In this document: one piece after another, positions 1 to 64,000 of the stretch
Layout: the number at the start of each line of letters is the position of its first letter
How positions within the stretch are numbered: position 1 is the first letter of the stretch
Origin: Lutraria lutraria
Taxonomy: Eukaryota; Mollusca; Bivalvia; Venerida; Mactridae
Length of the DNA: 64,000 nucleotides
Assembly (NCBI GenBank): GCA_964023205.1
Contig: OZ026847.1
Location: 3,904,819 to 3,968,818 of the forward strand
Reading direction: 5' to 3'
Position numbers and translations under genes: made by a program
The notes under the pieces: model-generated
The model's input: the letters and a program-made list of their open reading frames with translations, nothing else
Databases searched by the model: none
What the model was told of the DNA's origin: nothing

Positions 1-63
1 TGTTACATAACATACATGTATGCCCAACTACTTATACCTGTATACATAATTGTATATACTTTA

Positions 64-150
64 CAGTGCAACCTCCCAAAAGCAACACCTTTTGGGAGTA
101 TCAAGTGTGTCGTTACTGAGAAGTTGTCGCTCTAGAGGGGTTAAATTAGT
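64..150 (+). repeat. Possible pogo/Tigger-like transposon terminus
   Basis: After TTTA the sequence begins CAGTGCAACCTCCCAAAAGC and continues with a self-complementary stretch (CTCCCAAAAG / CTTTTGGGAG). This layout resembles ends of pogo/Tigger-type Tc1-mariner elements (CAG start next to TA). I did not find a matching opposite end, so it may be a fragment. The same piece is at 10902-10988. Confidence 0.3.
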
Positions 151-346
151 ACATATTATTAGTGATATTATGAAAAAGGAATAATCAAGAAAAAAAGAGA
201 AGTTGATGCTCTGAAGAGGTTGACCTGTATAGGCAATTTGAAATAAATGACATTTTGGGTCACTAATTTGAATCACAGTATACAATGTTTATACTGGTAT
301 GAATATTTGTAATATTGAGTACTTATCATGTTTATTGCATTCACAG

Positions 347-485
347 GATGAAGTTCACTGAATGGACATGGAAAATAGCGGGAAACACTGTGTCGGCCGA
401 TCGAGATGAGCCCTGGAGTAATGCACAGTATACCAGGTTTTATTCCGGCAAGTATTGGCTAGGTAGAAAGAGTCAGCCAATATAA
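347..485 (+). CDS. Candidate terminal exon, unrecognised protein (copy 1)
   Basis: A polypyrimidine-poor but usable acceptor (GCATTCACAG) precedes an open frame of 45 codons that ends at TAA (483-485). It reads from MKFTEWTWKIAG to YWLGRKSQPI. The composition (several Trp and Tyr, GC higher than the surroundings) is unlike neighbouring intronic DNA, which favours real coding sequence. The frame needs one base before its ATG, so the upstream exon should end after two bases of a codon. The candidate exon at 10429-10535 does not provide that phase, so either an exon is missing between them or the two belong to different transcripts. An ATG opens the frame, so it could also be an initiating exon. 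I do not recognise the family. Confidence 0.4.
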
Positions 486-1264
486 CCATGTGATGATGTG
501 CATGTGTGTAATGTGTGAAGATGTATTGGTTATTTGTGTAAACAGCACATGCATTGATATAATGGACCAATAGAATATACAGACACTGACAGTGATTTTA
601 TAAGTTGTAATTGTTTTTCTACCAACTAGAATTTATAATACATACAGTGACATTCTTATAACAGTATTCTAAACAAAAAAGTGATCAAAATGTGTAAGAA
701 GAATAGATGGCCTCCACTTATGAAAAAATGACTGAGAGACCTTCAGGGATCCTATTTCGTAATATGTTTATTACTTAGGCTAAGTCCAAATATATTGGGC
801 TGGATTTGAAGTCTGTAAAATGCAGGTGATCTGCAAAGCCAAATGTCTATGGCATAGATAAATCTGGTTTAAAAAATTGTATTGAATTCAAATGATAGAA
901 ATTAAAATGATAAATTAAAGTTATGTTGTTTTAACTTATTATGAAATCGGCCCCAGATTATGTTACAAACTTTATACAATCAATCCTCTGAGACAGCATA
1001 TGTCATTTGAATTGACCATAAATGAATGTAATAATGTACAACATGACAATGAGGAATCTTTTTCACTATATTGAGTAATAGTTCTGAGGTAATACATGCA
1101 ACGTTTTGGAGCGGGAAAAGAACATTATTTCTGAACATATCAAATCAATAACACTACCACCTCTTAGATTGATTTCTGCAAAACTAATAGTTTGTTTATT
1201 CTTAGTTCAGTTTTATGGTGCATCAACAACAAATTGTCAAAAGAAATGAAATATAGCAAGCCAT

Positions 1265-2575
1265 AAAAATGAATAACTGGATCGCTCACCTGAGTATCGT
1301 AACACTAAGGGATAATTAGTCTCCTGCGGTACCGGAGGGGACTTTAGTCTTTGTCGATGTCAGTCTGTCCATCCGTCCGTCTGTCTGTCCGAAGTGGTTT
1401 CGGGATGATAACTTCAGTTAGGGGAGATGGATTTCAATGAAAGTTGGTATATGTATAGCTTAGATGATTACCTGGAGTGATATTGCACTTGGGGTCAATT
1501 GGTCAAATATCTAGGTCACTGTTACTAAAAATAGAAAATTAGTTTCCGGATGATAACTTCAGTTAGGGGTGATGGATTGCAATGAAAGTTGGTGTATGGA
1601 TAGCTTAGGGGATTGCCTAGAGTGGGATTACACTTAGTGTCAATAGGTCAAATATCTAGGTGACTGAAATTTGGTTTTAGGAAGATAACTTAAGCTGGCT
1701 CGCTCATATAGACAAAATTATCATCATAAAAAAATCTTAGCAGATGCTGCTGTATAAACATAAGCTTACATTCCAATAATGTGTGCTGGCAGTGGACTTG
1801 ATTTGCATGCAATACTGACTGTAAGCTTGTTTGATCAAGGGAGGCTATTTGTCATGGTAAAAGGTTATATACCCCAACTGTCAAGTAGTTGTTGAAATCA
1901 CCCCGATGGGCAGGGCCAATATTGACCCTGGGGCCATGATTTGCATGTAATTTGTAGAAATCTACAAGACAATGCTACATACAAAGTATCTAAGCTCTAA
2001 GCCTTGTGGTTTTTAATTTTCCTATAAAAGCCTATGTAAATCAATTTTGACCCTGCATCCGTAATTTGAACAGACTCAGTAGAGATCCCCTAGACAATGC
2101 TACATACCAAATATCTTAGCTCTAGGCCATGTGGTTTTGGACAAGAAGATTTTTTAATTTTCTAATATAACATAAAGTAAACCCAGGGGCGGGGCTATTT
2201 TTTACCCCGGGGCCATAATTCGAACAAACCTGGTAGAGGTCCACAAGACAATGCTACATACAAATATCTAAGCTCTAGACCTTGTGGTTTTGGAGAAGAA
2301 CATTTTCCTATATAAGCATATATAAATCAAGTGACCCCGGGGCGGGGCCTATTTTGACCCTAGGGTAATATTTTGAACAAACTTGGTAGAGCTCCACTAG
2401 AAATGCTATAAATTTTGGTAGAGTTTCATGCAAGGAACACACCTGTGAAGTTTGGTTGAAATTGACCATGTGGTTTAGGAGGAGATGTTGTTTAAAGAAA
2501 TTGTTGACAACAGACGGACGATGAAGGACATAACTCAATCCTAAATACTCTCTTGGCACTCTGTGCCAGGTAAGC
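1265..2575. repeat. Composite bivalve interspersed repeat (copy 1)
   Basis: This is a dispersed-repeat block. It starts near GATCGCTCACCTGAG, followed by GTCCATCCGTCCGTCTGTCT. Next come two diverged copies of a ~135-bp unit containing GGATGATAACTTCAGTTAGG (about 1411 and 1549). After these are about four diverged units of 130-145 bp containing GACAATGCTACATAC, CTAAGCTCTAG and CTTGTGGTTTT between about 1880 and 2480. I know these word combinations from bivalve genomes. Open frames here are repeat translations, not genes. Confidence 0.7.
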
Positions 2576-3927
2576 TAAAAATGGAAATCAATAGACATAA
2601 TTCATGTAATATAATAATGCATAAATGAGAACGAAGGGTGACTGACATGAACAGTTTTAAAACTGAAAGGTGATAAAGTAATTTACTGAATAGACCAGTT
2701 AGCATAAATAAGATGAAGTGTATAAAAGTCCTACTTTCTTTAAATAATTGACAGTTTTAGGTTTGACAGTATTAAAAAGTGTGTTCATGTTTTCAATATT
2801 AAAATGTTTTGTACGGATTAGGCCATTTATTTAAAGCGAGATTTCTGTTCTTCATCTGTGTTGCTTTAGGAAATATTAGAGCAAGATGCTTTTATAGCCT
2901 CCTAGGATCACCTTCCTCTAGCTAGGGCTTGAACATGCCAACACCATCTGCCAGTCTCACACACAGAGCATTTTTCAACACATTATATGTCTTTGTTTCC
3001 ATCACTGGGTATACAGACCACCTCCTACTCTTCTTGTTCCACACACGCTACAGTCTGAAACACAATTTTACACTAAACTTTATCCACAGGGTTTCCCCCT
3101 CTTACCAACCCTGTATTGTAGACAAAATAAATGTTTATCATTGTAAAAAATCCCTTCTACGGTGTATGTGATACTGCCTATTTTCACAAATCAGTAACTG
3201 ATGGGTGCCGTGTGACACATTTTAAACAAGTTCATTTTCAAACATTTTTGGATGGCCATAGTCACAAAAAGTTATAACACCAATACATTTCAAATAACTG
3301 TCTGAGTTGCCAATATTTTAGGTGACTGTACTAAGTTGCCCACAACATCTATCATAGCATTAACATCAGCATGCTGTCAGTTTTAATAACAGCCAGGAGT
3401 TCATATCTTATATTTGTCCACCAGAAGAAGTAGTCAATTTCTAAGAAACACCAAATATCTCATTTGCCAAATATTCGTTTGAAGGTTATTACTGGATATG
3501 AATGCAGTCTTTGGAAATTGAACAGGAGACATTGCCATTAAGTGAGCATTCCCCCCCCCCCCTAAAAAGCAAGCAAATTTTCATACAGACATAAATATGT
3601 ACCTCATTGACCCATCTTGTTGAGCACATTTGCTCTGTCAGCATGCGTGTTGTTGTCCAAGGCTGCTAATAGGTTTCTAACTCAGTAAATGGGAGGTGTG
3701 TTTGAAAAACTCTTGGCGCAATACATCAGGATGTGCTGGTGAAATCCTTCAAGATTTGCTGTACTCCTAAATGAATTATTAGTATATTTTTGTATCTTTT
3801 ACAGCCACGAGCATAAAAGAATGTGCTAAAATTAGCACATGAGTTATTCTTATATGTAATTCTCAAAAAGATTCAGCTGATAGTTTACTGGTTATACCAA
3901 CAGGTAGAATCATTAAGAAATGGAGAA

Positions 3928-3970
3928 TTGCCTGTCCTAATGACGCATTCACTACAGCAGGATATTTCTG
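3928..3970. repeat. 43-bp direct repeat, member 1
   Basis: This 43-bp stretch (TTGCCTGTCCTAATGACGCA onwards) is repeated exactly at 4511-4553. Read on the minus strand, both members begin at a CAG and contain an open piece with the frame KYPAVVNASLGQ followed by G|GC. They could be a duplicated mini-exon or a minisatellite unit. Duplicates of both lie about 10.84 kb away (14767-14809 and 15350-15392). Confidence 0.75.
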
Positions 3971-4224
3971 TTTATGTAAAACTTGTTGTAAAATGTGGAA
4001 ATTTACAGATAGTATTTCCATAGAAATAAGTATACACATGCAATGAGGGACAGAAGAAGCAATATCAACATCTTCCAATGAGAGCATTCAAAATTTACCA
4101 AAATCGACAACTTTTATAGAACTAACAGTCTGACAGTGCATTTATATAGCTTTGTTTCTTTTCTTGCTAATGTGATTATAAAAAATATACATTTTAGTGT
4201 TATCAAGAAGTATTCATTGTTTAC

Positions 4225-5311
4225 CTAAAATTTAGGAAGTAATGTACTTTCTTCAGCAGTTGTTTATCTAAGACAACACAAGCGAGATCCTTCAGGGCCT
4301 GCTTGTGCTGAGAAACAGAAATCCAAGATTTGGTCTGGTCTTCCTCAGACAATGGTCCATGCAGGCACTGGTAAATTCTATCATCCCCGTGAGCCAGAAT
4401 CCACTCATGCACATTCACAATGTGGTGGAGGACACTTCTCCATAGTCCCTGAGGAATAAAGCAACAATTTTTTCTCTAATACAGAATTAAGACATGATAA
4501 CCAAAACAATTTGCCTGTCCTAATGACGCATTCACTACAGCAGGATATTTCTGGTTTTGAGTCAGTTGGTGCGATTTGTAGGCTATTGTTGCCTCTAAAC
4601 ATTTATTCATTAAGTACGCATGAGCAGGCAGTTGGTGCGTAATGTAACACAGTCAAATCACAACAAATGATTTATTTTCTTCTCATAATGGCATTGAATC
4701 CAACAAACAAAGCAACTTATTTAGACTAGGTCATGAATAAGTAACATAATAAAATTGTCATATTTTAAACCTTTCTGGAACATATACATGGCTGTCAGAT
4801 ACAATAGCCCAAGTTTAAACAAACCTTATTCAAAATGTTGTAGGAGATGACATCACAATATTGTGTACTAACCAATTGATTCATCTGATTCATAACAACT
4901 TAGTATTTTGTGGATAACAATTTAAAAGCAATGAACAAATGCTTAAGTATTTCTTCCCACAAACTGACCATATGTTTCCCCTACCTTGCATGTGAACCAG
5001 AAATGATTAACAATATCTTTACACCATTGATGCAAAATGCTTTTGCCTTTTCGCTGTGCAATCTAGTAAGAACAACATATGAGTACTTGAGTTCTACAAT
5101 GAAGGAAAAACATACATTTATCTCACAGCCATTATTAGCAAAATTTATTTTAGTAAAGATGATTCTGTTCTACTTGAATGTTCAAAATCAATTAATTTTC
5201 TAAATTCTTATCCAAACAATATAGGTAGCAATTTACCTTGGTTAGTTTCTTTCCAAGGTTCTTAGCAGCATGCCAAATGTCATAGGAATGTTTTGTTTGG
5301 ATAGTTTTTTC
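4225..5311 (-). CDS. 3' exons with transposase-derived domain (copy 1)
   Basis: Two minus-strand exons fit in phase. Exon 5311-5237 (acceptor TCCTTTCAG, donor GTAAAT) is 25 codons, phase 0 at both ends, and contains DIWHAAKNLGKKLTK. Exon 4448-4225 (acceptor TTCCTCAG, donor GTAAAC) is 224 nt and reads GLWRSVLHHIVNVHEW to KVHYFLNFR. These motifs match a family of uncharacterised metazoan proteins (fish, cnidarian, mollusc) that look like DDE-type transposases, where a D-x-W-H-x-x-K segment is followed by an LW-x-x-VLHH-x-x-x-x-HEW segment. That match is from memory. The roughly 40 residues usually between these motifs are absent from the two exons, so an exon may be missing or the copy degenerate. 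It probably belongs to the same gene as the exons at 6389-9253. A domesticated transposase-derived DNA-binding protein or a dead element are both possible. Confidence 0.6.
4511..4553. repeat. 43-bp direct repeat, member 2
   Basis: This is an exact copy of 3928-3970, 583 bp to the right. It lies in the intron between the minus-strand exons at 5237-5311 and 4225-4448, so the two members flank the transposase-like exon. Confidence 0.75.
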
Positions 5312-6388
5312 CTGAAAGGACAAATTTACAATACAAATAATCAATTAATATGTATCTGTTTTTACATCCAACCAACAATCTTTCAGAATACAGAGACGGT
5401 TTCCAACTTCCAACATGTTTCTGCACTGTATATCACGCCTCGAACACTGATGTGATACAACACCCAGTTTCAATATCCTGACACTGGGCCAAGCAATCCT
5501 GGAATGACCCTTATATGCCAAGCACCATCTTAGGGTGATTAACCAGAATCATTTTAACAATTTTGGTATGTCACAGCCAATGATCATACTCACAAACTCA
5601 AACTCCAAAGGTGAACGTTATACAAACTGAGCTACCAGGGAAGGTTATAAGTACAAATTGTGTGTGACAGGTACAAGTCATTCTCAGGTACACATTCAGA
5701 CACAAAATGTGTCTGTGGTCATATCTATCTGATTCAAATATTATAATCAAGGAATTTTGAAGGAATAATTGAAACGAAACTCCATCAAAACCTACCAATA
5801 AATACAATACACAAAATTTGACTTGTAAAGTAAAATATGGAATGAAGCAAATTTTTTGTCAGATATGGACTGTACAAGTGTTGCAGACAGACACATATAT
5901 TATACAAATCGTACATATGTGCATGTTTCGGTGGTGGTGGCGGGGTAAATGTAATATGTACATGAATAATTTATTTACGCAGAGTAAATACCAGGTAGCT
6001 TTTCTCAAAAAGAAGAAAGACATCCTTTAGAATTTTTTTCAATGCATACAAATATAAATGACTACAGTGATTATCAAACTAAATATATGCCTTTACAGAC
6101 TAACCATAGTTAGATGATAAAATATCCTAATTAATAGTTCTAAAGAATTTATGGTAGAAACCAATTTAGCTGACTCCATCAAGTACAGCACAGTGAGTTA
6201 ATGTGTGGTCACTTCAAATCCAAGACCCAGATTACAACACTGTTTACTACAGATTCTGTAATTTCACTGGCTGTGCATGAAACAAATGAATCTCCCTTTC
6301 ACCAAGATAAAACATTCTGCTAAAAATTATTTTACAAAAATCTATGTAGTATAATAAGGTTTTAAATAATATTATTGTAGTAACTTAC

Positions 6389-9253
6389 TCTGAAGGATCA
6401 ATGAAGGATGATAATAGTTTTTTCATCAAATGAGGTCTGGAAGTCTTTCCATCTTCTCTACTGGATTCTTGTTTTCTAGAGAAAGAGGAAAAACAGTTCA
6501 GTTAAAATATGAAAGGCTAAAGTGCCATGATAACTAACACACACGATAAGTAAATGTTTATATATACTCGAAATTATTCACAATACTTCATACAACTTGT
6601 GCAAAAACATAACAACTCAACAGAAAGTCAGTTGGTTAATTTCCATGCGAAAACAGAAAGTATGCTGACATATGACCGTTCGGACAAATAAATGTGTTTG
6701 CCATAACACTATCTATTGACCAAAAAGGCCAATAACAATCTTTTCTTGGCCTCTTAGGATGTTTTGGAATCAAAAACAGCATTCTGACATGTACTTTGGG
6801 TTAAGTATAAAAAATAAATTGTTAAAAAAATTCCTTCCTACCTACCAACTAAAAGTTTTCTGGTTACAGCAAACAAACATCTTGAAGGCCGTCTAATGTA
6901 CAATAAGGTTCTTATTCCTATCCTTTCACAGTGACTACAATTTATTTTTGCCAATGAAAAATCACCAAAGTAGACATACTCACTCAGTTTTGTTGTCTCC
7001 AGAGGAGTCCATTTCTTCCAATCCTGATGTTAAATCAAGATGTACATGTCTGCAAGACAAAAATTTTGTGTTGTTATTTTTTGTTTACTGTTGTTCTTAT
7101 GAACACCTTCTACTAAAACGCCATCTCAAGGGATTCAAGCCTAAACATAGACTGTAACTTAATTGTTACAAGAATTTTCACATCGTGTCATTAACACTAT
7201 CTTGCTTTAAAATTTATGTTCCACTCACTATTTTGCTTTGAACAGCTTTTAAAACACTGTGTTGCACAACTGAAAGGTGAGCGAAATGATGGATGGGTGG
7301 ATTGTAAAATTATTAGTCACAAAAATTATTGTTAATTGTGGAGTATTTAAATTTACCAAAGGAATGAAAAAAGAACAATGACGCCCACTAAAAATGCAAA
7401 GTGGATATTAATTTCCTCTTTAATATTGCATTGAGTAATCTTGCCCTTTAACCTATCGACATCGCTTTCAATAGCGGTCGTCCACATAGACAAAATTGTA
7501 GGTTATTGGTATGACATGGGTTTTTGTTGAACATCACTGAGACTCTGACATACTAGAGATCATCTACATCATAGTACATAGTGACTACATGTGATGATCA
7601 GCCTCCTTACCTGACCAGAGGCTTGTCTCATCACATAGGGACCAGCATTTGCAAAGATGCAATTACTTTCTGAAAATCAAATTCATTTCACTTTACCATC
7701 CTGAATTCTTTATTAGAAGTTATGTAGGATTTATTTCACATCCATGGTATACTGAACAAAATAATAGAGAAACTAAATGATAAAACAGTACCTGCCACCA
7801 TGCATTTCCATCTCTAAAACTGACACACCAGATACTGAATGGGTGCTCACAACAACCCTCAAACTGTCAGGGGTGGAGGTCAGTCTTGATGGTCCAGGTA
7901 TCTCAGCAACAAGAATATGTTGGTACCTAAAATAATGCATACAATATTACTCTTCAGCACATGAACATAATTATATGTTTTTAAATTAATAAAAAAACTT
8001 TAAAAAATATTAATGGTTTGGAGCATCAAGTCTATTGACTAATTAGAAGAAACATATGAACATTACAGTCAGAGGAAAGAATATGAAATAGCTTAGATTT
8101 ATATTGCATAAAATTTACAAATTTGCATTAAAATAAAAACAGCCTTCTCAATCAAATCTCATTACAATGTTAGACTTGAACCAGATGGATGATGTCCTTT
8201 CTGTCTATCATTATCTTTGTGTGTTTTTCATGAATTGCACAAGATTAAATGTGCAGTTCAAATAACTTCAATGTTTGTATTACATTTGTATTTGTTTAAC
8301 GCCTTAATGAAGAAGTCAGATCTGTTGTGCATTGTCAAAATAATTGGATAGATATCACAAAGTGATGTAAGGCGCATAGCTGGACTTTATATTCTTGAAC
8401 TCCTTGGATTTAATTTGAAATGAAAATGAACTTTAAAACGACCAAGTTAAAATGCTTATAATCTATATGTTCCTTTAATTAAGTTTAATGCCAAATTAAC
8501 CCCTCACAGGGATGTCAGCTTAAAAATCAAGACAGAGACCTACAACATGTTTACAAAATCTTTAATTGTACAGTCAGTCTTTCAGTTTTTATTCCATATT
8601 TACTTTAAAAAAAACAATCTGTGTGATTCCAAGCCTTCTTTAACACTGTTTTCACAGGAGACTGGTAAAAAAGTTTAGACTCTGGGATTGTATGCTGTTA
8701 TTTTGTCAAATCTAGAACAGGCCAAAATGATAAAAAGATACGTTTATGGCTTAGATATAGCCATATTTTGGACCATATATACCACAGACCTGAGGGGAGA
8801 GACCTTTACTCCTTTTGGAGTAAGTTCCAGCTATGCCCCTGGATATTACTTTTTGCTACTTTCACTTTCAGTTCAGCGGTTTTTCGGACTCGCCTATACT
8901 CTTGAAACCTGAGCTTTTTCGGTTCCAAAGCAGTTTTTCCACCAGGATTGATCAACATCGTCAACAGAAAATAACGGAAAAAACACAATAAACCGATCGA
9001 TCTCTGCATGCGCTGTCGAAAATCTAACCAGACAAAACAAAAATCATCGTACCTGTCGATCCGGAATGTCGCCCCGTTACGGTCACTCTGTATGTTATGA
9101 TCGTGTTTTATCACGTTCCACCGAGCAATTCCATTTCTTAAATTAATCCTTGATCGTTCGTAGGACTTCTTACGAACAACCTTACGCCTCTTCCTTTCAT
9201 TATCTGTTATTCGATCTTGGCCTCCCTCTCTGTTTACCGTGTGTATCCGCCAT
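6389..9253 (-). CDS. 5' exons of split gene with basic, AT-hook-like N-terminus (copy 1)
   Basis: Four minus-strand exons join in one phase. Exon 1 (9253-9053) starts at ATG 9253 and ends at donor GTACGA. Exon 2 is 7926-7792 (135 nt), exon 3 is 7049-6984 (66 nt) and exon 4 is 6475-6389 (87 nt, donor GTAAGT). Each junction splits a codon 2+1. The start reads MADTHGKQRGRPRS, with an AT-hook-like RGRPR. It hits TAA after 17 codons, but a one-base shift near 9211-9216 opens RITDNERKRRKVVRKK and on to FRIDR, so exon 1 looks frameshifted in both copies. The basic RITDNERKRRK segment resembles the N-terminal region of transposon-derived metazoan proteins. An optional exon at 7665-7611 (NCIFANAGPYVMRQASGQ) follows exon 2 in phase but would shift exon 3. 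Exon 4 does not join directly in phase to the exon at 5311. Function is unknown; nuclear DNA binding is an inference from the basic region. Confidence 0.55.
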
Positions 9254-9804
9254 TGCTGTTATGCTAATTTATCACGTGATCGAGTGAAAGCTTGATTTAC
9301 GGAAATCGACGATGTATTTCGGCTTGTTTCGGAGAGGTATTTAGGACCCGCGGGTGTTAAAAGATTTTCAAAAGTTTAGACAAAATTTACTAAACTGTGG
9401 GACGCCATCCTAAACAAATAACAAAGTTAATGTATTGTTTAAAGGATATTTGATTCGGTGGCCAGCGCATTTGGCTAACTTTTAATGATGATTTTGAACC
9501 TTCATATAACTTTAAAGGTATATTACTGTTCAGGACGGAATTATAATTATTTTTATGTGAATGTAAAAATGTTCACATCAATGGGGTATTAACTTGCTGA
9601 AGAACATATTAACAGCTTAGTTTCTCCCTTACGATGCTTTGTGAAGCGGATGACAGCGGATAAAAAACTTGTCATTTTCGTTTGCTTTGAATCTCGGCCA
9701 TTACTCGGGTACGTCCGTAACTAGTCGGAAGATCGGCGATTTGCATAAATGCGTGACGTCATTGAGCGCTATTTTTAGCCAATGTTCGATCAAAACAAAC
9801 CAAA

Positions 9805-9831
9805 ATGTCTGCGACGACCAGCACATCGTCC
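9805..9831 (+). CDS. Candidate first coding exon of divergent gene
   Basis: ATG at 9805 sits in a good vertebrate-like start context (CAAAATGTC). It opens nine codons, MSATTSTSS, that end exactly at a consensus donor GTAAGTG (9832). The surrounding DNA is richer in CpG than the window average, as expected for a promoter-proximal exon. Its partner is the minus-strand ATG at 9253, 552 bp away, giving a divergent pair created by the tandem junction at 9518/9519. The equivalent copy-1 exon would lie left of the window. The family is not recognised. Confidence 0.45.
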
Positions 9832-10428
9832 GTAAGTGTGATTTTTTCTCAATATTATTAAAATTTCGGTAATGCTTAGGCTTGATCGTGATTATTACAT
9901 AATGTACGATACATGTCTGCGATTGTTGAACCAGTTAATTCTGGTTATTTGTCGACGGAGAGCTGAAATGAGACATTTTACTCGGTTGAAATAGGCGCAG
10001 TTCGATGCTTTTATATCCCAAATTATGTTTTTATAGACCTAACTGTTAATTTACTTTGGTATGTGAATGCCGGTGTAGGTTTGATTTGTTTATATTGAAG
10101 CAATATGTATGTTATAAGTGTTTACGAGGTTTCAGTCAATCCACGCATCGGTGCTTCGCTCAACAAAACATGCCGAAAATGAAGGACATGATTTTACTTT
10201 ACGTGAACGTACGTGTTCAGTCAGACACCATTGTCTGTAAAGCTTATATTCCCTTACATAAGCATGTCAAGACAACTCGATCAACTTCAATTAAAAAGCC
10301 ATGTTACACTGTACTTTGTAATTATAAACCGCGCCTATGAATTTCTTCAGTCATATGTAAATTTATACAACAGTAAAAAGTGATGATGTCTGAATGTTGA
10401 TTCCTTGTGCATTTCATGTTACTAAAAG

Positions 10429-10535
10429 AGCATAGAACAAGATAGCAATGACAGTAGTCGGTCATCTAGTCCGGTTGAGAGGCCAGAGGGATAGGCGAGG
10501 GTCCACAAGATCAAGCAGTCTGGACAGAAATGAAG
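10429..10535 (+). CDS. Candidate second exon, Ser/Arg-rich, with apparent frameshift
   Basis: The exon follows ACTAAAAG and ends at donor GTTTGTG. In the phase left by the exon at 9805-9831 it reads SIEQDSNDSSRSSSPVERPE and then stops at TAG. The next frame, from the same point onward, reads DRRGSTRSSSLDRNE up to the donor. Both halves have the same Ser/Arg-rich, polar character. A one-base excess in the GGG run at 10488-10490 would explain the break. Whether this is a true mutation, an assembly error or an unrecognised splice site cannot be decided here. Such sequence is usually a disordered regulatory region. Confidence 0.4.
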
Positions 10536-11184
10536 GTTTGTGTTTCTGACTTTTCTCAATTACTGGTTCCTGTCTGTAAATTTGATTTATTCTATCATTT
10601 TTTCTACTGAAACAGCAGAAAACAACCATTTAATTATACTAATACTTTCTGTAAATGATCCACCATAGGCATAGACCAAATTTAATTATGATCCAGGTAT
10701 ATATCTGTGCCATCTAAGAATTGACAGTGTTCTCACTGCTATTCTCAATCTCATGAAAACATATTTTGTGTATACATGTACATTTATTGATATTTTCTGT
10801 GCTTATTTATTATCCATACTGATTCACAAACCACTGATTGTTACATAACATACATGTATGCCCAACTACTTATACCTGTATACATAATTGTATATACTTT
10901 ACAGTGCAACCTCCCAAAAGCAACACCTTTTGGGAGTATCAAGTGTGTCGTTACTGAGAAGTTGTCGCTCTAGAGGGGTTAAATTAGTACATATTATTAG
11001 TGATATTATGAAAAAGGAATAATCAAGAAAAAAAGAGAAGTTGATGCTCTGAAGAGGTTGACCTGTATAGGCAATTTGAAATAAATGACATTTTGGGTCA
11101 CTAATTTGAATCACAGTATACAATGTTTATACTGGTATGAATATTTGTAATATTGAGTACTTATCATGTTTATTGCATTCACAG

Positions 11185-11323
11185 GATGAAGTTCACTGAA
11201 TGGACATGGAAAATAGCGGGAAACACTGTGTCGGCCGATCGAGATGAGCCCTGGAGTAATGCACAGTATACCAGGTTTTATTCCGGCAAGTATTGGCTAG
11301 GTAGAAAGAGTCAGCCAATATAA
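11185..11323 (+). CDS. Candidate terminal exon, unrecognised protein (copy 2)
   Basis: This is the duplicate of the 347-485 exon, with the same acceptor, frame and TAA stop. In this copy the upstream plus-strand candidate exons (9805-9831 and 10429-10535) are present in the window. It is the better place to ask whether the three belong to one transcript, although the visible phases do not join directly. Confidence 0.4.
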
Positions 11324-12102
11324 CCATGTGATGATGTGCATGTGTGTAATGTGTGAAGATGTATTGGTTATTTGTGTAAACAGCACATGCATTGATATAA
11401 TGGACCAATAGAATATACAGACACTGACAGTGATTTTATAAGTTGTAATTGTTTTTCTACCAACTAGAATTTATAATACATACAGTGACATTCTTATAAC
11501 AGTATTCTAAACAAAAAAGTGATCAAAATGTGTAAGAAGAATAGATGGCCTCCACTTATGAAAAAATGACTGAGAGACCTTCAGGGATCCTATTTCGTAA
11601 TATGTTTATTACTTAGGCTAAGTCCAAATATATTGGGCTGGATTTGAAGTCTGTAAAATGCAGGTGATCTGCAAAGCCAAATGTCTATGGCATAGATAAA
11701 TCTGGTTTAAAAAATTGTATTGAATTCAAATGATAGAAATTAAAATGATAAATTAAAGTTATGTTGTTTTAACTTATTATGAAATCGGCCCCAGATTATG
11801 TTACAAACTTTATACAATCAATCCTCTGAGACAGCATATGTCATTTGAATTGACCATAAATGAATGTAATAATGTACAACATGACAATGAGGAATCTTTT
11901 TCACTATATTGAGTAATAGTTCTGAGGTAATACATGCAACGTTTTGGAGCGGGAAAAGAACATTATTTCTGAACATATCAAATCAATAACACTACCACCT
12001 CTTAGATTGATTTCTGCAAAACTAATAGTTTGTTTATTCTTAGTTCAGTTTTATGGTGCATCAACAACAAATTGTCAAAAGAAATGAAATATAGCAAGCC
12101 AT

Positions 12103-13413
12103 AAAAATGAATAACTGGATCGCTCACCTGAGTATCGTAACACTAAGGGATAATTAGTCTCCTGCGGTACCGGAGGGGACTTTAGTCTTTGTCGATGTCA
12201 GTCTGTCCATCCGTCCGTCTGTCTGTCCGAAGTGGTTTCGGGATGATAACTTCAGTTAGGGGAGATGGATTTCAATGAAAGTTGGTATATGTATAGCTTA
12301 GATGATTACCTGGAGTGATATTGCACTTGGGGTCAATTGGTCAAATATCTAGGTCACTGTTACTAAAAATAGAAAATTAGTTTCCGGATGATAACTTCAG
12401 TTAGGGGTGATGGATTGCAATGAAAGTTGGTGTATGGATAGCTTAGGGGATTGCCTAGAGTGGGATTACACTTAGTGTCAATAGGTCAAATATCTAGGTG
12501 ACTGAAATTTGGTTTTAGGAAGATAACTTAAGCTGGCTCGCTCATATAGACAAAATTATCATCATAAAAAAATCTTAGCAGATGCTGCTGTATAAACATA
12601 AGCTTACATTCCAATAATGTGTGCTGGCAGTGGACTTGATTTGCATGCAATACTGACTGTAAGCTTGTTTGATCAAGGGAGGCTATTTGTCATGGTAAAA
12701 GGTTATATACCCCAACTGTCAAGTAGTTGTTGAAATCACCCCGATGGGCAGGGCCAATATTGACCCTGGGGCCATGATTTGCATGTAATTTGTAGAAATC
12801 TACAAGACAATGCTACATACAAAGTATCTAAGCTCTAAGCCTTGTGGTTTTTAATTTTCCTATAAAAGCCTATGTAAATCAATTTTGACCCTGCATCCGT
12901 AATTTGAACAGACTCAGTAGAGATCCCCTAGACAATGCTACATACCAAATATCTTAGCTCTAGGCCATGTGGTTTTGGACAAGAAGATTTTTTAATTTTC
13001 TAATATAACATAAAGTAAACCCAGGGGCGGGGCTATTTTTTACCCCGGGGCCATAATTCGAACAAACCTGGTAGAGGTCCACAAGACAATGCTACATACA
13101 AATATCTAAGCTCTAGACCTTGTGGTTTTGGAGAAGAACATTTTCCTATATAAGCATATATAAATCAAGTGACCCCGGGGCGGGGCCTATTTTGACCCTA
13201 GGGTAATATTTTGAACAAACTTGGTAGAGCTCCACTAGAAATGCTATAAATTTTGGTAGAGTTTCATGCAAGGAACACACCTGTGAAGTTTGGTTGAAAT
13301 TGACCATGTGGTTTAGGAGGAGATGTTGTTTAAAGAAATTGTTGACAACAGACGGACGATGAAGGACATAACTCAATCCTAAATACTCTCTTGGCACTCT
13401 GTGCCAGGTAAGC
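12103..13413. repeat. Composite bivalve interspersed repeat (copy 2)
   Basis: This is the duplicate of 1265-2575 carried by the tandem segmental duplication, so it is not an independent insertion. It holds the same internal units. Confidence 0.7.
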
Positions 13414-15063
13414 TAAAAATGGAAATCAATAGACATAATTCATGTAATATAATAATGCATAAATGAGAACGAAGGGTGACTGACATGAACAGTTTTAAAA
13501 CTGAAAGGTGATAAAGTAATTTACTGAATAGACCAGTTAGCATAAATAAGATGAAGTGTATAAAAGTCCTACTTTCTTTAAATAATTGACAGTTTTAGGT
13601 TTGACAGTATTAAAAAGTGTGTTCATGTTTTCAATATTAAAATGTTTTGTACGGATTAGGCCATTTATTTAAAGCGAGATTTCTGTTCTTCATCTGTGTT
13701 GCTTTAGGAAATATTAGAGCAAGATGCTTTTATAGCCTCCTAGGATCACCTTCCTCTAGCTAGGGCTTGAACATGCCAACACCATCTGCCAGTCTCACAC
13801 ACAGAGCATTTTTCAACACATTATATGTCTTTGTTTCCATCACTGGGTATACAGACCACCTCCTACTCTTCTTGTTCCACACACGCTACAGTCTGAAACA
13901 CAATTTTACACTAAACTTTATCCACAGGGTTTCCCCCTCTTACCAACCCTGTATTGTAGACAAAATAAATGTTTATCATTGTAAAAAATCCCTTCTACGG
14001 TGTATGTGATACTGCCTATTTTCACAAATCAGTAACTGATGGGTGCCGTGTGACACATTTTAAACAAGTTCATTTTCAAACATTTTTGGATGGCCATAGT
14101 CACAAAAAGTTATAACACCAATACATTTCAAATAACTGTCTGAGTTGCCAATATTTTAGGTGACTGTACTAAGTTGCCCACAACATCTATCATAGCATTA
14201 ACATCAGCATGCTGTCAGTTTTAATAACAGCCAGGAGTTCATATCTTATATTTGTCCACCAGAAGAAGTAGTCAATTTCTAAGAAACACCAAATATCTCA
14301 TTTGCCAAATATTCGTTTGAAGGTTATTACTGGATATGAATGCAGTCTTTGGAAATTGAACAGGAGACATTGCCATTAAGTGAGCATTCCCCCCCCCCCC
14401 CTAAAAAGCAAGCAAATTTTCATACAGACATAAATATGTACCTCATTGACCCATCTTGTTGAGCACATTTGCTCTGTCAGCATGCGTGTTGTTGTCCAAG
14501 GCTGCTAATAGGTTTCTAACTCAGTAAATGGGAGGTGTGTTTGAAAAACTCTTGGCGCAATACATCAGGATGTGCTGGTGAAATCCTTCAAGATTTGCTG
14601 TACTCCTAAATGAATTATTAGTATATTTTTGTATCTTTTACAGCCACGAGCATAAAAGAATGTGCTAAAATTAGCACATGAGTTATTCTTATATGTAATT
14701 CTCAAAAAGATTCAGCTGATAGTTTACTGGTTATACCAACAGGTAGAATCATTAAGAAATGGAGAATTGCCTGTCCTAATGACGCATTCACTACAGCAGG
14801 ATATTTCTGTTTATGTAAAACTTGTTGTAAAATGTGGAAATTTACAGATAGTATTTCCATAGAAATAAGTATACACATGCAATGAGGGACAGAAGAAGCA
14901 ATATCAACATCTTCCAATGAGAGCATTCAAAATTTACCAAAATCGACAACTTTTATAGAACTAACAGTCTGACAGTGCATTTATATAGCTTTGTTTCTTT
15001 TCTTGCTAATGTGATTATAAAAAATATACATTTTAGTGTTATCAAGAAGTATTCATTGTTTAC

Positions 15064-16150
15064 CTAAAATTTAGGAAGTAATGTACTTTCTTCAGCAGTT
15101 GTTTATCTAAGACAACACAAGCGAGATCCTTCAGGGCCTGCTTGTGCTGAGAAACAGAAATCCAAGATTTGGTCTGGTCTTCCTCAGACAATGGTCCATG
15201 CAGGCACTGGTAAATTCTATCATCCCCGTGAGCCAGAATCCACTCATGCACATTCACAATGTGGTGGAGGACACTTCTCCATAGTCCCTGAGGAATAAAG
15301 CAACAATTTTTTCTCTAATACAGAATTAAGACATGATAACCAAAACAATTTGCCTGTCCTAATGACGCATTCACTACAGCAGGATATTTCTGGTTTTGAG
15401 TCAGTTGGTGCGATTTGTAGGCTATTGTTGCCTCTAAACATTTATTCATTAAGTACGCATGAGCAGGCAGTTGGTGCGTAATGTAACACAGTCAAATCAC
15501 AACAAATGATTTATTTTCTTCTCATAATGGCATTGAATCCAACAAACAAAGCAACTTATTTAGACTAGGTCATGAATAAGTAACATAATAAAATTGTCAT
15601 ATTTTAAACCTTTCTGGAACATATACATGGCTGTCAGATACAATAGCCCAAGTTTAAACAAACCTTATTCAAAATGTTGTAGGAGATGACATCACAATAT
15701 TGTGTACTAACCAATTGATTCATCTGATTCATAACAACTTAGTATTTTGTGGATAACAATTTAAAAGCAATGAACAAATGCTTAAGTATTTCTTCCCACA
15801 AACTGACCATATGTTTCCCCTACCTTGCATGTGAACCAGAAATGATTAACAATATCTTTACACCATTGATGCAAAATGCTTTTGCCTTTTCGCTGTGCAA
15901 TCTAGTAAGAACAACATATGAGTACTTGAGTTCTACAATGAAGGAAAAACATACATTTATCTCACAGCCATTATTAGCAAAATTTATTTTAGTAAAGATG
16001 ATTCTGTTCTACTTGAATGTTCAAAATCAATTAATTTTCTAAATTCTTATCCAAACAATATAGGTAGCAATTTACCTTGGTTAGTTTCTTTCCAAGGTTC
16101 TTAGCAGCATGCCAAATGTCATAGGAATGTTTTGTTTGGATAGTTTTTTC
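15064..16150 (-). CDS. 3' exons with transposase-derived domain (copy 2)
   Basis: This is the tandem duplicate of 4225-5311. The exons are 16150-16076 (DIWHAAKNLGKKLTK) and 15287-15064 (LWRSVLHHIVNVHEW to FLNFR). They have the same splice sites and no base difference that I could see. Because the coding sequences are the same, expression of the copies cannot be told apart by short reads. Confidence 0.6.
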
Positions 16151-17227
16151 CTGAAAGGACAAATTTACAATACAAATAATCAATTAATATGTATCTGTTT
16201 TTACATCCAACCAACAATCTTTCAGAATACAGAGACGGTTTCCAACTTCCAACATGTTTCTGCACTGTATATCACGCCTCGAACACTGATGTGATACAAC
16301 ACCCAGTTTCAATATCCTGACACTGGGCCAAGCAATCCTGGAATGACCCTTATATGCCAAGCACCATCTTAGGGTGATTAACCAGAATCATTTTAACAAT
16401 TTTGGTATGTCACAGCCAATGATCATACTCACAAACTCAAACTCCAAAGGTGAACGTTATACAAACTGAGCTACCAGGGAAGGTTATAAGTACAAATTGT
16501 GTGTGACAGGTACAAGTCATTCTCAGGTACACATTCAGACACAAAATGTGTCTGTGGTCATATCTATCTGATTCAAATATTATAATCAAGGAATTTTGAA
16601 GGAATAATTGAAACGAAACTCCATCAAAACCTACCAATAAATACAATACACAAAATTTGACTTGTAAAGTAAAATATGGAATGAAGCAAATTTTTTGTCA
16701 GATATGGACTGTACAAGTGTTGCAGACAGACACATATATTATACAAATCGTACATATGTGCATGTTTCGGTGGTGGTGGCGGGGTAAATGTAATATGTAC
16801 ATGAATAATTTATTTACGCAGAGTAAATACCAGGTAGCTTTTCTCAAAAAGAAGAAAGACATCCTTTAGAATTTTTTTCAATGCATACAAATATAAATGA
16901 CTACAGTGATTATCAAACTAAATATATGCCTTTACAGACTAACCATAGTTAGATGATAAAATATCCTAATTAATAGTTCTAAAGAATTTATGGTAGAAAC
17001 CAATTTAGCTGACTCCATCAAGTACAGCACAGTGAGTTAATGTGTGGTCACTTCAAATCCAAGACCCAGATTACAACACTGTTTACTACAGATTCTGTAA
17101 TTTCACTGGCTGTGCATGAAACAAATGAATCTCCCTTTCACCAAGATAAAACATTCTGCTAAAAATTATTTTACAAAAATCTATGTAGTATAATAAGGTT
17201 TTAAATAATATTATTGTAGTAACTTAC

Positions 17228-20092
17228 TCTGAAGGATCAATGAAGGATGATAATAGTTTTTTCATCAAATGAGGTCTGGAAGTCTTTCCATCTTCTCTAC
17301 TGGATTCTTGTTTTCTAGAGAAAGAGGAAAAACAGTTCAGTTAAAATATGAAAGGCTAAAGTGCCATGATAACTAACACACACGATAAGTAAATGTTTAT
17401 ATATACTCGAAATTATTCACAATACTTCATACAACTTGTGCAAAAACATAACAACTCAACAGAAAGTCAGTTGGTTAATTTCCATGCGAAAACAGAAAGT
17501 ATGCTGACATATGACCGTTCGGACAAATAAATGTGTTTGCCATAACACTATCTATTGACCAAAAAGGCCAATAACAATCTTTTCTTGGCCTCTTAGGATG
17601 TTTTGGAATCAAAAACAGCATTCTGACATGTACTTTGGGTTAAGTATAAAAAATAAATTGTTAAAAAAATTCCTTCCTACCTACCAACTAAAAGTTTTCT
17701 GGTTACAGCAAACAAACATCTTGAAGGCCGTCTAATGTACAATAAGGTTCTTATTCCTATCCTTTCACAGTGACTACAATTTATTTTTGCCAATGAAAAA
17801 TCACCAAAGTAGACATACTCACTCAGTTTTGTTGTCTCCAGAGGAGTCCATTTCTTCCAATCCTGATGTTAAATCAAGATGTACATGTCTGCAAGACAAA
17901 AATTTTGTGTTGTTATTTTTTGTTTACTGTTGTTCTTATGAACACCTTCTACTAAAACGCCATCTCAAGGGATTCAAGCCTAAACATAGACTGTAACTTA
18001 ATTGTTACAAGAATTTTCACATCGTGTCATTAACACTATCTTGCTTTAAAATTTATGTTCCACTCACTATTTTGCTTTGAACAGCTTTTAAAACACTGTG
18101 TTGCACAACTGAAAGGTGAGCGAAATGATGGATGGGTGGATTGTAAAATTATTAGTCACAAAAATTATTGTTAATTGTGGAGTATTTAAATTTACCAAAG
18201 GAATGAAAAAAGAACAATGACGCCCACTAAAAATGCAAAGTGGATATTAATTTCCTCTTTAATATTGCATTGAGTAATCTTGCCCTTTAACCTATCGACA
18301 TCGCTTTCAATAGCGGTCGTCCACATAGACAAAATTGTAGGTTATTGGTATGACATGGGTTTTTGTTGAACATCACTGAGACTCTGACATACTAGAGATC
18401 ATCTACATCATAGTACATAGTGACTACATGTGATGATCAGCCTCCTTACCTGACCAGAGGCTTGTCTCATCACATAGGGACCAGCATTTGCAAAGATGCA
18501 ATTACTTTCTGAAAATCAAATTCATTTCACTTTACCATCCTGAATTCTTTATTAGAAGTTATGTAGGATTTATTTCACATCCATGGTATACTGAACAAAA
18601 TAATAGAGAAACTAAATGATAAAACAGTACCTGCCACCATGCATTTCCATCTCTAAAACTGACACACCAGATACTGAATGGGTGCTCACAACAACCCTCA
18701 AACTGTCAGGGGTGGAGGTCAGTCTTGATGGTCCAGGTATCTCAGCAACAAGAATATGTTGGTACCTAAAATAATGCATACAATATTACTCTTCAGCACA
18801 TGAACATAATTATATGTTTTTAAATTAATAAAAAAACTTTAAAAAATATTAATGGTTTGGAGCATCAAGTCTATTGACTAATTAGAAGAAACATATGAAC
18901 ATTACAGTCAGAGGAAAGAATATGAAATAGCTTAGATTTATATTGCATAAAATTTACAAATTTGCATTAAAATAAAAACAGCCTTCTCAATCAAATCTCA
19001 TTACAATGTTAGACTTGAACCAGATGGATGATGTCCTTTCTGTCTATCATTATCTTTGTGTGTTTTTCATGAATTGCACAAGATTAAATGTGCAGTTCAA
19101 ATAACTTCAATGTTTGTATTACATTTGTATTTGTTTAACGCCTTAATGAAGAAGTCAGATCTGTTGTGCATTGTCAAAATAATTGGATAGATATCACAAA
19201 GTGATGTAAGGCGCATAGCTGGACTTTATATTCTTGAACTCCTTGGATTTAATTTGAAATGAAAATGAACTTTAAAACGACCAAGTTAAAATGCTTATAA
19301 TCTATATGTTCCTTTAATTAAGTTTAATGCCAAATTAACCCCTCACAGGGATGTCAGCTTAAAAATCAAGACAGAGACCTACAACATGTTTACAAAATCT
19401 TTAATTGTACAGTCAGTCTTTCAGTTTTTATTCCATATTTACTTTAAAAAAAACAATCTGTGTGATTCCAAGCCTTCTTTAACACTGTTTTCACAGGAGA
19501 CTGGTAAAAAAGTTTAGACTCTGGGATTGTATGCTGTTATTTTGTCAAATCTAGAACAGGCCAAAATGATAAAAAGATACGTTTATGGCTTAGATATAGC
19601 CATATTTTGGACCATATATACCACAGACCTGAGGGGAGAGACCTTTACTCCTTTTGGAGTAAGTTCCAGCTATGCCCCTGGATATTACTTTTTGCTACTT
19701 TCACTTTCAGTTCAGCGGTTTTTCGGACTCGCCTATACTCTTGAAACCTGAGCTTTTTCGGTTCCAAAGCAGTTTTTCCACCAGGATTGATCAACATCGT
19801 CAACAGAAAATAACGGAAAAAACACAATAAACCGATCGATCTCTGCATGCGCTGTCGAAAATCTAACCAGACAAAACAAAAATCATCGTACCTGTCGATC
19901 CGGAATGTCGCCCCGTTACGGTCACTCTGTATGTTATGATCGTGTTTTATCACGTTCCACCGAGCAATTCCATTTCTTAAATTAATCCTTGATCGTTCGT
20001 AGGACTTCTTACGAACAACCTTACGCCTCTTCCTTTCATTATCTGTTATTCGATCTTGGCCTCCCTCTCTGTTTACCGTGTGTATCCGCCAT
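17228..20092 (-). CDS. 5' exons of split gene with basic, AT-hook-like N-terminus (copy 2)
   Basis: This is the tandem duplicate of 6389-9253. The exons are 20092-19892, 18765-18631, 17888-17823 and 17314-17228, with the optional exon at 18504-18450. The apparent one-base frameshift in exon 1 is shared with copy 1, so it predates the duplication or is inherent to the locus. The upstream region differs: shared sequence ends at 20357, 265 bp before the ATG, and beyond it lies the 3' flank of a C4-like gene. In copy 1 the ATG faces a divergent plus-strand exon at 9805. Confidence 0.55.
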
Positions 20093-20385
20093 TGCTGTTA
20101 TGCTAATTTATCACGTGATCGAGTGAAAGCTTGATTTACGGAAATCGACGATGTATTTCGGCTTGTTTCGGAGAGGTATTTAGGACCCGCGGGTGTTAAA
20201 AGATTTTCAAAAGTTTAGACAAAATTTACTAAACTGTGGGACGCCATCCTAAACAAATAACAAAGTTAATGTATTGTTTAAAGGATATTTGATTCGGTGG
20301 CCAGCGCATTTGGCTAACTTTTAATGATGATTTTGAACCTTCATATAACTTTAAAGGAACTACACGGTAACGATTGGGTGAAGTA

Positions 20386-20391
20386 TTTATT
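20386..20391 (-). promoter_or_regulatory. Putative polyadenylation signal AATAAA
   Basis: AATAAA on the minus strand lies about 155 bp downstream of the stop codon at 20544, a plausible place for the 3' end of the broken C4-like copy at 20544-21527. Confidence 0.3.
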
Positions 20392-20543
20392 TATAAAGAG
20401 TCATCATTTATCATGTGTAATAATTTCTTATTGAATAGGCAGCAGTAAATTTCCATAGAAATAACGCAATGAAAGAGTTGACATACATTCGTGATGAAAT
20501 GGCAATCAAATATATGTACGAAAAGTTCGTAGAAAAGCCCTTA

Positions 20544-21527
20544 TTACGGCGACCATGAGCAAACAGCGCATGTCAACTCTCTTCCGTCCAGGTAAGGTGG
20601 ACATTTTAACAATCCACACACGCCTTCAACAAAATAGAACAAAGCCCCATTTTTATTGTCATGGCCTCCCTCAAGTACCTCCGGGTAATCTGAAGGAGAC
20701 GGATTAGTATGATGTTCTGACATCAAGTACCCTGAATATTCTAATTTATAGTTCTTGTAACACTTATTACGACCAGGTATCATCAAAACGTTGCTGCGCT
20801 GTATCCTACATACTGCACACGGTACATCTTCGTCATGTAAGTATCTCCAACTATCATATGAATTCACTTGATATTCACCACCATATATTCTTGTTGCAGT
20901 TTGTGTACCATTTGTGTAGTTACCCCATAAAGGATGACTTGGTAAACATAACCTGTTTGCTCCTGATCTAGAATTTGCGTGATCGCCACCTGCAGCGTAT
21001 CCATCGTAAACTAAATGTTCCCCATTTGCACATACGGTGCGTCCCCACCTAACGTAGCTTGAACTGGTTGATTTCGTTTCCATCTGTGCCAAATCAGAAC
21101 GCTAAATGAAGTAAGACAAGTTACTATCACGAAATTGTTTGCGTATGAGAATAGTACATGTATGCGACTCCGCACATCAATCTCTAATGTAATAATTTAT
21201 GTAAACTACGTATCAAATATTTAGGTGATCATTTCGAGCATGAAGGTACTTGTTTTATCTCTCAGAGTCTGAGTAAACTAAGCAATCTGCGGTGTCGTTT
21301 TCCTATTATAAAATGACATTTTTGTAAAACAAAAGATAACCTTTCAGTACCTGTGTTAACGACGCAATTATCTGATCTTGTTTACTGAGCTTTTCTTCAA
21401 GCTAAACCATTTTCTGTAGAACATCGTACTCATATTCAAAACGTTTAAAACAAGACCCTTTAGGTTCCTTTGCAGCGCTGACATCACCTAATCCAAGTAT
21501 TTTCATCACATTTAAGAAAATAAACAT
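20544..21527 (-). pseudogene. Short-chain collagen C4-like gene, broken copy 1
   Basis: Two exons follow the family plan. Exon 1 (21527-21351) encodes a signal-peptide-like start MFIFLNVMKILGLGDVSA and the conserved EPKGSCFKRFEYEY segment, but codon 42 is TAG (21404-21402) where sister copies have Gln or Lys. Exon 2 (21083-20544, acceptor TTGGCACAG, phase 0) encodes the cysteine-rich C-terminal domain from YVRWGRTVC to LTCAVCSWSP. It lacks six residues (VCMDGN, one conserved Cys included) between SPSDY and PEVLEGG through an in-frame 18-bp loss. The linker DSEEAL present in sisters has been lost, and the donor and acceptor have moved compared with the intact gene. Element 1 begins 356 bp upstream of the ATG. 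This is probably a pseudogene; a shorter protein from an internal start is possible. Confidence 0.8.
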
Positions 21528-21877
21528 GTTTTACTCTCTTAAGATTATATTCGAATCTTACTCTTAGACCGCTTGAAATTTCTAAATGAAACAACTGTTG
21601 GAAATGTTTTATATCACAAACTGCGTAATGAAAGATAGGTATTTTGTAATGCAGATATTTAATCCCGTAACTGCTGTATTTCAGCCGTACAACAGGATGT
21701 AAATTGGTGGTATACTCAATTAAAACAATTAATTATGTTAGCGAAACAACCGCAGTCGTAATTGCTAATCTCACGTAACTCGTTATTTCCTTCTATATAT
21801 TTGTATTTTAACAATGAAAAAATGCATGTCTAAGCTAGCTGGGAAATATAATTGGTCCGATGTGATTGGTTATAGGC

Positions 21878-21882
21878 ATCAT
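21878..21882. repeat. Target-site duplication ATCAT, left of element 1
   Basis: ATCAT directly precedes the left end TGTAG. It matches 47439-47443 and the single ATCAT of the empty paralogous site at 61154-61158. Confidence 0.85.
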
Positions 21883-22282
21883 TGTAGCAACGTTAAATGT
21901 CGCATCGACGCTAAATGTCGAATTTGACGTTATATGTCGCAAGGCTGACGCTAAATGTCGCAACCAACGCTAAATGTCGCAAAACCTCCTGACGCTATAT
22001 GTGGCATCTGTAACGCTAAATGTCGCAACAAATAGCACTGACGCTATATGTCGCAACATCAACGCTAAATGTCGCACTCATTCTTCAACCTCTATAATGC
22101 AGTTATCGTTCCCGCTACACTCGTATATGTTTAATAAATAATGGTTTCATCGTTCATGATAATGTTTAGTTAATCTCCTCCAAGATTTTTTTTTACATTT
22201 GCTCGTTTGAATTGGGGATTTTATTTTTTATCTTGGCATTTATTGTATATCGCCGTCGTTGGTGTATGCATGTGTGTGTGTG
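21883..22282 (+). repeat. Left terminal inverted repeat of element 1
   Basis: About 400 bp match the reverse complement of 47030-47438 with scattered substitutions and short indels. The outer 200 bp hold nine irregularly spaced 15-bp subterminal repeats of the form RACGYTAWATGTCGCA, alternating between CTAAATG and CTATATG types. These are plausible transposase-binding sites. The inner half is AT-rich, includes GATTTTATTTTTTATCTTGG, and ends near a TG run. Confidence 0.9.
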
Positions 22283-22327
22283 TTGATACAGAACGAGGCG
22301 TGATTGACTTTCACACTAACGATATGA

Positions 22328-22584
22328 TGTTTGTTTGTTTGTTTGTTACATCGGGCAATTATCCTAAATAGCTTTCCTTGACTTCATTTAGGCCTTAACC
22401 AGCACTAACCACATTCTATCCGTAAGCTTCTGTCAAGCTTTCCCACAAAATGTAGAAGTGGAGGACAATTTAACATGTAATACCTTCAGTCAAATGTGTC
22501 ACGGCATCGTGGGCTTGTCCGGGGCTCAAACTCACAACCTCGGTCATCAGACAAACGCTCTAACCACTGAGCTATCCGGGTGGG
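22328..22584 (-). mobile_element. tRNA-derived SINE inside element 1
   Basis: On the minus strand the element starts at 22584 with a tRNA-like head. A box A (TAGCTCAGTGGTTAGAGC) is followed by a box B-like GGTTGTGAGTTTGAGCC, and the element ends in a (TTTG)n-complement tail near 22330. CACTAACGATATGA flanks it on both sides (22314-22327 and 22585-22598), consistent with a 14-bp target duplication. That word is also part of the local 23-bp repeat, so the match could be partly coincidental. The mismatched box B and the lack of a folded 3' half argue against a functional tRNA gene. Confidence 0.75.
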
Positions 22585-22599
22585 CACTAACGATATGAA

Positions 22600-23364
22600 C
22601 TTTCGCACTAATGCCCCCATCACACCAGAGCACGTCCGCACCACGCTCATAAAGTTCCCATCACGTCCTGATGGACGTGGCGGGGACGGGGTAACACTCG
22701 AAAATAATGATGCACCCAGGTTCTCACTACGTCCTTACAACGTCTTTGTCAGGTTCTCACTGTGTCGATCATGTTCACAGTAAGTTCATTACACGTGCAG
22801 CTTCCCGTTGTCACCAGGTCTATTGTGTTTATACTACGTCCCAATTACGTGCGCACTACGTCCATGCTGACTGAACTGCGCTCTCCCTAGGTCCCAATAA
22901 CGTCCTCATTGCATTCACTAGCTCCGTATGTACACTGTAAAATGTGTCCATTTATTTTAACTGGTCATGATTGCCGAACAGAAGTGTTCTTTCTGCTGAT
23001 AGCCATGCACTAACACAACATTATCTAGGCTGCTTCATGTTCCTTTTTCTTCTAATTCGTATTTAGAAATAAAATGGGAATTTGAGCATCCAAAAAGGCT
23101 TGCTGTCCTGGTACAATAACAAATTGCATTCATTTGGTAACATATATTTGACTGGAAATGAAAGAATTGGGTATGAATCCAGTATTTATACCAAATTCTC
23201 AGAACCTGACAGGAACGTACTGGTCACCTGTTACAAACGTACTAAAGACGTGACGGAGCAAAATTACAACCTAGTGCTGTCTTCTGTAACGTGATGTGGA
23301 CGCACTATGGTCGTACACCTGGTTGAGACGTAGTGAGAACTATGTGTGTGAAGTTGGCAATGCA
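22600..23364. repeat. CGTCC-rich degenerate repeat zone, left arm
   Basis: Many imperfect short units of the form GTTCYCACTACGTCC or CACGTCC occur between about 22610 and 22930 and again at 23205-23345, separated by AT-rich DNA. The inverted arm has the same type of sequence at 44700-44960. Both zones abut the satellite array through the shared words GTGTGTGAAGTTGGCAATGC. No gene is seen. Confidence 0.6.
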
Positions 23365-26300
23365 ATCGACAATCGACAATCGACATTCAATGTCTAGCTC
23401 GACAATCGACATTCATCTCGACATTCGTGAAACAGGCTGTATGGCCATCATAATAATGTAAATTTCGAATGTCTAGCTAGACAATCGACATTCATCTCGA
23501 CATTCGAAAAACGAACTGTATAGCCGTCAAAGTAATGAAATTTCGAATGTCTAGCTCGACAATCGACATTCATCTCGACATTCGAAAAACGGACTGTATA
23601 TAGCCGTCAAAGTAATGAAATTTCGAATGTCTAGCTCGACAATCGACATTCATCTCGACATTCGAAAAACGAACTGTATAGCCGTCAAAGTAATGAAATT
23701 TCGAATGTCTAGCTAGACAATCGACATTCATCTCGACATTCGAAGTTACGACTGTATCGCTGTCAAAGTAAAGAAATTTCGAATGTCTAGCTAGACAATC
23801 GACATTCATCTCGACATTCGAAAAACGAACTGTATAGCCGTCAAAGTAATGAAATTTCGAATGCCTAGCTCGACAATCGACATTCATCTCGACATACGTA
23901 AAACAGACTGTATATAGCCGTCAAAGTAATGAAATTTCGAATGTCTAGCTCGACAATCGACATTCATCTCGACATTCGAAAAACGAACTGTATAGCCGTC
24001 AAAGTAAAGAAATTTCGAATGTCTAGCTAGACAATCGACATTCATCTCGACATACGAAAAACGGACTGTATCGCTGTCAAAGTAAAGAAATTTCGAATGT
24101 CTAGCTCGACAATCGACATTCATCTCGACATTCGAAAAACGAACTGTATAGCCGTCAAAGTAATGAAATTTCGAATGTCTAGCTAGACAATCGACATTCA
24201 TCTCGACATTCGAAGTTACGACTGTATCGCTGTCAAAGTAAAGAAATTTCGAATGTCTAGCTAGACAATCGACATTCATCTCGACATTCGAAAAACGAAC
24301 TGTATAGCCGTCAAAGTAATGAAATTTCGAATGCCTAGCTCGACAATCGACATTCATCTCGACATACGTAAAACAGACGGTATATAGCCGTCAAAGTAAT
24401 GAAATTTCGAATGTCTAGCTCGACAATCGACATTCATCTCGACATTCGAAAAACGAACTGTATAGCCGTCAAAGTAAAGAAATTTCGAATGTCTAGCTAG
24501 ACAATCGACATTCATCTCGACATACGAAAAACGGACTGTATCGCTGTCAAAGTAAAGAAATTTCGAATGTCTAGCTCGACAATCGACATTCATCTCGACA
24601 TTCGTGAAACAGGCTGTATGGCCATCATAATAATGTAAATTTCGAATGTCTGGCTCGACAATCGACATTCATCTCGACATTCGTAAAACAGACTGTATAT
24701 AGCCGTTAAAGTAATGAAATTTCGAATGTCTAGCTCGACAATCGACATCCATCTCGACATTCGAAAAACGAACTGTATATCGCCGTCAAAGTAAAGAAAT
24801 TTCGAATGTCTAGCTAGACAATCGACATGCATCTCGACATTCGAAAAACGAACTGTATAGCCGTCAAAGTAATGAAATTTCGAACGCCTAGCTCGACAAT
24901 CGACATTCATCTCGACATACGTAAAACAGACTGTATATAGCCGTCAAAGTAATGAAATTTCGAATGTCTAGCTCGACAATCGACATTCATCTCGACATTC
25001 GAAAAACGAACTGTATAGCCGTCAAAGTAAAGAATTTTCGAATGTCTAGCTAGACAATCGACATTCATTTCGACATTCGAAAAACGGACTGTATCGCTGT
25101 CAAAGTAAAGAAATTTCGAATGTCTAGCTCGACAATCGACATTCATCTCGACATTCGTGAAACAGGCTGTATGGCTATCATAATAATGTAAATTTCGAAT
25201 GTCTAGCTCGACAATCGACATCCATCTCGACATTCGAAAAACGAACTGTATATAGCCGTCAAAGTAATGAAATTTCGAATGTCTAGCTAGACAATCGACA
25301 TTCATCTCGACATTCGAAAAACGGACTGTATATAGCCGTCAAAGTAAAGAAATTTCGAATGTCTAGCTCGACAATCGACATTCATCTCGACATTCGAAAA
25401 ACGGAGTGTATATAGCCGTCAAAGTAAAGAAATTTCGAATGTCTAGCTCGACAATCGACATTCATCTCGACATTCGAAAAACGAACTGTATAGCCGTCAA
25501 AGTAATGAAATTTCGAATGTCTAGCTAGACAATCGACATTCATCTCGACATTCGAAGTTACGACTGTATCGCTGTCAAAGTAAAGAAATTTCGAATGTCT
25601 AGCTCGACAATCGACATTCATCTCGACATACGTAAAACAGACTGTATATAGCCGTCAAAGTAATGAAATTTCGAATGTCTAGCTCGACAATCGACATTCA
25701 TCTCGACATTCGAAAAACGAACTGTATAGCCGTCAAAGTAATGAAATTTCGAATGTCTAGCTAGACAATCGACATTCATCTCGACATTCGAAAAACGGAC
25801 TGTATCGCTGTCAAAGTAAAGAAATTTCGAATGTCTAGCTCGACAATCGACATTCATCTCGACATTCGTGAAACAGGCTGTATGGCCATCATAATAATGT
25901 AAATTTCGAATGTCTAGCTCGACAATCGACATTCATCTCGACATTCGTAAAACAAACTGTATATAGCCGTCAAAGTAATGAAATTTCGAATGTCTAGCTC
26001 GACAATCGACATCCATCTCGACATTCGAAAAACGAACTGTATATAGCCGTCAAAGTAATGAAATTTCGAATGTCTAGCTCGACAATCGACATTCATCTCG
26101 ACATTCGAAAAACGGACTGTATATAGCCGTCAAAGTACAGAAATTTCGAATGTCGAGCTCGACAATCAACATTCATCTCGACATTCGAAAAACGGACTGT
26201 ATATAGCCGTCAAAGTAAAGACATTTCGAATGTCTAGCTCGACAATCGACATTCATCTCGACATTCGTGAAACAGGCTGTATGGCTATCATAATAATGTA

Positions 26301-29300
26301 AATTTCGAATGTCTAGCTCGACAATCGACATCCATCTCGACATTCGAAAAACGAACTGTATATAGCCGTCAAAGTAATGAAATTTCGAATGTCTAGCTAG
26401 ACAATCGACATTCATCTCGACATTCGAAAAACGGACTGTATATAGCCGTCAAAGTAAAGAAATTTCGAATGTCTAGCTCGACAATCGACATTCATCTCGA
26501 CATTCGAAAAACGGAGTGTATATAGCCGTCAAAGTAAAGAAATTTCGAATGTCTAGCTCGACAATCGACATTCATCTCGACATTCGAAAAACGAACTGTA
26601 TAGCCGTCAAAGTAATGAAATTTCGAATGTCTAGCTAGACAATCGACATTCATCTCGACATTCGAAGTTACGACTGTATCGCTGTCAAAGTAAAGAAATT
26701 TCGAATGTCTAGCTCGACAATCGACATTCATCTCGACATACGTAAAACAGACTGTATATAGCCGTCAAAGTAATGAAATTTCGAATGTCTAGCTCGACAA
26801 TCGACATTCATCTCGACATTCGAAAAACGAACTGTATAGCCGTCAAAGTAATGAAATTTCGAATGTCTAGCTAGACAATCGACATTCATCTCGACATTCG
26901 AAAAACGGACTGTATCGCTGTCAAAGTAAAGAAATTTCGAATGTCTAGCTCGACAATCGACATTCATCTCGACATTCGTGAAACAGGCTGTATGGCCATC
27001 ATAATAATGTAAATTTCGAATGTCTAGCTCGACAATCGACATTCATCTCGACATTCGTAAAACAAACTGTATATAGCCGTCAAAGTAATGAAATTTCGAA
27101 TGTCTAGCTCGACAATCGACATCCATCTCGACATTCGAAAAACGAACTGTATATAGCCGTCAAAGTAATGAAATTTCGAATGTCTAGCTCGACAATCGAC
27201 ATTCATCTCGACATTCGAAAAACGGACTGTATATAGCCGTCAAAGTAAAGAAATTTCGAATGTCGAGCTCGACAATCAACATTCATCTCGACATTCGAAA
27301 AACGGACTGTATATAGCCGTCAAAGTAAAGACATTTCGAATGTCTAGCTCGACAATCGACATTCATCTCGACATTCGAAAAACGAACTGTATAGCCGTCA
27401 AAGTAATGAAATTTCGAATGTCTAGCTAGACAATCGACATTCATCTCGACATTCGAAAAACGAACTGTATAGCCGTCAAAGTAATGAAATTTCGAATGCC
27501 TAGCTCGACAATCGACATTCATCTCGACATACGTAAAACAGACTGTATATAGCCGTCAAAGTAATGAAATTTCGAATGTCTAGCTCGACAATCGACATTC
27601 ATCTCGACATTCGAAAAACGAACTGTATAGCCGTCAAAGTAAAGAAATTTCGAATGTCTAGCTAGACAATCGACATTCATCTCGACATTCGAAAAACGGA
27701 CTGTATCGCTGTCAAAGTAAAGAAATTTCGAATGTCTAGCTCGACAATCGACATTCATCTCGACATTCGTGAAACAGGCTGTATGACCATCATAATAATG
27801 TAAATTTCGAATGTCTAGCTCGACAATCGACATTCATCTCGACATTCGTAAAACAGACTGTATATAGCCGTTAAAGTAATGAAATTTCGAATGTCTAGCT
27901 CGACAATCGACATCCATCTCGACATTCGAAAAACGAACTGTATATAGCCGTCAAAGTAAAGAAATTTCGAATGTCTAGCTAGACAATCGACATTCATCTC
28001 GACATTCGAAAAACGGACTGTATATAGCCGTCAAAGTAAAGAAATTTCAAATGTCTAGCTCAACAATCGACATTCATCTCGACATTCGAAAAACGAACTG
28101 TATAGCCGTCAAAGTAATGAAATTTCGAATGTCTAGCTAGACAATCGACATTCATCTCGACATACGAAAAACGGACTGTATCGCTGTCAAAGTAAAGAAA
28201 TTTCGAATGTCTAGCTCGACAATCGACATTCATCTCGACATTCGTGAAACAGGCTGTATGGCCATCATAATAATGTAAATTTCGAATGTCTAGCTCGACA
28301 ATCGACATTCATCTCGACATTCGTAAAACAGATTGTATATAGCCGTTAAAGTAATGAAATTTCGAATGTCTAGCGCGACAATCGACATCCATCTCGACAT
28401 TCGAAAAACGAACTGTATATCGCCGTCAAAGTAAAGAAATTTCGAATGTCTAGCTAGACAATCGACATGCATCTCGACATTCGAAAAACGAACTGTATAG
28501 CCGTCAAAGTAATGAAATTTCGAACGCCTAGCTCGACAATCGACATTCATCTCGACATACGTAAAACAGACTGTATATAGACGTCAAAGTAATGAAATTT
28601 CGAATGTCTAGCTCGACAATCGACATTCATCTCGACATTCGAAAAACGAACTGTATAGCCGTCAAAGTAAAGAATTTTCGAATGTCTAGCTAGACAATCG
28701 ACATTCATTTCGACATTCGAAAAACGGACTGTATCGCTGTCAAAGTAAAGAAATTTCGAATGTCTAGCTCGACAATCGACATTCATCTCGACATTCGTGA
28801 AACAGGCTGTATGGCCATCATAATAATGTAAATTTCGAATGTCTAGCTCGACAATCGACATCCATCACGACATTCGAAAAACGAACTGTATATAGCCGTC
28901 AAAGTAATGAAATTTCGAATGTCTAGCTAGACAATCGACATTCATCTCGACATTCGAAAAACGGACTGTATATAGCCGTCAAAGTAAAGAAATTTCGAAT
29001 GTCTAGCTAGACAATCGACATTCATCTCGACATTCGAAAAACGGAGTGTATATAGCCGTCAAAGTAAAGAAATTTCGAATGTCTAGCTCGACAATCGACA
29101 TTCATCTCGACATTCGAAAAACGAACTGTATAGCCGTCAAAGTAATGAAATTTCGAATGTCTAGCTAGACAATCGACATTCATCTCGACATTCGAAGTTA
29201 CGACTGTATCGCTGTCAAGTAAAGAAATTTCGAATGTCTAGCTCGACAATCGACATTCATCTCGACATACGTAAAACAGACTGTATATAGCCGTCAAAGT

Positions 29301-31690
29301 AATGAAATTTCGAATGTCTAGCTCGACAATCGACATTCATCTCGACATTCGAAAAACGAACTGTATAGCCGTCAAAGTAATGAAATTTCGAATGTCTAGC
29401 TAGACAATCGACATTCATCTCGACATTCGAAAAACGGACTGTATCGCTGTCAAAGTAAAGAAATTTCGAATGTCTAGCTCGACAATCGACATTCATCTCG
29501 ACATTCGTGAAACAGGCTGTATGGCCATCATAATAATGTAAATTTCGAATGTCTAGCTCGACAATCGACATTCATCTCGACATTCGTAAAACAAACTGTA
29601 TATAGCCGTCAAAGTAATGAAATTTCGAATGTCTAGCTCGACAATCGACATCCATCTCGACATTCGAAAAACGAACTGTATATAGCCGTCAAAGTAATGA
29701 AATTTCGAATGTCTAGCTCGACAATCGACATTCATCTCGACATTCGAAAAACGGACTGTATATAGCCGTCAAAGTAAAGAAATTTCGAATGTCGAGCTCG
29801 ACAATCGACATTCATCTCGACATTCGAAAAACGGACTGTATATAGCCGTCAAAGTAAAGACATTTCGAATGTCTAGCTCGACAATCGACATTCATCTCGA
29901 CATTCGAAAAACGAACTGTATAGCCGTCAAAGTAATGAAATTTCGAATGTCTAGCTAGACAATCGACATTCATCTCGACATTCCAAAAACGAACTGTATA
30001 GCCGTCAAAGTAATGAAATTTCGAATGCCTAGCTCGACAATCGACATTCATCTCGACATACGTAAAACAGACTGTATATAGCCGTCAAAGTAATGAAATT
30101 TCGAATGTCTAGCTCGACAATCGACATTCATCTCGACATTCGAAAAACGAACTGTATAGCCGTCAAAGTAAAGAAATTTCGAATGTCTAGCTAGACAATC
30201 GACATTCATCTCGACATTCGAAAAACGGACTGTATCGCTGTCAAAGTAAAGAAATTTCGAATGTCTAGTTAGACAATCGACATTCATCTCGACATTCGTG
30301 AAACAGGCTGTATGACCATCATAATAATGTAAATTTCGAATGTCTAGCTCGACAATCGACATTCATCTCGACATTCGTAAAACAGACTGTATATAGCCGT
30401 TAAAGTAATGAAATTTCGAATGTCTAGCTCGACAATCGACATCCATCTCGACATTCGAAAAACGAACTGTATAGCCGTCAAAGTAATGAAATTTCGAATG
30501 TCTAGCTAGACAATCGACATTCATCTCGACATTCGAAGTTACGACTGTATCGCTGTCAAAGTAAAGAAATTTCGAATGTCTAGCTCGACAATCGACATTC
30601 ATCTCGACATTCGTGAAACAGGCTGTATGGCCATCATAATAATGTAAATTTCGAATGTCTAGCTCGAAAATCGACATTCATCTCGACATTCGTAAAACAG
30701 ACTGTATATAGCCGTTAAACTAATGAAATTTCGACTGTCTAGCTCGACAATCGACATCCATCTCGACATTCGAAAAACGAACTGTATATAGCCGTCAAAG
30801 TAATGAAATTTCGAATGTCTAGCTCGACAATCGACATTCATCTCGACATTCGAAAAACGAACTGTATAGCCGTCAAAGTAATGAAATTTCGAATGTCTAG
30901 CTCGACAATCGGCATTCATCTCGACATTCGAAAAACGAACTGTATAGCCGTCAAAGTAATGAAATTTCGAATGTCTAGCTCGACAATCGACATTCATCTC
31001 GACATTCGAAAAACGAACTGTATATAGCCGTCAAAGTAATGAAACTGCGAATGTCTAGCTAGACAATCGACATTCATCTCGACATTCGAAGTTACGACTG
31101 TATCGCCGTCAAAGTAAAGAAATTTCGAATGTCTAGCTAGACAATCGACATTCATCTCGACATTCGAAAAACGAACTGTATAGCCGTCAAAGTAATGAAA
31201 TTTCGAATGTCTAGCTCGACAATCGACATTCATCTCGACATTCGAAAAACGAACCGTATAATCGTCAAAGTAATGAAATTTCGAATGTCTAGCTCGACAA
31301 TCGACATTCATCTCGACATTCGTAAAACAGACTGTATATAGCCGTTAAAGTAATGAAATTTCGAATGTCTAGCTCGACAATCGACATTCATCTCGACATT
31401 CGAAAAACGGACTGTATACAGCCGTCAAAGTAATGAAATTTCGAATGTCTAGCTAGACAATCGACATTCATCTTGACATTCGAAAAACGGACTGTATCGC
31501 CGTCAAAGTAAAGAAATTTCGAATGTCTAGCTCGACAATCGACATTCATCTCGACATTCGAAAAACGAACTGTATTGCCGTCAAAGTAATGTAATTTTCG
31601 AATGTCTAGCTCGACAATCGACATTCTTCTCGGCATTCGAAGTTACGACTGTATCGGTGTCATAGTAATTGAATTTTCGAATGTCAAGCT
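23365..31690 (-). repeat. Left satellite array, 78-80-bp monomer (~105 copies)
   Basis: Tandem monomers of 78 or 80 bp contain TTCGAATGTCTAGCT, CAATCGACATTCATCTCGAC, CATTCGAA and GCCGTCAAAGTAATG. Each has an internal inverted repeat (TTCGAATGTC ... GACATTCGAA), so single strands could fold monomer by monomer. Length variants differ by TATAGCC versus TATATAGCC; other variants carry AAGTTACGAC or GTGAAACAGGCTGTATGGCC. Higher-order repeats are evident: the pattern at 25382 recurs at 26492 (1110 bp), and that at 26728 recurs at 29257 (2529 bp). The array is inverted relative to 33033-44690. The open frames across it (MNVDCRARHSKFHYFDGY...) come from 78-bp periodicity and break at each 80-bp monomer. 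Confidence 0.97.
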
Positions 31691-31945
31691 ATACATATGA
31701 AAATGTGAGGTTAAAAAAACTGGTAGTAACCAAGAAAATATTTCCATGTCAACATCAACCTGACTAGACTTAGCATTTAGACAATTAACATACTTCCAAT
31801 ATTCTCTGGGGGAATTAAATTTGTTCTCATTTTTGGACTTGATTTTTATCAAAACCAAGTCCTTTGTAATCGTTGACTTATATTTGTCGCTGGACTCCAT
31901 AACAGCTTGGTTAAAAGAATGCCACATAAAGGAAATAGTGCGCAA
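31643..31945 (-). pseudogene. Possible non-LTR retrotransposon ORF2 fragment (endonuclease-RT linker)
   Basis: The frame contains KSTITKDLVLIKIKSKN followed by FNSPREYWKYVNCLNAKSS. A basic stretch followed by SPREYWKYVN is characteristic of the region between the endonuclease and reverse transcriptase domains of several LINE clades. The frame has no catalytic motif and runs into satellite at its end, so it is at most a short relic. Confidence 0.4.
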
Positions 31946-33032
31946 CTAAATGGTATGTTTATATAGAAGTATCTGGAATCTTTCCCCAATTAAGTGTGTC
32001 AGATCTAAATACATTTCAAATCATTCTATCGTAACTACATGGAAGGAGTCATGTATCTAAATAAGTGCTTGTCGGTAGATACATGAGATTTTCAAATGCG
32101 TATAATTAACACCGCGTAGTCACTGTCCAATAAAATATCTTGCCGTAAAAGTAGTTCTACTTTCGGTCTTCGTTCAATATTTCAGAAAAATCTCCACGGA
32201 CGTATTCATGCATTTGCAACAATCTACCATCGATGTGAGTGTTTTGTGCCTTTCTAACATTTCTTAATATTACAAAGCGAATTCTCATTTAATCGTATTC
32301 ACCAACTAGTGTTATTTTGATGACGGAATCGCTATTTATAGACTCACTCCCCGCAGTGGCTAGTAGCAAAGCGTAACCGATGTGGGGAGTTTGATTTATC
32401 AAAGGTTGAATGTTAAAACTGCGGCTTAAGAATAATAATTCGAGTCGCTAAATACGAACGTAAATTACTGGATACGTGCTTTTAAAATTTACTGTTTAAG
32501 AGTTCCTTTTACGCCAGATTATTTAGAATTACATAATCACGTCTGAATTTCATGCAACATAGGGTTAACTATAGGTCATATAGGTCTTACTCTACTGTGT
32601 CAGGACCTTTTTGATTTGAGTGACCCTGAATGTGTTCAATGCGACGATGTTCTGTTGTGTTAAAACCAGAAGAATCAATGTTTGTATTTACTGTTACTGA
32701 AGTGTTGTTTACTAGTTTTGTACAACAAAGAGTTTTTAATGCAATTAAATTGTCCTCAATTAATGTGCTAATCATTAAACTTTCCAATATCAGGCTTTTT
32801 CATTTTAAAATTTTAGCAAAGAGACTATAGTAAAGCCCTAGCTTATGTCATTTACCTATATGCATATGACCTGCATTACAATATGAATGAAAAATCGGTC
32901 CGAAATTTTAAATGTTAAAATATTTGTATGGGCTCGAACGATGTGGGTACACATTTCTCTCTTTTGTCTCGTATGGTAAAAATCAAGTCCGACAGTACTT
33001 TCAGGACTTTGATTCTTATTTTGGTCTTAAAA
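31691..33032. other. Unique core of element 1 between the two arrays
   Basis: About 1.34 kb of non-satellite DNA separates the arrays. A minus-strand frame to 31945 resembles a LINE fragment. A further minus-strand frame (32787-32587, MESLMISTLIEDNLIALKTL to GPDTVE) is open for 66 codons but unrecognised. A ~45-bp block at 32965-33014 recurs at 49183-49234. No transposase motif was seen. A chromosomal segment captured by the element is as likely as an element gene. Confidence 0.6.
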
Positions 33033-36000
33033 GTCGAGATGAATGTCGATTGTCGAGCTAGACATTCGAAATTTCATTACTTTAACGGCTATATACAGTC
33101 TGTATTACGAATGTCGAGATGAATGTCGATTGTCGAGCTAGACATTCGAAATTTACATTATTATGATGGCCATACAGCCTGTTTCACGAATGTCGAGATG
33201 AATGTCGATTGTCGAGCTAGACATTCGAAATTTCTTTACTTTGACGGCGATATAGTCCGTTTTTCGAATGTCGATGAATGTCGATTGTCTAGCTAGACAT
33301 TCGAAATTTCTTTACTCTGACGGCGCGATACAGTCGTAACTTCGAATGTCGAGATGAATGTCGATTGTCTAGCTAGACATTCGAAATTTCATTACTTTGA
33401 CGGCTATACAGTTCGTTTTTCGAATGTCGAGCTAGACATTCGAAATTTACATTATTATGATGGCCATACAGCCTGTTTCACGAATGGCGAGATGAATGTC
33501 GATTGTCGAGCTAGACATTCGAAATTTCATTACTTTAACGGCTATATACAGTCTGTTTTACGAATGTCGAGATGAATGTCGATTGTCGAGCTAGACATTC
33601 GAAATTTCATTACTTTGACGGCTATACAGTTCGTTTTTCGAATGTCGAGATGAATGTCGATTGTCTAGCTAGACATTCGAAATTGCATTACTTTGACGGC
33701 TATATACAGTCTGTTTTACGAATGTCGAGATGAATGTCGATTGTCGAGCTAGACATTCGAACTTTCATTACTTTGACGGCTATACAGTTCGTTTTTCGAA
33801 TGTCGAGATGAATGTCGATTGTCTAGCTAGACATTCGAAATTTCTTTACTTTGACGTCGATATAGTCGAAACTTCGAATGTCGAGATGAATGTCGATTGT
33901 CTAGCTGGACATTCGAAATTTCATTACTTTGACGTCTATACAGTTCGTTTTTCGAATGTCGAGATGAATGTCGATTGTCTAGCTAGACATTCGAAATTTC
34001 ATTACTTTGACGGCTATATACAGTCCGTTTTTCGAATGTCGAGATGAATGTCGATTGTCTAGCTAGACATTCGAAATTTCTTTACTTTGACGGCTATACA
34101 GTTCGTTTTTCGAATGTCGAGATGAATGTCGATTGTCGAGCTAGACATTCGAAATTTCATTACTTTGACGGCTATATACAGTCTGTTTTACGAATGTCGA
34201 GATGAAAGTCGATTGTCGAGCTAGACATTCGAACTTTCATTACTTTGACGGCTATACAGTTCGTTTTTCGAATGTCGAGATGAATGTCGATTGTCTAGCT
34301 AGACATTCGAAATTTCTTTACTTTGACGGCGATACAGTCGTAACTTCGAATGTCGAGATGAATGTCGATTGTCGAGCTAGACATTCGAAATTTCATTACT
34401 TTGACGGCTATACAGTTCGTTTTTCGAATGTCGAGATGAATGTCGATTGTCTAGCTAGACATTCGAAATTTCATTACTTTGACGGCTATATACAGTCCGT
34501 TTTTCGAATGTCGAGATGAATGTCGATTGTCGAGCTAGACATTCCAAATTTCTTTACTTTGACGGCGATACAGTCCGTTTTTCGAATGTCGAGATGAATG
34601 TCGATTGTCTAGCTAGACATTCGAAATTTCATTACTTTAACGGCTATATACAGTCTGTTTTACGAATGTCGAGATGAATGTCGATTGTCGAGCTAGACAT
34701 TCGAAATTTACATTATTATGATGGCCATACAGCCTGTTTCACGAATGTCGAGATGAATGTCGATTGTCGAGCTAGACATTCGAAATTTCTTTACTTTTAC
34801 GGCTATATACAGTCCGTTTTTCGAATGTCGAGATGAATGTCGATTGTCGAGCTAGACATTCGAAATTTCTTTACTTTGACGGCGATACAGTCCGTTTTTC
34901 GAATGTCGAGATGAATGTCGATTGTCGAGCTAGACATTCGAAATTTCATTACTTTAACGGCTATATACAGTCTGTTTTACGAATGTCGAGATGAATGTCG
35001 ATTGTCGAGCTAGACATTCGAAATTTACATTATTATGATGGCCATACAGCCTGTTTCACGAATATCGAGATGAATGTCGATTGTCGAGCTAGACATTCGA
35101 AATTTCTTTACTTTGACGGCGATACAGTCCGTTTTTCGAATGTCGAGATGAATGTCGATTGTCTAGCTAGACATTCGAAATTTCATTACTTTGACTGCTA
35201 TATACAGTTCGTTTTTCGAATGTCGAGATGAATGTCGATTGTCTAGCTAGACATTCGAAATTTCTTTACTTTGACGGCGATACAGTCGTAACTTCGAATG
35301 TCGAGATGAATGTCGATTGTCTAGCTAGACATTCGAAATTTCATTACTTTGACGGCTATATACAGTCTGTTTTACGAATGTCGAGATGAATGTCGATTGT
35401 CGAGCTAGACATTCGAACTTTCATTACTTTGACGGCTATACAGTTCGTTTTTCGAATGTCGAGATGAATGTCGATTGTCTAGCTAGACATTCGAAATTTC
35501 TTTACTTTGACGGCGATAAAGTCGCAACTTCGAATGTCGAGATGAATGTCGATTGTCTAGCTGGACATTCGAAATTTCATTACTTTGACGGCTATACAGT
35601 TCGTTTTTCGAATGTCGAGATGAATGTCGATTGTCTAGCTAGACATTCGAAATTTCATTACTTTGACGGCTATATAGAGTCCTTTTTTCGAATGTCGAGA
35701 TGAATGTCGATTGTCGAGCTAGACATTCGAAATTTCTTTACTTTGACGGCGATACAGTCCGTTTATCGAATGTCGAGATGAATGTCGATTGTCTAGCTAG
35801 ACATTCGAAATTTCTTCACTTTGACGGCTATACAGTTCGTTTTTCGAATGTCGAGATGAATGTCGATTGTCGAGCTAGACATTCGAAATTTCATTACTTT
35901 AACGGCTATATACAGTCTGTTTTACGAATGTCGAGATGAATGTCGATTGTCGAGCTAGACATTCGAAATTTACATTATTATGATGGCCATACAGCCTGTT

Positions 36001-39000
36001 TCACGAATGTCGAGATGAATGTCGATTGTCGAGCTAGACATTCGAAATTTCTTTACTTTGACGGCGATACAGTCCGTTTTTCGAATGTCGAGATGAATGT
36101 CGATTGTCTAGCTAGACATTCGAAATTTCATTACTTTGACTGCTATATACAGTTCGTTTTTCGAATGTCGAGATGAATGTCGATTGTCTAGCTAGACATT
36201 CGAAATTTCTTTACTTTGACGGCGATACAGTCGTAACTTCGAATGTCGAGATGAATGTCGATTGTCTAGCTAGACATTCGAAATTTCATTACTTTGACGG
36301 CTATATACAGTCTGTTTTACGAATGTCGAGATGAATGTCGATTGTCGAGCTAGACATTCGAACTTTCATTACTTTGACGGCTATACAGTTCGTTTTTCGA
36401 ATGTCGAGATGAATGTCGATTGTCTAGCTAGACATTCGAAATTTCTTTACTTTGACGGCGATAAAGTCGTAACTTCGAATGTCGAGATGAATGTCGATTG
36501 TCTAGCTGGACATTCGAAATTTCATTACTTTGACGGCTATACAGTTCGTTTTTCGAATGTCGAGATGAATGTCGATTGTCTAGCTAGACATTCGAAATTT
36601 CATTACTTTGACGGCTATATACAGTCCGTTTTTCGAATGTCGAGATGAATGTCGATTGTCGAGCTAGACATTCGAAATTTCTTTACTTTGACGGCGATAC
36701 AGTCCGTTTTTCGAATGTCGAGATGAATGTCGATTGTCTAGCTAGACATTCGAAATTTCATTACTTTAACGGCTATATACAGTCTGTATTACGAATGTCG
36801 AGATGAATGTCGATTGTCGAGCTAGACATTCGAAATTTACATTATTATGATGGCCATACAGCCTGTTTCACGAATGTCGAGATGAATGTCGATTGTCGAG
36901 CTAGACATTCGAAATTTCTTTACTTTGACGGCGATATAGTCCGTTTTTCGAATGTCGATGAATGTCGATTGTCTAGCTAGACATTCGAAATTTCTTTACT
37001 CTGACGGCGCGATACAGTCGTAACTTCGAATGTCGAGATGAATGTCGATTGTCTAGCTAGACATTCGAAATTTCATTACTTTGACGGCTATACAGTTCGT
37101 TTTTCGAATGTCGAGCTAGACATTCGAAATTTACATTATTATGATGGCCATACAGCCTGTTTCACGAATGGCGAGATGAATGTCGATTGTCGAGCTAGAC
37201 ATTCGAAATTTCATTACTTTAACGGCTATATACAGTCTCTTTTACGAATGTCGAGATGAATGTCGATTGTCGAGCTAGACATTCGAAATTTCATTACTTT
37301 GACGGCTATACAGTTCGTTTTTCGAATGTCGAGATGAATGTCGATTGTCTAGCTAGACATTCGAAATTGCATTACTTTGACGGCTATATACAGTCTGTTT
37401 CACGAATGTCGAGATGTATGTCGATTGTCGAGCTAGACATTCGAACTTTCATTACTTTGACGGCTATACAGTTCGTTTTTCGAATGTCGAGATGAATGTC
37501 GATTGTCTAGCTAGACATTCGAAATTTCTTTACTTTGACGGCGATATAGTCGTAACTTCGAATGTCGAGATGAATGTCGATTGTCTAGCTGGACATTCGA
37601 AATTTCATTACTTTGACGTCTATACAGTTCGTTTTTCGAATGTCGAGATGAATGTCGATTGTCTAGCTAGACATTCGAAATTTCATTACTTTGACGGCTA
37701 TATACAGTCCGTTTTTCGAATGTCGAGATGAATGTCGATTGTCGAGCTAGACATTCGAAATTTCTTTACTTTGACGGCGATACAGTTCGTTTTTCGAATG
37801 TCGAGATGAATGTCGATTGTCTAGCTAGACATTCGAAAATTCTTTACTTTGATGGCTATACAGTTCGTTTTTCGAATGTCGATGAATGTCGATTGTCTAG
37901 CTAGACATTCGAAATTTCTTTACTCTGACGGCGCGATACAGTCGTAACTTCGAATGTCGAGATGAATGTCGATTGTCGAGCTAGACATTCGAAATTTCTT
38001 TACTTTGACGGCGATACAGTTCGTTTTTCGAATGTCGAGATGAATGTCGATTGTCTAGCTAGACATTCGAAATTTCTTTACTTTGATGGCTATACAGTTC
38101 GTTTTTCGAATGTCGAGATGAATGTCGATTGTCGAGCTAGACATTCGAAATTTCATTACTTTGACGGCTATATACAGTCTGTTTTACGAATGTCGAGATG
38201 AATGTCGATTGTCTAGCTAGACATTCGAAATTTCTTTACTTTGACGGCGATACAGTCGTAACTTCGAATGTCGAGATGAATGTCGATTGTCTAGCTAGAC
38301 ATTCGAAATTTCATTACTTTGACGGCTATATACAGTCTGTTTTACGAATGTCGAGATGAATGTCGATTGTCGAGCTAGACATTCGAACTTTCATTACTTT
38401 GACGGCTATACAGTTCGTTTTTCGAATGTCGAGATGAATGTCGATTGTCTAGCTAGACATTCGAAATTTCTTTACTTTGACGGCGATAAAGTCGCAACTT
38501 CGAATGTCGAGATGAATGTCGATTGTCTAGCTGGACATTCGAAATTTCATTACTTTGACGGCTATACAGTTCGTTTTTCGAATGTCGAGATGAATGTCGA
38601 TTGTCTAGCTAGACATTCGAAATTTCATTACTTTGACGGCTATATAGAGTCCGTTTTTCGAATGTCGAGATGAATGTCGATTGTCGAGCTAGACATTCGA
38701 AATTTCTTTACTTTGACGGCGATACAGTCCGTTTATCGAATGTCGAGATGAATGTCGATTGTCTAGCTAGACATTCGAAATTTCTTCACTTTGACGGCTA
38801 TACAGTTCGTTTTTCGAATGTCGAGATGAATGTCGATTGTCGAGCTAGACATTCGAAATTTCATTACTTTAACGGCTATATACAGTCTGTTTTACGAATG
38901 TCGAGATGAATGTCGATTGTCGAGCTAGACATTCGAAATTTACATTATTATGATGGCCATACAGCCTGTTTCACGAATGTCGAGATGAATGTCGATTGTC

Positions 39001-42000
39001 GAGCTAGACATTCGAAATTTCTTTACTTTGACGGCGATACAGTCCGTTTTTCGAATGTCGAGATGAATGTCGATTGTCTAGCTAGACATTCGAAATTTCA
39101 TTACTTTGACTGCTATATACAGTTCGTTTTTCGAATGTCGAGATGAATGTCGATTGTCTAGCTAGACATTCGAAATTTCTTTACTTTGACGGCGATACAG
39201 TCGTAACTTCGAATGTCGAGATGAATGTCGATTGTCTAGCTAGACATTCGAAATTTCATTACTTTGACGGCTAAATACAGTCTGTTTTACGAATGTCGAG
39301 ATGAATGTCGATTGTCGAGCTAGACATTCGAACTTTCATTACTTTGACGGCTATACAGTTCGTTTTTCGAATGTCGAGATGAATGTCGATTGTCTAGCTA
39401 GACATTCGAAATTTCTTTACTTTGACGGCGATAAAGTCGTAACTTCGAATGTCGAGATGAATGTCGATTGTCTAGCTGGACATTCGAAATTTCATTACTT
39501 TGACGGCTATACAGTTCGTTTTTCGAATGTCGAGATGAATGTCGATTGTCTAGCTAGACATTCGAAATTTCATTACTTTGACGGCTATATACAGTCCGTT
39601 TTTCGAATGTCGAGATGAATGTCGATTGTCGAGCTAGACATTCGAAATTTCTTTACTTTGACGGCGATACAGTCCGTTTTTCGAATGTCGAGATGAATGT
39701 CGATTGTCTAGCTAGACATTCGAAATTTCATTACTTTAACGGCTATATACAGTCTGTATTACGAATGTCGAGATGAATGTCGATTGTCGAGCTAGACATT
39801 CGAAATTTACATTATTATGATGGCCATACAGCCTGTTTCACGAATGTCGAGATGAATGTCGATTGTCGAGCTAGACATTCGAAATTTCTTTACTTTGACG
39901 GCGATATAGTCCGTTTTTCGAATGTCGATGAATGTCGATTGTCTAGCTAGACATTCGAAATTTCTTTACTCTGACGGCGCGATACAGTCGTAACTTCGAA
40001 TGTCGAGATGAATGTCGATTGTCTAGCTAGACATTCGAAATTTCATTACTTTGACGGCTATACAGTTCGTTTTTCGAATGTCGAGCTAGACATTCGAAAT
40101 TTACATTATTATGATGGCCATACAGCCTGTTTCACGAATGGCGAGATGAATGTCGATTGTCGAGCTAGACATTCGAAATTTCATTACTTTAACGGCTATA
40201 TACAGTCTCTTTTACGAATGTCGAGATGAATGTCGATTGTCGAGCTAGACATTCGAAATTTCATTACTTTGACGGCTATACAGTTCGTTTTTCGAATGTC
40301 GAGATGAATGTCGATTGTCTAGCTAGACATTCGAAATTGCATTACTTTGACGGCTATATACAGTCTGTTTCACGAATGTCGAGATGTATGTCGATTGTCG
40401 AGCTAGACATTCGAACTTTCATTACTTTGACGGCTATACAGTTCGTTTTTCGAATGTCGAGATGAATGTCGATTGTCTAGCTAGACATTCGAAATTTCTT
40501 TACTTTGACGGCGATATAGTCGTAACTTCGAATGTCGAGATGAATGTCGATTGTCTAGCTGGACATTCGAAATTTCATTACTTTGACGTCTATACAGTTC
40601 GTTTTTCGAATGTCGAGATGAATGTCGATTGTCTAGCTAGACATTCGAAATTTCATTACTTTGACGGCTATATACAGTCCGTTTTTCGAATGTCGAGATG
40701 AATGTCGATTGTCGAGCTAGACATTCGAAATTTCTTTACTTTGACGGCGATACAGTTCGTTTTTCGAATGTCGAGATGAATGTCGATTGTCTAGCTAGAC
40801 ATTCGAAATTTCTTTACTTTGATGGCTATACAGTTCGTTTTTCGAATGTCGAGATGAATGTCGATTGTCGAGCTAGACATTCGAAATTTCATTACTTTGA
40901 CGGCTATATACAGTCTGTTTTACGAATGTCGAGATGAATGTCGATTGTCGAGCTAGACATTCGAACTTTCTTTACTTTGACGGCTATACAGTTCGTTTTT
41001 CGAATGTCGAGATGAATGTCGATTGTCTAGCTAGACATTCGAAATTTCTTTACTTTGACGGCGATACAGTCGTAACTTCGAATGTCGAGATGAATGTCGA
41101 TTGTCGAGCTAGACATTCGAAATTTCATTACTTTGACGGCTATACAGTTCGTTTTTCGAATGTCGAGATGAATGTCGATTGTCGAGCTAGACATTCGAAA
41201 TTTCTTTACTTTGACGGCGATACAGTCCGTTTTTCGAATGTCGAGATGAATGTCGATTGTCTAGCTAGACATTCGAAATTTCATTACTTTAACGGCTATA
41301 TACAGTCTGTTTTACGAATGTCGAGATGAATGTCGATTGTCGAGCTAGACATTCGAAATTTACATTATTATGATGGCCATACAGCCTGTTTCACGAATGT
41401 CGAGATGAATGTCGATTGCCGAGCTAGACATTCGAAATTTCTTTACTTTGACGGCTATATACAGTCCGTTTTTCTAATGTCGAGATGAATGTCGATTGTC
41501 GAGCTAGACATTCGAAATTTCTTTACTTTGACGGCGATAGAGTCCGTTTTTCGAATGTCGAGATGAATGTCGATTGTCGAGCTAGACATTCGAAATTTCA
41601 TTACTTTAACGGCTATATACAGTCTGTTTTACGAATGTCGAGATGAATGTCGATTGTCGAGCTAGACATTCGAAATTTACATTATTATGATGGCCATACA
41701 GCCTGTTTCACGAATGTCGAGATGAATGTCGATTGTCGAGCTAGACATTCGAAATTTCTTTACTTTGACGGCGATACAGTTCGTTTTTCGAATGTCGAGA
41801 TGAATGTCGATTGTCTAGCTAGACATTCGAAATTTCATTACTTTGACTGCTATATACAGTTCGTTTTTCGAATGTCGAGATGAATGTCGATTGTCTAGCT
41901 AGACATTCGAAATTTCTTTACTTTGACGGCGATACAGTCGTAACTTCGAATGTCGAGATGAATGTCGATTGTCTAGCTAGACATTCGAAATTTCATTACT

Positions 42001-44690
42001 TTGACGGCTATATACAGTCTGTTTTACGAATGTCGAGATGAATGTCGATTGTCGAGCTAGACATTCGAACTTTCATTACTTTGACGGCTATACAGTTCGT
42101 TTTTCGAATGTCGAGATGAATGTCGATTGTCTAGCTAGACATTCGAAATTTCTTTACTTTGACGGCGATAAAGTCGTAACTTCGAATGTCGAGATGAATG
42201 TCGATTGTCTAGCTGGACATTCGAAATTTCATTACTTTGACGGCTATACAGTTCGTTTTTCGAATGTCGAGATGAATGTCGATTGTCTAGCTAGACATTC
42301 GAAATTTCATTACTTTGACGGCTATATACAGTCCGTTTTTCGAATGTCGAGATGAATGTCGATTGTCGAGCTAGACATTCGAAATTTCTTTACTTTGACG
42401 GCGATACAGTCCGTTTTTCGAATGTCGAGATGAATGTCGATTGTCTAGCTAGACATTCGAAATTTCTTCACTTTGACGGCTATACAGTTCGTTTTTCGAA
42501 TGTCGAGATGAATGTCGATTGTCGAGCTAGACATTCGAACTTTCATTACTTTGACGGCTATATACAGTCTGTTTTACGAATGTCGAGATGAATGTCGATT
42601 GTCGAGCTAGACATTCGAACTTTCATTACTTTGACGGCTATACAGTTCGTTTTTCGAATGTCGAGATGAATGTCGATTGTCTAGCTAGACATTCGAAATT
42701 TCTTTACTTTGACGGCGATACAGTCGTAACTTCGAATGTCGAGATGAATGTCGATTGTCTAGCTGGACATTCGAAATTTCATTACTTTGACGGCTATACA
42801 GTTCGTTTTTCGAATGTCGAGATGAATGTCGATTGTCTAGCTAGACATTCGAAATTTCATTACTTTGACGGCTATATACAGTCCGTTTTTCGAAAGTCGA
42901 GATGAATGTCGATTGTCGAGCTAGACATTCGAAATTTCATTACTTTGACGGCTATACAGTTCGTTTTTCGAATGTCGAGATGAATGTCGATTGTCTAGCT
43001 AGACATTCGAAATTTCATTACTTTGACGGCTATATTCAGTCCGTTTTTCGAATGTCGAGATGAATGTCGATTGTCGAGCTAGACATTCGAAATTTCTTTA
43101 CTTTGACGGCGATACAGTCCGTTTTTCGAATGTCGAGATGAATGTCGATTGTCTAGCTAGACATTCGAAATTTCTTTACTTTGACGGCTATACAGTTCGT
43201 TTTTCGAATGTCGAGATGAATGTCGATTGTCGAGCTAGACATTCGAAATTTACATTTTTATGATGGCCATACAGCCTGTTTCACGAATGTCGAGATGAAT
43301 GTCGATTGTCGAGCTAAACATTCGAAATTTCTTTACTTTGACGGCTATATACAGTCCGTTTTTCGAATGTCGAGATGAATGTCGATTGTCGAGCTAGACA
43401 TTCGAAATTTCTTTACTTTGACGGCGATACAGTCCGTTTTTCGAATGTCGAGATGAATGTCGATTGTCGAGCTAGACATTCGAAATTTCATTACTTTAAC
43501 GGCTATATACAGTCTGTTTTACGAATGTCGAGATGAATGTCGATTGTCGAGCTAGACATTCGAAATTTACATTATTATGATGGCCATACAGCCTGTTTCA
43601 CGAATATCGAGATGAATGTCGATTGTCGAGCTAGACATTCGAAATTTCTTTACTTTGACGGCGATACAGTCCGTTTTTCGAATGTCGAGATGAATGTCGA
43701 TTGTCTAGCTAGACATTCGAAATTTCATTACTTTGACTGCTATATACAGTTCGTTTTTCGAATGTCGAGATGAATGTCGATTGTCTAGCTAGACATTCGA
43801 AATTTCTTTACTTTGACGGCGATACAGTCGTAACTTCGAATGTCGAGATGAATGTCGATTGTCTAGCTAGACATTCGAAATTTCATTACTTTGACGGCTA
43901 TATACAGTCCGTTTTTCGAATGTCGAGATGAATGTCGATTGTCGAGCTAGACATTCGAAATTTCTTTACTTTGACGGCGATACAGTCCGTTTTTCGAATG
44001 TCGAGATGAATGTCGATTGTCTAGCTAGACATTCGAAATTTCTTTACTTTGACGGCTATACAGTTCGTTTTTCGAATGTCGAGATGAATGTCGATTGTCG
44101 AGCTAGACATTCGAACTTTCATTACTTTGACGGCTATATACAGTCTGTTTTACGAATGTCGAGATGAATGTCGATTGTCGAGCTAGACATTCGAACTTTC
44201 ATTACTTTGACGGCTATACAGTTCGTTTTTCGAATGTCGAGATGAATGTCGATTGTCTAGCTAGACATTCGAAATTTCTTTACTTTGACGGCTATACAGT
44301 TCGTTTTTCGAATGTCGAGATGAATGTCGATTGTCTAGCTAGACATTCGAAATTTCATTACTTTGACGGCTATACAGTTCGTTTTTCGAATGTCGAGATG
44401 AATGTCGATTGTCGAGCTAGACATTCGAAATTTCATTACTTTGACGGCTATATACAGTCTGTTTTACGAATGTCGAGATGAATGTCGATTGTCGAGCTAG
44501 ACATTCGAAATTTCATTACATTGACGGCTATATACAGTTCGTTTTTCGAATGTCGAGATGAATGTCGATTGTCGAGCTAGACATTCGAAATTTACATTAT
44601 TATGATGGCCATATAGCCTGTTTCACGAATGTCGAGATGAATGTCGATTGTCGAGCTAGACATTGAATGTCGATTGTCGATTGTCGATTG
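33033..44690 (+). repeat. Right satellite array, same monomer in opposite orientation (~147 copies)
   Basis: This is the reverse-complement orientation of the left array, with monomers like TCGAGATGAATGTCGATTGT then CGAGCTAGACATTCGAAATT. It carries the same variant classes (GTCGTAACTTCG, GGCCATACAGCCTGTTTCAC, TATATACAG versus TATACAG). A 2970-bp higher-order repeat is clear: the variant order from 35386 onward recurs from 38356, including rare variants such as ATGTATGTCG at 37414 and 40384 and the shortened monomer near 36957 and 39927. A further partial copy starts at 42038. Its outer end (GATTGCATTGCCAACTTCAC) mirrors the outer end of the left array. Confidence 0.97.
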
Positions 44691-44974
44691 CATTGCCAAC
44701 TTCACACACATGTGAGAACTTCATTGACGTAACAAAAGCGTGGTAACAACACAGTGACAACGCGGTGAAAATCGCTTGCTGTGTTTTCAAGTCCGCACCA
44801 CGCTTCTTCTGCGTCAGTGAAGTTCCAACCACGTCCTTCGCGTCCACGGAGACCATACCACGCTTGAACCGGTTCCTACTGCGTCCTCATCACGTTAATC
44901 AGGTTCTTGCCACATCCTGTCAGGACGTGGTGGACGTAGTGCAAACGCGGCTCTAGTGTGATGGGGGTATAACG
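44691..44974. repeat. CGTCC-rich degenerate repeat zone, right arm
   Basis: This is the inverted counterpart of the left-arm zone. It has imperfect units of the form GTTCCYACYRCGTCC and ACGTGGTGGACGTAG and adjoins GTGTGATGGGGGTAT, whose complement (CCCCCATCACAC) occurs at 22615-22626. No gene is seen. Confidence 0.55.
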
Positions 44975-45275
44975 ACATTGACTCTCCAACTAATGATATG
45001 GATTCTCACACTAATTATGTGCACTCTCGCAGTATTGATATATATTCACACAATAACGATTTGAATTTTCCCACTAATGATATAGATTCGCGCACTAAGG
45101 ATATCGACTTATCAAACGAACCATAAATACTGTCCCATTAATGATAATGAGATTCGCACACTTACGACTTGGACTCTCCCACTAATGATATAGAAAATAC
45201 ACACTAACGACATAGAATTGCACACTATTGGTGTCACTAACGATATGAACTCTCATACTAACGATATCGACTATA
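44975..45275 (+). repeat. 23-bp degenerate tandem repeat, right arm of element 1
   Basis: About a dozen imperfect units of the form ATTCTCACACTAATGATATG run in tandem. Single matching units occur on the left arm at 22303-22327 and 22585-22612, where the SINE interrupts them. This forms another repeat tier between the terminal repeat and the satellite. Confidence 0.7.
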
Positions 45276-47029
45276 GTAATAGTGATTCATCAGAATTTCA
45301 GACTCGCACTAAACATTTGCGAGAAATAATTACATTGTAAACTAAAACGGAAACCGAAACACTTTCATAAAGAAACATGTAGAACTACCGCCTGAGATTT
45401 GGTGTATAATTGTTAAAGCTCGTTTTGAAACTAAATCATTTGTCGCGATACACTCTTAAAAGGGTGAATAGATTATTCAAATATATTGTGAGCAAGACAA
45501 AGCCGCCGCGATTGTATCTCAACCCTGACCGGTTCCGTGATTTATCTTTATCACCTAAAACTGTAAGAAAAAATATTTGACTAGCTGGGTCTGACAGCGG
45601 GTTATTGCAAGCAATCCGTGATGTGATAACACATTCCTTATGGGTCAATGCATGTCTCTTTCTGTGGATGGTCTGATTTTTGACCGTATAGAATAGACGG
45701 CATATGGTATAGACGTCCATGGCATTAGTAATGAGATGTTCAAGATATTAGGATCTTAATAGCCAAAATTCAAAGGTGGTCAAATTTGGCTTTTTTTCTT
45801 AAATTACTCTATAAAATATATTATTTGACAATATATGAAAGAGGTTTACTATGTAATTTTATAAAACTAATGGTTTACATGACAGAAAAAAACTATAATT
45901 ATCCTTCTAAATGGCTAAACCCCGAATATCATAGATCAATAAATGATCATAGTTTTATTATTAAAAAAAACAATTGCACACGAAATAATGCATTTGTAGT
46001 TGTATTTCACTTACATGTAATTGTATATCAATAATTATATCTAAAACGTACATGCATCAGATATTAGTGCAGTGTATTTTTTTAATGCTTCGGAGACTTA
46101 TTATTTACGATCTATGTAGGCAAAAAAGAAAAAGAAAATAGCGCTATGATATATATTTAAGGGGCATAACTTATATTCAAAATAATCCCCCATTTCTAAC
46201 AAACATAATAAAACCTTATCAGGCTTACTGTTGCACAATACATCTTAAAGTAACCCTAGCGTAAACAAATGTTCCAATTTCTGGCATTATTTAGCCAACC
46301 TATAAGAGTCACTTCATTAAATTAAAACACTTTTTCATCCTAAGTATGTTCTAAGATATTCAAAAATAAAGTTTAAAGAAAACATAGAAAGATACAAGAA
46401 ATGTCTTTAAAAAGACAGTCGCGAAGTTGTTTTAATGTTATTTACACTACTAGTATTGAAACCAAAAGTATAATCTTTATGAAATTCCTAAATTTCCGCT
46501 ATGTGACATGTGAAAACAACACAACATCGCTAGCAGTCCAATTAGGTCGCGCCTTAGAATGTTAATGTTAGGTCAGCCAAATAAATTACGTATTTAGTCA
46601 TATCTACTTTATATCAATTCCAATAAATGTAAAAAGTTTGCCAAGAACGGTATATAACATTATTTCGATGACTACCAATATACATACAACTATCTTCTAG
46701 TAGTTGTATGTATATTGGTAGTCATAAGAGCGAACGTGGTGGGTGGGGTAATTTTTTCTAAACAAGCGTCTGTGGATGTATGTGTTAGACGTAAGTCCTT
46801 TCAGCTTGGAATAAGAGTATACATATTAATAGCTTAACCAAGTTGTTTTACAGGTAAGAGTTCCAGCAATATGACATTCTGTATATAGATTGATAGGATT
46901 TCCCTCAAACAAATGATGTTCGTTGATAAACTGGTAGGATTTGTACCTTCCTTTCTAAAAGTGAATAGTCTACCACCGGGCAGTCGCTCCTCGTTACTCT
47001 ACCTCTTGGCCATCATTTCCCGTTCTAAC
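45276..47029. other. Right-arm segment of element 1 without left-arm counterpart
   Basis: About 1.75 kb of AT-rich DNA has no recognisable partner in the left arm, which is shorter. Short open frames (for example 45436-45720 minus and 45786-46034 plus) show no family resemblance. It contains the perfect hairpin at 46668-46725. It could be a secondary insertion or sequence lost from the left arm. Confidence 0.5.
46668..46725. repeat. Perfect 25-bp inverted repeat with 8-nt loop
   Basis: ATGACTACCAATATACATAC and five further bases (46668-46692) are exactly complementary to 46701-46725, with TCTTCTAG between. A perfect arm of this length in otherwise diverged DNA is notable. It could be a tiny hairpin element, a deletion product of a foldback element, or a structured RNA stem. 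Confidence 0.9.
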
Positions 47030-47438
47030 AATGCACACATGTACACACCGGCGACGGCGATATATAATAAATGCCAAGATAAAAAATAAAATCCCCAATT
47101 CAAACGAGCAAATGTAAAAAAAAACTTGGAGGAGATTAACTAAACATTATCATGAACGGAGGAACCATTATTTATTAAACACATACGAGTGTGTAGGGGT
47201 GTAGCAGGAACGATAACTCTGCATTATAGAGGTTGAAGAATGAGTGCGACATTTAGCGTTGATGTTGCGACATATAGCGTCAGTGCTATTTGTTGCGACA
47301 TTTAGCGTTACAGATGCGACATATAGCGTCAGGAGGTTTTGCGACATTTAGCGTTGGTTGCGACATTTAGCGTCAGCCTTGCGACATATAACGTCAAATG
47401 CGACATTTAGCGTCGATGCGACATTTAACGTTGCTACA
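47030..47438 (-). repeat. Right terminal inverted repeat of element 1
   Basis: This is the inverted counterpart of 21883-22282, with the same nine subterminal repeats read as TGCGACATTTAGCGT or TGCGACATATAGCGT. Small differences (for example an extra GGGGTGTA near 47196) show that the two ends have diverged since they were last homogenised. Confidence 0.9.
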
Positions 47439-47443
47439 ATCAT
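47439..47443. repeat. Target-site duplication ATCAT, right of element 1
   Basis: ATCAT directly follows the right end CTACA and continues as AAACCTTG, exactly as in the empty site at 61154-61158. Confidence 0.85.
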
Positions 47444-50400
47444 AAACCTTGGTTCCTTTGTTAACCTTCTGTAACTTCGTTCTGTGGATATTTATCCTGG
47501 TTTCAACTCACACAAATGATGAGCAAGTCGCTCCTGGGCAATCATGTGTGTTTGTTATTACTACCGTGACTGCTTCTGATTTCAAGAAAGGGTTTTGAGA
47601 TCATGTACATGGCGTATGATCCCAACGCGTTATGCAAATTTTACAATTAGATCCGCTTAGAATAATAGAAAACGGATCGATAAATCACTTTATATCATAT
47701 GAAATAATTCATCCGCGTACGAAATTAAGTTTTTGATGGCATTTTCATGTGGGTTTTTTTCGCAAGTGATCCATAATAACAATGAGTATGTATCACAAAT
47801 TGAACACGCACAACTTGAGCATTGTTGAGAGGGTAGTATTTTTGCATACATATAAATGAGTATTGTTCATGCACGTATGTATTGCGTAGGTAGTATATGA
47901 TTGGTAACATGGCACCTCCGTGATTTTGATATAATATTTATATAATTTTGATGAGTAAATTCCCTTTGACGACGACATAACATTTTTGTTCGGACAATAT
48001 ACATTTTGAAAGCTGGTTGTGTAAGCAGTAATCAAATTCTAAAACATCATTTCAAAATCTCACAAATATGGATATTTAATTTAACAGTGAATATCACAAA
48101 CGGGAAAAACGATGTTACATGTCAGTGATTCAACTATAAGAATTCAAAGTGAAGCGTTCAGCACATTATTCTTAAGTAAAGATCATCTGCCTGATAAAGA
48201 TACCCATAAAGAAACAGACACGATTATATCGATGAGGCAAACAATGTACAAAGCTACATTGTATATACAAATGGTTGTGTGAGTGTATGCAAAAATGGAA
48301 GGCGTCTAAAATGAGATGAAGTTACAGATATTTACCTAATTAAAACCGTAATCAATCATTCAAAGCCTGAATCTACTTAAGGTATCTGGCTTGGATGTCA
48401 GGTCAAATCAAGTTTCACCAATTTTTAGATTTAAAAACTAAACCATAATTATGTACTAAAATAAACCCACTGTATAAAGTGCATTGCAAGTAATTTGAAA
48501 CAAATATTACATTTGATTGGTCTTCTAAAAACCTATATCGCACGTAATTTACAACGGTAACTACACTGTATATAGGAATATATGTCTACAAGTCCAACAT
48601 CATGATATTAAGTTTGAATATAATTAACATACCAATTATACAGATTTTCTGAAAAAATCTTAAACTACGATTAATCAATCGATAGTGGTTTATATCAGTT
48701 CATTACTATTATCGATAGCAATTTTGTTCCGAGTATGGAACTTACAACATGGAAAGTCGAAAAAAATCTTCAAAACCAGATTATCACTAAAAGAATTATG
48801 TAGGTCGATTTTAATTCTTATCTAACACTGTAGTGTGCATTTAAAGTGATATGTTGTCATAATCAAGATATATTATTAAAATGGAGCGTTTCTCGGTATT
48901 TTTCAGTAAATACGACAGCAACAATGCTTATGTTGGTACCGATGCATTCGGAAAATTATAGGCTGGATAATGGGCTACTTAAAAAAACTCGCAACATCTG
49001 ATAACTTAGATACTCATCATACTAGGTTGATGGAATTTAGCACATGAATATCAGAATATGTATATAAATAAATGGCAATATTGAGATGGCGTATGTTAAT
49101 TCCTAAGCATGAATATCCATCAACTGTACTAATTTAGAATTTCCCTAACAGTCATTGTTGTGTTGCGAGCAACACCAGTGACTTGTCTCATATGAAAAAA
49201 ATCAAGTTCCGACAGTACTTTCAGTACTTTGATTTGATAACGTATTCCGTTCGTTAGATATTTGACTTTAAAAAATTCCGTACCCAGAACCCCGCTTTTT
49301 ATTACGTAATACTCCATAGATAGAAAATGAAAACAAGTATCAAATTTGAAGCAGGGTTCCCTAGATGAACATTTCCACTACAAAATACCCAAAATCGCTT
49401 TGAAATTGGTCATCAAATAAGATGGCAATATTAATTCGAAAATGACGCCTACTGTGTTTTTTAAGCTGTGCAATTAACAAGTGTCGGATCATTATCGTCT
49501 CATGAAATCAACGAATTTGACGCACCCCATTCAATTTTGATAGCCAATCAAAATCGCTTATGTTTACGGTTCAATAATTGAAACCAGGCCCAGGTCAAGT
49601 AAGAGATTTTTTGAAAAAAAAATTGTCATTAATGAATTGATAGTATCATATCGTACCAATACAATGTACGTTACGTTAAAGATGTTTAACGCTGATAAGG
49701 AAAAGTCGATAAAGGTGTGCAGTATTTATTGCAATAAAACACCATTTTTTAGCGTTCGGTTAAGACTTGTTGTTGCTTGGTAATAAAATATGATATATAT
49801 TTTTTGTAAATAACGTTTAATATCATTTTACGTTATTCTTGCCATTATAACCAAAGCAGACACATTAACAATTTTCTTTTCCGTTTTGCGAACAAAATTA
49901 AGAGATATAAGCTTAAAAGTATATGGAAAAACACCAGATACAAAAAAAGATACAAAAAAAGATACAAAAAAAGATATTAACGCAAGGTGCAAACAGCAGA
50001 TACACAAACAATAGATATCAAAAACAGACACCAATATATACATACAACAGATACCAGCAAAAGGTACAAACAATACAATATAAACATCAGCTACAAGAAA
50101 ACAGGTAAAAAAGACAGTAGATGAGAATGTACACCTATTTTACACCGTTTAATTTGTGTGAATGACATTATGAGCCGACCTGAAAACTCAAAGAGGATTA
50201 AAAACGTTTCGGTTTCCGAATCTATTTCATTTTGCAAACAACAGTTCCGTTCGTATACGGCGGATCTCAGCGATCCATTCACGTCTTCAAGAAAGTAAAA
50301 CTAAGCGGAATTTTTATAAATAAACAAATGTACAATTTCATCTATATTCAAAATATATTCTCACACGAGTGCTTATCAATCAATCTAACAACAGGATGTA

Positions 50401-50780
50401 GATTTGTTGCATTTTATTAAGACAGCAAAACCACAGACTGCATCTCATTTGTCAAATTTTAAGTTATTGCGTACACCTGTTGTTTGAAAGAAAATGTTAA
50501 ACACCATTCATTGGGAAAGTTTCCCATTATACTTTGCGTATGTACGCAGCAATAAAGACATTTTATATATCATATGTTTTAAGTTTCACCGATATTGTTA
50601 AATCTGAGACAATCATGAACACTTCAATATGAAATAAGTCAAGTTCTAATAACGAACGTAAAATTGTTTTTCATCTTCACTTCTTCAGTTGAAATATTAG
50701 TAACCCATTCAATGGCTTTATGTATATTCAAGACAAAAATGTAGAACAGTATGTGACTGACATTTTAATTATCAGTTCTC
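47444..50780. repeat. Intergenic part of segmental repeat, paralogous to 61159-62810
   Basis: The stretch resumes the C4-like cluster after element 1. 47444-47940 matches 61159-61670 (shared words AACTCRCACAAATGATGAG, GTACATGGCGTATGATCCCA). 49840-50400 matches 61715-62400, and 50400-50780 matches 62420-62810. The middle (about 48000-49820) has no counterpart there and holds no recognised gene. Short open frames lack family resemblance. Confidence 0.8.
49936..49977. repeat. (GATACAAAAAAA)n minisatellite
   Basis: Three to four perfect 12-bp units are followed by looser CAGATACA/ACAGATACC units to about 50100. A shorter related stretch lies at 61790-61930 in the paralogous segment, so the expansion is local. 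Confidence 0.8.
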
Positions 50781-52685
50781 AATATGGCGACCATGAGCAA
50801 ACAGCACATATCAACTCTCTACCGTCCACATATGGAGTTGTATCAATTAGACTTTTCCAGTTAACATACGAATGAACTTCACATTCATCACCATATATTC
50901 TGGTAGCAGTTTAGATCACTCGGTAAACATAATCTGTTTGCTCCTGATCCAGAATTTGCGTGATCGCCACCTGCAGCGGATCCATGGTAAACTAAATGTC
51001 CCTCGTATGGGTATTCGGTGCGTCCCCACCTAACATAGCTTATACTGATTGAATTCGTTTCCATTGGCAGTCTGTTTCGTTACTTCATCAGCGCTTCCTC
51101 GGAATCTATGTACAATACAAGAAATAAATAATAATGTAAACTCATATCGACAGTGGCTATCAAAAAGGTAGTTTCGCGCTTGTTTAACTCATTTGGAGTG
51201 TAATTTATCTTTCCGCAAAAATGTTGTGAGGAACTTCCGTCCTCATTGTGAGCACCCATATTGTTTGTCAACAAGGTAAATTATGAAGAATACAGGCCTT
51301 TGTGTAAAAATATCGGAATGCAGTTACCAAGCCATGGGTTTTCCGAGTACGCATATGTAAAGATATTGACCTGGATTGACGTTTTGGATGTTTTATTTGG
51401 TCGGGCGAGAAGTTCATTCCCGTTTTCAAGCCATCCCGAGTGACTGCGTCGTACGGTTTTACCATCAAATTGTCCATCAAAGAAAGCTTTCTAATATCGT
51501 TTATATGAGTAATAAAAGTTTACAAAGCGAATCGTTATAAAGCTGCTAAAATGAGATGATATTACACGTGAACATCTTTCTCTAATAATTAATGTATTCG
51601 ATTAGTTATGTTGCGCCCTTTCAGTACCTGTGTCAATTAAAGAGTTTCTTTCCATTTTTCTCTAGACGAATTTTAGTTATTGGTACAAGTTTATTCTAGT
51701 TGTTGGAAGGTATATAGTATAGTGTCTATTACTAGTTTGGATAATCCTGGCCATTTGGTTGGCTAATGGTGATGTCGGTCATTTGATTGGTCACTCATTG
51801 GAATGACTATTCGTAGCGTAACCTGTCATGTTTTACTGAATCTGTTCGTCTGCTCTTTTGTTAATAGTTGATTAGGTAAGTAAATTATGCAGCCATTGCT
51901 CTGTGATGTTGACCTAGATAAGTTGTTGTGTGGCATAATATCGGAAATGCTATTTGAAGTTCAATGTGGTTGTATCATAGCAGATTATAGTGAATTTGTT
52001 AGCATTTAGAGTATATTATTACCATGTGGTTGTGAACTATATAAATAAATGTGTTCATTTGTCAAATACTCGTGATTGTCAATATATTTGTATTATTCAG
52101 AACATTAAAATATATTAATTATACTCTCCATAATGGAGGAATCAATAAAATATGCAGTCTCAATATCCTTAATGAAAAAAACAACTTCAAAATGAAAAAC
52201 AAAAGCCAATACTTCTTGTAATTCTACTACCTATAACGTTTCATCAGTGTTTTTCTTGTCAATACAATTTCTATAATGAGAAAATCAAGAATAATGGAAA
52301 GATTTATGCTACAAGCAAATATTTGATGAACTACACATCGAACGATTTATGAAATCGTGAAGGAACTAGCTTACGCCATTAACTGCCTGAGTCAACATGA
52401 CTTAAAAAAACTAATTAACGCTTTTAACTGTCCAAGTCATCTAGACAATTTTCTGTGGACTTTTATTTTAAGAGAATTCGCCATGATAAAATTGCCATAA
52501 AACAAAATATTACCTTTAAGTGCCTGTGTTGATCTTGTTTATTGAGCTTTTTCTTCAAGTTTAACCATTTTCTGAAGAACTCCATATTCATATTCAAAAG
52601 GCTCAAAACAAGACCCTTTAGGTTCCATTGTAGAAATGACCTTACCTAATCTAAGTATTATCATCACATTTAAGACAATCATCAT
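50781..52685 (-). pseudogene. Short-chain collagen C4-like gene, broken copy 2
   Basis: Exon 1 (52685-52514) starts MMIVLNVMIILRLG and carries MEPKGSCFEPFEYEYGVLQK. An extra A in the run after CTTGAAG shifts the frame to LEEKAQ-stop, and about 20 bp before the donor are missing. Exon 2 (51105-50781, acceptor ACATAG) retains the start of the cysteine-rich domain and the segment around GGDHANSGSGANRLCLPS. It has lost several internal blocks, including the PCAVC region and most of the C-terminal half, and the usual TAA stop position is altered. The intron (51106-52513) lacks element 2, and its uninterrupted counterpart of that target site is at 51153-51157 (GTGGC). It is clearly non-functional. 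Confidence 0.85.
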
Positions 52686-54266
52686 GTTTAAATCTCTTGA
52701 AATCACATTCAAATCAGACGTGCTAATAACTCTTAGACCGCTGAAAATTTCTAAATGAAACAACAGCTTCGGTATCTATCTGATTTATATCACAAACTAC
52801 AATACGCGAGATAGGTATTTCGAAATGTATATATATTATCACGTTGTTACTGTATTTCAGCCGTACAACAGGATGTAAACTGGTGGTATAATCAATTATA
52901 GCAATACATTATATTAGTGAAATAACCACAGACATAATTTCTAATCTCGTGTAACTGTTATATCGCTACATATATTTTTGTTGTTCGATACGAACACAAA
53001 GTTTATACCATTTCTAAACAGTCGTTCGGTTTTAATGTTCATGCATACCGAATACCTTCTATTAACCTTCCGTCTACAAATATAGTTTCACTTTTTAAAT
53101 TTAATAGCATTAATACAACATTCAAATACTACGTACATTCAAGTCAAAATCAAATGACCAAGCAAAATCGTAAACGAGTAATTTACAAAAATAGTGGAAA
53201 ACAATCTAAACAATCTTCTACCTTTGATAACTACATATAGAAATCATCATTGAATTCATGGACGATGCGATGATAACTGTGAGACAACAAGATAGTTTAA
53301 AAAGTGGTTCATCGTTAAATTTTAATCGATTATTTTCATACTTGTAACGTGTAAATTTTTCTTCGTGTATGAAATATTACATTCTGCATATGTTGAGTAT
53401 CAAAGGGACAGGATATGCAGACTATATATGCCAATTGCTAACTATTTTGGTGATCAGATTGAGAAACATCAATCAAAGTACTGAAAGCACATGGAACGGG
53501 AATAACTTAAACAACTGCATGGCGGGTGCAGAAAAGCTCAGTACATTGGTCTGCATCAAAATTCATGCTCGAACTATAGTTCAGTGTCCAAAACTCAGCC
53601 TAAAACCTCACCCCACAAAGAAATTCACCCTGTAGTTCCGAACAACAGCAGAACCTTCAGAGCTTTGATTTTCAAAGGGGAAATTAATCAAAAGATATTA
53701 TTCAACATAACGTATTTTTGCAATTTCCACACGTGATCCATAGTAAAAAGTTAAATGTTTGTATAACAAGTATTAACTATTCAATTTCAAAACATAAAAA
53801 ACAAAACGTATGTGCACTATCGACATTGTAATTAAATATCTTTCGGGATTTTTATCAAACATTCACTATTATCAAATGAACTATAGTTTTGTTTGGTAAT
53901 ATCATATTGTGCGATTAAATACTGGACAGAAAGACAGGTATTGTAATTTTTGTGCAAATCCCTGGAGAATCAATTGTCACTTAATACAATGTGATATCTA
54001 GATGTATACTGACCACAAAAATCGAAATAGCAAAAAAGATTATGGCTTTGAAGTGGTTTTCTTTTGTTGTTTTTTTAATACAGTTACACAGTACCGATTA
54101 TGTAAACAATTTATGTCTGTGCATTATTAATCATGTGTAAGAATGTCTCCTTATTTAAGCGGTAGCTGTAATTATCCTTCGAAATCACACAATGAAACAT
54201 TTGACATACATTCGTGATTAAAATGGCAAATCAATATATGACCGAACAGTTCGTGATAAGCGCTCA
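52686..54266. other. Intergenic DNA between C4-like copies
   Basis: No supported gene is seen. The part near 52800-52950 resembles 60900-61050 and 21600-21780 (shared CAGCCGTACAACAGGATGTA), i.e. conserved 5' flank of the C4-like family. The part near 54130-54266 resembles the 3' flank at 20400-20543. Short open frames such as 53369-53635 show no family resemblance. Confidence 0.6.
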
Positions 54267-57200
54267 TTACGGCGACCATGAGCAAACAGCGCATGTCAAC
54301 TCTCTTCCGTCCACATATGGAGGACATCTTAACGATCCACACGAGCCTTCAACAAAATAGAACAAAGCGCCATTCTTATTGTCATGGCCTCCCTCAAGTA
54401 CCTCCGGGTTACCATCCATACAAACGTAATCTGAAGGAGACGGATGACCATGATGTTCTGACATCAAGTATCCTGAATATTCAAATTTATAGTTTTTGTA
54501 ACATTCATTACGACCAGGTATCATCATCACATTGCTGCGCTGAATCCTACATACTGCACATGGCACGTCTTTTTCCGCTAGACTTTTCCAAGTCTCATAT
54601 GAATGCACTTCATACTCACCACCATATATTCTAGAAGCAGTTTGTGAACCATCGGTATAGTTACCCCATAAAGGATCACTTGGTAAACATAATCTGTTTG
54701 CTCCTGATCCAGAATTTGCGTGATCGCCACCTGCAGCGTATCCATGGTAGACTAAATGTGCCTCATCTGGACATACGGTGCGTCCCCACCTAACATAGCT
54801 TGAACTGATTGATTTTGTTTCCATTGGCAGTCTGTTTTGTAACTTCATCAGGGCTTCCTCTGAATCTATGTAAAACACGAGGTATACAATTATCTTAACA
54901 CATGTCGATAGAGGCTGTAACAACTTGTTTTGCAATAAAAACGCAAATTGCAATAAAAAATTAAAATAGGTCAAATATATTCATTTACACTGGAATCGAT
55001 TGTATAATGATGTATTAATACTAAAAATATATGTGCGACACATATATCTCATATAATGCGTAATTCCAGCAAGTTTTATACACAACGCAGTTTGCAATAA
55101 AAATTGCCCATTTTCGAAACGCAAATTGCAATAAAAAAAATTTAATTGCTCAAAACGTTTTATTTTCACCAAAATCGATTGCACATTAATGTTCTTATAC
55201 TAAAACTATATGTGCGACACATATATCTCGTATAATGTGTAATTCTACCAAGTTTGATTCTTAACGCAAATTGCAATAAAAAATTTAATTTGCTAAAAAC
55301 GATTTATTTTCACCAAAACGATTGTACATTGATGTTGTTATCATAAAAATATATGTGCGACACATATATATCACATAGTGTATAATTCCAGCAAGTTTTA
55401 TACACAACGCAGTTTGCAATAAAAATTGCCCATTTTCGAAACGCAAATTGCAATAAAAATTTAAAATTGCTCTAAACGATTTTTTTTCCACCAAAATCGA
55501 TTGTATATTGATGTTGTTATACTAAAAATATATGTTCGACACATATATCTCGTATAATGTGTAATTCTACCAAGTTTGAATCTTAACCCATATTGCAATA
55601 AAAAATCAAAATCGCTTAAAACTGTTTATTTATACCCGAATCAATTGTATATTAATGTATTAATACTAAAAATATATGTGCAACACATATATCTAATATA
55701 ATGAGTAATTCCAGTAAGTTTCATACTCAACGCAGTTTGCAATAAAAATTGCCCATTTTCGAAACGTAAATTGTAATAAAAATTTAGAATTGCTCAAAAC
55801 GATTTATTTTCACTAAAATCGATTATACATTAATGATGTTATACTAAAACTATATGTGCGACACATATATCTCGTATAATGTGTAATTCTACCAAGTCTG
55901 ATTCTTAACGCAAATTGCAATAAAATATTAAAATAGGTCAAATCTATTCATTTACATTGGAATTGATTGTATAATGATGTATTAATACTAAAAATATATG
56001 TGCAACACATATATCTCATATAATGCGTAATTCCAGCAAGTTTTATACACAACGCAGTTTGCAATAAAAATTGCCCATTTTCGAAACGCAAATTGCAATA
56101 AAAAAATTAAATTGCTCAAAACGTTTTATTTTCACTAAAATCGATTACACATTAATGATGTTATACTAAAACTATATATATGCGACACATATATCTCGTA
56201 TAATGTGTAATTCTACCAAGTTTGATTCTTAACGCAAATTGCAATAAAAAATTAAAATAGCGCAAAACTGTCTATTTATACTCGGATCAATTGTATGTTA
56301 ATGTATTAATACTAAAAAAATATGTGCAACACATATATCTCATATAATGCGTAATTCCAGCAAGTTTCATACCCAACGCAGTTTGCAATAAAAATTGCCC
56401 ATTTTCTAATCCGGATTGCAATAAAAAATTGAAATCGCCCAAAACATTTTTTATGTCAGAAACACTTGTATACTGATAATATAACATCGAAAACCTATAT
56501 GGGACACATATAAGTCATGTAAAGTTTCATGCCGACAAGTTCGATTCTTAACGCAAAATGCAATAAAAATATATATCGCGCAAAACTATTTATTAATACC
56601 TGAATCGATTGTATATTGATGTAATAATACTAAAAATATATGTGCGACACATATATCTCATATAATGCGTAGTTCCAGCAAGTTTTATACACAACGCAGT
56701 TTGCAATAAAAATTGCCCATTTTCGAAACGCAAATTGCAATAAAATTCTAAAATTGCTCAAAACGATTCATTTTCACCAAAACGATTGTACATTAATGTT
56801 GTTATCAAAAAAAATTATGTTCGACACATATATCTCATATAATGCGTAAATCTACCAAAATCGCCAAAAATAGTTTTTTGTGCCAGAATCTCTTGTATAT
56901 TGATAATACGACACCGAAAACTCAGATGGGAGACATTAAAGTCATATAACGATTCCTGACGACATGTTCGATTCTTAACGCTAATTGTAATGACAAACTT
57001 AAATCGCACAAAACGATTTATTTGTACCAAAAGGAATAATATATTGATGTATTTATACTCGTAATGAGTCTGTCCATCAATATTAATACCCAACGCAGTT
57101 TGCTCTTAAAATTTCCCATTTTCTCTATGCAAATTGTAATAAAAAATTTAAATAGCCCCAAAATGATTTATTTGTACCAGAATTGTTTTTATATTGATGC

Positions 57201-60200
57201 TGTGATTGTTCAATATATATTTGCGACATATATAAATAATATATTGTATCATTTAAACAAGTATGAAACTTCCCCATCTTTATTACATTAAAAGGTCCGT
57301 TTGACTATGACCAACCCACATGGTGGAAACAATTAAAAGCCAGTAGGGAAAAAAGCAAAATCCTAAGTAGCAGACTATTAGTCGTGAAAAGCATATCAAT
57401 AGTTAGGATAGAAGCTGCAGAATGTTCAATTAAGAGCACATGTGATATGATCTGCGAAATTAATGACAAAGCTTCCAATGCCCAATGCATGATTTGTCTG
57501 CTGACACAGGAATTAGTGGTGGAAAAAAGTCTCCCACTGAAAATTACTCACAAAGTTTCGGGAGCACTATTCAAATGAAGGAAAAAGAAAACTCGTCTAA
57601 GACCGCAAAAAATAAAAGAAAAACTGTTCTTAAAAAATAACTAAAATCTACCCCTTTACTTGATGTTTTTAATGATGTATGGGACTTTGGTGAATACCCT
57701 CTTGCCTGGAAAGAGACATTGGTAATTAAAAATTCCTAAGCCGGACAAGGATCCTAGTGATCTTAACACGTATCACCTAATAGCTTTTACCCGTTGTATA
57801 TGTAAAACAGCAGAGAGAATGGCAAACAACGTACTTGTTTGGTTCTTGGAATCTAACAACCTTATCATCAATGTACATAGTTGTTTCCGGTGCCAATGTG
57901 GTACAGTTGATCACCTTGTGCGGTTGGAAACATTACTGAGAGAGGCATTTATAAATAAAACCATTTAGTAGCTATATTCTTCGACCTTGAAAGAATGTTT
58001 CATTCGTGTTTCGCGTGGGAAACAATCTGTCAGGTCCACACGAGCAAGAAATGGGTGTGTCACAGGGCTGTATCCCGTCGGTCTGCCTATTCAGTATCAA
58101 AATCAATATCATAGTTAAAGCTATTAATCCTGGAGTAGATTGTTACCTGTATATAGATGATTTTGTTAAAGGTTTTAAATCTCGGAACATGAACATCATC
58201 CAAAGATAACTTTCTCTTAATAAATTTCCAACTTGGTTGAATCAAAACGGTTTCAAATTTTCATAACACAAAACCAAATGTTTGCATTTCTGGTATGCAT
58301 CCAGAACCCAATCTCAATCTGGACAACACTCCAATTCAGGTTTCATTTAATAAACATATTCAATCACCGAAAAAGAAATGCCTGAAGGCTCTCAACCTCT
58401 TAAAGGTATTTGCACACACTGATTGGGGAGCAGACCGAAAAGTACATTTACGTTTATATAGATATCATATTTGTTCAAAATTAGACTATGGATCCATTGC
58501 ATAATGTATCAGCTAGGAAATCATATCTAAAATGCTTTGATTCAATACATAACCATGGTTTAAGAATGGTGGATAGAGTCTTTAAAACCTCCCTTGTGAA
58601 GGGCCTCTACGTTGATGCAAACAATTCGTTCCTTTATTTTGGAAACAAAAACTTGCAGGTCAGTGCATTTTAAAACTAAAATCAAACCCTTTTAGACATA
58701 CACACCAAGTTGTATTTAACTCTTTATCTAAACTCAGTTTGAACGGAAACCAAACGTAATTCCACCACTTGGTATCCGCATGTCTCAATTTGTTGAAGAG
58801 CCTCGTGTGAATATGGGATCCATTTGCTGAATACAGAATTCCAGACATACCGCCCTGAACCCTAACACCGGCAGAATTTCGCGTCGAACTCAGCTGTGAC
58901 CAAATTACAGAAACACTCGGTAGCACTTTCCAAACCAATTACCCTTAACTGAAAGAACTTACCATACACTTCAACACATTTATACTGATGGTTCTAAAGA
59001 TACTGTTGCAAGTGCAGAAGTATCTGGAAAGATAATTAAACAAGAGGGCCATGATGGCCCTATATCGCTCAACAGAAAACACATTTTTATTTTTTTTCCT
59101 TAATGAGCCTATGTAAAATCAAGGAGCCATTTTTTACCCCAGGGCAATAATGTGAACGAACTTGGTAAAAGTCCACTAGACAATGTTACACACGAAATAT
59201 CTAAGCCGTAGCCGTGGTTTCTGACAAGAACATTTTTTAAGTTTTTCATATTGGTTGCCATGACAAACAGAGTTTGCAATGATTTTTTATGGATAAATTC
59301 GGTAGAGCTGCATGCATGGAACACTGTACAGTTTCATTGAAATTGGCCGACTGCTTATGTTGTTCGCACGTATATTTTAAGTATCAATACATCAATATAC
59401 AACCGATTCAGGTATAAATAAATACTTTTGTGCGATAGATATTTTGTATTGCATTTTGCGTTAAGAATCAAACTTGTCGTCATGAAACTATACACCACTT
59501 ACATGTGTCCCATATAGGTTTTCGATGTTATATTATACTGTTTTGGGCGATTTCAATTTTTTGTTGCAATTTGCGATTAGAAAATGGGCAATTTTTATTG
59601 CAAACTGCGTATAAATAAACAGTTTTAAGCGATTTTGATTTTTTATTGCAATTTGCGTTAAGAATCAAACTTGGTAGAATTACACATTATACGAGATATA
59701 TGTGTCGCACATATAGTTTTAGTATAACAACATCAATGTACAATCGATTTTGGTGGAAATAAATCGTTTAGAGCAATTTCAAATTTTTATTGCAATTTGT
59801 GTTTCGAAAATGGGCAATTTTTATTACAAACTGCGTTGAGTATGAAACTTACTGGAATTACTCATTCTATGAGATATATGTGTTGCACATATATTTTTAG
59901 TATTTATACATTAATATACAATTGATTCGGGTATAAATAAACAGTTTTAAGGGATTTTGATTTTTTATTGCAATTTTCGTAAAGAATCAAACTTGGTGGA
60001 ATTACACATTATACGAGATATATGTGTCGCACATATAGTTTTAGTATGACAACATTAATGTACAATCGATTTTGGTGAAAATAAAACGTTTTGAGCAATT
60101 TATTTTTTTTATTGCAATTTGCGTTTCGAAAATGGGCAATTTTTATTGCAAACTGCGTTGGGTATAAAACTTGCTGGAATTACGCATTATATGAGATATA

Positions 60201-60806
60201 TGTGTCGCACGTATATTTTTAGTATTAATACATCATTATACAATCGATTCCAGTGTGAATGAATAGATTTGACCTATTTTAATTTTTTATTGCAATTTGC
60301 GTTTTTATTGCAAAACGGGTTGTTACAGAGGCTGTCATAATGATAGTTTAAGAAAACAAGAGTTTTGTTTCAATGAAGCATTTTCCTTTCCAATTTTCAA
60401 CAAAATTTCGATAGAAAGATAATCATAGAACAAAATAATACATAGAAGGCTTATGTACTGTAAGATAAAAAAGCTAAGCAAACATTTGACAAATCCACAC
60501 ATAAAAAGCATTGTGTATTTTTTTCAATCATGAAGTCCAAAGCCAAATGAATAATCTACAGTATAGTTTTCTTAGAATAAGATTAAATATGATAAGATTA
60601 TTTTGGTACAAAATAATACCTTTAAGTGCCTGTGTTAGCGACGCAATTGTCTGATCTTGTTTACTGAGCTTTTCCTCAAGTTGAATCATTTTCTGTAGAA
60701 CACCATACTCATATTCAAAACGCTTAAAACAAGAACCTTTAGGTTCCATTGTGGCACTGATCTCATCTAATCCAAGTATTATCATCACATTTAAGAAAAT
60801 AAACAT
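54267..60806 (-). CDS. Short-chain collagen C4-like secreted protein (intact, two exons)
   Basis: Exon 1 is 60806-60620 and exon 2 is 54865-54267; the join gives 261 codons plus TAA with a G|AT split Asp at residue 63. Residues 1-18 (MFIFLNVMIILGLDEISA) look like a signal peptide. Residues about 31-62 (EYEYGVLQKM to SLTQALK) look like a short coiled coil that could drive oligomerisation. Residues about 84-261 form the cysteine-rich domain (YVRWGRTVC, RLCLPSDPLWGNYT, YGGEYEV, PCAVCR, IPGRNECY, YSGYLM, FVEGSCGSLRCPP, LTCAVCSWSP) with ten Cys. The domain matches mollusc proteins annotated as short-chain collagen C4-like. No Gly-X-Y tract is visible, so the collagen name is by similarity only. 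An extracellular matrix or lectin-like role is an inference. The intron is 5.75 kb, almost entirely element 2; without it about 340 bp would remain. I chose the ATG at 60806 because it gives a signal peptide; an in-frame ATG at 60884 is weaker. Confidence 0.85.
54911..54915. repeat. Target-site duplication GAGGC, left of element 2
   Basis: GAGGC directly precedes TGTAACAAC and is repeated after the right end at 60328-60332. The sister copy at 63457-63461 has it once. Confidence 0.85.
54916..57250 (+). repeat. Left satellite array of element 2 (~321-329-bp dimeric unit)
   Basis: About seven units repeat at 312-329 bp, marked by ACGCAGTTTGCAATAAAAAT near 55086, 55407, 55732, 56054, 56383 and 56695. 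Each unit has two related halves (one with GTAATTCCAGCAAG, one with GTAATTCTACCAAG). Each half contains a short palindrome of the form ATATGTGCGACACATATAT. Decay increases toward 57000-57250. It is AT-rich and non-coding; short minus-strand frames are repeat translations. Confidence 0.92.
57251..57589 (+). other. Core of element 2 upstream of the LINE relic, unassigned
   Basis: A plus-strand frame runs from about 57300 to 57578 (WWKQLKASREKSKIL ... INDKASNAQCMICLL) and is open for over 60 codons, but I do not recognise it. It may be an older piece of the LINE or a fragment of another element. Confidence 0.35.
57590..59036 (+). pseudogene. Degenerate Jockey-like LINE fragment (RT and start of RNase H)
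   Basis: Read in several frames, the stretch contains reverse transcriptase landmarks in order. They are DVFNDVWDFGEYPLAWKE near 57660, a GVSQGCIPSVCLFSI segment at 58054-58098, the catalytic-type LYIDDF near 58147, KKKCLKALNLLKVFAHTDWG near 58370, and ARKSYLKCFDSIHNHGLR near 58510. An RNase H-like YTDGSK follows at 58981. These match Jockey-type non-LTR retrotransposons known from arthropods and molluscs. Multiple stops and frameshifts make it dead, and the 3' end is cut by the interspersed repeat at 59037. It has been trapped between the two satellite arrays of element 2. Confidence 0.85.
59037..59375. repeat. Bivalve interspersed repeat fragment
   Basis: It begins with AGAGGGCCATGATGGCCCTA and TATCGCTCA, then has GAACGAACTTGGTAAAAGTC, CACTAGACAATGTTACACAC and CCGTGGTTTCTGACAAGAAC. 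This relates it to the composite repeat at 1265-2575. It joins the LINE relic at the left and the inverted satellite at the right. Confidence 0.75.
59376..60327 (-). repeat. Right satellite array of element 2, inverted
   Basis: These are about three dimeric units, reverse-complement to 54916-57250. The outermost 300 bp are a close match to the outermost 300 bp at the left, so the element's terminal inverted repeat simply continues into the satellite without a clear boundary. Confidence 0.92.
60328..60332. repeat. Target-site duplication GAGGC, right of element 2
   Basis: GAGGC directly follows GTTGTTACA and continues as TGTCATAATGATAG, paralleling TGTCAAAAAGGTAG in the sister intron at 63462. 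Confidence 0.85.
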
Positions 60807-62810
60807 GTTTAACTCTCTTAAGATTATATTCAAATCATACGTCTTAATAACTCTTAGACCGCTGGAAATTTCTAAATGAAACAACTATTGGAATCTGCTT
60901 TACCTGACAAACTGCATAATGAAAGTTAGTTTTTTCGAAATGCAGATATTTAATCACTAACTGCTGTACTTCAGCCGTACAACAGGATGTAAACAGGTGG
61001 TATAATAAATTATAACAATCATTTATGTTAGCAAAACAACCGCAGACATAATTGCTAATCCCATGTAACTTGTTATTTCCTTCTATTTATTTGTATTGTA
61101 ACAATGAAAAGATTCAATTCTACAGCTAGCTGGGAATATGATTGGTCCAAGGCATCATAAACCTTGATGCCTTTGTTTATCTTAAGTTACTTCGTTCTGT
61201 CGATATTAACCCTTAGTTCAACTCGCACAAATGATGAGAAAGTCGCTCCTGTGCAATCATATATGTTTGTTTATACTACTCTGATTTCAAGAAATAGTTT
61301 GATATCATGTACATGGCGTATGATCCCAACGCGGTATGCAATTTTACAATTAGATCCGCTTAGAATAATAGAAAACGGATCGATAAATTATTTTATAGGA
61401 TATAAAATAATTCATCCGAGTACGAAATTATGTTATTGATAACATTTTTATATGTTGTTTTTTGTGCAAGTGATCCTTAATAAAAATGAGTATGTATCAC
61501 AAATTGAACTCGCACTACTTCAGCATTGTTGAGGGGGTAGTATTCTTTCATGTATACAAATGAGTATAGGTCGTGCACGTAGGTAATGCTTGTACGTATG
61601 ATCGCAGACTGTTCAAAAGTATATGATTGGTAACATGACACCTCAGTGATTTTGATATAATATTTATATTTCCTTAATCAAAACCGTAATCAATTATTCA
61701 AAGCCTTCGTCTACTAAACAATTTTCTTTTCCGTTTGACAATAAAATTAAGAGACGTATAAGCTTAAAAATACATGAAAAACACCAGATTAAAAAAAAGC
61801 AGATACAAAAAAAAAAGATATTAACGCAAGGTACAAACAGCAGATACGAACAACAGATATCAAAAACAGACACCAATAGATACAAACACCAGATACCAGC
61901 AGAATGTACAAACAATACATACAAACACCAGCTGCAAAACACAGGTAATAAAGACAGTAGATGAGAATTTAAATCTATTTCCACTGACCAAGAAGTTGAA
62001 TTATTAGCATTCTTCTTATCACTGTAAGCATTTGCCATCAAATCGACTTAAGATGACTAGTTCATGATGACAGACCAGAATTATGATGTAATTAACCTAA
62101 CATTTTGTTTTGTACTGTCTATAATGTATCCGGGGCCGTCTGGACATTACTAGTAGCTGTATTGTTTTATTTGTGTGAATTGCATTATGAGCCAAACTGA
62201 AAACTCAAAGAGAAGTGAAAACGTTTCGGTTTCCGAATTTATTTTATTTTGCAAACAACATTTTCGTTCGTATACGGCGGATCTCAGCGATACATACTCG
62301 CTTTCGAGAAAGTAGAAATAAGCCACAATGAAATACAATAAATGTTTACAATAAATGTACAATTTCATTTATATTCAACGAGTGTTTATCAATCAATCTA
62401 ACAACAGACTGTAGACGTGTTGTTAAAACAAGTAAGGCAATTCATTAAGACAGCAAAACAACAGACTGCATTTCATTTGTCAAATTTTAAGTTATTGCGT
62501 ACACCTGTTATTTGTTGTAAAATGTGTTACATCATTCATTTGGAATTTTTTACAATATAGCATGCGTATGTAAGCAACAATAAAGAAATCTCATATATCA
62601 TTTTGTTGAAAGTTTCCCTGATATTGTTAAATCTGAGACAATTCTGAACACTTCAACATGAAGTAAGACCAGTTCTAATCATGGACATGTTATTGGTTTT
62701 CATCTTCTCTTCTTCAGTTGAAATTTTAGTAACCCATACAATAGCTTTATGTATATTTACAATAAACATGTGGAACAGATTGTGACTGACAATTCACGAA
62801 TTAGTTCTAA
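60807..62810. other. 5' flank of the intact C4-like gene and intergenic DNA
   Basis: 60900-61158 is paralogous to 21600-21882, and 61159-62810 to 47444-50780. It includes the element-1 empty site. Shared words in the proximal 350 bp (AGCCGTACAACAGGATGTAA, AAACAACCGCAG, GCTAGCTGGGAA) suggest conserved promoter DNA. No further gene is seen; a minus-strand frame at 61694-62041 reads through low-complexity repeats. Confidence 0.65.
61154..61158. other. Empty target site paralogous to the element 1 insertion
   Basis: GGCATCATAAACCTTG here is uninterrupted. At the element 1 locus GGC-ATCAT precedes the left end and ATCAT-AAACCTTG follows the right end. The flanks align for about 250 bp on the left and several hundred on the right. 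Confidence 0.9.
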
Positions 62811-63409
62811 TTATGGTGACCATGAGCAAACAGCACATGTCAACTCTCTTCCGTCCACATATGGTGGACATTTTAGTGATCCACAGACCCCTTCCACAAA
62901 ATAGAACAAAGCGCCATTTAGACTATCATGGCCTCCGACAAGTGCCTCCGGGTTACCATCCATACAAATGTAATCAGCAGCAGACTTGTGAGAATAATGG
63001 TCTGACATCAAGTATCCTGAATATTCTAACTTATAGTTGTTATAACACTCATTACGACCAGGTATCATCAAAACGTTGCTACGTTGTATCCTACATACTG
63101 CACATGGTACATCTTTATCAGCCAGACTTTTCCAATTCTCGTATGAATGCACTTCATATTCACCACCATATATTCTTGTTGCAGTTTGTGTACCATCTGT
63201 GTAGTTACCCCATAAAGGATCACTTGGTAAACATAATCTGTTTGCTCCAGATCCAGGATTCTGGTGCTCGCCACCTGCAGCGTATCCATGGTAAACTAAA
63301 TGTGCCTCATCTGGACATTCGGTGCGTCCCCACCTAACATAGCTTGAACTGATTGATTTCGTTTCCATTGGCAATCCGTTTTGTAACTTCGTCAGCGCTT
63401 CCTCTGAAT
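62811..63409 (-). CDS. Short-chain collagen C4-like protein, last exon (first exon outside window)
   Basis: This is the exon-2 equivalent of the intact gene, with acceptor TGTACATAG and first bases AT completing a split Asp codon, then SEEALTKLQNGLPMETKS. The cysteine-rich domain is complete (YVRWGRTEC, RLCLPSDPLWGNYT, PCAVCR, IPGRNECYNNY, YICMDGNPE, FVEGVCGSLKCPP, LTCAVCSWSP) with all ten Cys and a TAA stop. The first exon, encoding signal peptide and coiled coil, should lie beyond 64000 on the right. The intron start (63410 onward) shows the uninterrupted element 2 target at 63457-63461. It is most likely functional, but the 5' part is unseen. Confidence 0.85.
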
Positions 63410-63456
63410 CTATGTACAATACAATAAATATATAATAATGTAAACACATATCGACA

Positions 63457-63461
63457 GAGGC
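63457..63461. other. Empty target site paralogous to the element 2 insertion
   Basis: CGACAGAGGCTGTCAAAAAG is uninterrupted 48 bp into the intron of the sister gene. At the element 2 locus the same GAGGC is on both sides of the insertion. Confidence 0.88.
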
Positions 63462-63778
63462 TGTCAAAAAGGTAGTTTGAGAAAACAAGAGATATTAATG
63501 TTGTACAACGTTTTGGTGCATAACATAATATATATAAACAAAGCTTTGTAATATCGTTTATATGTGTATTAAAAGTTTACAAAGCGAATCGTTATAAGAT
63601 AAAGCTGCTAAAATGAAATGATGTTACACGTGAATATCTTTCTCAAATAATTAATGTATTCGATGAGTTATGTTGATTTTTCTTTCCATTTTTTCTAGAC
63701 GAATTTTAGTTATGGGTACGAGTTTATTCTTGTTGTACGTCGACGTCGATGTACACTCTGGTATGCTTATTTTTAAAT

Positions 63779-63920
63779 GGCAATGCAAAATCGCAACTTC
63801 TTGCGCGAAGCAGATTAGTGACAGTGCCCGAAATATTCCGAAATTAAGTGGCAATGCAAAATCGCAACTTCTTGCGCGAAGCAGATTAGTGACAGCGCCC
63901 GAAATATTCCGAAATATCCG
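63779..63920. repeat. 71-bp tandem repeat, two units
   Basis: GGCAATGCAAAATCGCAACT starts at 63779 and again at 63850. Each unit contains the palindromic TTGCGCGAA and GACAGYGCCCGAAATATTCC. The units differ at few positions, so the duplication is recent. The DNA is more GC- and CpG-rich than its surroundings. Confidence 0.9.
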
Positions 63921-64000
63921 CAATGGTCATCACGTGATATAAACAAAACAGAAATACAGCGAGGTCACGTGTTACTCACACCAACTAGTGTTAGCTTGAT

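Follow-up and report, generated by a model that had tools for sequence, protein, structure and literature searches.

It has long been asked how satellite arrays come to occupy new loci, and the question is raised here by about 20 kb of one 78-bp satellite, lying in two opposed arrays within a 64 kb stretch of bivalve DNA (hereafter the window). A preliminary description took positions 21883 to 47438 as a single 25.6 kb foldback-type transposon with the satellite as its cargo, mobile as a unit. Much of what it reported is borne out, namely the outer ends (TGTAG at 21883, CTACA ending at 47438), a 5-bp target duplication (ATCAT), a paralogous empty site and the two opposed arrays (23342-31690 and 33034-44711). 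The single element is not, since an internal boundary was missed; the 25.6 kb structure is a nest, with an inner insertion inside an outer element. The features belonging to the outer element and its surroundings are as follows:

21883-47438: outer element, ends TGTAG...CTACA, bounded according to its terminal repeats and 5-bp duplication
21878-21882: outer target duplication, left copy (ATCAT), present as a single copy at the paralogous empty site
47439-47443: outer target duplication, right copy (ATCAT)
21883-22276, forward strand: left terminal inverted repeat, including AACGCTAAATGTCGC-type tandem repeats of about 20 bp
47034-47438, reverse strand: right terminal inverted repeat
22328-22584, reverse strand: SINE-like insertion, with a 14-bp duplication (CACTAACGATATGA) at 22314-22327 and 22585-22598
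22614-44967: middle-layer element, termini CCCCCATCACAC...GTGTGATGGGGG, about 975 bp without the inner insertion
44721-47033: remaining outer body, pieces of which recur in other outer copies with their order conserved
61154-61158: empty site of the outer element in a tandem paralogue, ATCAT once, outer element absent

The two outer terminal repeats measure 394 and 405 bp, and differ by 12 substitutions in 393 aligned bases. When the tandem paralogue was aligned with the joined outer flanks, the alignment ran across the joint, with differences at 35/280 and 58/487 aligned bases. The site at 61154-61158 is thus the empty site of the outer element, and neither it nor the outer ends mark the boundaries of the satellite carrier, as had been supposed. 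Rfam at gathering scores gave no match in the window, which also contains an adjoining 9.5 kb stretch repeated at 99.989% (1-9518 and 10839-20357).

Searching the 728.5 Mb bivalve genome for the outer terminal 20-mer, with up to two mismatches, returned 366 matches, and a reversed-pattern control returned none. We fetched 32 outer copies, these being the exact-end pairs separated by under 8 kb within the first 100 of the 366 places, with longer copies outside the sample. Their lengths run from 170 bp up to 7.6 kb, with a median of 4.6 kb, and 27 of the copies are flanked by perfect 5-bp duplications of varied sequence. The TGTAG...CTACA ends are those of a common 4-5 kb transposon family, and the window's copy, minus the inner insertion, is 4,177 bp, near the median of the 32 copies (4,596.5 bp). 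The ends and 5-bp repeats of the preliminary description therefore recur across the genome, but the satellite array was found in none of these 32 copies (pairs less than 8 kb apart). Thirty-one lack the satellite, and the remaining one has two monomers, elsewhere in the element. In outer copy L041 (1680-1896), two monomers of the same satellite form an inverted hairpin without evident duplication.

The SINE-like insertion, whose head we read as tRNA-like, was matched in 22 of the 32 outer copies and is therefore older than the window's outer copy; ARAGORN called no tRNA in the window, this insertion included. The middle-layer element is present in some outer copies and absent from others. Among the 20 of 32 copies checked, open frames of at least 150 aa were seen only in L015 (simple repeat) and L023 (reverse-transcriptase-like, nested), and no integrase was recognised in these frames; an autonomous copy may lie elsewhere. 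Scanning 10 of the 39 frames listed for the loop and outer body produced no Pfam match above the cut-off. An 18-mer of the outer repeat is common to five IMG/VR contigs of mutually similar context, none of which has a blast match to the window at 1e-3. According to the portions of PMC2836005 covered here, the family resembles Ginger2/TDD in its TGTNR termini (here TGTAG) and TDD-4 and TDD-5 in its 5-bp duplications; Ginger2/TDD inverted repeats are 45-297 bp in the table rows seen, and other (animal) Ginger2 families differ in having 4-bp duplications and RTATAY targets, where the outer family has 5-bp duplications of varied sequence.

The boundary that had been missed lies within this outer copy, and delimits the following features:

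23333-23341: inner target duplication, left copy, 9 bp (GTGAGAACT)
23342-31690, forward strand: left arm of the inner element, a 97-bp exact mirror tip followed by the 78-bp satellite array, 104 monomers scored
31691-33033: loop of the inner element, 1.34 kb
33034-44711, reverse strand: right arm of the inner element, 78-bp satellite in opposite orientation, 145 monomers scored, mirror tip at its end
44712-44720: inner target duplication, right copy, 9 bp (GTGAGAACT)

The inner insertion (23342-44711; 21,370 bp) lies between two copies of GTGAGAACT, which adjoin both inner tips (tip sequence ATGTGTGTGAAGTTGGCAATGCAATCGAC) and are the only two occurrences of this string on either strand of the 64 kb window. 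The array position is spanned in 10 of the 32 outer copies (11 sites); in nine of the ten, GTGAGAACT runs exactly and uninterrupted into TCATTGAC, and the tenth, L024, crosses the position without the exact joint. These uninterrupted joints show that array, loop and array constitute an insertion in their own right, bounded by a distinct 9-bp duplication. The inner 22-bp tip, allowing up to four substitutions, is absent from all 32 fetched copies.

A single 25.6 kb foldback element with TGTAG ends, bearing the satellite as cargo or as an arm, would explain the outer ends, the 5-bp duplication and the paralogous empty site. We regard it as extremely improbable, given the nine copies exactly uninterrupted at the array position, the 9-bp duplication at that position in the window, and the lack of an array in the 32 fetched copies (all below 8 kb, long copies being outside the sample). 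What stands of the earlier foldback assignment applies to 23342-44711, not to the TGTAG...CTACA unit. The inner element has inverted arms of tandem repeats around a middle domain, together with a target duplication and an empty site, and its identity as a foldback element is likely; its mobility is argued from one insertion. Target duplications in the Mutator superfamily are 8-11 bp, commonly 9 bp, and the 9-bp duplication of this one insertion fits that range. No Pfam match above the cut-off, and hence no transposase, was found in the loop in the four frames scanned of 12 listed (at least 45 aa).

Reinsertion of extrachromosomal circular satellite and ectopic exchange with a satellite locus are routes by which satellites are thought to spread, so the array might have arrived by one of these without a transposase and then undergone inversion. 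The hairpin at L041:1680-1896, which has no evident duplication, is compatible with such an arrival. It is nevertheless very unlikely here, because the 9-bp duplication corresponds to an exact joint in copies that lack the insertion, and the 97-bp exact mirror tips lie precisely there. It is also very unlikely that the structure is partly an artefact, in which the assembler built the array lengths or the inverted arm. Near-identical blocks within the arrays and the neighbouring 9.5 kb repeat at 99.989% speak for it, but the two tips abut one and the same interrupted target, the 9-bp duplication is correct, the window is without any N, and the arms differ in block structure and at 20 of 1,003 tip bases, unlike a copied arm.

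The arms are 8.3 kb (left) and 11.7 kb (right), a 40% difference in length taken from the assembly alone. Starting at the inner tips, 97 bp are exact mirror images; in 240-bp steps from the tips the arm-versus-arm identity is 0.988, 0.975, 0.979 and 0.988, and the next six steps fall between 0.895 and 0.949. The outer 960 bp or so are thus collinear at 97.5-98.8% identity, with 20 differences in the 1,003 aligned bases of the arm tips. The outer 12 monomers are collinear between arms at 0.924-1.00, whereas the mean between arms is 0.895. The satellite repeat begins about 25-50 bp from the tip, and its core (CGACAATCGACATTC) is already found inside the terminal 47 bp; the core had no exact matches in the viral and bacterial contig collections.

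Deeper in the arrays, the right arm contains a 32-monomer block duplicated at 99.92% and the left arm a 14-monomer block duplicated at 99.91%. Runs of at least five monomers at 98.5% or above number 27 in the right arm, five in the left arm and zero between arms. Since these block duplications are private to each arm and none is common to both, the arms likely grew independently, so that movement of the roughly 20 kb of satellite as a unit, as first proposed, is not demonstrated. The block pattern points to growth after the arms separated. Left-arm monomers find right-arm matches at 92.6-100% (mean 98.0%), and seven distinct monomers are identical across both arms; such common variants imply diversity within the arrays that predates the separation of the arms, a point against the growth in place favoured below.

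These common variants, along with the intact 9-bp duplication and the exact mirror tips around 21.4 kb, are what would be expected if the inner foldback had jumped at full or near-full length, making the satellite mobile as a unit. We consider this unlikely, as each arm has near-identical block duplications that the other lacks, the arm lengths differ by 40%, and, in the parts of PMC3688188 covered, Galileo transposition efficiency usually drops as transposon length rises.

Two further candidates were tried. The outer 12 monomers of each arm might have been the seed of both arrays, and of the 225 deeper monomers, 196 (87.1%) match them at 95% or above; random deep 12+12 blocks scored higher (mean 96.3%, 200 draws), so that the seed is compatible with the data yet gains no preference from the control. 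The word AATGTCG, matched 486 times in the window (14.6 expected), was considered as a transposase-binding motif common to the outer ends and the satellite. It was rejected, because when the bases of the outer repeat were shuffled, 151 of 500 shuffles gave a shared word of 8 bp, as long as the one observed.

The explanation that we prefer, and consider probable, is that the satellite block is a foldback insertion inside an ordinary 4-5 kb transposon, and that its arms grew in place to arrays of 8.3 and 11.7 kb. The nest suggests an order of events. The outer family would have gained the SINE and, in some copies, also the middle element of about 1 kb; one outer copy would then have landed next to one among several paralogous gene segments. 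The satellite foldback would have inserted into this copy, most simply after the copy had landed, cut and pasted by a transposase acting in trans; a Mutator-like enzyme would fit the 9 bp duplicated. The inner element may have arrived with much shorter arms, each then lengthened separately by unequal exchange or other local amplification.

By their descriptions, covered here in part, the closest known systems are Tetris and Galileo, from which size and a large array within intact ends set the inner element apart. Tetris is a foldback transposon of Drosophila virilis that its authors position close to Mutator; it has a non-coding middle and makes target duplications of 8-10 bp, and the internal tandem repeats of its arms amplify into satellite-like arrays holding as many as 66 copies of a 220-bp unit (PMC4079207). 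The inner element shares its long inverted arms of internal tandem repeats. Tetris arms reach 1,735 bp, and an outer flanking domain, at most 866 bp long, precedes the repeats (PMC4079207), whereas the arms here are 8.3 and 11.7 kb, the repeat starts about 25-50 bp from the tip, the expanded array still lies inside intact ends with exact empty sites, and the host is a bivalve. Galileo, a foldback-like member of the P superfamily, likewise has tandem repeats in long inverted arms; these repeats hold extra transposase-binding sites, and their number is unequal in the two arms of a copy. Galileo differs, in the sections covered, in having longest arms of about 1.26 kb, 7-bp duplications and a known transposase (PMC3573991, PMC3688188). 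The portions of PMC3169594 covered describe Tm1, a Mutator/foldback family of root-knot nematodes, with mostly 9-bp target duplications and arms that are 93% alike on average within an element. Its composite inverted repeats are a further likeness, with an internal motif of about 14 bp in varying number; unlike the inner element, Tm1 has a repeat unit this short, carries asymmetric terminal motifs of 7 bp beyond the inverted repeat, and includes members encoding a putative transposase (PMC3169594). Oyster satellites, in the parts of PMC8268682 and PMC7492417 covered, are also bivalve satellites borne by non-autonomous mobile elements, but the carriers are of Helentron type, and CgiSat01 elements hold one to ten internal repeats, arrays of more than 100 monomers being dominantly standalone, as against about 250 monomers inside intact ends here. 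By titles in the literature searched, which took in Tetris, Tm1, Galileo and bivalve satellitomes and in which subscription papers are mostly outside coverage, no element of this size is reported in a mollusc, and four end and satellite strings had no match in the printed text of papers.

The locus illustrates that checking one set of ends alone can make a nested insertion look like a single giant element. In the comparison cases, as far as the sources covered describe them, either a few repeats lie within a mobile element, or the arrays are large but standalone or housed in disrupted elements. In the present case both tips and the target duplication of a large two-armed array are preserved, and nine other copies of the target supply exact empty sites, which makes arrival and growth separable at one locus. 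More tentatively, there may be a bivalve foldback family with satellite as its arms, which jumps with 9-bp duplications and at each landing seeds an array whose arms can each exceed 8-11 kb with the ends intact; transposon and satellite would then be stages of one thing. Should relatives of the inner element prove short-armed, a satellite would have been caught being born in place from a foldback transposon; should they prove long-armed, satellite arrays themselves would jump.

The preliminary description had correctly placed the ends of the outer element at 21883 and 47438 and its flanking ATCAT duplication, and the paralogous empty site that it reported was recovered with one ATCAT at 61154–61158. 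Alignment of the outer-element flanks to this empty site gave 35 differences in 280 and 58 in 487 aligned bases. A 58-bp palindrome (46668–46725; 91.5% over its length) lies in the right body of the element. The two opposed arrays of a 78-bp satellite, at 23342–31690 and 33034–44711, are likewise real. The reading of the whole as a single 25.6 kb satellite carrier was abandoned, since the array position is uninterrupted in nine other copies of the outer family and the window itself holds a 9-bp duplication. When pieces of the window were searched by BLAST against the first 20 outer copies, positions 23341 and 44712 proved to adjoin in ordinary copies, with an overlap of about 9 bp. For the joint test, 100 bp from each side of the array were joined and aligned to 32 outer copies, resulting in alignments at 11 sites in 10 of the 32. 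Nine of these 10 contain GTGAGAACT|TCATTGAC uninterrupted; in the tenth, L024, a break in the alignment falls on the joint, and none of the remaining 22 copies aligned across the array position. In the 64 kb window GTGAGAACT occurs at 23333–23341 and 44712–44720, and at no further place. The uninterrupted joint in nine copies and the two flanking occurrences of GTGAGAACT therefore mark the intervening 21,370 bp as an insertion in its own right, flanked by a 9-bp target duplication. Minus this inner insertion the outer copy is 4,177 bp, an ordinary size for the family.

The outer terminal 20-mer was found, with up to two mismatches, at 366 places (171 forward and 195 reverse) in the 728.5 Mb assembly, where the window occupies 3904819–3968818 of its contig, and a reversed control gave no matches in the same search. 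Among 100 listed places, 64 could be paired as facing ends separated by less than 8 kb, and all 32 pairs were fetched; since only such pairs were sampled, other long outer copies would be missed. Of the other 36, unpaired ends, four are represented in the 3 kb loci L008, L009, L012 and L013, from which the satellite is absent. The 32 copies measure 170 to 7,604 bp (median 4,596.5 bp), and 27 have an exact 5-bp duplication. None of these pairs contained a satellite array, and only one copy (L041) carries the satellite at all, as two inverted monomers at a different place in the element. This pair (L041:1680–1896) makes a strong hairpin (z -11.85) inside the outer copy, without evident duplication; its left flank terminates in GGGACAGCCCTA and its right flank runs on as GACA repeats. 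As far as the portions of PMC2836005 at hand describe them, Ginger2/TDD elements resemble the outer family in their TGTNR ends, and TDD-4/5 in a 5-bp duplication, but the outer family does not share the 4-bp duplication and RTATAY target found in the other Ginger2 families. We would not file the outer family under Ginger2/TDD.

The arms of the inner insertion are identical over 97 bp counted inward from the tips. The first four 240-bp steps share 98.8, 97.5, 97.9 and 98.8% identity, and the following six 89.5–94.9%. The satellite core is present within the first 47 bp of the tips, so the repeat starts right at the element's tip. Monomer pairs are about 90% alike (means 0.900 and 0.895 within arms, 0.895 between arms), and the outer 12 monomers of the two arms are collinear (0.924–1.00). 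In the right arm a 32-monomer block recurs 37 monomers further on at 99.92% identity, and in the left a 14-monomer block is repeated at 99.91%. At a threshold of 98.5% identity, the right arm holds 27 internal runs of at least 5 monomers and the left arm 5, and none is shared between the arms; with the threshold lowered to 97%, there are 41, 11 and 5, respectively. Of the 12 frames listed in the loop (31691–33033), four were scanned; none matched Pfam above the cut-off, and no transposase for the inner element was found among them. Two short loop parts resemble sequence in L022 (outside its outer element) and in L027.

The mirror tips, the 9-bp duplication and the exact empty site are the kind of trace left by a cut-and-paste transposase, which would have inserted the inner element. 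Since the outer kilobase is common to the arms and the near-identical block duplications are not, the arrays grew, at least in part, after the arms had separated. The simplest reading is that the arrays would have grown in place following insertion. This reading is limited by two observations. Left monomers match the right arm at 92.6–100% (mean 98.0%), and such variants common to both arms indicate that the repeats were already diverse before the arms parted. Moreover, the outer 12 monomers of each arm are not favoured as the seed of the rest: of 225 deeper monomers, 196 come within 95% of one of them, but blocks drawn at random from deeper in the arms perform better (mean 96.3%). The inner element may instead have arrived at full length. 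The array lengths depend on the assembly, and the inner element is known here from one insertion, which may be the only one or one of a family.

Going by the published portions available, the nearest in design to the inner element is Tetris of Drosophila virilis, whose inverted arms reach 1,735 bp, with tandem repeats expanding into satellite-like arrays of up to 66 units, and 8–10 bp duplications; larger arrays, its authors propose, may have interfered with transposition (PMC4079207). The corresponding portions on Galileo describe arms of up to about 1.26 kb, unequal repeat numbers in the paired arms of a single copy, and arm repeats containing transposase-binding sites (PMC3573991, PMC3688188). 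Nematode Tm1, a Mutator/foldback family, is there given mostly 9-bp duplications (PMC3169594), and oyster CgiSat01 arrays of >100 monomers are described as dominantly standalone (PMC8268682). What sets the inner element apart from these descriptions is its scale, a repeat that lies at the tip, and ends that are retained around about 250 monomers.

Directly upstream, from the left edge of the window, lies a tandem 9.5 kb stretch (1–9518 and 10839–20357; 99.989% identity, period about 10.84 kb), which could reflect either duplication in the very recent past or an artefact of the assembly. It is a warning about the local assembly; the joints that support nesting are untouched by it. A different tandem repeat, with units of about 144, 179 and 322 bp, occupies 54915–56858 and 59609–60328; these opposed blocks, 88–92% alike and ~2.7 kb apart, are possibly another foldback-like arrangement. 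Three similar open frames are arranged in tandem:

20544–21101, minus strand, short-chain collagen C4-like open frame
54267–54980, minus strand, short-chain collagen C4-like open frame
62811–63494, minus strand, short-chain collagen C4-like open frame

A homologue search with one of the three gave Mercenaria mercenaria proteins as best matches (50–58% identity), and by these genes the window is assigned to a bivalve. The outer element lies near one such frame and its empty site near another.

The outer copy contains two further inserts. A SINE-like insert (22328–22584) with a 14-bp duplication matches sequence in 22 of the 32 outer copies and is therefore older than the copy in the window. The middle layer, 22614–44967 minus the inner insertion (~975 bp), has CCCCCATCACAC at one end and the mirror of this sequence at the other. 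Paired CCCCCATCACAC termini, 0.97–1.09 kb apart, were found in seven of the 32 (L017, L021, L022, L024, L025, L028 and L036), and single or several termini in L014, L016, L032 and L033. The middle element is absent from L019, L020, L023, L026, L029 and L040, where the alignment crosses the joint with a few bases missing there. The seven outer copies with the middle element have seven different 5-bp duplications; the outer family thus carries nested inserts along when it moves, which makes it conceivable that the whole nest, including the array, could move as well.
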